This document shows, one piece after another, positions 1 through 49,052 of a stretch of DNA of 49,052 nucleotides. Position 1 is the first letter of the stretch. Each line of letters starts with the position of its first letter. Source of the stretch: Nitrospirota bacterium (GTDB taxonomy: Bacteria; JACPQY01). The stretch is from positions 1 through 49,052 of the forward strand of contig JACPQY010000036.1 in NCBI GenBank assembly GCA_016190245.1. Reading direction: 5' to 3'. Both the position numbers and the translations under genes were made by a program. The notes under the pieces were generated by a model, which was given only the letters and a program-made list of their open reading frames with translations, ran no database searches and was not told where the DNA came from.

Positions 1-3000
1 GAAGTAGGTCAACCCCGTGTCCACCGTCTGATTCACCGCCGCGTCATACCTGACCGTTCCCACCGTGCCCGTCAGCGTCCCCGCCACGGCCGTGACCGTG
101 TTCGAGAGGATGAGGCTCCCCGCCCCCGTGAGCGTGATCGTCCCGCCCGTCCCGTCCCACGAGCCGTCTCCATTGACCGTCCCGGTGGTGAGCGTGATCG
201 TCCCGTCCACGTCCGCCGCGCCCTGAGCGGTCACGGTGCCCGACGCCACGTCCAGGTTCCCGCTCGAATCGAGCGTCAGGACGCCGCTGTCGGTCAGCGC
301 GAAGGTCAGGATGTCCACGTCCGTGTTGTTGGGACCGAACCCGTCGTCGTCAATCAGCATCCCCGCCACTGTCCGGCTGGAGTCCAGGTCCGGCTGATTG
401 GTGGTGAGGGTCTGGTCCGTGAAGCGGACCGTGTCGGACACCGCCGGCACACCGCTCGGGGCCCAGTTGGCCGCCGTGGCCCAGTTGGCGCTCGTGCCCC
501 CGATCCACTTCTTGTGCGTGTAGACCTCGACGTCGTCCACGAGCGTGGTGTTGGAATCGCTCGACCTGACGGAGGCCTCGAATGCGCCCATCTTGGCCGT
601 CCCGTTGTTTTGCATGGTCACACCCGTAACCTGCGACGCGTTGTTGAGGTAGACATCGAACGTGTCGGCATCCTCGTTCAGTTCGAGCCGCCAGCGGTAC
701 CATGTGTCGGCGGCATACGTGGTGGTCGTCACCCAGCCCGTGCCGTTATAGTATTGGATGTTGCCGGCGCCGCTGAACCTCACCTGGGCGCGATTGGATC
801 CCGCCCCCACGTCCGTCACGTAAAACTCGGTGGCATCGGTGGTGTTGCTCTTTCGAGCGAGCCACTCCACAACCATCTTGCCTGAGGTGACCGGGTTGAA
901 AGTGAAGTAGCCCCCCTCGTTGGCGAGGGACCTCGTGATGCTGCAGTATTCGTCTTCGTCAGCGGCCACGCCGCCGTTCTGGACGATCGCGACGGTCGGG
1001 CTGCCATTGGGGTACCACCGCACGGGGTTGGCCGCGCCGACCTGGCCGTGGAACGTATCGTCGAACAGGTTCGCCTTCGCGCCGAGTTGGATCCAGTTCA
1101 CCGTGCCGCCGTTGTCGCTGTCGTCGTCCTCGCCGGCCCAGTCGCCCGTGGCGTCCTCCATGGAAACGATGCCACTTGTGTTTGCGCGCACCGCGATATC
1201 CGCCGCGTGCGTGCCCCAGGAGGCTGGGAAGACGTGGCCGCCGAAGCTGGTCGTTTGGGCCGTGACGTCGAGCATGACGGAGGCCGCCGCCGAAGAGTCG
1301 AAGGTGCTCGACCACTCGACCTGGTCGAAGCGGCGGATCGTCACACCGGAGCCGATGACCACGCCGGAGGTGTTGACGCTGCGGATGTCGAGTTCGGCCA
1401 CGTCGAGAACCCCGCCGGTCAGCGAGACGGAATAGAAGTTGGTACCTTCCGTCCCCGAGGTCGTGATCTTCGGCACGGTGGCGACGTCGGCGATATTGAA
1501 CGTGCCTGACGTCATCGAGAGGGTTCCCGCGTTGGCGATCTTGAGCGTGGTTCCGGAGCCGGTCATGGTGAACTTGCCGCCGTTGATCGTGATGTTGCCC
1601 GCGGTAAGCGTGTAGGTGGCCGTGTCCAGCGTACCCCCCGTGACCGTGAGCGTGTCGGTGACGGTCACGTTCGAGGCCAGTGTGTCGGTCAGCGTCCCGT
1701 TGACCGTCAGGTCCCGGAAGTCGGTGTCCCCTGCGCCGGAGATCGTGACCGTCTGGGTCCCGCCGTCGAGTGTGACATTCACGCCGGCACTCGCGATGAA
1801 GTCGCCGTTGTTCGTGAAGTTGCCCGCGAGCGTGAGGTCCGACGTCGAGGCCGTGAACGAGGCATCTGAATCGTTGATGAGGAAGTTCCCGTTGATGTCG
1901 AGCACGGCGGCCTGCTGCGTGGCCGTCGTGGCGCCGGTGTTGTCAATCGTGAGGTTGTTGTACGAGATGGGTGTGACGTCGTTGATGAGAGTGAACACCG
2001 TTTCGCTGGCGGCCCCGGCGTAGACGACCGTGCCGCTGGCCGGCGTGAAGGTGCTGCCGAGCTCGGTGAGATCGTCCGCGAGGCCTCCCTCCAGTCTGAG
2101 CGTGCCGTTGTTGGAACCGCCGTCGTTGAAGGTCAGTGCAGCGTCGGGGTCAAGGAGATCCTGGACGACGAAGTTCGCGCCGCTTCCCACGATGAGTTGC
2201 CCCAGGACCAAGAGGCGGAACCCGCTGTTGTCGTAGACGGTCACGGTGGCCGAAGAGTTGGCGACGGTAAGCCGGTTGAAGTCCACGTCCGCGGCGCCCT
2301 CGATATCAATGACCTGGGCGGCCGTCCCGTCGAACTTGACGAGACACCCCGGCCCCGTGTCGAACCGGGCGCCATTGGCGATCGCCCAGTTGCCGCTGAC
2401 GAGGAACGTCGCGCCGATGTCCGTGGAAACAAGCCCCTCCCCCGCGGCGGAGACGCTGCTTCGGAAATCGACCTGGTTGAGATCGAGCGTGGCCGAGCCG
2501 ACGTCCAGTGAGCCGTTCGCGAGTTCGAGGACACCCGTCACCGTCACCGTGGTACCGTCGGTCACGGTCACGTTCACCAAGTTATCGCCCGCGGTGACGG
2601 TGAGGCCGGGGAAGGTGAGGCTCGCGTCGTTGAGGGTGCGGTTGGCCAGGGGCGTGACCTTGAGGGTGCCCGAGCCGGCCAGTGTGCCGGAGCCGGAGAC
2701 CAGCGTCCCGCTGCCGTCGCCGTCCACCGTCAGCGTGATCGTGTTGTTGATCGTGATCGTCCGGCCGGTGGCGATGTTCAGGAGGTCAATGGTCGTGTCC
2801 GCCGTCACCGTGGGGTCATCGAAGGACCCGACCGGGCTGGACGGGATGATCGCCTTGTCGCCCGCTCCCGGAGCGGTTCCGCCGGCCCAGTTGCTGCCCG
2901 TGCTCCACGTCACGCTGGAGTTGCCCTCCCAGATGATTCCGGTGGTGGTCCACGTCACCGTCCCGCCGTTGTCGTTGTCGTCGTCCTCGCCGCCCCAGTC

Positions 3001-4830
3001 GCCCGTGGCGTCCTGCATCGTGACCGTGCCGGAAGTGTTGGCGCGCACGTTGAAATCCTCGCCGGCGGCCGGCTGGTGCGTGCCCCACGAGGTGGGGAAC
3101 GTATGGCCGGAGAGGGTGGCCGTTTGGGCCGTGATGTCGAGCAGGATGGATGGCGAGCCGGTGGACTCGAACGTGCCGGCCCACGCGATGTTGTCGAACT
3201 TCGTGACCGTGACGCCCGAGCCGATGCGGACGCCCAGGGAGTTCACGCTCCGGATGTCCCACTGCGAGACGTCGAGGGTGCCGCCCGTGAAGTTGACATT
3301 GAAGAAGTTGGTACCTTCCACGCCGGACGTCGTGAGGCGCTGGATGGTGGGCACGCCGGTCACTTGGATGGTCCCTGAAGACATCTGGAGCGTCCCGCCG
3401 GATCCGATCTTGAGGATGCCCCCTGAGCCGCTCATCTTCAGAGTTCCGCCGTTGACCGTGGCGGTGGCGCCGACGGTAAGCGTGTAGGTGGAGACCTCCA
3501 AGGTGGCCGCCGAGACCTCGACGTTGTTGTTGGCCGTGAGGTTCCCTCCCAGGGTCTTGGTTCCGCTGCCCGCGACCCAGAGGTTGTAGTACGTCACGTT
3601 CGGATCGATCGTCTGCGACCCCGCGCCGCCGGGCATGTCGTACTTGACCGTCCCCGCCGTGCTCGTCAGCGTGGCCGCCACGGCGGTGACGAGGCTCGAG
3701 AGGGCGAGCGTTCCGGCGCCCGTGAACGTGACCGTTCCCCCCGTGCCGTCCCAGGTCCCGTCGCCGTTGACCGTGCCGGTGGAGACGGTGATCGTTCCGT
3801 TCATGTCCGCCGCCGCCGTAAGCGTGAGCGTGCCGCTGCCGACCGCGATCGTGCCTCCGGAATCATGGTCGAGCTTGCTCGCGGTCAGGGTGAACCCGTT
3901 TAAGCTGAGACTGACGCTGTTGGGGCCAAGGTTGTTGTCGTCGATCAGGAGATTGGCGATGTCCCGGCTCTGGTCGAGGACGGGTTGATTGGTCGTCAGG
4001 CTCTGGTCGGTGAAGCGGACCGAATCGGTGACGAGCGGCACGCCGTTCGGGGCCCAGTTGTCCGCCGTGGCCCAGTTGGTGGACGTCCCACCGATCCACT
4101 TCTTGTGCGTGTAGATCTCGAAGTTGTCCACGTAGGTGATGTTGCTGTCGTCTCCCTGGATGTTGAAGAGGAGCCGATCGAAGTTGTCGAGCGTGGCGTA
4201 GTTCTCCATCCGGACCGGGATCAGCGTGCAGAGGGTGTTGTCCACGTAGAGCGTGTAGGTGTCGGCGGCGTTGTTGACCTCGATCCGGAAACGGTACCAC
4301 GTGTCAACCGCCCAGTTGACCCCCGAGGAGGTCCAGAGCGAGGTGGCGTCGTCATAGTACTCGATATTCTGGGCCACGTTGCCCCTGAATCGGATCTTGA
4401 CGCGGACCTCGGCCGGGCCCCACCCGCCGGAGAGGAGCTGGAAGGCCGTGGTTTCCTGTGCGTTCTCCTGGCGCATGAGGAATTCGACCGCCCCGGGACC
4501 GGACACGGATGAGCCTCGCGCGAGGAGCTGGGCGTTGCCCGTGGAGGCCCGGTCGCAGCGCATGTACTTGGTCCCGTCCGGCGTGGCGAGCGTGTTCTGG
4601 ACGTCGAAGACGTCGCAGGCGGTACCCCCGTTCGTCCAACCCAGCGGGGCGGACCCGACGGTATCGAGCTCGTAGTGGTCGGTGACGATGTCGGCCATGG
4701 CATCGGCGGCCCGGGAGGGGTTCGGAACGGAGATGATCAGCAGGCCGATGAAGGAAGTGCAAAGTGCGACGTGCGAAGTGCGCCCATGCGCCGCGCCTGC
4801 ACGGCCGATGGAAGGAACAATAGTGCCCAC
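1..4830 (-). CDS. Giant secreted repeat protein, 3' part beyond left edge
   Basis: Reading the minus strand from 4830 gives one uninterrupted frame to base 1, at least 1,610 codons. The C-terminus lies outside the window. The start is uncertain: GTG at 4830 (or 4842) gives a basic N-region, then the hydrophobic stretch FIGLLIISV and a cleavable SRA-A site, so a secreted protein is likely; ATG at 4698 would lose this signal. Seen after it: a jellyroll/concanavalin-like domain (about residues 45-235), then KKWIGG and an NWAPNGVP-type motif leading into long Thr/Gly/Asn-rich beta-strand repeats (beta-helix-like), with acidic loops GEDDDNDNGG that could bind calcium. A second jellyroll-KKWIGG block starts near 1060; the two KKWIGG points lie 3,591 nt (1,197 codons) apart. 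No catalytic motif was recognised. It is inferred to be a surface or matrix protein. A sigma-54-like promoter sits just upstream (4860-4875). Confidence 0.8.
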   Translation of the reverse strand, partial: MGTIVPSIGRAGAAHGRTSHVALCTSFIGLLIISVPNPSRAADAMADIVTDHYELDTVGSAPLGWTNGGTACDVFDVQNTLATPDGTKYMRCDRASTGNAQLLARGSSVSGPGAVEFLMRQENAQETTAFQLLSGGWGPAEVRVKIRFRGNVAQNIEYYDDATSLWTSSGVNWAVDTWYRFRIEVNNAADTYTLYVDNTLCTLIPVRMENYATLDNFDRLLFNIQGDDSNITYVDNFEIYTHKKWIGGTSTNWATADNWAPNGVPLVTDSVRFTDQSLTTNQPVLDQSRDIANLLIDDNNLGPNSVSLSLNGFTLTASKLDHDSGGTIAVGSGTLTLTAAADMNGTITVSTGTVNGDGTWDGTGGTVTFTGAGTLALSSLVTAVAATLTSTAGTVKYDMPGGAGSQTIDPNVTYYNLWVAGSGTKTLGGNLTANNNVEVSAATLEVSTYTLTVGATATVNGGTLKMSGSGGILKIGSGGTLQMSSGTIQVTGVPTIQRLTTSGVEGTNFFNVNFTGGTLDVSQWDIRSVNSLGVRIGSGVTVTKFDNIAWAGTFESTGSPSILLDITAQTATLSGHTFPTSWGTHQPAAGEDFNVRANTSGTVTMQDATGDWGGEDDDNDNGGTVTWTTTGIIWEGNSSVTWSTGSNWAGGTAPGAGDKAIIPSSPVGSFDDPTVTADTTIDLLNIATGRTITINNTITLTVDGDGSGTLVSGSGTLAGSGTLKVTPLANRTLNDASLTFPGLTVTAGDNLVNVTVTDGTTVTVTGVLELANGSLDVGSATLDLNQVDFRSSVSAAGEGLVSTDIGATFLVSGNWAIANGARFDTGPGCLVKFDGTAAQVIDIEGAADVDFNRLTVANSSATVTVYDNSGFRLLVLGQLIVGSGANFVVQDLLDPDAALTFNDGGSNNGTLRLEGGLADDLTELGSTFTPASGTVVYAGAASETVFTLINDVTPISYNNLTIDNTGATTATQQAAVLDINGNFLINDSDASFTASTSDLTLAGNFTNNGDFIASAGVNVTLDGGTQTVTISGAGDTDFRDLTVNGTLTDTLASNVTVTDTLTVTGGTLDTATYTLTAGNITINGGKFTMTGSGTTLKIANAGTLSMTSGTFNIADVATVPKITTSGTEGTNFYSVSLTGGVLDVAELDIRSVNTSGVVIGSGVTIRRFDQVEWSSTFDSSAAASVMLDVTAQTTSFGGHVFPASWGTHAADIAVRANTSGIVSMEDATGDWAGEDDDSDNGGTVNWIQLGAKANLFDDTFHGQVGAANPVRWYPNGSPTVAIVQNGGVAADEDEYCSITRSLANEGGYFTFNPVTSGKMVVEWLARKSNTTDATEFYVTDVGAGSNRAQVRFSGAGNIQYYNGTGWVTTTTYAADTWYRWRLELNEDADTFDVYLNNASQVTGVTMQNNGTAKMGAFEASVRSSDSNTTLVDDVEVYTHKKWIGGTSANWATAANWAPSGVPAVSDTVRFTDQTLTTNQPDLDSSRTVAGMLIDDDGFGPNNTDVDILTFALTDSGVLTLDSSGNLDVASGTVTAQGAADVDGTITLTTGTVNGDGSWDGTGGTITLTGAGSLILSNTVTAVAGTLTGTVGTVRYDAAVNQTVDTGLTYF
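500..4110 (-). repeat. Large internal repeat of the left giant gene (period 3,591 nt)
   Basis: The segment coding KKWIGG and the following NWAP.GVP motif occurs near 4093 and again near 502, nearly identical at the DNA level and exactly 1,197 codons apart. A shorter internal duplication also exists: the stretch coding RANTSG, DATGDW and the acidic GEDDD loop is found near 2980-3050 and again near 1115-1190. The gene therefore appears to grow by duplication of whole jellyroll plus beta-helix blocks. Confidence 0.7.
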
Positions 4831-4859
4831 GCTATACCACACCCTGCCGACTGGGATTG

Positions 4860-4875
4860 AGCAACTTTCGTGCCG
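4860..4875 (-). promoter_or_regulatory. Sigma-54 (-24/-12) promoter-like site
   Basis: The minus strand reads CGGCACGAAAGTTGCT. This matches the -24/-12 consensus TGGCACGNNNNTTGCW except for the first T. The predicted transcript would start near 4849, some 20 nt before the GTG at 4830. An 18-nt palindrome at 4985-5002 lies 110 bp further upstream, a typical enhancer distance. Confidence 0.65.
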
Positions 4876-4984
4876 TGTAGCGGTGGAGATCCTCGACAAC
4901 GCCTCGTAACTTATGACAAAAATAAACCTTCAACTACCCTCGACCTCAACAGGCTACAAGAAATGAGAAAAAGTGCGTCAAGTG

Positions 4985-5002
4985 TGTCAGGAGTTGCGAC
5001 AG
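4985..5002. promoter_or_regulatory. Putative enhancer site 1, TGTCA-N8-GACAG
   Basis: TGTCAGGAGTTGCGACAG, an interrupted palindrome (TGTC-N9-GACA). The same pattern occurs at 19510-19527 and 23398-23415, each about 100-111 bp upstream of a -24/-12 promoter-like sequence. It is inferred to be the binding site of a sigma-54 activator; no activator gene is in the window. Confidence 0.6.
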
Positions 5003-5009
5003 CACGTTG

Positions 5010-5096
5010 GAAAAGGGGACATTCCTATTTTCCATGAGCTTCTTCCACCCACCCGCCACCCCCGGGCAGCGCGGAAAATAGGAATGTCCCCTTTTC
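5010..5096. repeat. 24-bp perfect inverted repeat (GGGGACATTCC family)
   Basis: The arms are 5010-5033 and 5073-5096, perfectly complementary, with a 39-nt spacer; the core is GGGGACATTCCTATTTT. The element ends 2 nt before the stop codon of the 4,704-aa gene. I recall similar GGGGACATTCC palindromes around Y1/REP-associated transposase genes of deltaproteobacteria; no transposase is present here, so this would be a non-autonomous copy. On the minus strand it could also act as a transcription terminator, ending in CTTTTCC. Confidence 0.75.
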
Positions 5097-5098
5097 GC

Positions 5099-8000
5099 TC
5101 ACGGCGTCGGATCCGTCTCCTTGTTCAGGAAATACAGTCCGCCGTTGCTTGTCCCGATCATGAACTTCTGCTGGTTCGAGTTGTAGCCGACCTGACCGAT
5201 GGCCACCCCGGAACCGAAGTCGTACGTCAGGAAAAGGTTCGCCGCGCTCTCGTCGATGTAATACAACTTGCCGTTGGCGTTCCCCACCACCATCACGCCG
5301 GAGAGCATCAAACCGCCGTTCGTGAACGCCGCCGTCGAGCCGCCGGGGCGGAACGGATAGCCCGACTGCGGCGTTCCTGAACTGCTCAACACGTAGAAGT
5401 GGCCGTCGGAATCTCCGTATTCCACCTTCCACGTGGAGTACGTCACATACGGCGCCGCCGTGATCTTGTACAGGCAGTTGTCCAGGTCCCCCACGGTGTG
5501 ATTCGTCGTGTCCCGATACGGATAACCGCTCAGGTTCGGCAAGCCGACCGTCCCGTTGTCCACTCCGTGCATCCGACCTCCATCGTCGCCGCCGTACACC
5601 TTGTTGCTCATGAGGGTCAAGGTCGAGTTCACGTGTTGCACGGGCGTCGTGTTGTCCGAGTCCACGCTCCCCGATCCGGTCGTGTCTACGCGATAGAGAT
5701 GCGCCCCGCCCCCGCATGCCCCCGCTGCCTTCGAGCCCGCATACAGGTACACCGTCCCTGAAATGTTCCTCCACGAAGGCGCCGTCTGCACCCTCGAAGC
5801 GGCCCCTACATCCTTGGCCGGCGCGTCGGGCGTCGTGTCCGTGTCCGCGATCTGGACCCCGAAGATCCTGGCCCCGTCCGCCGCGTTCTCGCCGCCGAAA
5901 TAGAGGTTGTTCAAGTCGTAGATCAGGGGCGAGGTGATCTCGTCCACGTTCGCGTGCGAGTAGGCCGCCTGCCACGGGCATCCCGCCTTGGGGAGCTGGA
6001 GAGCCGTTCCGGTATCCACGAGAAGGAAGATCTTGGCCACGCTCCCGGGATCGGCCTTCCCCGTGGGCACGTAGAGGACGTGCAGGCTGTCCGTCGAGTC
6101 GCCGTCGTTGTTCATGTCGCAGGGTCCGAAGACCGTCTCGCTCTTCGTGTCCCAGATCGGCGTGCCCAGGATGTTGCCGTTCGCCTCGGCGATGTCGTAG
6201 GTGTAAAGGGGATTGCCCGCCGTGTCCCTTACATAGATCCTGTCCACCGTGCCGGCCCCGCCCGTGTCCGTGAACGCGACGTAGACGGCGTACTGGGCGT
6301 AGGTGGTCCAGTCGAACGCGAGCGTCGGGAAGCCGGCGATGGTTCCGGACGTGTCCGACGAGCAGCTCCACATCCAGTTCAGGATGGCCGTGTTGACTTC
6401 GCTTTCGTAGGCCGCGCCCGCGCCCGGACCGCTCGTGCCCACGCCCCGGTTTTCGGCGCAGCCGACCAGATCGCTCCCGCCGTTCGTGTCCTGGAGACGG
6501 ATGTTGTACTGAGAGCCGCCGACGGTGTCGAAGTAGCCGCCGCGGACGGAGACGGTCCCGCTCGCCCGCGCGATGGAGAGGAATCGGGCGCCGACGCCGG
6601 AATCGATGTTGGTGAACCTGATCCCGGCCAAGTCCGTGATGGTGGCGGTAGAGGAAACGTCCAGGCCCTGGAGGTCGCCGTAGCTGAACTGGAGTTTGGT
6701 GATGTTGACCGTGCCGGTGAGTGTCACATCAATCGTGCCCGAGCCGCCGTTGCGCGTGAGCGTGGGGCCGGATCCGCTCCCCGAGGAGTTGAAGGTTCCG
6801 TTGATCGTGAGCGACTTTCCTCCCGCGAGCTGGAACGCGCCGGTGGAGGCCAGTTCGAGCGTCCCGCCGCTCTCCACGGTGGCGTTCTGGAGGGCCACGA
6901 GAACGGCGCTCGTGTTGTTGACGCGCAGGGTGCCGCCGCTGCGGACGGTGAGCGTATCGTTCACGGTGAGCGTGTTGCTCGCCAGGATGTCGAGGGCGAA
7001 TCCGCCGTCAATGATGAGCTTCTTGCAGGCGCCCGCCGCCGCGTCCATCGTGATGGCCGCGCCCTGGACCACGACGTTCTCGCTGCCCGTCGGCACGCCG
7101 GATGGCGTCCAGTTGCCGCCGGTATTCCAGGCACCCGAACTGATCTTCTTGAAGTTCGTGGCCGAGGGATAGACCGTGTACGTCAGACCGGAGGTGGATC
7201 CGTTGTTGGTGATGCGGAAGCGATACTCCTGCCCGTCCGTGGCGGTCGCATCGGCCTGGACGCGGAACCACAGCTCGGTCGTGGTCGGATTGCCGGCGGC
7301 CGTGTAGGCCGTGTCGGTGTCGCTGTTCCAGTACTCGCCGTTCACCCAAGGGTTGCCGCCGCTCGTGCCCCTCTCGCCCGAGGTGACGCTCGCGCCGTTC
7401 GCCTTCGCGTAGGTCCCCGTCGGCGCCATCTTCCAATCGGTCGAGGTGTTGGTGATCGAGGTCCACGGACCGGGGCTGCCGTTGGGATCTTTCTGGTACT
7501 GGAGAACCCAGGTGTAGTTCGAGTTCGGATCGCTGTGGTCAATCCGCACGGCGACGACGTACTTGTTCCCCGGGGTGAAGTAGAACTCCCCGTTGTCGCC
7601 CTTCCACGTGAGCGAGGCGGCATCGTCCGCCACGTCGAAGGCGCCCTGGGCATTCCCGGCGCTCTGCACGGCCAGCTCGATCGTCACCGTGTACGTGTTG
7701 AGGACCTGCGGATTGGCCCCCGAGGCGTCCACCTCCACCGCGCGCAGGTAGTAGTTGCCGATCGCAGTGGGCTTGATGGTGAAGTCCTCCTCGTAGAGCG
7801 TGTCCGCGCTCTTGTTCTGCGCGGCCGGCTGGTCGTTGTCCTCGTGGTACACCCCGCCCGTCGGGCTGCCGGAAAGCGCAAGCGCGGTGACGGGCGAATC
7901 GCCGTCAAGGTGGCCGTCATTGTAGTCCGTGTCGTTCCACCCCCGGATGGTTGCGCTCGCGCCGGTGATCAGCGTCGGCGCGGGGAAGAGCGACGACGTG

Positions 8001-11000
8001 TCGAACTGGAGAGCGAGGTTGTGGCCGGTCCAACTCAGGTGCTTCGACTTGATGCCCACCCGCACGCGAACGAGGTCGTTGGGCGACACAATAGCCTGCG
8101 TGTTCTCCGGTTCGAGGGCGATCTCCGTCTTGTCCGCCCACCGGTAGGCCACCTGCTCCTTCACGCGCTGGGCGGCCTCCGGGTAGACGGTGTAGACGAA
8201 GGACCCGTTGGCGCCGTTGTCCGTGATCCGGAACCGGTAGCGATTGAGGGCGGACGACCCCTGCGGCTGGACGGAGTACCACAGCTCCGTGAACTCGCCC
8301 GCTCCAAGCGTGAACGAGGAGACAATGCCGTCCTCGCAGTAGACGCCGTTGACGCCCGTGCCTGTCCCGGTGCCCGTGACGAAGCTCCCCGTCGAGACCG
8401 AGGCGTTGTCCGCCCCGTACGCTCCATCCACCGCCCGCCAATCGGTCGAGGTGGTCGTGACGGCCGTCCAGGGTCCCGGCGATCCCGTCGGGTCCTTCTG
8501 GTACTCGAGGCGCCAACTGAAGGTGGACGGGCTCGCGCCGGTATTCTCCATCCTGACGGCCGCGATGTACGTCGTGCTCGTCGTGAACTCCTTGATCGTG
8601 TTCGAGGGACCGCTCCAGTCGGGCGAGGCCACGTTCTGCGCCCACTCGTAGGCGGCCAAGCTGACGTTCGGGACGGTGGCGGAGAAGGAAATGGCCTGGG
8701 TGTACGTGTCGAGCAGGCCGACGTAGGCTCCCGTGTTGTCCACCTCGACCACACGCAGGTAGTACGTGCCGGAGGCCCCGATCTCCACGGTGAAGTCCTC
8801 TTCGTAGAGGATGTCCAGGCTCTTGTTCTGCGAACTCACCACGTTCGATTCGTGGTAGCGGCCGGCGGTGGGCGTGCCGGAGAGGAGGGTCCCCGAGAGC
8901 GCGTCGTTGTTGAGATGGTCGGCGTCGTCCCAATACTTGATCGGCGTGGAGGAGGTCGTGATCAGGTAGGTGGAGGGCGCGCCGTTCGCATTGGCGAAGC
9001 TCGAGACCGTGTCGTATTGCAGCGCAAGATAGTGCCCGTTCCAGGGCGAGTTGTTCGACTTGATCCCCGTGCGGAGATGGAGCTGCTGGTTGACGGCGGC
9101 GGTGTAGGCGTTGTTCTCGAGCGCAAGTTGGTTCTCGGCCCCGTCCGCCCAGCGGAAGGAGACCTGCTCGTGGGTGGTGTCCTTCGCCTGCGCCAGGATC
9201 GTGTACGAGATTCCGGCGGTGGAGCCGGAGTTCGTGATCCTGAAGCTGTACGCCTTGCCGGAAGCCGCCGACTGAGGCTGGATCTCGTAGCGCAACTCCG
9301 TCTGATTGCCCGCGCCCAAGGAATACGTGCCCTGCGCTCCCGTCTCGCTGTAGCGGCCGTTCGCGGCCGTCCCCGCGCCGGCGTTGGTGACGAAGTTACC
9401 GGTGGTGATGGCAGTTCCGTCCTGGACGGTGTTGACCACGGCCTTCCAGTCCACGGATCCGGTCGTGAGGTCCGTCCACGGTCCCGGCGTTCCCGTCGTC
9501 CGCTGATATTGGAGACGCCAGTCGTAGTTGTTGGGGACGGCGCCCGTATTCGAGACTCGAACGGCCAGCGTGTAGGTCGTGCCCGGCGTGATCTCGATGA
9601 CCGAGTCCGCAGTCCCGAACCCCGTGCCGGCGGTCAACTCGCCTGCCCCCCAGTTGAACGAGTCCTGGCTGGTCGCCGGATTGTTTCCGGTGAGCGAGAT
9701 CGTCTGAAGGTAATTGTTCAAGACTTTGAGGAAAACCCCCGAAGAATCGGTCTCCACCACCCTCAGATAGTACGTGCCCGTGGAGGTGACCTTGACGGTG
9801 AAATCCTCTTCGTAGAGCGTGTCCGCGTTGGCCGTTTGGCCCGGCGGGACACCGTCCTCGTGATATTTCCCGGCCGTAGGACTGGAGGACAGGATCGAGC
9901 CCGTCACTGCGTCGCCTTTCAGATGGTCCGTGTCGTTCCAATACTGGATGTTGCTCGATGAGGTGGTGACGAGCGTGGGGGCGGCGAAGTTGATGTCCGT
10001 GTCGTACTGGAGGCTGAGGTAGTGCGTGCTCCACGTGAGGTGCTTGCCCTTGAGGCCGGTTCGGAGGTGGACGGTATCGTTCACGTTGGCGTTGAACGAG
10101 GAGTTCTCCGTGGCCAGCGCCGCCTCGGCGGCATCGGCCCAACGGAAAGAGACCTGCTGGGTGACGAGTTGGGCGGCCTCGGGGGACTGGTTGTACGCGA
10201 AGGGACCGGTCGCTCCGTTGTCCGTGAGGCGGAACTTGTAGCGGTTGAGGGCCGCGCTGCTCAACGGCTGAATGGAGAACCAGAGCTCCGAGTACTCGTT
10301 CGAGTTGAGCGTGAAGGACGACACGATCCCGTCCTCGGAATACATGCCGCTCACGCCCGTCCCCGTTTCCGAGCCGGTCGAGAAGCTCCCGGTCGCCACG
10401 TTGGTGTTGTCAAGCCCATAGACGCCGTCCACGGCGCGCCAGTCGTTCGAGCTGGTCGTGATGTTGGTCCACGCGCCCGGGCTCCCCGTCGGATCCTTTT
10501 GATATTGGAGCCGCCAGTTGAGCGTCGCCGGCGAACCGCCCGTGTTCTTGGCCCGCACGGCCAGGATGTACGTGGTCGAGGTGGCGAACGAGAGCATCGT
10601 ATTGGCCGTCTGCCAGGCCGGGCTCGCCTGGTTGGGGGACCAGTTGTAGCCGTTCTGCCCCACCGAGGGGACCGTGGCCGTCACGGCGATCACCGGGCTC
10701 GAATACGTGTCGAGCACCGCCGGCGATCCGCCGTTGTAATCCACCGCGCGCAGATAGTAGGTGCCCGTGGCCGTGATCGTGACGGTGAAATCCTCCTCGT
10801 AGAGCGTGTCGAGCGTCTTGCTCTGGGTCACGGATTGATTCTCGACCTCGTGGTAAAGCCCCGCCGTCGGACTGCCCGTCAGGATCGTGGCCGCCACGTT
10901 CGTGCCTTCCACCCTGTCGGAGTCGTCCCACATCTGGACATTGGCGGTGGCCGTGGTCACGTTGACGGGCGACGGGAAGGCGCTGTTCGTGTCGTACTGG

Positions 11001-14000
11001 AGGGAGAGCTTGTGGTTGTTCCAGGCGCCGTTGTTCGAGCGGATGCCGGCCCGCAGGTGGAGGAGCTGGCCGACGGCCGAGTTGTAGGAGGTGTTCTGCG
11101 CCTCGAGGGCGATCTCGCTTTCGTCCGCCCACCGCCAGGAGACCTGCTCGTGCGTCGTGTCCTGCGCGATGGCATAGACGGAGTACGTGAAGGCCGAGGT
11201 CGAACCCGAATTAGTGAGGCGGAAGCGGTAGGCCTTGCCGGCGGCGGCGCTCTGCGGCTGGAGCTCGTAGCGGAACTCCGTCTGGCTCGTCGCCGAGAGC
11301 GAGTATCCGCCGTGCGCGCCGGTCTCGGAGTAGCGGCCGTTGATGAGCGAGCCCGAGCCCGCGTTGGTGACGAAGTTGGCCGTGGCGATGGCGTTGCCGT
11401 CCTGCCCGGTTCCGCCGGCGACGGCCTTCCAGTCGGCCGAGGTCGTCGTCACGTCGGTCCAGGAACCCGGCGTCCCGTTCGTCTTCTGGTACTGGAGGCG
11501 CCAGTCGAAACCGGCGGGGACGGCCGAGCCGTTCGACATGCGCACGGCTAGCGTGTAGGTCGAGCTCGGGGCGTATTCGAGCGAAGCGTCGGCCGTGCCG
11601 AAGCCGCTGCTGCCCGTGAGCTCGCCCGCACCCCAGTTGAAGGAATTCTGGGTCGCCATCGGGTTGTTGCCCGTGATCGCGATCGCCTGCGTGTAGATCT
11701 TGAGGACCTTGAGGAAACTACCGAAGGCGTCCACCTCCACGACGCGAAGGTAGTACGTGCCGGTGGTGAGGACGGTCACCGTGAAGTCCTCCTCGTACAG
11801 CGTGTCCGCGGTCTTGTTCTGAGAGGGCGGGACGCTGTCCTCGTGGTACACGCCGGCCGTGGGCGAACCGCCGAGCATGAGCGGCGTCACCCCCGCCCCT
11901 TCCGTGTGGTCGCCGTCGTCCCACATCCGGATGTTCGAGGAACTCGTGGTGACCAGCGTCGGCGCGGTGAAGTTGATGTCGGTGTCGTACTGCAGGGCGA
12001 GGTAGTGGGTGGTCCACGGACCATTGTTGGGGCGCAGGCCCGCGCGCAGGTGCAGGGCGTCATTCACCGTCGCATCAACCGACGCGTTTTCGGCTCCCAA
12101 GGCGGCCTCGCCGGGGTCGAGCCAGCGGAAGGACACCTGCTCGGTGGCCGTCTGCCGCCCGATCGGATAGACCGTGAAGGTGAAGGAGCCGGCGTTCCCG
12201 CTGTTGGTGAGCCTGAACTGGTACTTGTTGTTCGTGGCGGAGACCGTGGGTTGGAGGGCGTACCAGTGCTCCGTGTAGCGCATCGCGGCGAGCACCTGGA
12301 GGAAGCTCCCCGTCTCCGAGTACGTGCCGTCCACAGCCGTCACGCCGGGACCCGGCGGGCTGCCGCTGTTGGTCTTGAAGCCCGAGGTGGCGGTGATGGC
12401 CTGGCCGTCCACGCTGTACGTCGCGTCCACGGCCTTCCAGTCGGCAGATGACGTGGTCACGTTCGTCCAGGAGCCCGGCGTTCCGTTGATCTTCTGATAC
12501 TGGAGCTGCCAGGTGACGGAGGCTGAGGTGCCGCCGACCGTCGTCGAGGGCTCGGGACTGATGTATCTTCGAGCCTTGATGTAGTCGAACTCGGCGCAGG
12601 CGTTGTCCGCGCCAATCCCGATGATGGGACTCCAGGCCGTGCTGTAGGTCGTGTCGAGCCGCAGGTTGTTGTCAATGTACAGCTTGTGGTTGGTCCCCTG
12701 GATGATAAGGCCCATCTTGTACCACGTGTCCGGGTTGATGACCTGCGGGTTCTGCGAGATCGTGGTGCTCGTCCAGGCGGAAATATCCCATTCCTCCAGG
12801 CGCCAGTAGTCCGCGCCGACGCGCGCGCCGTCCACGCTCAGATCTCCCGTGGCCCCGTCACGGAAATTGAGCAGGAAGGTGTTCTCCCAGTTCCCGCACG
12901 CGCTGCTGAGCGGGCGGGTCAGCATCTCGACGTACCGGTCCGCCGGAACGCTCACGGCGGTCTGCCGGAGGTAGAAATGCTGGTTGCCGCTGTCGTCCAC
13001 GCGGGCATCGTCCGTCCCATTGATCGTCCACGTTCCGGCCGCCCCACCGGTGTCCCATTGGCTCAACGTGCCGGAGAAGTCATCATAGAAAGCATAGACG
13101 GCCGAACGGTTCGCGGGGGGGGTGGTCGAGCCCTGATCGTTGTCGTAATAGAGGTAGTATTCCTTGTCGTCCAGGCCGGCGGCGATCGCGACCTTGGTCT
13201 TGAACCAGATCTCCGTGCTCGTGCTGTTCCAGCTCGTTTCGGTGACGCGGTCCAGTTCGGTGTTGGTGGCGCCGTTGTAGTACACGATGCGGACGTCGTT
13301 GCCCCCGGGCGTCGAGCGGCCCTGGCCGACGATGTCCTGGTGGTTGATCGTGATCTTGACGGAATAATCGGCAGGCAGAGTGGACGCCGCGGTGTTGACG
13401 ACCTGGATCTGCTCGCGGTAGTCCCAGCCGCTGTTCCACCACGGGGCGTTGCCCAGACCGGAGCGGTTCTCCGCCTGGACCGCGAGGAGATAGATGTTGC
13501 CGGGCGTCATCTCCAACTGCGTGTCCGTGGTCTGGAACACCGGGCTCGCGGCGTCCGGCGCCCAGGCGTAGTAGTTCTGGCGCAGCGTGGGGTTCACGAC
13601 GAGGACCGTGATGAGTTGGCTGTACGTGTCGAGCGTGCCCACGAGCGCGCCGGCGGCGTCGAGGCGGACGACGCGCAGGTAGTACGTGCCGACGGTGTCC
13701 ACCGTGAGAGCGAAATCCGCTTCGTAGAGCACGTCCGCGCTCATGGCGGGTTCCGTCGACACCAACACGTTGGTCTCGTGGAAACGGCCCATCGTGGGGG
13801 TCCCGGAGAGGAGCGAGCCCGTGACCGTACTCTCGTCCGCGTGGTCGCCGTCGTCCCACATGTACACGGTGCTCGAGCTGGGCGTGGCCACGACGGCGGA
13901 GGCGAAGGTGCTGACCGTGTCGTACTGGACCCCAAGTCGCTGGCCGCTCCAGGTTCCGTTGTTCGACCGGACGCCCACGCGGAGGTGGAAGAGTTGGTTC

Positions 14001-17000
14001 TTGGCCACCGTGGCGGCCGTGTTCTCGTTGCTCAGGCCCGCGTCCGACTCGTCCGCCAGCCGGTACGAGACCTCTTCGCGCGTCGTCTGCTGCGCCTCGC
14101 CGAGCTGCGTGTAGGCGAAGCCGCCGGTGCTCTGGTTGTTCGTCAGCCGGAACCTGTAGTTGTTGCCCGCCGCGTCCGATTGCGGCTGGATGGAATACCA
14201 AAGCTCCGTGTAGTTGCCGGCAGCAAGATTAAAGGAAAGGGTCGGCGATCGGACAATCCCCACCTCGCTGTATCGCCCGGCGGCGGACGTCCCGGTGCCA
14301 GGGCCCGTCACGAAACTCCCTGTGGCGATCGAAGTGTCATTCGCGGCGTAGACCCCGTCCACGGCGATCCACTCCGGCGAGCTCGTGTTGACGGCCACCC
14401 AAGGCCCCGGCACGCCGTTGATCCGCTGGAACTCGATTTGCCATCGGTAGCTGGCGGCCGAGGTCCCCACGTTGGCCGGCCGGGTCGCGAGGATGTAGTT
14501 CGTCCCCGGCGTGAACTCGAGCGGTGTGTTCGGAGATCCGAAACTCGGCGACGCCACGTTCACCGCCCACGCGTAGCCCTCCTGTTGGACGGACGTGGAA
14601 GAAACCGTGATCGTGATCGCGTTGGCATAGTAGTCGAGGGCACCGAGAAGCGCCCCGAAGCCGTCCACCTTGACGAGACGCGCGTAGTACGTACCCGCCG
14701 CCTGTCCCACCACGGCCACGTCCTCTTCATAAATCAGGTCCTGGTTCTTGGACTGACTCGGCGGGATGTCGTCCTCGTGGTAGATCCCGTCCGCGTTGCT
14801 GCCCGTGAGGAGCTTGGTGCCACTGACGGGATCGCCTTCCAGGTGGTCCGCGTCGTCCCAGTATCGGATCTCCGCCGTGGCGGCGGTCATGATGACAGGG
14901 TTGAAACCGTCGCCCGAGGTGAACGCCGAGTCGGTATCGTACTGGAGGCCGAGGCGGTGGCTGCCGAACGGCTTGTAGCGGCTGCGGACGCTCCCCCGCA
15001 GGTGGAGCTGCGTACCGATGACCGTGGAGTAGCTCTTGTTCTCGTCCTGCGTGGAGGCCTCCGCATCGTCCGCCCACCTGAAGGCGACCTGCTCCACGTT
15101 CGCGCCGTAGCTCACATCAATCTGGGCGTAGTCGAAGATCATGTTGATCTCGTCGCCGGTGGCATTGATCTGCCCCTCCACCCTCACGCGCATCTTGAGG
15201 CGGCCGTTGGAGTCCAGGTAATCGTTCGTGAAGCCACTGCCTTTGAATCGCCGCAGAGGTCGCTCGGGGTTCGTGTCGCCCGACTCATCCCAGACGCCCG
15301 CCTCGGCCGTGTTCTGCCAGCCGCTCGGCGTGTTGGTAAGGAAGGGATCGCCGATCTCCTCCCACGTTGCCGTGGTGTAGTTGTAGAGATCCACGGCGGA
15401 ATCGCTGATCTTCGTCCAGTCCGCGGTGTCCGTCTGAGGAGCCGAGCCGTTGTTGGCGCCGGTCAGGTACATCTCGGCCCGGAACGTGAGGGTGTTGATA
15501 TCGTTCCCCGCGATGCCCGACACCTGGTCGTCCAGATCGAACGTGAACTCGACCGACGTCATCTGGGGGTCGAACAGAATCCCGACGCTGGCCATCTGCC
15601 CGCCCGCGTAGAGACCGTCGTCCGCCTCGAGGTTGTCCACCCAGAGGTCCGGGTCGCCACCGTCCGTGTTGTTGAAGTTCTGCCACGGCTGAAGGGAGGG
15701 ATCGGAATTGACGAGGCTCGTGATGGGAGGGAGGCTTGTGACCGAGCCGGTGGGCACGGCGATCGTCCGATTGCCCGCGGGGTTCTGGTCCGAGGCCGGA
15801 TAGGTGGACCCCTCCACGGTGATGTCGTTCGTCACAATCTTGGCGTCCACGGTGTTCCCGATGACGGCGGTGGATGACAGGGTGTAGACGATGAAGGCAT
15901 AGAAGGTTCCAGGAGCGGAGCCGTTCCCCATGTCCTGCCCACCGTTGAAGGTGACCTTGCCCGCGGCAAAGGGCTGGTTGGTCGCCCCAAAGGGGGTCGT
16001 GGTCGAAAAAGTCGAACTCGTGCCGGTGTAGTAGGCCGACACGCCCGAAACGTCGGTGTCGGCGATGTTGGTGCTCGTCACTTTGATTTGTTGGATCGTG
16101 AGCGGGGCGCCCGTTCCGGTCACGGCGAAGTCCAGTCTTAGAATCTGGGCGTTGGAGGCGCTCGGCTTGACCGTCGAAGTGTCAATGTTGGTCACGGTGA
16201 TCGTGCTGAGACTCTGGGGCGCGCTGATCGTGCGGGCGCCGCTCGGGCTGATCGCGACGGTGGAGGGGTAGTTGACGGCGCTGATCGTGACGTTCCCCGC
16301 CGTGATCTGGGCGTCGAGCGTATTGCCCGGCGTGGCCCCGCCCGCCACGTTGTACACGATGAAGACGTGGACGAGCTGGTTGTTGGGGAGCGAGCGGCTC
16401 CCCGTGAACGTGACCGAGCCTGCCGTGAAGGCCTGACCGGTCGTCCCGAAGGGATTGCTGGTCGAGAACGTGGTGCTGGTGCCCGTGTAGTACGCCGATA
16501 CGCCGCTCACATCGGAATCACTGGTGTTGAGGCTGGAGACGACGATCTGCGTGAGCGTCTGGCTCGTTCCGCCCTCGATGTCCAACCGGAGGATTTCGAC
16601 GTCGCTGGAACCCGCCGACACCGGGTTCGTGGAGGTGTGGATGCCGGTGACCTTGAAGTCGCCCGAGGCGCTCTCGCCGCTCAGCGCGAAGGATGGCTCG
16701 GGGTAGAAATACCGGCGGACGACGATATTGTCGAACCACCCCCACTGCTGGTTCGCCTGGAAGGCGGGCTGGCCGGTGGAGGCATAGCCGCCGTCCGCAT
16801 AGGCGAGGTTCTGGAGCGTGGCCGCAGCATCCGTGTCGTTGTTGACCCAGAAGCGATGGACGCTGTTCGCGCCGTTCTGGTAGATACCGTAGCGGATCGT
16901 GTCGTTGCCCGTTTGGCCGCCGGAGGAGGTGGCCGTGGAGGACTGGACGTTGATCCCGTCGCCGCTGCCGCCGTTGCCGGTCCCCACCGTGCAGCAGGGG

Positions 17001-19213
17001 AAGTAGCTGTTCGAGCCGGGGGCGGCCACGAGCGTGCTTCGGCTCGAGCCGCTCCCGCGGGTGATCCCGGGCGAGGTGAACGACCCGTTCGAGAAATGGG
17101 TGTAGTAGTTCGTCGCGGTTGCAGACCACCTCGTGATGAGCGTCGCCGTCCCGTTCGTGGGGTAGGCGCGGAAGGTGTTCCAGTCCGCCTGGACGAGAAG
17201 GTTCTGCTCGTTGATGGTCGAGATCCGCAGGCCGCCGTTGAAGTTGTCCCCCGTGTCGAAGCTGGCCGCCTGACGCGTGGAGTCGTAACGGGCCTGCGCC
17301 GAGTTCGTGCCGTCAATGTCCACGTGCTTGCCGTTTTCGTAGCCCGAGGTCGCGACGGTCGCGTTGCGGTTGTAGGCCTCGACGGACCGGATCTGCGGCG
17401 TGCCGGCCGTCCGGACGATCCGGATGTACCGCGCCACCGACAGCCCGCTGGAGGCCAGGTCCAGGTTGACGCTGCTGCCGGTGCTCGATCCGATGAGCGT
17501 CCACGGGCCCAACTCCCAGGCGCTGCCGTACACATCGAAGTTGTTCCCGCCGCCGCTGCTCGTCCTGACTCTCAGGTCGTTGCTGCTGCCGTTGGTGATC
17601 TCCTCGCCCTCCCCCATGTCCAGGATGAGCTGACCTCCCGCGGAGATCGAGGCCGACTGGTTGGCCGTTTCGGTGCCGACCGCCTTGTAGTCCTCCGTCA
17701 CGGCGGTGGAAGACACCACCGAGTTGGCCCAATCATCGCCCTGCGACACCGCGGTGTTCGACGAGAAGTCGTCGTACCAGAGGTAAACGTCCGAGGGGTT
17801 GCTGGATGGCGCGAGGGCCGCGGTGTTGCCGTAGTACACATAGTAGTTGTTGTCCGATCCGCTCGCCGCGATGGAGGCCTGCGTGGGGAAATAGACCCTC
17901 GTATTGCCGGAGTTCCAGGCGGTCGAGTTGGTCCGAGGCACCTCGACGTAGGTGGAACCGTTCCAGTACACGATGCGGACGTCGTCGCCGTCCGCCTGGG
18001 CCTTGCCGCCCGTCACCCACGTCGCGTGGGTGAGATCCGCGCGCACCGAGTAGCCTGCGGGGAGGGCCTGGCTCCCCACATTGTTGGTGATCGTGATTCT
18101 CTGGCGGTAGCCGTACGCGCCCGACTTCCATGCTTCTTCAAGCTGAACCACGGGCTCGGGGCTGATGTAGTAGCGGAACTTCACGTCGTCGAACTGGGCG
18201 TGCGAATCCTCGTTGCCCAGACCCATCACCGTGTTCCAGGTCGTCTCCGCGCCGGTCATCGTGTACGTGAACTTCTGCGCCCCGTCCACCCAGAACGTGA
18301 TCACGTTGCCGTTGAGGCGGACCTTGCAGGAGTACCAGATCCCCCGGTCAATGGTCTGCGAGTAGCTGGTGTAGGTGGTCTCCGCCGTGGAGGACGTCCA
18401 CTGCTCCACGCGCCATTCGTCCGCCCCCTCGCGAGCGCCGACGACGATGCGCTGCTGCGTGTCGGCCGGGTTCTCGCGCAGGGTCATGAAGAAGTTCCAG
18501 ATCGAGCCGTCGAACGGCGAGTAGCCCTTCCATTCCATCTCGAACGCGGAGGGCGTGGGAAGGTAGCTCTGCTGGAGGAAGTAGTGGGTGTTGGAGCTGT
18601 CCGCGCTGTCGAGGACGCCCGAGCTGATGGACCAACTTCCCGTCCCCGGCGTGCCCCACTTCGAGAGCGTGCCGGAGAAATCGTCGTAGATCAGGTACAC
18701 GTTGTTCTGATCGGCCGGGGGGCCGCCCGCGGCGGGGTTGTTATAGTAGAGGTAGTAGTCGCGCGACTCGCGGCCCGATTTGAGCCGGTTCTGGGCGCGG
18801 AAGCGAATCTCCGTGGCCGACGTGTTCCAGGAGGTGGCCGCGAGGCGATCCAGTTCCACGTTCACCTTGCGCGTGCGACTGTAGTACACGATCCGGATGT
18901 CGTTGCCGTTCGAGAGCGACTGGCCGGCGGAGACGAGCGAGGCGTGGTCGAGGTTGAACAGGAGCGTGTAGCCCTGGGGCATGTCCAGGTTCGAGTCGTT
19001 GCGGATGTGGATGATCTGGCGGTTGCTGAAGTTCCCGTCCCACCACGCGACCGTCTCAGCTTCAGCGCGACCGAAGAGGACGTACAGGCCATAGCCTACG
19101 CCCAGGAGAGCGAAGAGGCCCACCTGCACGTACCGCGGGGCATGGCGGAATGCCTCCGGAACGGACCGGAGGCGGCGTGCGATCGACCGCAGGGCCGCTA
19201 GCACGCGCTCCAT
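5099..19213 (-). CDS. 4,704-aa modular surface protein (DUF2341, tandem repeats, beta-propeller-like end)
   Basis: ATG at 19213 follows a strong CCGGAGG Shine-Dalgarno. Order seen: basic N-terminus, hydrophobic segment 29-47 and a possible AEA|E cleavage near 52; DUF2341 plus concanavalin-like domain (about 57-355); a second DUF2341 (about 365) followed by a discoidin-like part and another lectin-like part; two copies of a domain resembling the N-terminal domain of BNR neuraminidases (about 852-1150); seven alternating A-B modules (about 1372-4025); beta-helix-like strands beginning with a GNWTPSGVP motif (about 4030-4270); and a C-terminal region of short PQQ/FG-GAP-like strands to residue 4704. 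A third DUF2341-lectin block interrupts module B2. No enzyme active site or C-terminal anchor was seen. It is inferred to be an extracellular adhesin or matrix protein. The next gene on this strand (4830) has its own promoter. Confidence 0.9.
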   Translation of the reverse strand: MERVLAALRSIARRLRSVPEAFRHAPRYVQVGLFALLGVGYGLYVLFGRAEAETVAWWDGNFSNRQIIHIRNDSNLDMPQGYTLLFNLDHASLVSAGQSLSNGNDIRIVYYSRTRKVNVELDRLAATSWNTSATEIRFRAQNRLKSGRESRDYYLYYNNPAAGGPPADQNNVYLIYDDFSGTLSKWGTPGTGSWSISSGVLDSADSSNTHYFLQQSYLPTPSAFEMEWKGYSPFDGSIWNFFMTLRENPADTQQRIVVGAREGADEWRVEQWTSSTAETTYTSYSQTIDRGIWYSCKVRLNGNVITFWVDGAQKFTYTMTGAETTWNTVMGLGNEDSHAQFDDVKFRYYISPEPVVQLEEAWKSGAYGYRQRITITNNVGSQALPAGYSVRADLTHATWVTGGKAQADGDDVRIVYWNGSTYVEVPRTNSTAWNSGNTRVYFPTQASIAASGSDNNYYVYYGNTAALAPSSNPSDVYLWYDDFSSNTAVSQGDDWANSVVSSTAVTEDYKAVGTETANQSASISAGGQLILDMGEGEEITNGSSNDLRVRTSSGGGNNFDVYGSAWELGPWTLIGSSTGSSVNLDLASSGLSVARYIRIVRTAGTPQIRSVEAYNRNATVATSGYENGKHVDIDGTNSAQARYDSTRQAASFDTGDNFNGGLRISTINEQNLLVQADWNTFRAYPTNGTATLITRWSATATNYYTHFSNGSFTSPGITRGSGSSRSTLVAAPGSNSYFPCCTVGTGNGGSGDGINVQSSTATSSGGQTGNDTIRYGIYQNGANSVHRFWVNNDTDAAATLQNLAYADGGYASTGQPAFQANQQWGWFDNIVVRRYFYPEPSFALSGESASGDFKVTGIHTSTNPVSAGSSDVEILRLDIEGGTSQTLTQIVVSSLNTSDSDVSGVSAYYTGTSTTFSTSNPFGTTGQAFTAGSVTFTGSRSLPNNQLVHVFIVYNVAGGATPGNTLDAQITAGNVTISAVNYPSTVAISPSGARTISAPQSLSTITVTNIDTSTVKPSASNAQILRLDFAVTGTGAPLTIQQIKVTSTNIADTDVSGVSAYYTGTSSTFSTTTPFGATNQPFAAGKVTFNGGQDMGNGSAPGTFYAFIVYTLSSTAVIGNTVDAKIVTNDITVEGSTYPASDQNPAGNRTIAVPTGSVTSLPPITSLVNSDPSLQPWQNFNNTDGGDPDLWVDNLEADDGLYAGGQMASVGILFDPQMTSVEFTFDLDDQVSGIAGNDINTLTFRAEMYLTGANNGSAPQTDTADWTKISDSAVDLYNYTTATWEEIGDPFLTNTPSGWQNTAEAGVWDESGDTNPERPLRRFKGSGFTNDYLDSNGRLKMRVRVEGQINATGDEINMIFDYAQIDVSYGANVEQVAFRWADDAEASTQDENKSYSTVIGTQLHLRGSVRSRYKPFGSHRLGLQYDTDSAFTSGDGFNPVIMTAATAEIRYWDDADHLEGDPVSGTKLLTGSNADGIYHEDDIPPSQSKNQDLIYEEDVAVVGQAAGTYYARLVKVDGFGALLGALDYYANAITITVSSTSVQQEGYAWAVNVASPSFGSPNTPLEFTPGTNYILATRPANVGTSAASYRWQIEFQRINGVPGPWVAVNTSSPEWIAVDGVYAANDTSIATGSFVTGPGTGTSAAGRYSEVGIVRSPTLSFNLAAGNYTELWYSIQPQSDAAGNNYRFRLTNNQSTGGFAYTQLGEAQQTTREEVSYRLADESDAGLSNENTAATVAKNQLFHLRVGVRSNNGTWSGQRLGVQYDTVSTFASAVVATPSSSTVYMWDDGDHADESTVTGSLLSGTPTMGRFHETNVLVSTEPAMSADVLYEADFALTVDTVGTYYLRVVRLDAAGALVGTLDTYSQLITVLVVNPTLRQNYYAWAPDAASPVFQTTDTQLEMTPGNIYLLAVQAENRSGLGNAPWWNSGWDYREQIQVVNTAASTLPADYSVKITINHQDIVGQGRSTPGGNDVRIVYYNGATNTELDRVTETSWNSTSTEIWFKTKVAIAAGLDDKEYYLYYDNDQGSTTPPANRSAVYAFYDDFSGTLSQWDTGGAAGTWTINGTDDARVDDSGNQHFYLRQTAVSVPADRYVEMLTRPLSSACGNWENTFLLNFRDGATGDLSVDGARVGADYWRLEEWDISAWTSTTISQNPQVINPDTWYKMGLIIQGTNHKLYIDNNLRLDTTYSTAWSPIIGIGADNACAEFDYIKARRYISPEPSTTVGGTSASVTWQLQYQKINGTPGSWTNVTTSSADWKAVDATYSVDGQAITATSGFKTNSGSPPGPGVTAVDGTYSETGSFLQVLAAMRYTEHWYALQPTVSATNNKYQFRLTNSGNAGSFTFTVYPIGRQTATEQVSFRWLDPGEAALGAENASVDATVNDALHLRAGLRPNNGPWTTHYLALQYDTDINFTAPTLVTTSSSNIRMWDDGDHTEGAGVTPLMLGGSPTAGVYHEDSVPPSQNKTADTLYEEDFTVTVLTTGTYYLRVVEVDAFGSFLKVLKIYTQAIAITGNNPMATQNSFNWGAGELTGSSGFGTADASLEYAPSSTYTLAVRMSNGSAVPAGFDWRLQYQKTNGTPGSWTDVTTTSADWKAVAGGTGQDGNAIATANFVTNAGSGSLINGRYSETGAHGGYSLSATSQTEFRYELQPQSAAAGKAYRFRLTNSGSTSAFTYSVYAIAQDTTHEQVSWRWADESEIALEAQNTSYNSAVGQLLHLRAGIRSNNGAWNNHKLSLQYDTNSAFPSPVNVTTATANVQMWDDSDRVEGTNVAATILTGSPTAGLYHEVENQSVTQSKTLDTLYEEDFTVTITATGTYYLRAVDYNGGSPAVLDTYSSPVIAVTATVPSVGQNGYNWSPNQASPAWQTANTMLSFATSTTYILAVRAKNTGGSPATLNWRLQYQKDPTGSPGAWTNITTSSNDWRAVDGVYGLDNTNVATGSFSTGSETGTGVSGMYSEDGIVSSFTLNSNEYSELWFSIQPLSSAALNRYKFRLTDNGATGPFAYNQSPEAAQLVTQQVSFRWADAAEAALATENSSFNANVNDTVHLRTGLKGKHLTWSTHYLSLQYDTDINFAAPTLVTTSSSNIQYWNDTDHLKGDAVTGSILSSSPTAGKYHEDGVPPGQTANADTLYEEDFTVKVTSTGTYYLRVVETDSSGVFLKVLNNYLQTISLTGNNPATSQDSFNWGAGELTAGTGFGTADSVIEITPGTTYTLAVRVSNTGAVPNNYDWRLQYQRTTGTPGPWTDLTTGSVDWKAVVNTVQDGTAITTGNFVTNAGAGTAANGRYSETGAQGTYSLGAGNQTELRYEIQPQSAASGKAYSFRITNSGSTAGISYTILAQAKDTTHEQVSFRWADGAENQLALENNAYTAAVNQQLHLRTGIKSNNSPWNGHYLALQYDTVSSFANANGAPSTYLITTSSTPIKYWDDADHLNNDALSGTLLSGTPTAGRYHESNVVSSQNKSLDILYEEDFTVEIGASGTYYLRVVEVDNTGAYVGLLDTYTQAISFSATVPNVSLAAYEWAQNVASPDWSGPSNTIKEFTTSTTYIAAVRMENTGASPSTFSWRLEYQKDPTGSPGPWTAVTTTSTDWRAVDGAYGADNASVSTGSFVTGTGTGTGVNGVYCEDGIVSSFTLGAGEFTELWYSVQPQGSSALNRYRFRITDNGANGSFVYTVYPEAAQRVKEQVAYRWADKTEIALEPENTQAIVSPNDLVRVRVGIKSKHLSWTGHNLALQFDTSSLFPAPTLITGASATIRGWNDTDYNDGHLDGDSPVTALALSGSPTGGVYHEDNDQPAAQNKSADTLYEEDFTIKPTAIGNYYLRAVEVDASGANPQVLNTYTVTIELAVQSAGNAQGAFDVADDAASLTWKGDNGEFYFTPGNKYVVAVRIDHSDPNSNYTWVLQYQKDPNGSPGPWTSITNTSTDWKMAPTGTYAKANGASVTSGERGTSGGNPWVNGEYWNSDTDTAYTAAGNPTTTELWFRVQADATATDGQEYRFRITNNGSTSGLTYTVYPSATNFKKISSGAWNTGGNWTPSGVPTGSENVVVQGAAITMDAAAGACKKLIIDGGFALDILASNTLTVNDTLTVRSGGTLRVNNTSAVLVALQNATVESGGTLELASTGAFQLAGGKSLTINGTFNSSGSGSGPTLTRNGGSGTIDVTLTGTVNITKLQFSYGDLQGLDVSSTATITDLAGIRFTNIDSGVGARFLSIARASGTVSVRGGYFDTVGGSQYNIRLQDTNGGSDLVGCAENRGVGTSGPGAGAAYESEVNTAILNWMWSCSSDTSGTIAGFPTLAFDWTTYAQYAVYVAFTDTGGAGTVDRIYVRDTAGNPLYTYDIAEANGNILGTPIWDTKSETVFGPCDMNNDGDSTDSLHVLYVPTGKADPGSVAKIFLLVDTGTALQLPKAGCPWQAAYSHANVDEITSPLIYDLNNLYFGGENAADGARIFGVQIADTDTTPDAPAKDVGAASRVQTAPSWRNISGTVYLYAGSKAAGACGGGAHLYRVDTTGSGSVDSDNTTPVQHVNSTLTLMSNKVYGGDDGGRMHGVDNGTVGLPNLSGYPYRDTTNHTVGDLDNCLYKITAAPYVTYSTWKVEYGDSDGHFYVLSSSGTPQSGYPFRPGGSTAAFTNGGLMLSGVMVVGNANGKLYYIDESAANLFLTYDFGSGVAIGQVGYNSNQQKFMIGTSNGGLYFLNKETDPTP
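7140..15100 (-). repeat. Seven-fold A-B module array in the giant gene, about 1 kb per unit
   Basis: Module A begins with EQVSFRWAD-like residues and carries LHLR, LQYDT, YHE, LYEEDF and GTYYLRVVE. Module B carries Y.W....ASP, RLQYQK..GTPG.W, YSE.G and RFRLTNSG. A modules start near 15100, 14080, 12145, 11150, 10165, 9170 and 8160. Units 3 and 5 share SFNWGAGELT.. and GTPG.W; units 4 and 6 share DPTGSPG.W, DWRAVDG and EDGIVSSFTL. This implies duplication of two-unit blocks. The wider gap between units 2 and 3 is the inserted DUF2341-lectin block (about 13455-12540). Confidence 0.85.
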
Positions 19214-19395
19214 GCATCCTCCGGAGATCGTGCCGAGCGCGCCTCCGGCTGGGACCCGCCCACCGGATCCTTGCCCACATCTGCCTTCGAGTAGCCGTAG
19301 CCCATAAATCCTCTACTCGTCCTGCCACTCCAAGAGCGCGAGTAGGCCCTTGGGATAGGGTATGTTACCCTACCGATTACTGCGCCAGACTTACC

Positions 19396-19410
19396 GCAAC
19401 ACTATTGCCA
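19396..19410 (-). promoter_or_regulatory. Sigma-54 promoter-like site of the 4,704-aa gene
   Basis: The minus strand reads TGGCAATAGTGTTGC: -24 TGGCA, -12 TTGC, correct five-base spacer. The match is weaker than at the other two sites (A instead of C after TGGCA), but it has the same upstream palindrome at the same distance. The leader to the ATG at 19213 would be about 170 nt. Confidence 0.5.
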
Positions 19411-19509
19411 CTTAGGCAATTGTACCGTATTGGAACAACATAACAACCGCCACAGGCAATCCAGATGGGGCACTAATCCGAGAAAAAACCATAAGATTCC
19501 AGCCCAGTC

Positions 19510-19527
19510 TGTCAAAGAATGCGACAG
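19510..19527. promoter_or_regulatory. Putative enhancer site 2, TGTCA-N8-GACAG
   Basis: TGTCAAAGAATGCGACAG. It shares TGCGACAG with site 1 and lies 100 bp upstream of the -24 element at 19410. The centre-to-GG distance is 110 bp against 120 and 122 at the other sites, so it stays on nearly the same DNA face. Confidence 0.55.
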
Positions 19528-19598
19528 TTCCCATATCCCAAACCTCGCAGTCCCCACTTCCCTTAATCCGTTAATCCGTCGCCAAGCGTCCGTGTCCC

Positions 19599-19747
19599 GT
19601 AGGGACGCATTCCTATGCGTCCGAGAAGACGGACCGATCGGAATCGGTCCCTACAGCGTTGAATGCAGGCCATCCTGGCCTGCTTCCTTTCGCAGTACCA
19701 GGCCGTCCTGGGCCAGGTACGAAGAAGGCACACCCATCGGGTGCGCC
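19599..19747. repeat. Cluster of five short hairpins
   Basis: Hairpin 1 is GGACGCAT-TCCT-ATGCGTCC (19603-19622). Hairpin 2 is GGACCGAT-CGGA-ATCGGTCC (19631-19650). Both are enclosed by an outer GTAGGGAC/GTCCCTAC pair (19599-19606 and 19647-19654). Hairpin 3 is GCAGGCCA-TCC-TGGCCTGC (19665-19683). Hairpin 4 pairs GTACCAGGCC with GGCCAGGTAC with one mismatch (19695-19720). Hairpin 5 is GGCACACCC-ATC-GGGTGCGCC with one mismatch (19727-19747). They look like dispersed extragenic palindromes. Confidence 0.7.
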
Positions 19748-19823
19748 CCCTTAGCTCGGGAATCCGGCATTGCCGACGGATTAAGGACTTCAGTACATCC
19801 TCGCAAAAGTGTTCGATCGTCTT

Positions 19824-19889
19824 GAGATCGCCCTCGCGATGACGTAGAGGGGCGTCATTGCGATCCGCCGCAGGCGGAGAAGCAATCTC
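19824..19889. repeat. Dispersed palindromic element, copy 1 (CATTGCGA...AGCAATCTC)
   Basis: Right half CGTCATTGCGATCC...AGCAATCTC, with a shortened left half GAGATCGCCCTCGCGATGACG. Related copies are at 25902-25972 and 37683-37763. It carries an inner CCGCCGCAGGCGG palindrome shared with copy 3 but not copy 2. It ends 28 nt from the stop codon of the BY-kinase gene. Confidence 0.75.
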
Positions 19890-19917
19890 GAGATGGTCAC
19901 GGACTTCTAAATGGCGC

Positions 19918-22191
19918 TCACGCCTGAGCCGGCGGTTCGGGTGGGGTCGGGTGCTCGTGATGACCCTTGCGTTTCCAACGGCGCGCCAATCGTGCGGTCA
20001 CGGAATCCCACGCCTTTCGAACCGACGACCGGCCGCTGAAATCCGTCTCGGGGGCATACCGCCGGTAGTGATACCGGTAGGAGTAGCGCGAGTAGAAGTA
20101 GCGCCCCTGGTAGTCCACGTCGTTCAGGACCACGCCGACGATCTTGCCCTGCGAGCCTTTCAGATGGTCGAGCGTACGCTGGGTGATGTCTCTTGCGGTG
20201 CGTCCGATCCGATAGACCAGGACGATCCCGTCCACGTGGGGCGCCAGCACACTGGCGTCCGCCACCGGGAGCGTGGGCGGCGAGTCCACGATGATCACGT
20301 CGAATGCCTCACGCAGCTCGTTGAGGAAGCCGCGCTGCATCAGCATGTCGAGGGTGGTGGGTGGATGAACGGACGTCGGTCCGGCGTTGATGATGTGGAA
20401 GTTGTCGAGTCCCGGGGACGCCTCGAGCGATTCCAGATCCAGGCCGTGGTACATGAAGTCGGCCACGGTCTTGACCGTCGTGCGCCAGTCGATGCCTTCG
20501 GACGCGATGTTCGTCAGGCCCACGTCGTTCTCCACCGGGAAATTCTTCTGCACCGTCGGCCTGCGCGTGTTGGCCTCCACCAACACGGTACGCAGGTGCC
20601 CCTGCGCGAAGGAGAGCGCCAGATTCGCGCTGACGAACGACTTGCCTTCCTGCGGGGTGGCGCTCGTCACGAGAATGACCTTGAGGTTCTCTTTCCGGCG
20701 CAGGAGCATGCGCAGGCTCTGAAAATTCTCGCTCACGGGGGCCTTGGGGAAGAAGTGCACGACCATCGTCGAGGCATACGGGGATGACACGTTGGCCGGG
20801 ACGCCGCCCCTCAGGTGCTTTTCCTGCTCGAGGGTCTCGCGCAATTCGAAGTGAGGGATCACGCTGAGCACGGAGAGGTGGAGAAAGCTTTCGACGTCCG
20901 CGACCGTCTCCATCGAGTAGTCAAAGGATTCCCTCAGAAACGCCAGACCTATGCCGACCATCAAGCCCACGAGGCCGAGGGAGGCGACGGGGAGCAAGGA
21001 GATCTTGTTCATGGGCTGCGTCGGGACGAGGGCGTATTCCGCAATCCGCACGTTGGTGCTCTGGATCGCGCCGCCGAGTTGGGCACGCTGGAAGGCCTCG
21101 TCCACGCTGTCCATCATCGAGCGGTAGCGGTCCGACTTGCGCTGGAGACGCCCCAACTCGATCTCCGCCTCGAGGTATCGGCTGTTCTGGGTCTCGGTCT
21201 CCTGCCGCGTCTCTTCGATCCGCCGCCCCTCCTCCTCGATCTCCCGGCGCGCCTGGTCCAGGTACTGCCGCATCCGGGCGACCAGCCCCCCGATCCGCTC
21301 GTTGACCGCAAGCACCTCCGGGTGGGAGGCCGTGAAGAGGAGTTGCTTGTCCCGTTTCTCGAAAAGCGCCAACACCAGCCCCTCGCGGTGCGGCTCGAAG
21401 CCCGACGGGGCCTCGCGCCACTCGAAGGACGGAACCGAATCTCCCTCCAAGGCGCCGGGATCGTCCAGAAGGGCCCGCAACTCGTTCAGGCGCGCAAGCC
21501 GGCGCTCCACCGCCTCCCCCTGCGCCTCGAGATCCGACAAGCGGTTGAGGTTCATGGACACCGAGGCCTCCACGCCCAGCATCCCGTGCTCGCGCCGGAA
21601 CCGGCTCACCTCCTCCTCCGCGGCGGACGCCAACTCCTCCAGGCGAGCCTGGTACTTGCTGGTCATGGCCTTGGTTTCGGTGTTCCGCGAAAAGGCCTGT
21701 TCGATCCGATAGGCCTTGAACTCGGAAGCAACCAAGTTCGCCATGTCCCGCGCCTCGTGCGGGTTGGTGGACGTGGCAAAGATGTCCACGATGCGCGTGC
21801 TGCTGCGGTGGCGGGCCTCAACCCGGGACTGCAGGTCCTTTACCCGCCGCACCATCTCCTCGTTCTCGAAAAGACGGTCAACAGAGACATCCTCCGGAAC
21901 GACCCCGAGCTTCTTCCCGACCGCCACGATCACCGGCAGGCTGGTGATCACCTCCAGCTCGGTGAGAAGGGTGGAGGGCGGCTCCCAGTACGTGGAGTAG
22001 CCCGCGGCCGACATCGCCGTCTGCTCGAACTCGACCGTGGCACGGGCCTTGTAGACCGGCGTCTGCCGGCGGATGAAGGTCATCCCGACCAGGACGGAAG
22101 CCACCAGGGTCAGAACGACGATCCACTTGCGCTTGCGCACCACGCGCAGAACGTCCGGCAACGAGGCGGTCTGTGAACGATCCGCAGGCAC
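19918..22191 (-). CDS. Wzc-like polysaccharide co-polymerase / BY-kinase
   Basis: 757 aa, GTG start. It would control chain length and export of an exopolysaccharide at the inner membrane. Seen: an N-terminal Wzz-type segment with the first membrane helix (about 23-42, WIVVLTLVASVLVGMTF), a long periplasmic coiled coil (about 150-385), a second helix (about 398-417), and a cytoplasmic P-loop domain with Walker A SATPQEGKS (near 510), Walker A' VLVEANTRRP (near 540), Walker B FDVIIVDSPP (near 635) and a tyrosine-rich cluster YFYSRYSYRYHYRRY (about 695-712), the usual autophosphorylation tail. Odd: the Walker A' aspartates (usually D.D) are E and N, so kinase activity may be altered. It lies 62 bp downstream of the HD-GYP gene, probably one operon. 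No glycosyltransferases are nearby. Confidence 0.88.
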   Translation of the reverse strand: MPADRSQTASLPDVLRVVRKRKWIVVLTLVASVLVGMTFIRRQTPVYKARATVEFEQTAMSAAGYSTYWEPPSTLLTELEVITSLPVIVAVGKKLGVVPEDVSVDRLFENEEMVRRVKDLQSRVEARHRSSTRIVDIFATSTNPHEARDMANLVASEFKAYRIEQAFSRNTETKAMTSKYQARLEELASAAEEEVSRFRREHGMLGVEASVSMNLNRLSDLEAQGEAVERRLARLNELRALLDDPGALEGDSVPSFEWREAPSGFEPHREGLVLALFEKRDKQLLFTASHPEVLAVNERIGGLVARMRQYLDQARREIEEEGRRIEETRQETETQNSRYLEAEIELGRLQRKSDRYRSMMDSVDEAFQRAQLGGAIQSTNVRIAEYALVPTQPMNKISLLPVASLGLVGLMVGIGLAFLRESFDYSMETVADVESFLHLSVLSVIPHFELRETLEQEKHLRGGVPANVSSPYASTMVVHFFPKAPVSENFQSLRMLLRRKENLKVILVTSATPQEGKSFVSANLALSFAQGHLRTVLVEANTRRPTVQKNFPVENDVGLTNIASEGIDWRTTVKTVADFMYHGLDLESLEASPGLDNFHIINAGPTSVHPPTTLDMLMQRGFLNELREAFDVIIVDSPPTLPVADASVLAPHVDGIVLVYRIGRTARDITQRTLDHLKGSQGKIVGVVLNDVDYQGRYFYSRYSYRYHYRRYAPETDFSGRSSVRKAWDSVTARLARRWKRKGHHEHPTPPEPPAQA

Positions 22192-22253
22192 GGGTCAGCG
22201 CCTTTCCGCTACGCTGGGTCTCTCCCGGCCGGCCCCACCGGTCCGGAAAGCCA

Positions 22254-23255
22254 TCACTGGGCGGGGGCGTTGACGCTCGAATCCAGAAAAGAGGACGAAA
22301 GGTCCAGCCGCGCGGTGATGTGCACCATGGGAAGGTGCCGCAGATCCAGAACGCGGGGCTGCTTGAGCGAGATGCCCTCGCTCACCAACTCCACCACCGG
22401 CCGCAGCGGCGCCTCGGGGTGCGTGCGAACCACCCGCGCCACACGCCCCGTCGAGAGACGCACGCCGGTGCCCGGCGGGTAGGGCGTCACTCGCCTCAGG
22501 GCTGCAATCCATAGGTCCTTCGGAAATATCCCCCGTCCTGCGTGCAGAAGCTGCTGCAGAGCGTCCGCGAACGAACGGCCCGACCGATGGGGACGATCAT
22601 GGGTGACACTCTCAAGGGTATCACAAAAGCCCACGACGCACGCGAGATGATCGATGCCCGACCCCTTCAGGCCCTGGGGATATCCCGTGCCATCGAGCCT
22701 CTCCTGCTCCTGGTGCACGATCCGCGAAACAACCCCGTTCACCTTCGACGCGCGAAGCAACTCCCGGCCCAACTCGGGGTGCGCGCGGATAATTCTCTTC
22801 TCCGAATCCGATAAGGGGCGATTCGCCACCAAAACGTCCTTGGGTACCTCGAACATCCCGATGTCATGAACCAGAGCGCCCGCGGTCAACTCGATCCGCA
22901 CCTCCTCCTCCAACTCCATCTCCGGCGCCACGCATCCGGCCAGGATCGCCACGTTGAGCGAATGCTCGACAAGAAACTCCTCCCTGTGGTCGGACGCCGC
23001 CCGCTTGAGCGAGCGTTCCAGCCACATCTCGGGTAGGGTGCCGACCTCACGCAACAGGTCGGAAGCCAAGTCCAGAAGCTCGTTCTCTCCCACCCCCCGC
23101 CGGCTCACGATTCCCGCGCAGACCCTGAAAAGCCGATCCTTCATGCGGCCATAGGCGAGGTCCACACCCTCGCGCCGCTTCCGGAGGATCTCCGGCGCCA
23201 TGGCCTGCTGGTCCACGGCCACCAGCCTGTCAGGGATTCGTGCATTCATAGTCAT
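22254..23255 (-). CDS. HD-GYP domain protein, predicted c-di-GMP phosphodiesterase
   Basis: 333 aa. HD-GYP proteins hydrolyse c-di-GMP to pGpG or GMP. Seen: a helical N-terminus without a recognisable receiver domain, HD motif H130-D131 (HDIGMF), the DGTGYP signature (188-193) and GLKGSGI. The C-terminal 70 residues (VRLSTGRVARVV...PRVLDL) resemble the tail of HD-GYP proteins. Odd: before DGTGYP, where most family members have HHER, this protein has HQEQER (181-186), so a metal-binding histidine is replaced. The start is uncertain: ATG at 23255 or 23249 sits only 6-12 nt after the predicted sigma-54 transcription start, and an internal start (for example 23207) is possible. It is first in an apparent operon with the BY-kinase gene. 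Confidence 0.85.
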   Translation of the reverse strand: MTMNARIPDRLVAVDQQAMAPEILRKRREGVDLAYGRMKDRLFRVCAGIVSRRGVGENELLDLASDLLREVGTLPEMWLERSLKRAASDHREEFLVEHSLNVAILAGCVAPEMELEEEVRIELTAGALVHDIGMFEVPKDVLVANRPLSDSEKRIIRAHPELGRELLRASKVNGVVSRIVHQEQERLDGTGYPQGLKGSGIDHLACVVGFCDTLESVTHDRPHRSGRSFADALQQLLHAGRGIFPKDLWIAALRRVTPYPPGTGVRLSTGRVARVVRTHPEAPLRPVVELVSEGISLKQPRVLDLRHLPMVHITARLDLSSSFLDSSVNAPAQ

Positions 23256-23270
23256 CGTGCCGCATTCATA

Positions 23271-23287
23271 AGCAAGAGGGGTGCCAG
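23271..23287 (-). promoter_or_regulatory. Sigma-54 (-24/-12) promoter of the HD-GYP/BY-kinase operon
   Basis: The minus strand reads CTGGCACCCCTCTTGCT: perfect TGGCAC, five-base spacer, perfect TTGCT. The transcript is predicted to start near 23261, just before the HD-GYP start codon. It is the best of the three -24/-12 sites, and rpoN itself is in the window (39126-40565). Confidence 0.75.
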
Positions 23288-23397
23288 AAACAACTCATTT
23301 GTTGATCATATAACTACTTGCGATAACATAGCAACCCAGACAATATTTATGTGTACAGCAATTCACAAGATGAGACAAATGAAAACATTCACATACA

Positions 23398-23415
23398 TGT
23401 CAGAGAAATTGACAG
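23398..23415. promoter_or_regulatory. Putative enhancer site 3, TGTCA-N8-GACAG
   Basis: TGTCAGAGAAATTGACAG, 111 bp upstream of the -24 element of the HD-GYP operon. It is also 46 bp upstream of the -35 box of the divergent chemoreceptor-like gene, so the bound protein could affect both. Confidence 0.6.
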
Positions 23416-23460
23416 CCTCTCTCCGGGAGGCTCTACCACACCCGCCGCGCCTCTGTTCCG

Positions 23461-23489
23461 TTGACAGGACACCCCTCCTCCCATATCAT
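23461..23489 (+). promoter_or_regulatory. Sigma-70-type promoter of the chemoreceptor-like gene
   Basis: TTGACA (23461-23466), 17-nt spacer, TATCAT (23484-23489). The same box pair and spacing are found upstream of panB. The leader to ATG 23661 is about 165 nt. Confidence 0.65.
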
Positions 23490-23660
23490 GCTTTCCTGTG
23501 TGCGTATGGATGCGCACTCTATGCCCCTCGCTTCGCGTTCTTGCCGCTGTCTCCCGGCTGGCGGCCTGCGTCGGCCACTCGCCTCGATTTCTTCGCCCTT
23601 TCGCTCATTCCCGCACCCACCCGCTCAGCCTTTCATTTATTATAGGCTAACCCCTGACCG

Positions 23661-25829
23661 ATGAACACCCCATCCGCCCCTCAGCCCACCTCCTTCCCTC
23701 CATCGCCGGGCGACGCGAACACCGCGCCTCGCCCCCTCCTGACTCTCATCCTAATGCCCCTCGGAGGCCTGGCGATGGTGTCCATCGGTTTGGCCATCGG
23801 CACTGCCGCGCTGAACTTGAACCTGCGAGACCGGCTCTCTTCCTATCGGCTCGAAAGTCAGCCCGCCCTCGATTCGGCCCGGCAGATCCGGAACCTGCTC
23901 GAGGATGAGAAGACGCTCGCCCTGAACCGCGCTCTCCAAGCCGAACCGGCCGGAACCGCGGGTCTGGCGCAGATCCGCTCAGAAGTGGAGGATGAGATCC
24001 ACCGCCTCGAGCGTTCCGCGGTTATGCCGGTGGAGCAAACCGATCGTCTCCGCTCCCTCCACGGTCGTTTCGTGCAGGCCACCGACAGCCTGCTGAAGGA
24101 GGCCGCTCAGCTTTCGCATGCTCACGGTCCTCTGCACGGGCTCTCGGCTTTTGTCAGGTCGGCTCGGAACCCGGACGAGGATCTCTACAGCCACCTCCAC
24201 GTGGGCGAGGATGAGGCGACCGAGCGGTCGAGCCGGCTCTCGGAGAGAACGGCGCAGTACGAAACCGAGACCGCCAACATCCTGACCGAACTTCGCGAGG
24301 GCACGATCCTCCCCATGGCGGGGGAGGTCGAGCGGATCCAGCGGGGAGCCGAGACCCGGGCCACCTTGGCCGCAGGCGTGGCGGCAGGACTCGCCGGGAT
24401 GGCGCTCGTGAGCTTTGTGGCGGGACTGTTCTTCCTCCGTCGGACGGTCCTCCAGCCCATCCTGCGACTCTCGCACCGAACCTCGGGCGAGGTCGAGCCG
24501 CCCCCGCTGCCAGCGCGGGCGCCGCCTCGAGAAGTTCATGCCCTCGTCCGTGCGCTGACGGAGCGCGCCGACCGGGCCGTGCAGACGGCGCGGGAGGAAC
24601 AGAGCCGCCTCGCATTCCTGCGCGAAGCCGTCGCCCACCTCCATCAGCAACTCCGGGACGTTCGCGAGGGCGATCTCCAGAGGGACGTGGACCTGGACGG
24701 CGTAGAGGAGGTTCGGGACCTTGCTCGCGAGATCCGGGAGTTCATCGCCCGCCTCCGGGCCACCCTGGAGGGCGCCTCGCGCGCGGGCCGCCGACTGGCC
24801 CGTGTGCTGCACGACGTGACCGCCGCGGCCGAAACCACCCTCCGGGGCGCCGACGGGCAGGTCCCGCTCCTCGAACAAGCCTCCCAGGCCGCCGCCGAAC
24901 TCGGTGGCGCTCTCCAGCGGACGCGCGAAGCCATCGACACCCTCGCCGAACCCGCGAGGGAGGCCGAGGACCGCACGCGAAAGGCGCGCCGACTCCTGGA
25001 CGAGACGCTGCCCGCCCTCACCCAGGGCCAGGACGCTTTGAGGGAGCTCTCAGAGAAACTGGACGCCTGGGCCGAGCCGCTCGTGGACGCCGACCACCTC
25101 GTGCGCACGCTGGCCTCCGGGGTCGAGCAGATGCAGCTCCTGGCACTCAACGTCTCGTTCGAGGCCTCGCGCACCGGCGAGGCCGGAAAGGGTTTCGCCC
25201 TCGCCGCCGAACAGATGCGCGCGATCATCGATCGCGCCTCCCAGGCCTGCCGCGACCTCACCCTCCGATTGGAGAGGATGGATGTGGACGCGCGCCAAGT
25301 TCGCCGTGCCCTGCACGACCGCTGCGACGAGAGCGCCCGCGCCGCGGACCGCCTCCAATCGTCCACCGCGCTCCTGGATGCCGCCCTCGCTCACACCAAC
25401 CGGACCTCCGACACGTCTCAGGCGCTGTCGCGCGACGTGGCCCGCCACGCCTCCACCGCCGCCCAGGTGCTCCGGCGCATCGAAAGCCTCCTCCCCCTCA
25501 CCGAGGATCTGATCCGCGGCTCGCAGAGCGCCCTCGCGGGGCTTCGCGACGCGCGCGAGGCCGTGGCGGTCCTCGACCCCTCCTCCACCCCACCCCAGCC
25601 GACCCCCACTCCCCTCCCGGCGGCGCCCCGCGAGGCCACCCCGACAACAGTCTCCACCGCTCGCGACACAGCCCCAACGGAGGCGGTCACCGCCGGGGAG
25701 ACAACGGCGGCACCCGTGGAGCCCGAACCCTCCCCCGCACCCCCAGCTTCAGACGAAGACGTTGATTTCGTCGGCATGCGCCTCGGGATGCAGCGCCCCA
25801 TTCGCAAACCCCCAACTCGTGAGCCGTGA
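23661..25829 (+). CDS. Membrane chemoreceptor-like protein (MCP signalling hairpin)
   Basis: 722 aa. Seen: a short cytoplasmic Pro-rich N-terminus, TM1 (about 28-50, LILMPLGGLAMVSIGLAIG), a helical periplasmic region of about 190 residues, TM2 (about 238-260), a weak HAMP-like stretch, then a long coiled coil. The MCP tip signature is present at about 492-520: LLALNVSFEASRTGEAGKGF, close to the canonical LLALNAAIEAARAGE..RGF and to PilJ-type receptors. After it comes a Pro/Thr-rich linker of about 110 residues and the C-terminal DEDVDFVGMRLGM. No methylation pentapeptide was recognised. It probably signals through a CheA/CheW-type array encoded elsewhere; the input is unknown. It is divergent from the HD-GYP gene, suggesting a shared link to surface behaviour (inference). 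Confidence 0.85.
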   Translation: MNTPSAPQPTSFPPSPGDANTAPRPLLTLILMPLGGLAMVSIGLAIGTAALNLNLRDRLSSYRLESQPALDSARQIRNLLEDEKTLALNRALQAEPAGTAGLAQIRSEVEDEIHRLERSAVMPVEQTDRLRSLHGRFVQATDSLLKEAAQLSHAHGPLHGLSAFVRSARNPDEDLYSHLHVGEDEATERSSRLSERTAQYETETANILTELREGTILPMAGEVERIQRGAETRATLAAGVAAGLAGMALVSFVAGLFFLRRTVLQPILRLSHRTSGEVEPPPLPARAPPREVHALVRALTERADRAVQTAREEQSRLAFLREAVAHLHQQLRDVREGDLQRDVDLDGVEEVRDLAREIREFIARLRATLEGASRAGRRLARVLHDVTAAAETTLRGADGQVPLLEQASQAAAELGGALQRTREAIDTLAEPAREAEDRTRKARRLLDETLPALTQGQDALRELSEKLDAWAEPLVDADHLVRTLASGVEQMQLLALNVSFEASRTGEAGKGFALAAEQMRAIIDRASQACRDLTLRLERMDVDARQVRRALHDRCDESARAADRLQSSTALLDAALAHTNRTSDTSQALSRDVARHASTAAQVLRRIESLLPLTEDLIRGSQSALAGLRDAREAVAVLDPSSTPPQPTPTPLPAAPREATPTTVSTARDTAPTEAVTAGETTAAPVEPEPSPAPPASDEDVDFVGMRLGMQRPIRKPPTREP

Positions 25830-25901
25830 GCCGGAACCCCGCACAGAAGAAATCTGCCGGATTCTTGATTTCTAGGTTGACAATGGAGTCGCAGCAGGTA
25901 G

Positions 25902-25972
25902 GAGATTGCTTCGTCGAAGACTCCTCGCAATGACGGGCAAGGGTGTCATTGCGAGCGAAGCGAAGCAATCTC
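25902..25972. repeat. Dispersed palindromic element, copy 2 (full length)
   Basis: The left half GAGATTGCTTCGTCGAAGA...CGCAATGACG is the reverse-complement counterpart of the right half TGTCATTGCGAGCGAAGCG...AAGCAATCTC. Read in the forward frame it codes VIASEAKQS, a stretch that lengthens the downstream thioesterase frame artificially. Confidence 0.85.
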
Positions 25973-26001
25973 ATGAGCCCATTAGCAATCCAGACCTCAA
26001 T

Positions 26002-26502
26002 ATGATGCGTGACCGTCATTCGGGCCGCGTACGAGTTCCCGATCGCCCGGAAGCGTACCGATTCAACACGTCGCTTCGCGTCAGGTTCGCGGAAACCGAC
26101 GCCCAAGGCGTGGTCTACAACGCGAACTACCTCGTCTACTTCGAAGTCGGGCGCGTCGAATACCTGCGCCAGCTCTTCGGCGACGACTTCTTTAGCGCCG
26201 ATCGCCCGTACGCCGTCACGGTGGCGGAGGCACACTGCCGTTTCATATCGTCCGCCCGCTTCGACCAGGCCCTGCACATCCACTCCCGCATCCCGCGTTT
26301 CGGCCAAAGCTCCTACCGCTTCGAGTACCTTATCCGCAATCCGGCGCGAGATCGGACCGTGGCCCTCGGCTACACGACGATGGTCACGCTCGACCGCCAG
26401 ACCATGCGCCCCATCCGCGTCCCCCGCCCCTTCGTCGAGCGCGTGACCGCCTTCGAAGAAATTTCCGTTCTCCCCCCGCCCTCGCCGGGAGAGACCGAGT
26501 AG
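26002..26502 (+). CDS. YbgC/4HBT-family hotdog thioesterase
   Basis: 166 aa from ATG 26002 (or 26005). The hydrolase cleaves acyl-CoA-type thioesters. The family signature is clear: RFAETDAQGVVYNANYLVYF with the catalytic-type Asp33, followed by FEVGRVEYLRQL and a hotdog pattern through RFEYLIRNPARDRTVALGYTTMV. The frame is open back to 25906, but those 32 codons translate a dispersed repeat (VIASEAKQS), so the shorter start is chosen. It is not near tol-pal genes, the usual YbgC neighbourhood. The exact substrate cannot be told from sequence. Confidence 0.88.
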   Translation: MMRDRHSGRVRVPDRPEAYRFNTSLRVRFAETDAQGVVYNANYLVYFEVGRVEYLRQLFGDDFFSADRPYAVTVAEAHCRFISSARFDQALHIHSRIPRFGQSSYRFEYLIRNPARDRTVALGYTTMVTLDRQTMRPIRVPRPFVERVTAFEEISVLPPPSPGETE

Positions 26503-26598
26503 GCGCCCCACACCTGACGACAGCTACCTCCAGCGCGGTTTGCGCCCCATTTCCAACCTCTCGAGGGTAGCCGCAGCCCCTTGCCCAGGAGGGCATGG

Positions 26599-26644
26599 GG
26601 CCATGATAAGTTGTGGCCCAGGATGGGCCACATAAAACATGGCC
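26599..26644. repeat. Nested hairpin with GGA loop
   Basis: Outer pair GGCCATG (26599-26605)/CATGGCC (26638-26644) encloses GTGGCCCA-GGA-TGGGCCAC (26613-26631), a perfect 8-bp stem. The design is the same as at 19599-19654 (outer 7-8 bp pair, inner 8-bp stem with a three- or four-base loop). Confidence 0.65.
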
Positions 26645-26663
26645 TTCAGCCTGCGGCCCAGAC

Positions 26664-26724
26664 GCGGGCTGCCTGCCCGCCGAAGTCCGTCCGCCGTGGC
26701 GGACCGGACAGGCGGGAAGCCCGC
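26664..26724. repeat. 61-nt interrupted long palindrome
   Basis: Arms GCGGGCT (26664-26670)/AGCCCGC (26718-26724), then CCCGCC/GGCGGG, GTCCG/CGGAC and TCCGCC/GGCGGA around a central GT. It is likely a dispersed extragenic palindrome and may terminate thioesterase transcription. Confidence 0.6.
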
Positions 26725-26789
26725 GGCTAGAAAGGCCTTGGGGTAAGGGTGGATGGACGAGGTCCACCGGAGGAACGTCACGCTTCGGC

Positions 26790-26817
26790 TTGACAAAAGA
26801 TCGGGGTCTGATAATTT
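26790..26817 (+). promoter_or_regulatory. Sigma-70-like promoter of the lipoprotein gene
   Basis: TTGACA (26790-26795), 16-nt spacer, TAATTT (26812-26817). The start codon lies about 40 nt after the predicted transcription start, behind GAGGAGGG. Confidence 0.45.
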
Positions 26818-26862
26818 CGGTCCGAAACCAGTTACCGGTTCCGTATTGAGGAGGGACAGTTG

Positions 26863-28863
26863 ATGAAACACTCGGACTACTTGCTTCGGGCATTGGCGCT
26901 TGTCGCCGTTCTATCTGTGGCCTCTTGCAGCGGCGACGACGATGGGGGTGGGGGCGGAGACATCGCGAGCGACATCGGCGACGTCAAAGCGAAGCCGACA
27001 GACAAGAGCGCGCAGCAGAACCTTCTCAAGGCTCTGGCCGGCGCCACCGCGGCGGACCTCAAGACGGACGGGAACAAGAACGGTAAGGCCGACGGCCTCG
27101 ACGTCATCGAGCTCGCCAAGCTTCGGATCGTGCAGGCCCCCGACGAACAGCCGGACTCGAGTCAGAAGGAAAGCGGCAAGACCTACACCCAGGTCCTCTT
27201 GGACCGGGTGATCGCGCTCAATGCGAGCGAGGAACAAGTCAATGAAGCCCGCTTCACCCAGGCCATGTACACCGTCGGCCAGGCCTTGGAGCCGATCGGG
27301 AGCATCACGAGCCTCGTCGGTGGCATGGGAGGGAGCGATTCCGGCGCGAGCGGCGGCTCCGACGCCCTCGCCGGCCTCGATCTGAGCGCCGTGCTCCCCC
27401 TCCTCACGAGCCTCCTCGATCCGACCACCAAGTGCGCGGACGGCGGGCTCGCCAAGTGCGGTAAGGATATCTCCGACGCGATCAAGGGAATGGGCACGGC
27501 CGTCTCCGGCACGTACACCCTCCCGGCCGAGGTCACGCTCACCGTGTCGAACAACCAGGTCGCCCTCGGCGGAACCTACAACGAGGCGTCCCTGCGGGCG
27601 CTCGCAGCCGTGGGCGAGGTCCTGAATTCCCTCCTTTATTATCTGGCGGCACACATCGACCTGGCCTCCATTGTGAGCCAGGCATCCAGCCTTCTGAGCG
27701 GGTTGGACCTCAGCTTCGACACGGCCGGCCAGGTCTTCTCGACCGTGGACGCGCTGGACGGCGTCCTCATCGAGGTCTTCGAAGGCGCGATGAAGAAGGC
27801 GGCAGGGAAAGACCAGCTCAGCACCGCCCGCAGCTCCACCGGCGAGGCGCTCAAGTGGCTCAACGGCGATGGGGGCAGCAAGCCCGCCGTCGTGTCCGCT
27901 ATCGAGAAAAGCACCGCGGAGGGCCTTGTCGTGAGACTCGTGGACGCCAACAGCAATGGCGCCCTCGACGGTTGCGATTCCATCCAGATCAATCTCCAGT
28001 TCCTCTCGGACGTCCTCTCCACCCTCTACACCACCACGCCGGAGACGGGTTGCGGGGCGGTCCCGGCCAACTCGTTCCAGCTCCCCAAACAGACGGACGA
28101 GGGCAAGACCGTGGAGTACTCGAAGCTCTTCAGCGAGTCGGCCACGAGCCTCGTCCGCTTCCGGGACGCCGTGCTCGATTCCAGCAAGTCCGTCAGCATC
28201 GGCGATGTAAGCGGCGTTCTCACCGCAGCCGGCCAGGAAGCCATCCCGAACGTGGCCGCTTTCTACCCCGGCCTCGCCTTCGACGTGGGCCTCAGCTTCC
28301 TCACGCCGGCGAGCTCAGGTACGGGCAGCGCCCTCACGTTCACCATGGAGGCCGAAATCAACGAGAATGCGAACGCCTGCCCGGACGGGAAGACCGCCAA
28401 GGGCGACTACATCTGCAAGGACAAGAAAGGCACCAAGGATTGGTCGGCCAAGATCACCCGCGGCGACGGCGCCCACTTCTCGAGCGCCATCGCGGCGGAC
28501 AACATCTCCATCTCCGAGGCGATCCTCGACGCACAGGGCGCCAAAGCGGACAACTTTTTCCGCGCGTCCCTCGGCGGCGGCATTCTCCCCTACCTCAAGT
28601 TCAAGAGCGAGGACCTGAAGGGCATCGCCAAGATCGATACCAACCTCCTCAAGGAGGCGACCGACAGCACCCTCGGCGTCTGCGCCCGCAAGATCGCGCA
28701 GTCGGCGTCCGGCGCCGCCTTCGTGGCGCTGGATACGCGCACGACCAATGCGCTCATCAACTTCGCCCTCGTGCAGGGCGTCGGCTGCGGCGAGAACAGC
28801 CAGATCGGCAAGCTCTTTGCCGGCGTCTCGATGCCCTCCCTCTCCGACAAGCGAGGTGAATAG
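26863..28863 (+). CDS. Large lipoprotein with two EF-hand-like loops
   Basis: 666 aa. ATG 26863 is preferred over the adjacent TTG because GAGGAGGG (26848-26855) is correctly spaced. The lipoprotein signal ends in SVASC with Cys22, followed by an acidic/glycine tether (SGDDDGGGGGD), so it is exported and lipid-anchored. Two loops follow the EF-hand plan D-x-N-x-N-G-x-x-D-x-x-D: residues 69-80 (DGNKNGKADGLD) and 361-372 (DANSNGALDGCD). They could bind calcium and lie in similar settings. The rest is Ala/Ser/Leu-rich, predicted helical early, with several Cys (CADGGLAKCGK, CPDGKTAKGDYICKDKKG) that could form disulfides. I do not recognise the family. It has its own promoter and terminator, so it is probably monocistronic. 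Confidence 0.85.
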   Translation: MKHSDYLLRALALVAVLSVASCSGDDDGGGGGDIASDIGDVKAKPTDKSAQQNLLKALAGATAADLKTDGNKNGKADGLDVIELAKLRIVQAPDEQPDSSQKESGKTYTQVLLDRVIALNASEEQVNEARFTQAMYTVGQALEPIGSITSLVGGMGGSDSGASGGSDALAGLDLSAVLPLLTSLLDPTTKCADGGLAKCGKDISDAIKGMGTAVSGTYTLPAEVTLTVSNNQVALGGTYNEASLRALAAVGEVLNSLLYYLAAHIDLASIVSQASSLLSGLDLSFDTAGQVFSTVDALDGVLIEVFEGAMKKAAGKDQLSTARSSTGEALKWLNGDGGSKPAVVSAIEKSTAEGLVVRLVDANSNGALDGCDSIQINLQFLSDVLSTLYTTTPETGCGAVPANSFQLPKQTDEGKTVEYSKLFSESATSLVRFRDAVLDSSKSVSIGDVSGVLTAAGQEAIPNVAAFYPGLAFDVGLSFLTPASSGTGSALTFTMEAEINENANACPDGKTAKGDYICKDKKGTKDWSAKITRGDGAHFSSAIAADNISISEAILDAQGAKADNFFRASLGGGILPYLKFKSEDLKGIAKIDTNLLKEATDSTLGVCARKIAQSASGAAFVALDTRTTNALINFALVQGVGCGENSQIGKLFAGVSMPSLSDKRGE

Positions 28864-28891
28864 GCGACCTAGAAGTCAGTCATCCCACCCT

Positions 28892-28935
28892 GGCCCCGGT
28901 TCAAGCGTGCCCCTCCGCTGCCGGGGCCTTTCTTT
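28892..28935 (+). terminator. Intrinsic terminator after the lipoprotein gene
   Basis: GGCCCCGG (28892-28899) pairs perfectly with CCGGGGCC (28921-28928), with a 21-nt loop, followed directly by TTTCTTT. Confidence 0.7.
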
Positions 28936-28980
28936 GGCTGCCGGTAGGCGGCAGTCGGCACTCGAGAGGCGAGGAAGAAG

Positions 28981-30015
28981 GTGAAAGGGAAAAGGGCAAA
29001 GGAGAAAGTGAACGAACCGGGTTGGCGGTCGCACCTCGCCATCCTGCCTTTCGCCTTTGCCCTTTCACCTTTTTCCTTCATCGCCGCGTTCCTGGCTTTC
29101 ACCCTTGGCCTTTCACCTTTCCCCTCGATCGCCGCAGCCAACCCCCTCACCCTCGATACCATCGTCGCCGTCGTGAACGGCGATCCCATCACGTACTACG
29201 ACCTCAAGACCGCCTACACCTTCGCCCACATGGAAGCCGTCCCCAAGCACTTCGACCCACAATCCCAGAAATCCAAGGACTTGCGGGACTTTCTTGAGAA
29301 ATTGGTTGAAGACAAGATCATCGCTCAGGAGGTGAGCCGGAGGGGCGTTCGTGTCAGCGACGAAGAGGTGGACGCCCAGATCGCCGAGTTCCGCACGCGG
29401 TACGGCTTCACCACGGAGAAAGGCTTCGTTCAGGCCCTCGAGCAACAGGGGATGACGCTTCAGAGCTATCGCGAACGCATGACGGAGGAGATGAAGAAGC
29501 ACCGGCTGGTGGAAATGGACGTTCGGAGCCGCATCGACGTGACGGATGCCATGATCCAGGCCTACTACAGCCAGCACCGGGCCGAGTTGGCCCAGCCTGC
29601 CCGCGTGGCCCTCTCCGAGATCGTCCTGAAGAAGCCGGCCGACGGGCTGCCCAGGGTCATGGAGCGCCTCCGGGCAGGTGAGGACTTCCACGCCGTGGCG
29701 CGCGACGTCTCCCAGAGCACCGCCACCGCCTCCAAGGGGGGCCAACTGGGGATGATCGACCTGGCGGACCTCGACCTAGGCCTGCGGGCTCAGATCGAGA
29801 GGGCCCAACCAGGCTCTCTGATCGGACCGATCGAGACCGGCGAGGCGGTTCGGCTGCTGAAGGTCGATCGTGTGGAAGCGCACCGGCAGCCGCCCCTCGA
29901 CGACGTGCGCGATCGCATTTCCGAAATCCTGCTCGATGAGGCGCACCGGACGGAGCTCCGCAAGTGGATGGATGAGCTCCGTGCGCGGGCCGTCATCGAA
30001 ACGCACTGGGACTGA
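28981..30015 (+). CDS. SurA-like periplasmic peptidyl-prolyl isomerase/chaperone
   Basis: 344 aa, GTG start after GAGGAAGAAG. SurA-type proteins help outer-membrane proteins fold. Seen: a signal peptide (cleavage likely near IAAA-N, about residue 52); a SurA N-terminal domain beginning IVAVVNGDPITYYDL and continuing through LVEDKIIAQEVSRRGVRVSD; and one parvulin (PpiC) domain (about 205-305) with LSEIVLKK, LRAGEDFHAVARDVS and GGQLGMI. The usual His of the SHIL strand is replaced by Glu, so isomerase activity is doubtful. The C-terminal helix is typical. The signal peptide is encoded by a pyrimidine-rich tandem duplication (29048-29087 and 29096-29135). It heads a plus-strand run with hemX-hemA-hemC-cobA/hemD. 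Confidence 0.85.
   Translation: MKGKRAKEKVNEPGWRSHLAILPFAFALSPFSFIAAFLAFTLGLSPFPSIAAANPLTLDTIVAVVNGDPITYYDLKTAYTFAHMEAVPKHFDPQSQKSKDLRDFLEKLVEDKIIAQEVSRRGVRVSDEEVDAQIAEFRTRYGFTTEKGFVQALEQQGMTLQSYRERMTEEMKKHRLVEMDVRSRIDVTDAMIQAYYSQHRAELAQPARVALSEIVLKKPADGLPRVMERLRAGEDFHAVARDVSQSTATASKGGQLGMIDLADLDLGLRAQIERAQPGSLIGPIETGEAVRLLKVDRVEAHRQPPLDDVRDRISEILLDEAHRTELRKWMDELRARAVIETHWD
29048..29135. repeat. Tandem 40-nt duplication inside the SurA-like signal peptide
   Basis: 29048-29087 and 29096-29135 match at 33 of 40 positions, offset 48 nt, and encode PFAFALSPFSFIAA and AFTLGLSPFPSIAA. The purine-rich 28991-29007 (AAAGGGCAAAGGAGAAA) is also an inverted copy of 29049-29065 with one mismatch. Confidence 0.7.
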
Positions 30016-30070
30016 CGCTCCGCGGCGTGGTGCTTTCGGCTGTTTCAGCCTAAGATACGCAAGACTCCGC

Positions 30071-30883
30071 ATGATCAATACCTACCTCTTCCTCGCGGCA
30101 GCCGTATGCTACGCGGTGGGCGGCCTTGGCTATATCGCCTACCTCTGGCGACTCTCCGCCCCGCTCCGGAACCTGGGCCTGGGCGGCGTCCTCCTCGGCC
30201 TCTTCCTCCAACTCCTAGCCCTCGGCTGGCGCTTCTCGGAAGTGGGCTATCTGCCCATTGCGAGCTTCCACGAGGCCATGTCGTTCTTCCTCTGGTGCGT
30301 GTTGGCCGCCTTCGCGCTGCTCCAGATCCGCTATCCCCTCGCCATCCTGGGCTCGTTCCTCTCTCCCCTGGCACTCGTCTTCCTCCTGCTGGCCGTTTCC
30401 GCCTCCAAGCAGCCCTCGGCGGCCCACATCCCCGGTGGCCCCCTCTTCGCGCTGCACGTGGTGGTCTCGTTCCTCGGCGAAGGCGCCTTCGCGATCGCCT
30501 GCGCCGGGGCGGTCATGTATCTCATGCAGGAGCACTATCTCAAGCGCAAAGACTTCGGCGCCCTCTACAACCGGCTCCCGTCCCTCACCACCGTCGAGCG
30601 CCTCAACACCGCCTGCCTGTGGATGGGGTTCCTCTTTCTTACGGCCGGCGTCGGCATGGGCTTCGTGATCGCCCATCGCGAGTGGGCCGGCGCCTGGCAC
30701 TGGGATCCCAAGCTGGTCTTCAGTCTTGCCGTCTGGCTCCTCCTAGCGCTCGCGCTGGCGGCCCGCCGCCTCCAGGGCTGGAGCGGCCGCCGTTCCGCGT
30801 GGCTCATGGTCGTGACCTTCACGGCGGTGATGTTCACGCTCCTAGGCGTCAACTTCCTGAGCGACAAGCACCGTTTCGGCTGA
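30071..30883 (+). CDS. hemX: HemX/CcsA-like cytochrome c assembly membrane protein
   Basis: 270 aa from ATG 30071. Seen: about eight hydrophobic helices and the CcsA/CcmC-type features GAWHWDPKLVFSLAVWLLLA (Trp-rich haem-handling loop) and WMGFLFLTAGVGMGFV. The frame is open further upstream, but that part overlaps the end of the SurA-like gene. It lies 7 nt before hemA, as in the hemAX arrangement of many bacteria. Its role may be haem handling for cytochrome c maturation or control of HemA level; sequence alone does not decide. Confidence 0.85.
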   Translation: MINTYLFLAAAVCYAVGGLGYIAYLWRLSAPLRNLGLGGVLLGLFLQLLALGWRFSEVGYLPIASFHEAMSFFLWCVLAAFALLQIRYPLAILGSFLSPLALVFLLLAVSASKQPSAAHIPGGPLFALHVVVSFLGEGAFAIACAGAVMYLMQEHYLKRKDFGALYNRLPSLTTVERLNTACLWMGFLFLTAGVGMGFVIAHREWAGAWHWDPKLVFSLAVWLLLALALAARRLQGWSGRRSAWLMVVTFTAVMFTLLGVNFLSDKHRFG

Positions 30884-30890
30884 TTTCGGA

Positions 30891-32204
30891 ATGGACCCCA
30901 GCCTCCTCCTGGTCGGCCTCAGCCACCGCGCGACGTCCATCGAATTGCGCGAGCGGCTGTACTTCGACGAGCGGCGCGCCCGCTCCCTCCTTCGCGAGGC
31001 CAAGCAGGCGTGGCCCAACTCCACAGAGTTTGCGTTGCTCTCAACGTGCAACCGGACCGAGATCTACACGGCCACCTTGCGACCCGATGCGGCCGCCGAG
31101 GAAATCCTCTCGCGCCTCTCGATAGAGGCGCGCGGTCATGCCGGCGATGTGCGCGAGCAAGCGTACGTGAGAACCGACCCCGAGGCCCTTTCGCACCTCT
31201 TCCGGGTCACCGCCAGCCTCGATTCGATGGTGCCGGGGGAGACCCAGATTTCGGGCCAGGTGCGCGACGCCTACCGCTGGGCCGCCGAGGAGCGCACGGT
31301 CGGCCCCTATCTCCACCGCGTTTTTCAGAAAGCCCTCCATGTAGCCAAGCGCATCCGGCGCGAGACCCAGATCGGACGGCAGGTGGTCAGCCTGAGTCAC
31401 GCCGCCGTGGAACTGGCCCGCAAAGTCGAGGAAGACCTTTCAGCCCGGACCATCCTCGTCATCGGAACGGGCGAGATGGGCGAGTTGGCCGCCCGGCAGA
31501 TCGGGAAGTTCCGGCCGGCAAGGCTCCTCGTGACCAGCCGATCGCTGGACCGGGCGGCGCAACTCGCCCGCGAAGTGGCCGGCGAGCCCCGCGACATCCA
31601 CACGCTGAACCGCCTCCTCGAGGAGGCCGATGTCGTCATCGCTTCGGCCGCGGTCCCCGAGCCCCTGGTCACGACCGACCTCGTCCGCTCCGGGCTGCAG
31701 GCGCGCCGCGGGCGACCACTGGTGCTGATCGACCTCGGGATGCCTCGGAACATCGAGCCGGATGTCCACCGGCTCGAAGAGGTTTTCGTCTACAACCTGG
31801 ACGACCTCGAACGCGTGACGCGGGAGGGCCTGGCGTCACGGCGCGAGGAGGCCGTGAAGGGCGGCGAGATCATCCGCGAGGCGGTGGAGGATTTCGTCGC
31901 CCACTTGCGGGCGCTGGACCTCGATCGGTTGATCGTCGCCTTCCGGCGCAAGATGGAGGCGCTCGGCGAGGCCGAGATCCGCCGCGTCGCCGGAAGCGCG
32001 AACGGCCTTGATCCGGCCCACGCGGAGATGATGAAGGCGCTGGCCCACGGGATCGTTCAGAAGTTCCTCCACCAGCCGGTGTCTCGCCTGAAAGCCAACG
32101 CGCGCGCATCCTCCTCGAACGCGGTCCAGGACGCCGACGACCCGAAGGCGGAGTCTTTGCTCCCGGAAGCGCTCGTCGAACTGTTCGACCTCAAAGACGT
32201 CTGA
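30891..32204 (+). CDS. hemA: Glutamyl-tRNA reductase
   Basis: 437 aa. It makes glutamate-1-semialdehyde from Glu-tRNA(Glu), the first committed step of the C5 haem pathway, in the cytoplasm. Seen: N-terminal LLVGLSHRATSIELRERL, catalytic Cys53 in LLSTCNRTEIY, the substrate-pocket motif GETQISGQVRDAY, the NADPH-binding VIGTGEMGELAARQI, DLGMPRNIEP and a C-terminal dimerisation helix. Length is normal. It starts 7 nt after hemX and ends 3 nt before hemC, so it is co-transcribed. Its product is used by HemL, encoded on the opposite strand at 36278-37603. Confidence 0.97.
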   Translation: MDPSLLLVGLSHRATSIELRERLYFDERRARSLLREAKQAWPNSTEFALLSTCNRTEIYTATLRPDAAAEEILSRLSIEARGHAGDVREQAYVRTDPEALSHLFRVTASLDSMVPGETQISGQVRDAYRWAAEERTVGPYLHRVFQKALHVAKRIRRETQIGRQVVSLSHAAVELARKVEEDLSARTILVIGTGEMGELAARQIGKFRPARLLVTSRSLDRAAQLAREVAGEPRDIHTLNRLLEEADVVIASAAVPEPLVTTDLVRSGLQARRGRPLVLIDLGMPRNIEPDVHRLEEVFVYNLDDLERVTREGLASRREEAVKGGEIIREAVEDFVAHLRALDLDRLIVAFRRKMEALGEAEIRRVAGSANGLDPAHAEMMKALAHGIVQKFLHQPVSRLKANARASSSNAVQDADDPKAESLLPEALVELFDLKDV

Positions 32205-32207
32205 TCC

Positions 32208-33122
32208 GTGCCCATCATCGGGACGCGAGGGAGCAACCTCGCCCTCACACAGGCCAGAGCGGTACAGGCCGCGCTCGCCGGGTCTTTCCCCGCCATCTCG
32301 TTCGAGATCAAGGTGATTCACACCCAGGCGGATCGTCTCCCGGCCGCCTCGCTGGCGGACCTGGGCGGCAAGGGCCTTTTCATCAAGGAGATCGAAGAGG
32401 CCCTCCTGCAGGGTCAGATCGATCTGGGTGTCCACAGCCTGAAGGACATGATGGTGGACACCACGCCGGGTCTCTCCATCCTGGCCGTCACGGCGCGTGA
32501 GGACCCGCGCGACTGCCTCGTGTCGAGGACCGGCCGGGCCCTGGGCGACCTCCCCGCGGGCTCCGTGATCGGCACATCGAGTCTGAGGCGGAAGCTCCTC
32601 GCCCACCACCTTCGCCCGGACCTGAACTACGTGCCCATCCGCGGCAATATCGAGACGCGCCTGCGGAAAGTATCTGAAGGCGTGGTGGACGGCACGATCA
32701 TGGCCATGGCCGCGCTCCATCGCCTCGGCTGCGGATCGGCTCCGTCTGATGTGTTCGATCCGGATGTCTTCGTGCCCGCCGCCGGTCAGGGCTCCCTTGC
32801 CGTGGAGGGGCGCACGGCAGACGAGCAGGCCGCCCGATGGGCGGCTGTCGTGCAGGACAGCGACGCGCAGATCCGTTGGGAAAGCGAACGCGCTCTCCTG
32901 CACCGGCTCGGAGGGGGCTGCCGAGTCCCGATCGGCGCCCACGCACGCGTCCGGGACGGACGACTTTTCATGAAGGCGGTCAAGGGGACGGACGAACGTT
33001 CCCCACTGATTCGCGTCGAGGGCTGGGGAACATGCAACGAACCGGCGGCGCTGGGTCTGCAACTCGCGGACGCTATCCTTGATCGCGAGCGCCGGCTCAC
33101 CGCCGGGGCCGCCGCTCCGTGA
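32208..33122 (+). CDS. hemC: Porphobilinogen deaminase (hydroxymethylbilane synthase)
   Basis: 304 aa, GTG start 3 nt after the hemA stop. It joins four porphobilinogens into hydroxymethylbilane. Seen: GTRGSNLALTQA at the N-terminus, GGKGLFIKEIEEAL, the active-site stretch DLGVHSLKDMM, GTSSLRRKL, and Cys238 in LGGGCRVPIGAHA, which carries the dipyrromethane cofactor. Length is normal. Its TGA overlaps the GTG of the next gene (GTGA), indicating translational coupling. Confidence 0.97.
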   Translation: MPIIGTRGSNLALTQARAVQAALAGSFPAISFEIKVIHTQADRLPAASLADLGGKGLFIKEIEEALLQGQIDLGVHSLKDMMVDTTPGLSILAVTAREDPRDCLVSRTGRALGDLPAGSVIGTSSLRRKLLAHHLRPDLNYVPIRGNIETRLRKVSEGVVDGTIMAMAALHRLGCGSAPSDVFDPDVFVPAAGQGSLAVEGRTADEQAARWAAVVQDSDAQIRWESERALLHRLGGGCRVPIGAHARVRDGRLFMKAVKGTDERSPLIRVEGWGTCNEPAALGLQLADAILDRERRLTAGAAAP

Positions 33123-34732
33123 GACCTGCCGGCATCGTCTACCTCGTCGGGGCCGGCCCGGGCGATCCGAAGCTCATCACGCTGCGCGGAATGGAGTGTT
33201 TGAGGAAGGCCGACGTCGTGCTCTATGACGCCCTCGTGCCCCGCGCCCTGCTGGCTGAGGTCCGCGAAGGGGCTACCGTTCAGCACGTCGGCTCCCGCTT
33301 CGGTGAAAGCCGCGCCGCAAAGCGCCGACGCCGCGCACGCATCCAGCAACTCATGGCGGCCCATGCCCGGCGGGGCCGCGTCGTCGTCCGCCTCAAGGGC
33401 GGAGATCCCTTCGTCTTCGGGCGCGGGGGGGAGGAAGCGGAATTCCTCCATCGGAATCGAGTGAACTTCGAAGTCGTTCCCGGCGTAACCTCAGCCGTCG
33501 CCGTCCCCTCCTCGGCCGGCATCCCGGCAACCCACAGGAACCTTTCCTCCGCCCTCCTGGTCTTGACAGGCCACAAGGGCAGCGCCCGCAACGACAAGGC
33601 CCCTTCCGCGCAAGATGTGGCCGCCTTCCGTGGCACGGTAGTGTACCTGATGGGACTGCACTCGCTCGATCGCATCGCCCGCGAGCTCCTCGCCGCCGGG
33701 ATGCCACCGAACCGGCCCGCGGCGGCCATCCAATGGGGAACAACCGCGGATCAGAAGGTAGTCCGCTCCCCCGTTCGCGACCTCGCGTTGCGGGCCAAGA
33801 CCGCCGGGATCGACAGCCCCGCGATCGTCGTCGTCGGCCCGGTCGTGACCCTTTCGGAACGGCTGAACTGGTTCGAACGCAAGCCCCTGTTCGGCGTCAG
33901 CGTCGTCGTGACGCGTCCGCTCGAACAGTCGCGGGCGATGGTAGAGGCCCTCGAGGAGGCGGGAGCGCGGGTCACGGCATGCCCCACGATTCGCGTGCAG
34001 GCCCTTCGCGAAGGCGCCCCCCTCCGCCGGGCCCTCCGCGAACTGGAGACGTACGACTACGTCATCTTCACGAGCGCCAACGGCGTACGGTACTTCTTCG
34101 AAGCGATGGAGAGGATCGGCCGGGACGCGCGTGCGATGTCCCGCGCGCGCATGGTGGCCATCGGGCCCGAAACCGCCCGAGCCATCGAGGCCCGCGGCAT
34201 TCGGACGGATATCCGGGCAGACGAGTTCGTGGCGGAGGGGATCCTGAAAAAGCTGGGGGCTCGGAGGCTCGCGGGGAAACGCATTCTCATACCCCGCGCA
34301 CTCGATGCGCGCGAAGTTCTGCCGGACACGCTCCGGGCGCGGGGCGCGCGCGTGGACGTGATTCCGATGTATCGAACGCTCACCGAACCCGGCCTGGCTG
34401 CGAGGCTGCGGCGCCTGCTCGCCGATACGCGGATCGACTGCGTGACCTTCACGAGCTCTTCGACCGTCCGCGCGTTCTTCGAGAAGGCCCCGCGAGGCCT
34501 GATGCGCCGCGCCCCGTGCATGGCGCCTAACCGCGTTCGGCGTGGCATACGGGGCCGCGCTTCGCCACGATGGGTGGCCGCCTGCATCGGCCCCGTCACC
34601 GCCCGCGCCCTGCGCGAATACCACCGGGGCCCCACGCTCGTCGCGAAGTCCTATGCGGCGGCCGGGCTGGTGGACGAGATTATTCGGTACTTCCGCCCTC
34701 GCCGCCGGCCGCCTCGGCGATCGGGAGGGTGA
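33119..34732 (+). CDS. cobA-hemD: Uroporphyrinogen-III C-methyltransferase / uroporphyrinogen-III synthase fusion
   Basis: 537 aa, GTG start overlapping hemC by 4 nt. The N-terminal half (1-245) is an SUMT: VYLVGAGPGDP, RLKGGDPFVFGRGGEE, PGVTSAVAVPSSAGIPATHR and GHKG. The C-terminal half (about 255-530) is HemD: VVVTRPLEQS, FTSANGVRYFF, IGPETARAIEARG and TFTSSSTVRAFF. One protein thus closes uroporphyrinogen III and methylates it to precorrin-2, feeding sirohaem/cobalamin-type products as well as haem. This fusion is known in several lineages. A Cys/Arg-rich insert (RRAPCMAPNRVRRGIRG) interrupts the C-terminal HemD lobe. The last 53 nt overlap the convergent ridA-like gene. Confidence 0.95.
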   Translation: MRPAGIVYLVGAGPGDPKLITLRGMECLRKADVVLYDALVPRALLAEVREGATVQHVGSRFGESRAAKRRRRARIQQLMAAHARRGRVVVRLKGGDPFVFGRGGEEAEFLHRNRVNFEVVPGVTSAVAVPSSAGIPATHRNLSSALLVLTGHKGSARNDKAPSAQDVAAFRGTVVYLMGLHSLDRIARELLAAGMPPNRPAAAIQWGTTADQKVVRSPVRDLALRAKTAGIDSPAIVVVGPVVTLSERLNWFERKPLFGVSVVVTRPLEQSRAMVEALEEAGARVTACPTIRVQALREGAPLRRALRELETYDYVIFTSANGVRYFFEAMERIGRDARAMSRARMVAIGPETARAIEARGIRTDIRADEFVAEGILKKLGARRLAGKRILIPRALDAREVLPDTLRARGARVDVIPMYRTLTEPGLAARLRRLLADTRIDCVTFTSSSTVRAFFEKAPRGLMRRAPCMAPNRVRRGIRGRASPRWVAACIGPVTARALREYHRGPTLVAKSYAAAGLVDEIIRYFRPRRRPPRRSGG

Positions 34733-35207
34733 GAGGTTCCGCGACGTAGGCCCGATACTCGAAAATCACCTCGATCTCGACGGCCGCCCCGAGCGGCAGT
34801 TCGGCCACGCCCACCGCCACACGCGCGTGCTTCCCGCGGTTGCCCAGGACTTGGACGAGTAGATCGGACGCCCCGTTGACCACCTTGGCGATGTCTGAAA
34901 AATCCTTCGCCGCGCGCACGTAGCCTGCCACCCTCACCGTGCGCCGGATCTGTTCGAGGTCGCCGAATTCCTGGTGGAACACCCCCAGGGCGTGCAGGGC
35001 GCACAGTCGGGCGGCCTGATACGCCTCCTCCACCGTCACGTTCTCTCCCACGCGCCCCTTGGCCGTCACCTTCCCATCCTCGATGGGAAGTTGCCCGGAG
35101 ACGTACACGAACCGCCCCGCCTTGAGGAGCGGCACGTAGTTACCGGCGGGCCGGGGCGCGCTCGGGAGGACGATCCCTGTCTTTCGGAGACGGTCTGCGA
35201 TGCTCAC
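34680..35207 (-). CDS. RidA/YjgF-family protein
   Basis: 175 aa, GTG start with AAAGGA upstream. RidA proteins hydrolyse reactive enamine/imine intermediates. Seen: RFVYVSGQLPIEDGKV, QAARLCALHALGVF, VRVAGYVRAAKDF and HARVAVGVAELPLGAAVEIE, which holds the conserved Arg and Glu region. It is longer than classical RidA (about 130 aa), fitting the YjgF subgroup with an extra N-terminal helix. It lies 15 nt after mtnA on the same strand. Its 3' end overlaps cobA-hemD by 53 nt tail to tail. Confidence 0.9.
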   Translation of the reverse strand: MSIADRLRKTGIVLPSAPRPAGNYVPLLKAGRFVYVSGQLPIEDGKVTAKGRVGENVTVEEAYQAARLCALHALGVFHQEFGDLEQIRRTVRVAGYVRAAKDFSDIAKVVNGASDLLVQVLGNRGKHARVAVGVAELPLGAAVEIEVIFEYRAYVAEPLTLPIAEAAGGEGGSTE

Positions 35208-35222
35208 CCCGCACCTATCCTT

Positions 35223-36281
35223 TCAATCCGTCAGGGCAGCCCGGATCGCCGACTCAAACGGCGGGCGAAGGATCCCGCGGTCAGTGACGATGGCCGAGAT
35301 GTGCGTCGCCGGCGTGACGTCGAAGGCGGGATTCCAAACGCGAACGCGGGGGGGCGCCACGCGCCGCCCTCCCGCATTCTCCACCTCTCCGGGATCGCGC
35401 TGTTCGATGGGGATATTCTCACCGGAGGAGAGCGACAAGTCAAAAGTTGTCGAGGGAGCCGCCACGTAGAATGGGACCCCCGCCTCGCGCGCCGAGCACG
35501 CGAGGGCATACGTGCCGATCTTGTTCGCGGTGTCGCCGTTGGCGGCGATGCGATCCGCGCCCACGATCACGAAATCTACCCGCTCCCGCTTGAGGAGCCA
35601 GGCCGCGGCGCTGTCGATCAGGAGCGTCGCCGGGATCCGGGCTCGTTGCAGCTCCCAACACGTCAGCCGTGCGCCCTGGAAGAGCGGACGGGTTTCGCAC
35701 GCGAAGACGTGAAGATTCTTTCCCCGCCGCGCCGCCTCGATGAGAACGCCCAGGGCCGTCCCGTAGCTGCCCGTCGCCAAGGGCCCCGTGTTGCAAATCG
35801 TCAGGGCGCGAGCGGGGCTCGGCACAAGATCAACCCCCACCAGGCCGATCCTCCGGTTGGCCTCCGCCTCCATGTCCACCAGACGGCGAACCTCGGCCAG
35901 GATCGTTTCTCGGAGGTCGGCCCCGTTCGTGGCCTCCGATTCGTCCGTTCGTCGGCGGAGCGCCTCCATCGCCCAAAACAGGTTTCGAGCGGTCGGCCGC
36001 GTCCGCGAGAGGCGATCGATGGCGCGCCTCACCCGATCGCGCGTCTTCCTCACGTTCCCAGGCGCGGCGGTCGTCAAGGCCAAAGCCACGCCGTAAGCAC
36101 CCGCGACCCCGATGGCCGGAGCACCGCGCACCGCGAGCGTCTCGATCGCCCGCGCCACGTCCTCCACCGTCCGGCAGTTCAGGACGCGGATCCTCCCCGG
36201 TAGGAGGCGCTGGTCGAGGATCCGCACCGCTCTCCCGGTGAAGTCGATGATCCTGAGCGGACGATGACGCGCGGCGGTCAT
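35223..36281 (-). CDS. mtnA: Methylthioribose-1-phosphate isomerase
   Basis: 352 aa from ATG 36281, which overlaps the hemL stop (ATGA). It isomerises methylthioribose-1-phosphate to methylthioribulose-1-phosphate in methionine salvage. Seen: an eIF2B-like fold with RGAPAIGVAGAYGVALAL, the Cys motif LTICNTGPLATGSYGTALGV, GADRIAANGDTANKIGTY and an IPIEQRDPGEV-like end. The frame is open upstream to 37628, but that part is an out-of-frame reading of hemL. No other mtn genes are near. The family also includes deoxyribose/ribose-1-phosphate isomerases, so the substrate is likely but not certain. Confidence 0.93.
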   Translation of the reverse strand: MTAARHRPLRIIDFTGRAVRILDQRLLPGRIRVLNCRTVEDVARAIETLAVRGAPAIGVAGAYGVALALTTAAPGNVRKTRDRVRRAIDRLSRTRPTARNLFWAMEALRRRTDESEATNGADLRETILAEVRRLVDMEAEANRRIGLVGVDLVPSPARALTICNTGPLATGSYGTALGVLIEAARRGKNLHVFACETRPLFQGARLTCWELQRARIPATLLIDSAAAWLLKRERVDFVIVGADRIAANGDTANKIGTYALACSAREAGVPFYVAAPSTTFDLSLSSGENIPIEQRDPGEVENAGGRRVAPPRVRVWNPAFDVTPATHISAIVTDRGILRPPFESAIRAALTD

Positions 36282-37603
36282 GACCCTCTCCGCCTCCCGC
36301 CCGCTGCCATCTCGCCAAAGACGCGGTCCCATCGGCGGAGGGCGTCCTCGAGAATGCCGGGGGTGTGGGCGGCCGACAGGAAACAGGCCTCGAAAGGTGA
36401 AGGCGGGACGTACAGTCCGTGTCGAAGCGCCGAGTGGAAGTACCGGGAAAATGCCTTCCTGTCCGTGGCGGCTGCATCCGAATAGTTTCGCACCGGCCGG
36501 GAGGTGAAGAAGACCGTGAACAGCCCGCACGTCCAGGGCACCTCCACGGCGACGCCGTGGCGCGCAGCGAGCCGCTCCAGGGCCCGGGCTGTCTTCCGTG
36601 TGGAGCGCTCGAGTCGAGTGTAGAAGCCGGCCGAGCGCAGCTTCAGGAGGGCCGCGGTGCCCGCGGCCATGGCGGCCCGGTTCCCCGCCAGCGTACCCGC
36701 CTGGTACACGGGCCCCTCGGGAGCGAGACACCTCATGATCTCCTTGCGGCCGCCGTACACGCCGACCGGAAGCCCCCCCCCCATCACTTTCCCCGCGCAC
36801 ACGAGGTCGGGCCTCACGCCGAACAGCTGGACGGCGCCACCGAGGCGCACACGGAAGCCGGAGATCACCTCGTCGAAGAGCAGCACCGACCCGTGGCGGC
36901 GCGTTTCGACGCGCAGGGTCCTGAGAAAGCCGTGTTCGGGGTGCACGAGGCCCATGTTCGCAGCGATGGGTTCCACGATCACCGCAGCCACGTTCCGACC
37001 TTCGCGCGCCATGAGGCTTCGGAAGGCCTGGACGTCGTTGTAGGGCAGGACACGCGTTTCGCGGACATACGACCGGGGCACACCTCCGGAATCGGGAAGG
37101 GCGAAGGTGGCCGCGCCCGATCCGGCACGGGCGAGAAGGCCGTCCGCATGCCCGTGGTAGCATCCCTCGAATTTCACTACGAGGGATCGGCCCGTGAAGC
37201 CGCGCGCCAAGCGCACGGCGGACATCGCCGCCTCCGTTCCCGAGTTGACGAACCGGAGCCGTTCCATGACGGGGAACGCGCTTTGCACGAGTCGCGCCAA
37301 GGCGATCTCCTCGGGCACGGGTGAGCCCGTTACGCTCCCGCGCCGGGCGGCGTTGTGCACGGCCTGGGCGATCCCCCCGTCCGCGTGGCCGAGCAGAATC
37401 GCTCCGTAGGACAGCACGAAATCCGTGTAGCGGTTCCCGTCCACGTCCCACACGTAGGCGCCCCGGGCCCGCTCCACGAAGAGCGGTGTGCCGCCCACCG
37501 CGCGAAAGGCGCGAACGGGGCTGGACACACCCCCCACCAGCCGCCGCAACGCCTCGCGGTAGAGGGTTCGAGATCTGCGAAACCCCGGAGTCACCGCCTT
37601 CAC
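36278..37603 (-). CDS. hemL: Glutamate-1-semialdehyde 2,1-aminomutase
   Basis: 441 aa, GTG start. It converts glutamate-1-semialdehyde to 5-aminolevulinate with PLP, the step after HemA. Seen: GGVSSPVRAFRAVGGTP, VNSGTEAAMSAVRLARG, LLFDEVISGFRV and PLP-binding Lys272 in CAGKVMGGGLPVG, then YQAGTLAGNRAAM. Length is normal. It is on the opposite strand to hemA/hemC/hemD and translationally coupled to mtnA. A dispersed palindrome (37683-37763) fills the gap to rapZ. Confidence 0.96.
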   Translation of the reverse strand: MKAVTPGFRRSRTLYREALRRLVGGVSSPVRAFRAVGGTPLFVERARGAYVWDVDGNRYTDFVLSYGAILLGHADGGIAQAVHNAARRGSVTGSPVPEEIALARLVQSAFPVMERLRFVNSGTEAAMSAVRLARGFTGRSLVVKFEGCYHGHADGLLARAGSGAATFALPDSGGVPRSYVRETRVLPYNDVQAFRSLMAREGRNVAAVIVEPIAANMGLVHPEHGFLRTLRVETRRHGSVLLFDEVISGFRVRLGGAVQLFGVRPDLVCAGKVMGGGLPVGVYGGRKEIMRCLAPEGPVYQAGTLAGNRAAMAAGTAALLKLRSAGFYTRLERSTRKTARALERLAARHGVAVEVPWTCGLFTVFFTSRPVRNYSDAAATDRKAFSRYFHSALRHGLYVPPSPFEACFLSAAHTPGILEDALRRWDRVFGEMAAGGRRRGS

Positions 37604-37682
37604 ATACCACCGCGACGCGGAAAATCAATCGGTGCGCGTCGCCTCATCAACGTCTGGACGCGGAATGGGGTCGTGTCAGTGG

Positions 37683-37763
37683 GAGATGGCTTCGTCGCCA
37701 AACCCCCTCGCCATGACGAGGAAGGGGGTCATTGCGATCCGCGGCAGGCGGAGAAGCGATCTC
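37683..37763. repeat. Dispersed palindromic element, copy 3
   Basis: Left half GAGATGGCTTCGTCGCC...CTCGCCATGACG, right half GTCATTGCGATCC...AGAAGCGATCTC, with the inner CCGCGGCAGGCGG palindrome also seen in copy 1. It fills most of the 193-nt gap between hemL and rapZ. Confidence 0.8.
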
Positions 37764-37796
37764 GTCGCTCCACTACTTCTCCGGACCTCAAGAGGA

Positions 37797-38822
37797 TCAA
37801 CCCGACTCGACTTCGCGATGAGAAACGGACACGGGCCAGCCGCCGCCCGAAAGGATCGGGGCGAGCTCCTCCACGACCGCCACTGACCGGTGCCGCCCGC
37901 CCGTGCAGCCGATGGCGAGCGTGAGGTAGGACTTGCCCTCCTTCAGATACCGCGGCAGCAGCAAGTCAAGAAGGGACCGAAGTCGCGCGATGAATTGCGG
38001 CCAGTCGGGATCCTCCTTCACGAAGCCCCTCACCTCGTCGTCCCTGCCGTCCTTGTCACGCAGGCCCTCCTGGAAGAAGGGGTTGACGAGGAAGCGCACG
38101 TCCAGCACCACATCTCCCTCGGGCGGGATGCCGTTGTTGAAGGCAAAGGACTTGAGATGAACCCGCAGCTTCTCGCGCCCCTGGGCGGTGCCGAAACGCT
38201 GCATGATGAATTCTCTCAACTGGTGGACGTTGTAGTCCGAGGTGTCCAGCACCATGTCCGCCAACTCCCTCACGGCGCTCAGTTGCTTCCGTTCGTGCCG
38301 GATCCCGGCCTGCACGGAGCCCTCCGGGGAAAAAGGATGCTTGCGCCGGGTCTCGCTGAAGCGCCGCAGCAGCACGTCGTCGCGGGCGTCGAGATACAGA
38401 ACCTCCAGGTGCGACCCCCTTGCCTTGATCTCCCGGATGGTGGCCTCGATTCCTGCCAGGAATTCCCTCTCGCGGCCGTCGATCAGGAGCGCCAACTTCC
38501 GAACCTCCCCGCTCGAATGCCCGAACAGATCGATCAGCTTGCTCAGGAGGGCGACGGGGATGTTGTCCACGCAATAGTAGCCCACGTCCTCCAGCGCCTT
38601 GCTCGCCGTGGACTTGCCCGATCCCGACATGCCCGTAACCACCACGATCCGCAGGCCCGCCGTAGGCCGGACGTAGTCCCGCGCAGGAGCCGCGCCGGCC
38701 TCCGCCGCTCTTCGCGCAGCCGCCTTGCCGGGATCCCCGCCGGATCGCACCTTCACCGACCGAGCCCGCCCGGACCCCACGCGGGCACCGTCAGGCCGCG
38801 TCCGAGCCCCGGACGCGGGCAC
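37797..38822 (-). CDS. rapZ: RapZ-type P-loop protein (RNase adapter/nucleotide-binding regulator)
   Basis: 341 aa from ATG 38822. Seen: Walker A VTGMSGSGKST (about 62-72), YYCVDNIPVALL, LYLDARDDVLLRRFSETRRKHP and the C-terminal IGCTGGRHRSVAVVEEL that is diagnostic of RapZ/YvcJ. In E. coli RapZ guides RNase E to GlmZ sRNA; in other phyla the role is less clear. It is about 55 residues longer at the N-terminus than usual, basic and low-complexity; a GTG at 38780 would remove the 32-nt overlap with hpf and may be the true start. ptsN, usual between hpf and rapZ, is absent. Confidence 0.92.
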   Translation of the reverse strand: MPASGARTRPDGARVGSGRARSVKVRSGGDPGKAAARRAAEAGAAPARDYVRPTAGLRIVVVTGMSGSGKSTASKALEDVGYYCVDNIPVALLSKLIDLFGHSSGEVRKLALLIDGREREFLAGIEATIREIKARGSHLEVLYLDARDDVLLRRFSETRRKHPFSPEGSVQAGIRHERKQLSAVRELADMVLDTSDYNVHQLREFIMQRFGTAQGREKLRVHLKSFAFNNGIPPEGDVVLDVRFLVNPFFQEGLRDKDGRDDEVRGFVKEDPDWPQFIARLRSLLDLLLPRYLKEGKSYLTLAIGCTGGRHRSVAVVEELAPILSGGGWPVSVSHREVESG

Positions 38823-39117
38823 GTCGTTGTAACCGATCCTTCCGCTTGTGGAGCTGAACGCGGATCTTCTCGAAGGCGTCCGACGCGGACTCGCCGGGCG
38901 ACCGGCCGCGTCCGCTCGCCGCCACGGGTCCCCCCTTGGTCTTGATCGCGATCAGCGCGCGAATCAGGCCCCGCTCCCGCCGGAACGAGATCTCCGCGTG
39001 CTGCGTCGCCACGCCCCCGCGGGCCTTCAACAGGTACTTCCCCAGCCGATCCAGATGCTCCTCAACAATCCCCTCGACCATGGGGTCAACCTCCACGTTG
39101 CGGTAGTGAATGGCCAT
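38791..39117 (-). CDS. hpf: Ribosome hibernation promoting factor, short form
   Basis: 108 aa, ATG 39117, 8 nt after the rpoN stop. It binds 30S/70S ribosomes in stationary phase. Seen: the conserved start MAIHYRNVEVDP, VEEHLDRLGKYL, ISFRRERGLIRALIAIK and the C-terminal helix FEKIRVQLHKRKDRLQR. The long C-terminal dimerisation domain is absent, so it is the short type. Its place after rpoN is the standard arrangement. Confidence 0.93.
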   Translation of the reverse strand: MAIHYRNVEVDPMVEGIVEEHLDRLGKYLLKARGGVATQHAEISFRRERGLIRALIAIKTKGGPVAASGRGRSPGESASDAFEKIRVQLHKRKDRLQRRARVRGSDAA

Positions 39118-39125
39118 GGCCTGAC

Positions 39126-40565
39126 CTACCGCTGCCGCCGCATGTAGGCAGGCGGGATCCCGGCCTGCTCGCGATACTTGGCCACGGTCCGCCTCGAGAT
39201 GTTGATCCCCTTGGAGCGGAGATGCTTCGCGATCTCCATGTCGGAGAGAGGCTTCCGCTTGTTTTCGTTCTCGATCAGGACGTGGAAATCGTGCTTGATG
39301 GCCTCCGTCGCGATGTTCGTCCCCTGGCGCGTCACCATCCCTGTCGAGAAGAATCTCTTCATGCGCAAAATGCCGTGGGGCGTATCGGCCGTCTTGTTGC
39401 TCGTGACACGGCTCACGGTCGACTCGTGCACCCCGACCTCACGTGCTACCTCCTTGAGGGTCAACGGCTTGAGGAAGCTGATCCCGTGATCGAGAAAATC
39501 CCGCTGAAACTTCACCAGGGCCTTGGCCACCTTGTAGATGGTCTTCTGCCGCTGGTCGATGCTCTTGATGAGCCAGAGAGCGGAGCGCACACGCTCGCGG
39601 ATGAAGGCGCGCTCTTTCTCGCCCAGGTCCCGGCGCTGCGCCATCTGCCGATAGACCGGATTGATGACGACATTCGGCAGGGAATCGTTGTTCAGAAGCA
39701 CTTCGTAGTCGTTTCCCACCTTTCGAATGGCTACATCCGGCGTGACGTAGTTCGGTTCCTCCGCGCTGAATGTGCGGCCCGGCTTGGGGTTCAGTCCCTT
39801 GATGACCCGGATGGCCTGCGATGCCTCGCGTGGCGAGAGACTGAGCGCCTTCGAGAGGCCCTTGGGGTCGTTCTTGGCCACGTACTCCAGCCCCTCGCGG
39901 ATCACCCGCGGCACGAACGAATCGCGCAACCCGAGCTGCGCCGCCTGAATGAGCAGACACTCTTTCATGTCGCGCGCGCCCACACCGCTGGGATCGAGTT
40001 TCTGAACAACCGCCAGCGCCTCTTCCAATCGCTTCACATCAATCCCGTTCTGGCCGGCCAGGGCCTCGAGGGGGTCCTCCAGGTAGCCGTTGTCGTTTAG
40101 ATTCCCGATAATCACACCGGCTGCAGCGAGAACCTCCGGCTCGACCTTCTGAAGTCCGAGCTGCCAGGAAAGATGGTCCGCAAGGTTGCCGGCCCGCACC
40201 AGGTAGCTTTCCTGGCTGGGCATCTCGACAGGGCTGGCCAAGTTGGGGATGCGGATGTCCGAGTCTTTGATGATGCTTTCGAGATACTGGTCCTCCGCGT
40301 CCGTGGCTTTCCCGTTCCCCGCCCGCTCCGGTTGCTCGGGCTCGTAGGCCTCGTCCGGGGGAGCGGCCGTGACACCGTCGGTCTTGCCCAGACGGTTCTT
40401 CTCGTAGCTGAGCTCCTCGAGCGCCGGGTTCACCTCCAGCTCCGACTTCAGGTATTCCTCCAGCTCCAGCGTCGGCATCTGGAGCAGTTTCAGCGAGAGC
40501 TGGAGCTGCGGCACCAGGATGAGTTGCTGGCTCAGCCGGAGGTCCTGCTTGATCTCGAGTCTCAT
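39126..40565 (-). CDS. rpoN: RNA polymerase sigma-54 factor
   Basis: 479 aa from ATG 40565, 4 nt after the lptB stop; the open frame upstream overlaps lptB and is not used. Region I is Gln/Leu-rich (LRLSQQLILVPQLQLSLKLLQM), followed by an acidic region II, a core-binding region, the helix-turn-helix VARE.GVHESTVSRVTSNK and the RpoN box RRTVAKYREQ close to the C-terminus, which reads the -24 element. It is needed for the -24/-12 promoters proposed at 4860, 19396 and 23271. No enhancer-binding protein gene is in the window. Confidence 0.97.
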   Translation of the reverse strand: MRLEIKQDLRLSQQLILVPQLQLSLKLLQMPTLELEEYLKSELEVNPALEELSYEKNRLGKTDGVTAAPPDEAYEPEQPERAGNGKATDAEDQYLESIIKDSDIRIPNLASPVEMPSQESYLVRAGNLADHLSWQLGLQKVEPEVLAAAGVIIGNLNDNGYLEDPLEALAGQNGIDVKRLEEALAVVQKLDPSGVGARDMKECLLIQAAQLGLRDSFVPRVIREGLEYVAKNDPKGLSKALSLSPREASQAIRVIKGLNPKPGRTFSAEEPNYVTPDVAIRKVGNDYEVLLNNDSLPNVVINPVYRQMAQRRDLGEKERAFIRERVRSALWLIKSIDQRQKTIYKVAKALVKFQRDFLDHGISFLKPLTLKEVAREVGVHESTVSRVTSNKTADTPHGILRMKRFFSTGMVTRQGTNIATEAIKHDFHVLIENENKRKPLSDMEIAKHLRSKGINISRRTVAKYREQAGIPPAYMRRQR

Positions 40566-40569
40566 CGGG

Positions 40570-41304
40570 TCAGAACCGGAAGCTTGGCCCCAGATAAAAC
40601 TCGCGGGCCTTGGCACTGGAGGCAATCACCTGGGGAGGACCCTCCTCCAGGATGCTCCCCTCGTGGATCAGGTATGCCCGATCGCACACATCGAGCGTGT
40701 CCCGCACGTTGTGGTCCGAGAGGATGATGCCGATGCTCTTGGAAGCCATGTAGCGGATGATCTGCTGGATCTCCCCCACCGTGATAGGATCGATGCCGGA
40801 GAACGGTTCGTCAAGTAGAAAGAAGAGCGGCTCGAGAACGAAGGCGCGGGCAATCTCGACGCGCCGGCGCTCGCCGCCGGAGAGGACCAAGGCCTTCTTC
40901 TCGGCCAGGTGGCCCACACGAAACTCATCCATCACCGCCGTCAAGCGTTTTCGTTTCTCCCTCCCGCTGAGGGGAAGGATGTCCAGACTGGCAAGGATGT
41001 TCTCCTGTACGGACATTTTCCGGAAGACGGACGGCTCCTGCGGCAGGTAGAGCAGGCCGGCCTGGGCGCGTTTGTGCACGGGGTAGGCGGTGATCTGCGT
41101 GCCGTCGAGCCAGACGGCCCCGCTGTCCGGACGGACGAGCCCCGTGATCATGTGGAACGTCGTCGTCTTCCCGGCCCCGTTGGGGCCCAGCAGCCCGACC
41201 ACCTCGCCCGGCCCGACGTGGACGTTCACCCCGTCCACCACCGTGCGGCCGCGGTAGCTCTTGCGCAGCAACTCCGTGCGCAGCCTCTTGCTACTCGCGG
41301 ACAT
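40570..41304 (-). CDS. lptB: LPS export ABC transporter ATPase
   Basis: 244 aa. LptB powers lipopolysaccharide extraction by the LptB2FG complex at the inner membrane. Seen: Walker A GPNGAGKTTTF, signature LSGGERRRVEIARAF, Walker B FFLLDEPFSGIDP, switch His in ILSDHNVRDTL and the LptB-type tail EGSILEEGPP. ATG 41304 lies 14 nt inside the end of the lptC/A-like gene, implying coupling. Confidence 0.97.
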   Translation of the reverse strand: MSASSKRLRTELLRKSYRGRTVVDGVNVHVGPGEVVGLLGPNGAGKTTTFHMITGLVRPDSGAVWLDGTQITAYPVHKRAQAGLLYLPQEPSVFRKMSVQENILASLDILPLSGREKRKRLTAVMDEFRVGHLAEKKALVLSGGERRRVEIARAFVLEPLFFLLDEPFSGIDPITVGEIQQIIRYMASKSIGIILSDHNVRDTLDVCDRAYLIHEGSILEEGPPQVIASSAKAREFYLGPSFRF

Positions 41305-42106
41305 CTTTCTCCGGGATGAACGCCCGGACCGGCGTCTGCTCCGAACCGAGCACCAACATCTTCTTCTCCTTCACAATGATCTTCACCCGATCGCCGCTGG
41401 ACACCTTCTCCCCCTGGTGGATCTTGGGCGAACCCGTCAACAGCATCTCCCCCAGACGCTTGCTGTAGACCCCCTCCTGACCCTCGGCCCACGTGGCCGC
41501 GTCTTCGCGATCGATGACGCGCACCCCCCCCCGGGCCGTGAAGCCGATCACTTCGTGCGTCTTGGGGTCGTAGTTCGCATCCAGGGTCTCGGACTTGATC
41601 AGATACTCCACCGTCTTGGCAACCACATGGCCGCTGAAGGTGGCCTTGTCCGTGTTGTCATGCGCCGTCATCTCGTCCGATACGATCTCGATGATCTGGG
41701 GCTTTCGCGGCTGCTCGGCCCCTTCCGGCGCCACGTCGAGTTGGGCCACGGTCAACACGCCGCCCACGAGGCCGAAGACGTTGGCCGGCCGATCTACCCG
41801 ACCCTCGGGCGCCCGACTCTCCAAGCTCTCCTTCTCGTTGAAACTCGATCGAAGACTGACTTCCCGGAGCGACACGTGATCCCAAGCCTCGTCTGCGACG
41901 GCCTCTTCGGCCCATACGTCCCAGCCCAAGCGACCCCCCTTGAAAACATTCATCCGCACGCCACGAAGCTGGCGATCAAGCGCCGGGCTCACCGAAACCG
42001 GGCTTTCCCCCCCCCGTGGGTGGGTCTCCAGACGGAGAACGGCCGTGAGGATCCAAACCAAGACGGCCACGGTCCCAAGCACGTATGCCGTCAATCGAAT
42101 TCGCAC
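41291..42106 (-). CDS. LptC-LptA-like fusion protein
   Basis: 271 aa, GTG start at 42106. N-terminal membrane anchor (about 6-24, VLGTVAVLVWILTAVL), a short LptC-like jellyroll region (about 45-120, MNVFKGGRLGWDVWAEEAV...VSLREVSLRS), then a full LptA/OstA-type repeat region (about 138-255): IEIVSDEMTAHDNTDKATF, FSGHVVAKTVEYLIKSETLDA, ARGGVRVIDREDAATWAEG, LTGSPKIHQGEKVSSGDRV. LptC and LptA are normally separate parts of the periplasmic LPS bridge; here one anchored protein could serve both. It lies directly before lptB, where lptC and lptA usually are, and no separate lptA follows. The domain boundary is my estimate. Confidence 0.8.
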   Translation of the reverse strand: MRIRLTAYVLGTVAVLVWILTAVLRLETHPRGGESPVSVSPALDRQLRGVRMNVFKGGRLGWDVWAEEAVADEAWDHVSLREVSLRSSFNEKESLESRAPEGRVDRPANVFGLVGGVLTVAQLDVAPEGAEQPRKPQIIEIVSDEMTAHDNTDKATFSGHVVAKTVEYLIKSETLDANYDPKTHEVIGFTARGGVRVIDREDAATWAEGQEGVYSKRLGEMLLTGSPKIHQGEKVSSGDRVKIIVKEKKMLVLGSEQTPVRAFIPEKDVRE

Positions 42107-42273
42107 GGGATCAGCCTATCACCAATCCCCCACGGTGTAAACAAAATACCCCTCGCTCTGGCCCTATCCTTGCTAGGATGGCACAAGTAGTCGTAGTTAC
42201 AGCAAGAACAATACCGAAATGACGGGAGAATACGCCTAGCTCCACCACCTACCTGCCCCCCCTTCGACCAGTG
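42107..42273. other. 167-nt gap upstream of lptC/A
   Basis: It probably carries the promoter of the lpt-rpoN cluster on the minus strand; TTGTTT with TGATAG at 17-nt spacing is the best candidate but weak. An ATCCT-TGCT-AGGAT hairpin is present. Nothing else is supported. Confidence 0.35.
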
Positions 42274-43251
42274 CTACCGCCCGAGCCCGAAAGCCGGCGA
42301 TGGAACCACGCCGAACCCGTCAGCCGTGCGCACGGAGCGCACCACGGCCTGGGCGCATACCTCATCCGCCGCCGCCCCGATGTTCTTCGCGTCCGTCGCC
42401 TCTCCACCGACGGAGAGGACGATGATGACGTCGCCATCTACCGGAGTCTGGAAGGGCCGGATCACGCGGGCCAGCCCGTTGCCGGCCATCCTGGCCGCCA
42501 CGAAGGCATCACCCTTGGCCAGGCGCCCGTTGGTCACGACCAGCGCGAGCGTGGTGTGCTGAGGGAGTAGAACATCCTCGCGGCGCACGCCCGAGCGCAG
42601 CAACGCCATGGTATCGAGGAACTTCCCATCCGCGTCCCGCGCGCCCGCGAGGATTCGGCCCGTGTCCGGCTCGCAGACATCCCCAAACGCATTCACCACA
42701 ACGAGCGCGCCAACAACCACATTGCCGTCCATCCGGATTGACGCGCACCCCACCCCTCCCTTGGAAGCCGACAGGAAACCGTGGAACTTGCCCACCGTGG
42801 CGCCGGTGCCGGCGCCCACGCTACCTTCCGCAGGGGCCGAATCTCGGGCTGCCTCGCAGGCCCGCAAGGCCAAGTCGGCGTCCGGCCGCTCGATCCGTCC
42901 ACTGCGTGCCAGGCCGAACGGCAGGTCGAACAGAACGGCCGTCGGGACGACGGGCACCCGCGCGATCTTCACGTCCAGCCCGACGCCCGCCGATTCAAGA
43001 TGGCGGACCACTCCGCCTGCCGCGTCCAGCCCGAAGGCGCTCCCCCCCGCGAACACGACGGCATGCACCCACCCTCCGGAATGATGCGGAAGGAGGGCGT
43101 CCACCTGACGCGTCCCCGTCGCCCCCCCGAGGAGCAACGCGGCGCCGAAGGCCGGGCGATCGAACAGCGCCACCGTGATCCCGCTCCCCCCCCCCGGGGT
43201 GGACGCGTGCCCGATCCGAACGCCGGGAACGTCGGTCACGCTTCCGCTCAT
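42274..43251 (-). CDS. P1-family (S58, DmpA/NylC-like) peptidase
   Basis: 325 aa. The family contains self-processing N-terminal nucleophile aminopeptidases and amide hydrolases. Seen: VPGVRIGHAST, LLGGATGTRQVDAL, VFAGGSAFGLDAAGGV, GSVGAGTGATVGKF and the processing region HTTLALVVTN (His232-Thr233-Thr234). The residue before the likely nucleophile Thr is His, where NylC-type proteins have Asn, so processing may differ. Length is normal. It lies 35 nt after bamD on the same strand and is probably last in that run. The physiological substrate cannot be told. Confidence 0.88.
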   Translation of the reverse strand: MSGSVTDVPGVRIGHASTPGGGSGITVALFDRPAFGAALLLGGATGTRQVDALLPHHSGGWVHAVVFAGGSAFGLDAAGGVVRHLESAGVGLDVKIARVPVVPTAVLFDLPFGLARSGRIERPDADLALRACEAARDSAPAEGSVGAGTGATVGKFHGFLSASKGGVGCASIRMDGNVVVGALVVVNAFGDVCEPDTGRILAGARDADGKFLDTMALLRSGVRREDVLLPQHTTLALVVTNGRLAKGDAFVAARMAGNGLARVIRPFQTPVDGDVIIVLSVGGEATDAKNIGAAADEVCAQAVVRSVRTADGFGVVPSPAFGLGR

Positions 43252-43286
43252 CGGCCGGGTCGCCGAACGCCGGTCCGCTCCGGCGC

Positions 43287-44036
43287 TCAGGGCGGCAGGG
43301 TTCCTTCTCTCGCCTCCCCCTCGGCCTCAAGGGCGGTCAATCCCTTCTTCGCCTTCTCGATCATCGCTTCGATCCGCTCGGCGGGGATGCGATCCGAATA
43401 CTCGGCCTTCAAGCCGTGCAGCCTGAACAGGGCGGCGCGGTATTCCCCACGCCGCATGTAGAACTCGGCAACGTACAGCTCATGATCCGCCGCGCGCTGA
43501 CGCAGCCCCTCCAGCTTCTTGGACGCCTCGGCCGCGTACTCCGTGTTCGGATACTGATCCACGACCTTCCGGTACTGGTCTATGGCGTTCAGCGTGGACG
43601 TCTGGTCCCGGTCCTTGGAGAGCATCTCCTCTTCATAGCAGCGACCGATCTGGTGGGCCGCGTAGGAAACCTTCGGGTGGCTCGGATGCATGCGGATGAA
43701 ATCCTCGTACCCCACCACGGCCTCGAGGTACTTGTGATCTTTGAACTGCACCTCGCCGATCATGAGCCGCGAGAGGGCCGCGTACTCGCTGTACGGATAG
43801 TCGTCCACCACCTGTTTGAACAAATCCAAGGCCCGCTCGTAGTCGGGCAGCGCCGGAAGGAACCAGAGCTTGGTCCCCTCCACGTGCTTCATGGCCTGGG
43901 CGTACAGCTCCTCCGGGGGACGGTCCGGTTTCTCCTGAGTGCCCGCGCAGGCCGCCACTGTGACCAGGAGGACCAGCCAAACCCAATGGCATGCCCCACC
44001 GCTGCGTTGGCGGGGCTCGCGCGCCACCGAATTCAC
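43287..44036 (-). CDS. bamD: Outer-membrane assembly lipoprotein BamD
   Basis: 249 aa from GTG 44036, whose GTGA overlaps the epimerase stop; a longer frame from ATG 44060 would overlap by 28 nt. BamD works with BamA in inserting beta-barrel proteins. Seen: a basic signal peptide, lipobox VAAC with Cys30, then TPR-like repeats: YERALDLFKQVVDDYPYSEY, YEDFIRMHPSHPKV, AIDQYRKVVDQYPNTEYA and YMRRGEYRAALFRLHGL. Length matches the family. Confidence 0.93.
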   Translation of the reverse strand: MNSVAREPRQRSGGACHWVWLVLLVTVAACAGTQEKPDRPPEELYAQAMKHVEGTKLWFLPALPDYERALDLFKQVVDDYPYSEYAALSRLMIGEVQFKDHKYLEAVVGYEDFIRMHPSHPKVSYAAHQIGRCYEEEMLSKDRDQTSTLNAIDQYRKVVDQYPNTEYAAEASKKLEGLRQRAADHELYVAEFYMRRGEYRAALFRLHGLKAEYSDRIPAERIEAMIEKAKKGLTALEAEGEAREGTLPP

Positions 44037-44974
44037 GCGCCGTTGCGCGCCGCGTACCATGGATAGGTCTCCCTCAACCCGTCTGCCAGGCCGTAGTGCG
44101 GACGGAAGCCCAAGATCCGCCCGGCGCGCGCGATCGAGGCCAGCGAGTGACGGATGTCCCCCGCTCTTGGCGGCGCGTGACGCGCCTCATGCCTCGAGCC
44201 ACAGAGCCCTCGAATGATCGCGTGCAGGCGGTTCAGATCCGTCCTCCTCCCTCCCGCGATATTCAGGACGACCCCCCGCAACAACGTGCCGACCGTCCCC
44301 GCACGAATCGTGCCCTCGACGCAGTCCAGGACGAACGTGAAATCGCGAGTCTGGCCTCCGTCCCCGTAGATGACCGCCCGCCGCCCCCCGATCGCCGCGC
44401 TGAAGAAACGCGGAACGACCGCCGCGTACTCCGAGAGCGGATCCTGCCGGGGACCGTAGACGTTGAAATAACGCAGACACACCGTATCCACCCCGTAGAG
44501 ATCCGCATACACCTTCGCGTAGTGCTCGCCCGCCAGTTTCGAGACGGCATAGGGGGAGAGCGGTTGGGGCTTGAGATCCTCCCGCTTGGGAAGGGCCGCG
44601 ACGTCCCCATAGATGGCCGACGTGGAGGCCAGAACGACCCGCCCCACGCCCGCCTCGCGCGCCGCGTTGAGTACATTGAGGGTCCCCGTCGCGTTGACGT
44701 CGTGCGCATACTGCGGCTCTGCCACGGACCGCGGAACGGAGCCCATGGCGGCGAGGTGGAACACCACGGCGCAGCCCCGCGCGGCGGTGAGAGTTGCCCG
44801 CTCGCTTCGAACGTCACCGATGCGAAGCTCCGCGCGGCGCTCAACTCGCTTCAGATTCGCCTTCCGCCCCGTCGCCAGGTTGTCCAGAACCCTCACGCGC
44901 CACCCCCGCGCGAGGAGCGCCTCAACGAGGTGGGAGCCGATGAATCCAGCGCCGCCGGTGACCAGTGCCCGCAT
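44033..44974 (-). CDS. NAD-dependent sugar-nucleotide epimerase (extended SDR)
   Basis: 313 aa, ATG 44974. Seen: NAD-binding VTGGAGFIGSHLVEALL, VFHLAAMGSVPRSV, STSAIYGD, catalytic Tyr142 and Lys146 in YAVSK, and RYFNVYGPRQDP. It resembles UDP-GlcNAc/UDP-glucose 4-epimerases (WbpP/GalE-like). It lies 20 nt downstream of a UDP-HexNAc dehydrogenase gene, so together they could make a UDP-N-acetylhexosaminuronic acid for surface polysaccharide. The exact substrate is inference. Confidence 0.88.
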   Translation of the reverse strand: MRALVTGGAGFIGSHLVEALLARGWRVRVLDNLATGRKANLKRVERRAELRIGDVRSERATLTAARGCAVVFHLAAMGSVPRSVAEPQYAHDVNATGTLNVLNAAREAGVGRVVLASTSAIYGDVAALPKREDLKPQPLSPYAVSKLAGEHYAKVYADLYGVDTVCLRYFNVYGPRQDPLSEYAAVVPRFFSAAIGGRRAVIYGDGGQTRDFTFVLDCVEGTIRAGTVGTLLRGVVLNIAGGRRTDLNRLHAIIRGLCGSRHEARHAPPRAGDIRHSLASIARAGRILGFRPHYGLADGLRETYPWYAARNGA

Positions 44975-44994
44975 GTTGGCGACCCGACCGCCCT

Positions 44995-46296
44995 TCAGAG
45001 CTTCACGATCTTGCCGGGAGCGTCGATCCCCCGCGTCGCATTCCGCGTATCCACCACCAGCTGCGCTTCCTCGACGATGGAAGGCCAGTCGTAGCTCGAG
45101 TGATCGGTTCCGATGACGACGCAGTGGGCACGGCGGAGCCGTGGACGATCCACGGCAACGGATGCGAAGCCCCGGCCGTCCACTGAAAGGCGCGGCACGT
45201 GGGGGTCGTTGTACTCCAGCCGCGCGCCGCGGCGCAGCAGAAGAGCCAGGATGTCCAGGCAGGGAGACTCCCGGACGTCCGAGACGTCACGTTTGTACGC
45301 CACACCCAACATGAGGATTCTGGACCCGCGCACCGAACGAGAGCGCTCGTTGAGCGCATCCACGATCTTCTCCACGACGTACTCAGGCATCTTCGTGTTG
45401 ATCTCGCTCGCCAGTTCGATGAAGCGGGCCGTGTAGTTGAGGGTCTTGAGTTTCCAGAGCAGGTACTGGGGATCGACCGGGATGCAGTGGCCACCCAGAC
45501 CGGGACCGGGATAGAAGGGCATGAAGCCGAAGGGCTTGGTGGCGGCCGCCCCGATGACTTCCCACGTATCCAGACCCAGATGGTGGCACATGATGGCGAT
45601 CTCGTTGACCAGACCGACGTTGACGGCGCGGAACGTGTTCTCCAGCAGCTTTGTCATCTCGGCCGCCCGCGTGGAACTCACCACGTGGACCTGGTCCACC
45701 AAGGTCTCGTACAAGGTGCGCGCGATCCGGTTGCACGCCGGCGTGGTGCCCGCCACGACCTTGGGCGTGTTCCGCAGATTGTACTCCTGGTTCCCGGGAT
45801 CGATCCGCTCCGGAGAGAAGGCCAGGAAGAAGTCCCGGCCGACCCTGAGTCCCGATCCCGACAGCGCGGGCAGAATGACCTCATCCGTCGTGCCGGGATA
45901 GGTGGTGCTCTCCAGCACCACGAGTTGGCCGCGGTGCAGGTGCTTCCGGACCTGCTCCACCGCGCCCTGAACAAAAGACATGTCCGGGTCGCGCGTCTTC
46001 GAGAGAGGGGTGGGAACGCAAATGATCGCCACGTCCTGACCGCGAAGAAAGGAGAAGTCGGATGTCGCCTTCAGCCGTCCCGCCGCGGACAAAGCCTTGA
46101 TGTCCGCTGCGTCCACGTCGCGCACGTACGAGGAGCCCGAGCGAATGTGCCCTACTCGTCCCGGATCGACGTCGAAGCCGGTGACGGCGAAGCCCTCCCG
46201 CGCGTACTCGACGGCCAGAGGCAGGCCGACGTACCCCAAGCCCAGAACACCGATCCGGGCCCGGCGCTCCCGGATCTTCTTCAGAAGAGACTGCAC
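44995..46296 (-). CDS. Nucleotide-sugar 6-dehydrogenase, WbpA/UDP-GlcNAc type
   Basis: 433 aa from GTG 46296, 16 nt after panD; the frame is open further upstream but that part overlaps panD. It oxidises C6 of a UDP-sugar to a uronic acid using NAD. Seen: IGVLGLGYVGLPLAVEYA, IICVPTPLSKTRDPD, ESTTYPGTT, FSPERIDPGN, catalytic Cys271 in GPGLGGHCIPVDPQYL (the form usual for UDP-HexNAc dehydrogenases) and MLGVAYKRDVSDVRESP. Its product could feed the polysaccharide exported through the Wzc-like protein, though the loci are 23 kb apart. Confidence 0.92.
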   Translation of the reverse strand: MQSLLKKIRERRARIGVLGLGYVGLPLAVEYAREGFAVTGFDVDPGRVGHIRSGSSYVRDVDAADIKALSAAGRLKATSDFSFLRGQDVAIICVPTPLSKTRDPDMSFVQGAVEQVRKHLHRGQLVVLESTTYPGTTDEVILPALSGSGLRVGRDFFLAFSPERIDPGNQEYNLRNTPKVVAGTTPACNRIARTLYETLVDQVHVVSSTRAAEMTKLLENTFRAVNVGLVNEIAIMCHHLGLDTWEVIGAAATKPFGFMPFYPGPGLGGHCIPVDPQYLLWKLKTLNYTARFIELASEINTKMPEYVVEKIVDALNERSRSVRGSRILMLGVAYKRDVSDVRESPCLDILALLLRRGARLEYNDPHVPRLSVDGRGFASVAVDRPRLRRAHCVVIGTDHSSYDWPSIVEEAQLVVDTRNATRGIDAPGKIVKL

Positions 46297-46312
46297 GCGG
46301 TCCGGTCCCGGC

Positions 46313-46714
46313 TCAAACGCCTCGGGCTGCTCCGGTCGCGTGCTTGATGTGCAGGACGTTGTCCGATTCGACCGGCCGATTCTGCGCGTTGACGTACACG
46401 AGCCGCGGCCGATGGCGCGCCGCCTCCTTCTCGCTGTAGGAGGCGTAGCTCGCAAGGATGATGAGGTCGCCTGCTTCCACTTTCCGGGCCGCGGCACCGT
46501 TGACCACCATCTCACCACGCCCCGGCTCACCCGGGATCACGTAGGTGGAAAACCGCTCCCCGTTGTTGATGTCGTAGATGTCCACGCGTTCAAAAGACAA
46601 AAGGTCCGCACGCTTCATCAACTCGGGGTCAACCGTGATGCTGCCTTCGTAGGAGATGTTTTTGTCCGTCACCACCGCCCGGTGGATCTTCGACTTGAGT
46701 AAGGTCCGCTTCAT
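46313..46714 (-). CDS. panD: Aspartate 1-decarboxylase
   Basis: 133 aa. It makes beta-alanine for pantothenate. Seen: MKRTLLKSKIHRA, the self-cleavage site Gly24-Ser25 in YEGSIT, which forms the pyruvoyl group, VDIYDINNGERF and the NGAAARKVEAGDLIIL region. It has a very strong ribosome binding site (AAGGAGGT about 6 nt upstream of ATG). The preceding gap contains the palindrome CGTTCGAACG. The C-terminal 8 residues are an ordinary extension. Confidence 0.97.
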   Translation of the reverse strand: MKRTLLKSKIHRAVVTDKNISYEGSITVDPELMKRADLLSFERVDIYDINNGERFSTYVIPGEPGRGEMVVNGAAARKVEAGDLIILASYASYSEKEAARHRPRLVYVNAQNRPVESDNVLHIKHATGAARGV

Positions 46715-46741
46715 GGGTACCTCCTTCGTTCGAACGAGTAC

Positions 46742-47581
46742 TTAGTCTAGCACAGTGTTGTCGATCAGTCGCGTCCCTCCCGCACCCGCCGCCACAAGAA
46801 GGGCCACCCCCCGCTCGCGGCGATGGACGGGCTCCAGGGTCCGCGCCGATCGTGTTTCGACATATTCCACCTTCAGCCCCGCCTCTGCAAGTCTTCGGCG
46901 GACCAGCGCCCTCACCCGTGCGGGCGAGGCCCCCTTGCGCCGAGATACGGCCCTCGCCTCGCGCAGGGCCTGCGGGATCGCCCGCGCCCGAACTCTCTCG
47001 TCCGGCGTGAGATAGGCGTTGCGCGAGCTGAGCGCAACTCCGTCGCGATCGCGGACGGTGGCCGCCTCGACGATCCGCACGGGAAAGCCGAGGTCCCTCA
47101 CCATCCGCTCGATCACCTTGACCTGCTGGAAGTCCTTTCGGCCGAAGATCGCCGCGTCAGGCTGAACCAGATTGAACAGCTTCGCCACCACCGTGGCCAC
47201 GCCCCGGAAGTGGCCCGGGCGCGAGGCGCCGCACAATCCGCGCGACACCTGCTCCACCTCCACATGCGTCTGGAAGCCATCGGGATAGATCGCGCGCGCC
47301 GCCGGGAGAAACACCACGTCCACTCCGAGCGGGCGCAGCAGGGTCATGTCCTTGAGCGGCACGCGAGGATAGCGCCGGAAATCTTCCTTGGGGCCGAACT
47401 GGAGGGGGTTGACAAAAATGCTCACCACCACCCGATCCGCGATGGAGCGCGCCCGCCGCACCAGCGAGAGATGTCCCGCATGCAGCGCTCCCATCGTCGG
47501 CACGAACGCGATGCGCCGCCCAGCGCGCCTCTCCCGCACGGACCACGCCTGCATCGCCGGAAGGGAGCGGATCACTCGCAT
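46742..47581 (-). CDS. panC: Pantothenate synthetase
   Basis: 279 aa, ATG 47581. It ligates pantoate and beta-alanine with ATP. Seen: FVPTMGALHAGHLSLV (HIGH-like nucleotide motif), VVSIFVNPLQFGPKEDF, FRGVATVVAKLFNLVQPD, FGRKDFQQ and DGVALSSRNAYL (KMSKS-equivalent region). Length is normal. It lies 12 nt after panB and 27 nt before panD. Confidence 0.97.
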   Translation of the reverse strand: MRVIRSLPAMQAWSVRERRAGRRIAFVPTMGALHAGHLSLVRRARSIADRVVVSIFVNPLQFGPKEDFRRYPRVPLKDMTLLRPLGVDVVFLPAARAIYPDGFQTHVEVEQVSRGLCGASRPGHFRGVATVVAKLFNLVQPDAAIFGRKDFQQVKVIERMVRDLGFPVRIVEAATVRDRDGVALSSRNAYLTPDERVRARAIPQALREARAVSRRKGASPARVRALVRRRLAEAGLKVEYVETRSARTLEPVHRRERGVALLVAAGAGGTRLIDNTVLD

Positions 47582-47593
47582 GACGCTCTCCCC

Positions 47594-48397
47594 TCAAAAC
47601 GCCTGATCCGGCGTCGGGAACCGCCCTTCTCGAACATCCGTCGCGTACTCGCGGACAGCCCGGCCGAGCTCGCGACCCAACTCCGCATAGCGGCGAACGA
47701 AGCGCGGTGTGAAGTTGACCGTCAGGCCCACCAGGTCGTGGATCACCAGAATCTGTCCGTCGCAGTCGGCCCCAGCCCCAATTCCGATCGTGGGGATCCT
47801 CAGTTCCCGCGTGATGTCACGCGCCAGAATCGCCGGGACGCACTCGAGGACCACCGAGAAGGCGCCGGCGTCCTGGAGCGCCAGGGCGTCGGCAAGAATG
47901 CGCTTGCGATCCTGTTCCTCCCGACCCTGCACCTTGTAGCCGCCCATCTGGTGAATGGACTGCGGCGTCAGCCCCACGTGGCCCATCACCGGAATGCCCA
48001 CCTCCACGAGTCTCCGCACCGTGGGCGCCATCGCCACCCCGCCCTCGATCTTCACGGCCACAGCCCCGCCCTCCTTGAGCGCGCGCCCGCAGTTGCGCAC
48101 GGCATCGTCAGGGCCGCACTGGTACGAAAGGAACGGCATGTCCATCACGAGCAGCGCGCGCGGACGCGCCCGAGCCACGGCCCGCGTGTGATAGAGCATT
48201 TCATCCAGAGTCACTGGAAGCGTCGAGTCATACCCCGAGAAGACCGAGCCGACGGAATCGCCCACGAGGATCACATCCACACCGGCCTCGTCCACCAGTC
48301 GAGCCATGAGGCAATCGTACGCCGTGAGGGCCACGATCTTCTTCTTCTCCTGCTTCAGTCGCAGGATCTTTGGGACGGTGATCTTCTCGTTCTCCAT
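47594..48397 (-). CDS. panB: 3-methyl-2-oxobutanoate hydroxymethyltransferase
   Basis: 267 aa from ATG 48397; an in-frame ATG at 48412 adds only MKAFF. First committed step of pantothenate synthesis, making ketopantoate with methylene-THF. Seen: KKKIVALTAYDCLMARLVDEAG, VGDSVGSVFSGYDSTLPVTLDEM, VKIEGG, GHVGLTPQSIHQMGGYKVQG and GIGAGADCDGQILVIHDLVG, covering the metal- and substrate-binding residues. It is transcribed from a TTGACA/TATCAT promoter through a 120-nt structured leader whose last stem contains the Shine-Dalgarno AAGG. It heads the run panB-panC-panD-dehydrogenase-epimerase-bamD-peptidase. Confidence 0.97.
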   Translation of the reverse strand: MENEKITVPKILRLKQEKKKIVALTAYDCLMARLVDEAGVDVILVGDSVGSVFSGYDSTLPVTLDEMLYHTRAVARARPRALLVMDMPFLSYQCGPDDAVRNCGRALKEGGAVAVKIEGGVAMAPTVRRLVEVGIPVMGHVGLTPQSIHQMGGYKVQGREEQDRKRILADALALQDAGAFSVVLECVPAILARDITRELRIPTIGIGAGADCDGQILVIHDLVGLTVNFTPRFVRRYAELGRELGRAVREYATDVREGRFPTPDQAF

Positions 48398-48517
48398 GAA
48401 AAAAGCCTTCATTCGCCCGCCCGAACCCGCCGACTCTCGCGTGGGTCGGCAATAGCGACCGAATGAAGGCTTCCGTCTCAGCCCCCCACCACATGGGGTG
48501 GGTGGGTCCAAGCGGCT
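48398..48517 (-). promoter_or_regulatory. Structured panB leader with terminator/RBS-sequestering hairpin
   Basis: On the mRNA strand 48472-48460 (AAGCCTTCATTCG) pairs perfectly with 48415-48403 (CGAATGAAGGCTT), followed at once by a U-run and then ATG 48397. The 3' arm contains GAAGG, the likely Shine-Dalgarno. Inside the 44-nt loop GCCGAC/GTCGGC can pair, and upstream lies a CCCACC/GGTGGG hairpin. The shape fits a transcriptional terminator and a translational block at the same place, so a conditional leader (riboswitch, attenuator or protein site) is plausible. Weinberg and colleagues described a 'pan' RNA motif upstream of pan genes; I cannot confirm a match. Confidence 0.55.
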
Positions 48518-48523
48518 TCATCC

Positions 48524-48552
48524 ATGATAGGCTACGACTACTCCGCTGTCAA
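48524..48552 (-). promoter_or_regulatory. Sigma-70-type promoter of the panB run
   Basis: The minus strand has TTGACA (48552-48547), a 17-nt spacer and TATCAT (48529-48524). The predicted start is near 48517. The same boxes and spacer occur at 23461-23489, which suggests the housekeeping promoter consensus of this organism. Confidence 0.7.
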
Positions 48553-48558
48553 ACAGCC

Positions 48559-48897
48559 ATGACCCAACGCGAGATCGAACTCTCACGGGAGATTTCGTCC
48601 CACGTCCCCTGGAAACCACAGGTGGGCGACACATACGTCTGCCGCGGCCGGCCCCAGACGGTGTGGCGGCTCCCTGCGCCCTGCCACGAGGGCGATTTCC
48701 TCGTCTGGGGCCTCCACGAGGCCAAGACTTGGCTGCGTGAGAATGGGGTTCAGGATATCGAACTCACCCGCTCTCCGAGCGGCTGGACGGGCAGGATTCT
48801 CCTCTCCGCCACGGGCGAAGACCTCCGCGCGGCCGGTGCCACGGATGCGGAAGCGGCACTTCAACTCGTCTTGATGCTGGTGACCGCTCGAGCCTGA
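48559..48897 (+). CDS. Hypothetical protein, 112 aa
   Basis: ATG 48559 is chosen; the frame is open to 48463 but that part runs through the panB leader. Soluble, no signal peptide or membrane helix. N-terminal helix (MTQREIELSREISSHV), a probable beta-rich middle (VGDTYVCRGRPQTVWRL, DFLVWGLHEAKTWL, GRILLSATG) and a C-terminal helix (DAEAALQLVLMLVTARA). One Cys pair region (YVCRG, APCHEG) and several Trp. Family not recognised. It is divergent from panB and adjacent to the 3' end of a secreted-protein gene. Confidence 0.6.
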   Translation: MTQREIELSREISSHVPWKPQVGDTYVCRGRPQTVWRLPAPCHEGDFLVWGLHEAKTWLRENGVQDIELTRSPSGWTGRILLSATGEDLRAAGATDAEAALQLVLMLVTARA

Positions 48898-48900
48898 AGC

Positions 48901-49052
48901 CTACACCCGCTGGCGCCGGGCGGCGAAGAGGCCGCCCAGCGCCAGCAACACCGTCAGCATACCCGATGAACCCGAGCCGGTCCCCACCATCTCGCACCCG
49001 CCACTCCCAGACTCGCCCCGAGCCACCGCATAAACCGTATTCCCAAACGCCC
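48901..49052 (-). CDS. C-terminus of a secreted protein with a GC-type sorting tail
   Basis: Only the last 50 codons are in the window; the 5' part lies beyond the right edge. The end reads ESGSGGCEMVG, then a Gly/Ser linker, the hydrophobic MLTVLLALGGLFAA and the basic RRQRV. This three-part tail (Gly-Cys motif, transmembrane stretch, Arg-rich end) resembles MYXO-CTERM/Synerg-CTERM type sorting signals, where the protein is processed near the Cys and kept at the surface. No sortase-like enzyme is in the window. Upstream residues (FGNTVYAVARG) suggest the end of a beta domain. Confidence 0.65.
   Translation of the reverse strand, partial: AFGNTVYAVARGESGSGGCEMVGTGSGSSGMLTVLLALGGLFAARRQRV

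Follow-up and report, generated by a model that had tools for sequence, protein, structure and literature searches.

Three units with a common promoter arrangement

The window, i.e., the whole analysed stretch of 49,052 nt, comes from an uncultured bacterium of the Nitrospirota (genome G000; 3.29 Mb, 85% complete), and the comparison set for the phylum consisted of two genomes, G000 and G001, the latter from a related genus and 97% complete. Three minus-strand units in the window start with a sigma-54 promoter, each preceded by a palindrome that is a putative upstream activating site (UAS); they encode two giant surface proteins and, in the third unit, an HD-GYP-like protein followed by a BY-kinase (Table 1). 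Promoters were recognized by GG at -24 and GC at -12 in fixed spacing (TGGCAC-N5-TTGCW). The GG-N10-GC core is present in 3/3 window promoters; promoter 3 matches the full consensus, and promoters 1 and 2 have minor departures from it.

An earlier sequence-only reading had reported the palindrome TGTCA-N8-GACAG at these three sites. All three copies are present there with zero mismatches, and the centre-to-GG distances, given earlier as 120, 110 and 122 bp, were remeasured as 119, 109 and 121 bp, each within 1 bp. The motif is present as worded, but its better form is CTGTC-N9-GACAG, which is palindromic over 17-19 bp and has an odd centre. Throughout, gap values count the bases that separate the end of GACA from the first G in the -24 element.

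Table 1. Genes, promoters and putative activating sites in the window
Feature	Position	Strand	Remarks
Repeat-rich giant surface protein, truncated by contig end	3..4842	-	Directly downstream of promoter 1
Sigma-54 -24/-12 promoter 1, CGGCACGAAAGTTGCT	4860..4875	-	Sequence pattern
Palindromic UAS 1 (putative), CTGTCGCAACTCCTGACA(C)	4985..5002	-	110 bp upstream of -24 GG
Giant surface protein, 4704 aa, DUF2341 domain	5099..19213	-	Predicted promoter 2 target
Sigma-54 -24/-12 promoter 2, TGGCAATAGTGTTGCG	19395..19410	-	Sequence pattern
Palindromic UAS 2 (putative), CTGTCGCATTCTTTGACA(G)	19510..19527	-	10/10 palindrome; 100 bp upstream of -24 GG
BY-kinase, gene 2 of promoter 3 unit	19918..22191	-	Wzz/GNVR N-terminal part, autokinase domain, C-terminal tyrosine cluster
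HD-GYP-like protein (Pfam HD_5), gene 1 of promoter 3 unit	22254..23255	-	Clear family match
Sigma-54 -24/-12 promoter 3, TGGCACCCCTCTTGCT	23271..23286	-	Sequence pattern
Palindromic UAS 3 (putative), CTGTCAATTTCTCTGACA(T)	23398..23415	-	112 bp upstream of -24 GG
RpoN (sigma-54)	39126..40625	-	In lptB-rpoN-hpf-rapZ cluster

Read by eye, the giant gene behind promoter 1 starts with GTG at 4842 or 4830, and the start codon leads into a stretch that resembles a signal peptide and has AxA at its end. The 4704-aa gene has its ATG at 19213, with a GGAGG ribosome-binding site before it and a leader of ~170 nt; the leader of promoter 3, up to the annotated ATG, would be only ~5 nt. The autokinase domain of the BY-kinase scores 124.9 bits, above the TIGR01007 cut-off of 108.05, and the protein contains EGKS and a Y-rich tail, although its Walker A' motif reads VEANTRRP. 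In an alignment with the HD-GYP structure 4mcw, the HD-GYP-like protein has HDIGM in place of the canonical HDxGK, and EQERLDGTGYP in place of HHExxDGxGYP (E-Q-E-R versus H-H-E-R of active members), and could thus be an altered relative or one without catalytic activity. Hydrolysis of c-di-GMP is doubtful because these catalytic-site residues are missing, and the c-di-GMP link that had been drawn through this protein is unsupported. Its database matches are all distant (26-43% identity). The RpoN encoded in the window appears, as far as seen, to be the supplier of the sigma factor and to lie outside the regulon. Neither rpoN nor any regulon member outside the window had figured in the sequence-only reading.

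Genome-wide specificity and conservation in a related genus

Pattern searches across the genome were combined with inspection of chosen regions. The combined pattern (TGTC-N9-GACA, then 88-118 bp, then GGC-N8-TGC) has three matches in the 3.29-Mb genome, all of them in the window, and none in the reversed genome that served as the control. The exact ten-base form of the palindrome occurs four times in 3.29 Mb, compared to two in the reversed control and ~6 expected under uniform base composition; therefore, the palindrome by itself is not over-represented, and the non-random part is its pairing with the promoter. Random placement of the palindrome across the genome had been named as the outcome that would speak against a regulon; genome-wide, every exact copy (4/4) has a sigma-54 promoter downstream of it, an outcome in favour of the regulon.

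The fourth exact copy is on contig C61, 72 bp upstream of the promoter TGGCACGGCGATTGCT. The gene that follows encodes a putative zinc-binding protein of 176 aa, weakly similar to the MEDS sensory domain. Its orthologue in G001 (62% identity) is preceded by CTGTC-N9-GACAG and TGGCAC-N5-TTGCT at a gap of 73 (72 in G000); in both genomes, an additional upstream GGTGACAG half-site is kept, and much of the spacer has diverged. A second site in G001, CTGTCGCTGAAAAAGACAA, is located 101 bp upstream of the promoter TGGCACATCCGTTGCTC, ahead of a gene for a surface protein with RCC1 repeats (1707 aa). On contig C86 of G000, another HD-GYP/BY-kinase operon has the site TGTAAGCAAATTAGACA with one mismatch and a gap of 110; three paralogous HD-GYP/BY-kinase pairs, including those of contigs C10 and C22, have sigma-70-like promoters, as judged by eye. 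Joining of C61 to the start of the window contig via the truncated giant gene was considered and rejected, as no similarity or overlap was found.

A common palindrome thus stands at several sigma-54 promoters and is kept between species, the pattern expected of a regulon with a single enhancer-binding protein (EBP). The sites, their specificity across the genome and their conservation are apparent from the sequence, and the genome-wide specificity together with the conservation in a second genus supports the core of the earlier proposal, i.e., a shared enhancer palindrome with sigma-54 promoters before surface-protein, BY-kinase and HD-GYP genes. The helical phasing proposed along with it is not upheld in its strict form: steps of roughly one turn would account for the gaps of 100, 101, 110, 110 and 112, but not for the conserved site of the 176-aa gene at 72/73.

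Candidate activators and competing explanations

Both RpoN and AAA+ activators are encoded in G000. There are 29 Sigma54_activat matches, at least 21 of them strong and most with GAFTGA, and a reciprocal-best-hit comparison of G000 with G001 pairs 14 EBPs. An EBP gene carrying the same upstream site, as the sequence-only reading had envisaged, was not found: in the ~600 kb of loci examined, there is no EBP-proximal intergenic copy of the palindrome, and the recognition helices and DNA-binding ends of the EBPs listed gave no decisive pointer to its binder. Other sigma-54 promoters have the same geometry with different palindromes, namely, the NtrC-type TGCACC-N5-GGTGCA at a gap of 90 in G000, and CAACG-N7-CGTTG, which lies next to orthologous EBP genes of the two genomes at gaps of 70 and 90. 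One of the 14 conserved EBPs is thus placed next to CAACG-N7-CGTTG, and another has a G001 orthologue next to a TGTTG-N7-CAACA site; the former and, with less certainty, the latter would be weaker candidates for the binder of CTGTC-N9-GACAG.

We consider it highly probable, from the arrangement of these sequences, that CTGTC-N9-GACAG is the UAS of one putative NtrC-type EBP that co-controls a regulon. An EBP dimer would bind the 17-19-bp palindrome ~70-112 bp upstream of the -24/-12 promoter; the activated EBP would then form an AAA+ ring, contact the sigma-54 polymerase by a DNA loop and open the promoter. The predicted targets in G000 are the two giant surface proteins and the HD-GYP-like/BY-kinase unit of the window, the small conserved protein on C61 and, probably, the second HD-GYP/BY-kinase unit on C86; in G001, they would be the small-protein orthologue and the giant RCC1-repeat surface protein. 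The arrangement is common to several genes and to a related genus; therefore, one activator probably switches all of them on together. We infer binding by an EBP, activation of transcription by it and, as the outcome, a coordinated remodelling of the cell exterior. Several observations count against this reading: gaps that vary from 72 to 112 bp, the mismatch in the C86 site, the very short leader of promoter 3, the 85% completeness of G000, the truncation of the gene behind site 1, and the absence of the palindrome upstream of the EBP genes examined.

The last of these, along with the gap range, would also be consistent with a palindrome that is bound by another protein (a repressor or an architectural protein), with the EBP binding elsewhere or acting from solution. 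We regard this as unlikely: in its two-fold geometry over 17 bp and its position 70-112 bp upstream, the palindrome matches the sites of other sigma-54 promoters here, the NtrC-type site included, and a sigma-54 promoter follows every one of the four exact copies. Chance, in the form of by-eye selection of a palindrome and of degenerate -24/-12 matches from a 49-kb window, draws on the lack of over-representation of the palindrome alone and on one-mismatch searches within the window, which gave results near chance level. Yet the joint occurrence is expected about 0.1 times per genome versus three observed (0.11 for the GGCA-N6-TTGC form; P of three or more ~2e-4), and this figure errs on the cautious side, since the loci that gave the promoter density had been chosen for sigma-54 features. 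Moreover, C61 and G001 provide out-of-sample copies, including a phylogenetic footprint where the gene is orthologous; with such conservation between genera, the chance reading appears disfavoured, and we consider it very improbable.

It is equally improbable that the regulon is the PrsK/PrsR PEP-CTERM/exosortase regulon of Proteobacteria or a direct offshoot of it, a system to which the sequence-only reading had likened it. The logic is alike, with a sigma-54 promoter and a 17-nt upstream motif before genes of large surface proteins, and with links to polysaccharide genes; however, the motif described by Haft et al. (2006, PMC1569441) has TTTACA at its end and is placed ~63 nt from the sigma-54 promoter, whereas the motif here ends in GACA with gaps of 72-112. 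Exosortase (PF09721) was found neither in the 85%-complete G000 nor in its 97%-complete relative, and the best PrsR (TIGR02915) scores are 430 and 426 bits, below the cut-off of 502.6. The BY-kinase, at 98.8, is far below the cut-off of 230.65 for the XrtA-associated kinase.

Relation to known sigma-54 systems

With a single-EBP regulon, one palindrome would predict which giant surface proteins are switched on together and, among several HD-GYP/BY-kinase pairs, those that join them; a regulatory code that can be tested would thus be at hand in a lineage without known biology. The 176-aa conserved protein is a likely core member of the regulon. It is conceivable, although we put this forward tentatively, that CTGTC-N9-GACAG is read by an EBP not described before, in a phylum that branches deeply, and that this EBP runs a surface-matrix programme independent of exosortase, with the 176-aa putative zinc-binding protein as its core, and the catalytically altered HD-GYP protein and the BY-kinase as its output module.

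A similar motif is that of the GlrR/QseF (QseEF) regulon of enterobacteria, with the consensus TGTC-N10-GACA (PMC8745638). That regulon is likewise sigma-54-dependent with an NtrC-type EBP (putative here), and the half-site is identical; however, the spacer is 9 here versus 10, and the targets are surface proteins, BY-kinase and HD-GYP versus glmY or rpoE. The likeness of the half-site alone does not establish kinship with GlrR. NtrC sites also are 17-bp two-fold palindromes located tens to ~100 bp upstream of -24/-12 promoters, but they have TGCACC as half-site in place of the TGTC seen here, where nitrogen genes are not among the targets. In Desulfovibrio vulgaris, DVU0110 and DVUA0057 govern sigma-54/EBP regulons of exopolysaccharide/biofilm genes, with UASs ~100 bp or more upstream (PMC4641369); the likeness to the present case is in the EBP-controlled cell-exterior genes and the distance of the UASs. 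Sigma-54 is already known to be tied to the cell exterior, and this tie would extend to a system without exosortase; the best reading is that of cell-exterior genes under a new sigma-54/EBP regulon, which belongs to a kind of system that is already known.

Pairing of the palindrome with sigma-54 promoters

The three palindromes that the sequence-only reading had proposed as TGTCA-N8-GACAG agree exactly with the window sequence, and the three minus-strand -24/-12 boxes assigned to them are genuine matches to sigma-54 promoters; across these sites, the palindrome is best written as CTGTC-N9-GACAG. Taken alone, the exact ten-base palindrome is not enriched, because its four copies in the 3.29-Mb genome do not exceed the number expected from base composition. 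Rather than being scattered at random in the genome, which would have been at odds with the proposed regulon, all four copies lie upstream of a sigma-54 promoter. The joint pattern of TGTC-N9-GACA, a distance of 88-118 bp and GGC-N8-TGC has three matches in the genome, all inside the window, and the reversed control has none; for the GGCA-N6-TTGC version of this pattern, the chance expectation is 0.11, a conservative estimate. A looser search of the same genome (TGT-N11-ACA with GGCA-N6-TTGC) found the three window sites and one on contig C86, with no others. Contig C61 carries the fourth exact copy, a perfect palindrome (10/10).

Site 3 is located in an intergenic region shared by the HD-GYP unit and a divergent methyl-accepting-chemotaxis-like gene. 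A 24-bp perfect inverted repeat that looks like a REP-type element lies in the stretch separating site 1 from the end of the 4704-aa gene; a REP-associated-transposase-like gene adjoins an HD-GYP/BY-kinase pair on contig C22.

Palindromes, promoters and associated genes. Own genome, source of the window; second genome, the other genome of the phylum; EBP, enhancer-binding protein. For sites 1-3, distance is the number of bases from the last A of the palindrome to the -24 GG.
Feature	Location	Palindrome or motif	Distance to promoter (bp)	Promoter	Gene or setting
Site 1	window 4985-5002 (-)	CTGTCGCAACTCCTGACAC	110	4875-4860 (-)	repeat-rich giant protein, truncated at contig end
Site 2	window 19510-19527 (-)	CTGTCGCATTCTTTGACAG	100	19410-19395 (-)	4704-aa DUF2341 protein
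Site 3	window 23398-23415 (-)	CTGTCAATTTCTCTGACAT	112	23286-23271 (-)	HD-GYP-like protein, then BY-kinase
Fourth exact copy	own genome, C61		72	TGGCACGGCGATTGCT	176-aa protein
Looser-pattern site	own genome, C86	TGTAAGCAAATTAGACA	110		second HD-GYP/BY-kinase unit
176-aa gene orthologue	second genome	CTGTCGTAACTGCGGACAG	73	TGGCACCTGAATTGCT	
Second site of second genome	second genome	CTGTCGCTGAAAAAGACAA	101	TGGCACATCCGTTGCTC	1707-aa RCC1-repeat surface protein
NtrC-type palindrome	own genome, C29	TGCACC-N5-GGTGCA	90		
Second conserved module	own genome, C10 ~98.1 kb; second genome, C26 ~67.4 kb	CAACG-N7-CGTTG	70 and 90		between EBP gene and ferredoxin-like gene
Perfect 17-bp palindrome	second genome, C23 ~35 kb	TGTTGGAAAATTCAACA			adjoining EBP gene
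Perfect 17-bp palindrome	second genome, C33 ~58.3 kb	TGTATATTATATATACA			ahead of lipase-like gene
18-bp palindrome	own genome, C78:8283-8423	ATGTGACATTCGTCACAT	109	TGGCACGACAGTTGCT	
REC-HD-GYP unit	second genome, C41:9543-15777	HHHERYDGSGYP (canonical, in protein)		TGGCCTGCATCTTGCTT (-24/-12-like)	directly upstream of 1760-aa RCC1-repeat surface protein
HD-GYP-like/BY-kinase pairs	own genome, C10:198202, C86:13709, C22:31593, C22:34969				
HD-GYP-like/BY-kinase pairs	second genome, C5:148253, C21:21769, C21:7677, C40:19313				
Methyl-accepting-chemotaxis-like gene	window 23661-25829 (+)				divergent from HD-GYP unit
24-bp inverted repeat	window 5010-5033 / 5073-5096	GAAAAGGGGACATTCCTATTTTCC			
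REP-associated-transposase-like gene	own genome, C22 36103-37050				

Conservation and other palindromes of the same geometry

Comparison was made with a single other genome of the phylum, from the same family and a different genus. The orthologue of the 176-aa gene is 62% identical and has the same setting: in both genomes, the gene diverges from nusA and converges on an SRPBCC-like neighbour. The orthologue is likewise preceded by the palindrome and promoter, and an extra upstream half-site, GGTGACAG, is common to both regions. The aligned spacer has largely diverged, except for the block adjoining the -24 element. The second site of that genome precedes a gene for a giant surface protein.

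At other sigma-54 promoters of the two genomes, different palindromes occupy the same position, including an NtrC-type element and CAACG-N7-CGTTG, which is found in both genomes next to EBP genes that are reciprocal best hits and, with its -24/-12 promoter, forms a second conserved sigma-54 module. Thus, a 17-bp palindrome 70-112 bp before the -24 element appears to be the general look of enhancer sites in these genomes, and CTGTC-N9-GACAG is, judging from the sequences, one among several predicted enhancer-site specificities. Further sigma-54 promoters with palindromes are present on contigs C23 and C33 of the second genome and on C78 of the own genome.

Predicted target genes

In the own genome, three other HD-GYP/BY-kinase pairs (one on C10, two on C22) have promoters that, judged by eye, are sigma-70-like; therefore, sigma-54 control is a trait of individual copies. 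In the phylum, the pair forms a module that has been duplicated repeatedly, with a promoter type that differs by copy. The link to c-di-GMP suggested by the sequence-only reading is weakened by the HD-GYP-like family itself: in both genomes, the K of HDxGK is replaced by another residue, and E/A-[QH]-E-R stands in place of the H-H-E-R of active enzymes. Because these residues are altered, a role as c-di-GMP phosphodiesterases should not be assumed. The REC-HD-GYP protein of the second genome has a canonical motif; no clear CTGTC-N9-GACAG was seen ahead of its unit.

The 176-aa protein has invariant C-x2-C and H-x3-H residues, which may bind zinc, and its match to MEDS is sub-threshold only. 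RpoN is encoded in the window, within an lptB-rpoN-hpf-rapZ cluster.

The predicted activator and known systems

Given the promoter architecture and established knowledge of sigma-54 transcription, one NtrC-type EBP is most likely behind the CTGTC-N9-GACAG promoters; it would bind the palindrome and activate these promoters through DNA looping. Of the EBPs, 14 pair up as reciprocal best hits across the two genomes. An activator gene preceded by the same palindrome was sought, and none was found among the EBP genes examined. The proposed helical phasing holds within the 100-112-bp class and breaks down for the 72/73-bp sites, which are ~28 bp (2.7 turns) off the 100-bp class.

The earlier comparison with PrsR and exosortase-linked genes fails on three counts: both genomes lack exosortase, neither has a PrsR above the cut-off, and the motif and spacing of that system (PMC1569441) are unlike those found here. 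GlrR/QseF, with the consensus TGTC-N10-GACA (PMC8745638), has an identical half-site, whereas its spacer (N10 versus N9) and targets differ. Sigma-54 control of genes for the cell exterior is a well-known theme (PMC4641369). Because this theme is already established, and both GlrR/QseF and PrsR differ, we rate this as a new regulon whose kind is known, in an uncharacterised phylum and with a predicted EBP as its activator; the sequence comparisons support the regulon well.

Follow-up and report, generated by a model that had tools for sequence, protein, structure and literature searches.

A giant bacterial protein with a seven-unit array of an unnamed, probably Ig-like domain family

Introduction

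Most giant proteins of uncultured bacteria lack annotation; the locus described here raises the question of what one of them is built from, how its repeated array grew and what role it might have. The window, that is, the whole stretch of DNA that was analysed (49,052 nucleotides), is an entire contig of a 3.29-Mb, 85%-complete genome assembly. A preliminary description, made from the sequence alone, reported a protein of 4,704 residues (aa) with seven units of alternating A and B modules that could not be named as a domain pair, grown by duplication of two-unit blocks of about 2 kb. For comparison we used an orthologue, an open frame of approximately 8,760 codons (8.76 kaa) on JAJFLO010000569.1, from a metagenome-assembled genome (MAG) labelled Verrucomicrobia bacterium OFTM167 (loci L024, L033 and L034).

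Results

The giant gene and its surroundings

The gene is one uninterrupted ORF of 4,704 codons at 5099–19213, as previously described, and lies on the minus strand, which had been left unstated. It starts with an ATG at 19213, a GGAGG ribosome-binding site lying a few bases 5′ of it, and stops at 5099–5101. Long plus-strand ORFs over the gene (e.g. 12686–15877) were taken as GC-rich shadow frames because the frame opposite them has protein-level homologues. No tRNA was found in the window, and an Rfam scan of it gave no match.

The next gene downstream (1–4899, minus strand) encodes another giant of at least 1,600 aa, running off the window, with a repeated lectin-like domain, the sequence ‘KWIGGTSxNWATAxNWAPxGVP’ and beta-helix-like stretches; comparable beta-helix-like material is fused to the N-terminus of the orthologue. 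Directly 3′ of the stop codon of the giant gene, at 5010–5096, is a near-perfect 23-base inverted repeat (GAAAAGGGGACATTCCTATTTTC / GAAAATAGGAATGTCCCCTTTTC) that is REP-like or terminator-like, and several short palindromic REP-like stretches were seen by eye in the intergenic region 5′ of the gene (19580–19900). Beyond them lies a gene for a Wzc-like polysaccharide tyrosine autokinase (19918–22191, minus strand), a 601-base piece of which has diverged copies (65–74% DNA identity) at three other places in the genome.

Modules flanking the array

The first 52 residues (19058–19213; all intervals given below for the giant gene are likewise on the minus strand) comprise a basic N-region and a hydrophobic stretch (VQVGLFALLGVGYGLYVLFG), by inspection a putative Sec signal or signal-anchor. 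Thr, Ser, Gly and Asn are abundant in the protein, which has 13 Cys in 4,704 residues, a composition found in many exported proteins. The hydrophobic segment and this composition are the only indications of export.

Two modules follow. N1 (aa 54–356; 18146–19054) combines DUF2341 with a lectin/laminin-G-like part and is 52% identical to N1 of the orthologue; N2 (aa 357–855; 16649–18145) is another DUF2341-like module, in which a discoidin-like part was recognized by eye, and is 50.6% identical to its counterpart. The DUF2341 assignment, already made in the preliminary description, is confirmed by a match to PF10102 in three stretches (E 1.4e-12, 48.3 bits versus a cut-off of 23.4). The lectin-like part is suggested by sub-threshold matches to PF06439 (E 2e-4, aa 182–346) and laminin G (E 0.01). 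Next come two BNR_assoc_N-like domains (aa 856–1180; 15674–16648). Here the earlier assignment holds through the orthologue, whose corresponding stretch matches PF14873 (BNR_assoc_N; E 1e-6, 29.0 bits versus a gathering threshold of 25), and not in the window protein itself, which had no match to this family at threshold in the Pfam scan. A linker domain that belongs to no family (aa 1181–1374; 15092–15673), also present in the orthologue, leads into the array.

Beyond the array, the ‘WNTGGNWTPSGVP’ region (aa 4021–4300; 6314–7153) is G8-like or beta-helix-like and gives a weak match to PF10162 (G8), and the C-terminal part (aa 4300–4704; 5102–6316) resembles a PQQ-like beta-propeller by eye, with a weak propeller match; both matches are below cut-off. 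The beta-helix and propeller parts proposed earlier are thus suggested by sequence character and these sub-threshold matches, and the modular mixture described for the chain is real.

Seven A-B units and their pairing

Searched with HMMs built from one A and one B seed, aa 1375–4020 resolved into exactly seven units in strict alternation. The A domains start at aa 1375, 1714, 2359, 2690, 3020, 3350 and 3687, and the B domains at about aa 1541, 1874 (interrupted, resuming at 2229), 2517, 2849, 3178, 3515 and 3851. Every copy matches its seed with an i-Evalue of 1e-23 or better, B2 doing so in two pieces (2.6e-5 and 5.8e-32), which excludes chance and bears out the count of seven. Unit 1 spans 14075–15091; A2 (13595–14074) and the interrupted B2 (12140–13594) form unit 2; units 3 and 4 lie at 11147–12139 and 10160–11146, units 5 and 6 at 9167–10156 and 8156–9166, and unit 7, the most diverged, at 7154–8155. 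Tandem Repeats Finder reported no DNA-level array, which says little, since a unit exceeds its maximum period of 500.

An all-against-all protein alignment, proposed in the preliminary description, gave 67% identity for units 3/5, 59% for units 4/6 and 35–49% for the remaining pairs. By module, A3/A5 (66.5%), B3/B5 (68.0%) and B4/B6 (65.2%) are close, and A4/A6 (52.9%) is no closer than A4/A3 (54.5%). Trees agree in placing unit 5 nearest unit 3, and B6 nearest B4 within the window protein; in the A tree, A6 groups with A2 and A4 falls elsewhere (with A7 at the protein level). Sliding protein identity between blocks 3-4 and 5-6 was 58–75% over A3-B3, 41–62% over A4 and 68–75% over most of B4. 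The block repeats at approximately 661 codons (2.0 kb), in line with the 2 kb estimated before. The pairing claimed for these units therefore stands for 3/5 in both modules and for 4/6 in B, and falls for 4/6 in A.

A and B as copies of one domain

The two modules had been taken for different domains. Profile–profile comparison argues otherwise: hhalign of the seven A against six B sequences gave E 1.5e-4, and with the orthologues added E 4.7e-6 (score 41.3 over 135 columns), against controls of at most 17.1 for 50 column shuffles, 18.6 and 23.5 for reversed profiles and 17.4 for DUF2341 modules. Single domains elsewhere match both profiles. One domain in a relative from genome G001 is matched by A and B at the same place, and the single domains of G620 and G629, matched by the A profile and a broad B profile, carry an A-like RWYDND.AE.PTALA.ENT together with a B-like LQYRKG..GTWE signature. 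On this profile evidence, A and B are diverged copies of one domain, of predicted Ig-like fold. Neither has a Pfam or NCBIfam match above the curated cut-off, whether in the entire protein or as isolated modules, nor sequence similarity to PDB chains, in keeping with the earlier statement that the pair could not be named.

Structure prediction of one A-B unit, also proposed earlier, was carried out with AlphaFold2 for A3-B3 from a 17-sequence alignment. The model is almost all beta (pLDDT 88.8, pTM 0.67), and a beta-sandwich character for A-B is well supported by this prediction. Its matches in the PDB, none of them prominent, are mostly tandem Ig-like or beta-sandwich pairs from diverse families and include transglutaminase C-terminal barrels, integrin legs, AgI/II, PrgB and RbmA. 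The best Foldseek E-value was 1e-5 and the best VIA Z-score 8.6 at 7.2 Å, with most near 6.5, values that mostly reflect generic beta-sandwich pairs. A viral fold library gave generic low-TM matches only.

A module nested in B2

The two pieces in which B2 matches the B profile (model positions 2–47, then 28–172) flank aa 1917–2228 (12530–13465), a complete DUF2341 (best Pfam stretch aa 1971–2055) plus lectin-like domain. This nested module was missed by the preliminary description. B2 of the orthologue carries a DUF2341-lectin insert at the same site. The two inserts share 47% identity, against 31–35% with the N1 modules, so the insertion is older than the split between the two proteins. A predicted model of B2 with its insert, built from two sequences, had a pLDDT of 31 and was not used.

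A second case may come from G043, in which a region of beta-propeller-like repeats appears inserted in a related domain beginning YRWRNDNGSE (L028:1915–4935, minus strand). Homology to the B profile starts there at model position 48, directly after the propeller-like stretch of approximately 690 aa, and the YRWRNDNGSE segment before it resembles the absent first part of the domain. As this segment is not significant by itself, use of the same loop by the propeller and the B2 insert is likely rather than proven.

The orthologue and the distribution of the family

The orthologue shares with the window protein the order N1 (52%), N2 (51%), BNR-associated pair, linker and seven A-B units. Same-numbered units are 44–52% identical in six of the seven cases and 33% for unit 1. 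It differs in an N-terminal beta-helix-like extension of more than 2,000 aa and in a C-terminus with a TSP3-like, beta-helix and lectin-like appearance where the window protein has the G8/propeller region; a propeller of the window type was not seen there. Its A6 is interrupted at aa 4267–4454 of the translated L024 ORF by two similar repeats (STYKWTASGSG...GGGDPG and GSFQWTQSPAN...GGGDPG).

A profile of 13 sequences found the domain in four of a sample of 386 genomes across the domain of life, the window's own included, and in four of 387 genomes of the orthologue's phylum, again including the orthologue's own and one weak match (E 2.4e-4). The relatives in G620 and G629 (1.8–2.0 kaa), G001 (2.3 kaa), G258 and G043 have one copy each in large, exported-looking proteins that lack the tandem array. 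The end of the G001 relative (2,311 aa; L023:5396–12331, plus strand) resembles a gingipain-type (C25) peptidase by eye. In the phylum of G258 the A profile found nothing, and a search of the phylum of G043 gave only G043 itself. None of 52 pattern matches on viral contigs was a relative, and plasmid and phage records gave no match. A scan of all genome contigs with one strict peptide pattern matched only the contig of the Verrucomicrobia-labelled MAG. The family thus appears rare and scattered, an assessment that is provisional given the single strict pattern.

Age of the block duplication

Did the array grow recently within this gene, as the preliminary description read it? The identities of units 3/5 and 4/6 speak for such an expansion, and so does the history of units 3 and 5, which in the window protein resemble one another more than they do their positional counterparts in the orthologue; positional pairing of these units was rejected by the AU test (p 0.027 for whole units, 0.010 for B). 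Against it, the synonymous sites of the paired units are fully randomised. Identity at fourfold-degenerate sites is 0.43 for 3/5 and 0.45 for 4/6, versus 0.45 expected in each case, and Nei–Gojobori dS for the four paired modules (0.99–1.29) is not below that of non-paired modules. The 3-4/5-6 block duplication is therefore ancient, and these units cannot have undergone gene conversion recently. The seven-unit layout is moreover common to the distant orthologue, whose units 3 and 5, and 4 and 6, group with those of the window in the same pair of clades, and A4 and A6 are unpaired. A recent two-unit expansion is thus very improbable.

In a joint tree of window (w) and orthologue (v) units, the latter on long branches, units 2 (support 100/100) and 7 (99.5/99) pair with their positional counterparts, and the repeated block gives the clades {w3, w5, v3, v5} (90.5/85) and {w4, w6, v4, v6} (88.6/83). 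Positional pairing of units 4 and 6 was not rejected (AU p 0.275). Sister relations 3/4 and 5/6 were rejected for whole units and for B, and not for A alone, a module too short to decide the history of the units. With the rejected pairing of units 3 and 5, these clades suggest that the ancestral protein most likely already had the doubled block before the window and orthologue lineages split, and imply that units 3 and 5 were later homogenised or duplicated again in the window lineage.

Discussion

We favour an exported giant surface adhesin, with a fourteen-domain stalk presenting glycan-binding modules, at a probability of about 0.6; its export, stalk shape, glycan binding and adhesion are what we infer. 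The extended stalk would consist of seven A-B pairs, in all fourteen Ig-like beta-sandwich domains in tandem that derive from a single ancestral domain. Its N-terminal end would hold the DUF2341/lectin-like and BNR-associated modules, a loop of the stalk domain B2 would bear an extra DUF2341-lectin module, and the G8/propeller-like region would form the C-terminal end. We found no site for ligand binding, no anchor and no secretion route in the giant protein. The array probably arose by duplication of one domain to give A-B, amplification of the pair and doubling of the 3-4/5-6 block before the known orthologues diverged, units 3 and 5 becoming more alike later in the window lineage.

The same parts can be read differently. 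The lectin, BNR and propeller parts might serve glycan breakdown in an extracellular giant that degrades or scavenges polysaccharides, with the array as a mere spacer. BNR_assoc_N, matched in the orthologue, is the N-terminal domain of BNR-repeat neuraminidases, and the stretch at aa 182–346 resembles PF06439, a 3-keto-disaccharide hydrolase family; that match is below cut-off, though, and the family shares the lectin-like jelly-roll fold. Across 4,704 aa no catalytic Pfam or NCBIfam domain lies above cut-off, and we regard a degradative role as unlikely, even if some giants of PVC bacteria have been interpreted as weapons on the cell surface that degrade glycans (PMC12057145). Alternatively, the function could reside in the array itself, which would assemble into a coat outside the cell or a biofilm matrix in the manner of the tandem FnIII protein RbmA, with the lectins as cross-links. 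Foldseek does match the A-B unit to RbmA, but as one of many generic beta-sandwich pairs; the Wzc-like polysaccharide kinase gene adjoins the giant gene, but such genes are common; and giant coats have been proposed for Omnitrophota (PMC10066038). A matrix role seems to us similarly improbable.

The adhesin reading leaves room for a wider and more tentative idea, namely that this undescribed Ig-like family acts as a carrier scaffold: one loop between two core strands may repeatedly take up whole foreign domains, such as the DUF2341-lectin module in B2 and the propeller in G043, so that binding modules project laterally from a stalk that keeps its length of fourteen domains across distant lineages. 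A loop tolerating the insertion of complete domains is of interest in itself, as is a giant-protein layout kept over a long divergence. The protein also illustrates clearly how a surface giant of this kind may have grown, from one domain to a pair and on to seven pairs with a doubled block. The domain family, unnamed and defined here from seven or eight sampled genomes so far, would as a profile annotate stretches in several giant proteins.

Several known systems invite comparison. LapA/BapA-type giant adhesins of type I secretion systems have RTX repeats near their C-terminus, whereas the window protein has no Pfam match to such hemolysin-type calcium-binding repeats. No type I secretion genes were found among the scanned ORFs of the window, whose contig ends 5 kb downstream; next to the gene of the orthologue lie convergent HlyD-like and TolC-like (OEP) genes (L034:13839–17479, minus strand), a possible secretion route. 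The C-terminal propeller of PilY1-type pilus tip adhesins likewise has no Pfam match in the window protein. RbmA, the AgI/II C-terminus and PrgB share tandem beta-sandwich domains with A-B, a generic structural match in the absence of sequence similarity. DUF2341 (PF10102) is shared with putative archaeal adhesins for which a location at the tips of type IV pili has been proposed, a point in favour of the adhesin reading, though the Ig-like array and the remainder of the chain are absent from their description (PMC4858521). The giants of Omnitrophota and other PVC bacteria and Giant1–5 of A. kunkeei are likewise very large, modular, exported and probably adhesive, but their described modules are of other kinds (PMC10066038, PMC12863079). 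The protein is probably located at the cell surface and would be an unusual member, built on an unnamed domain family, of the familiar class of giant adhesins.
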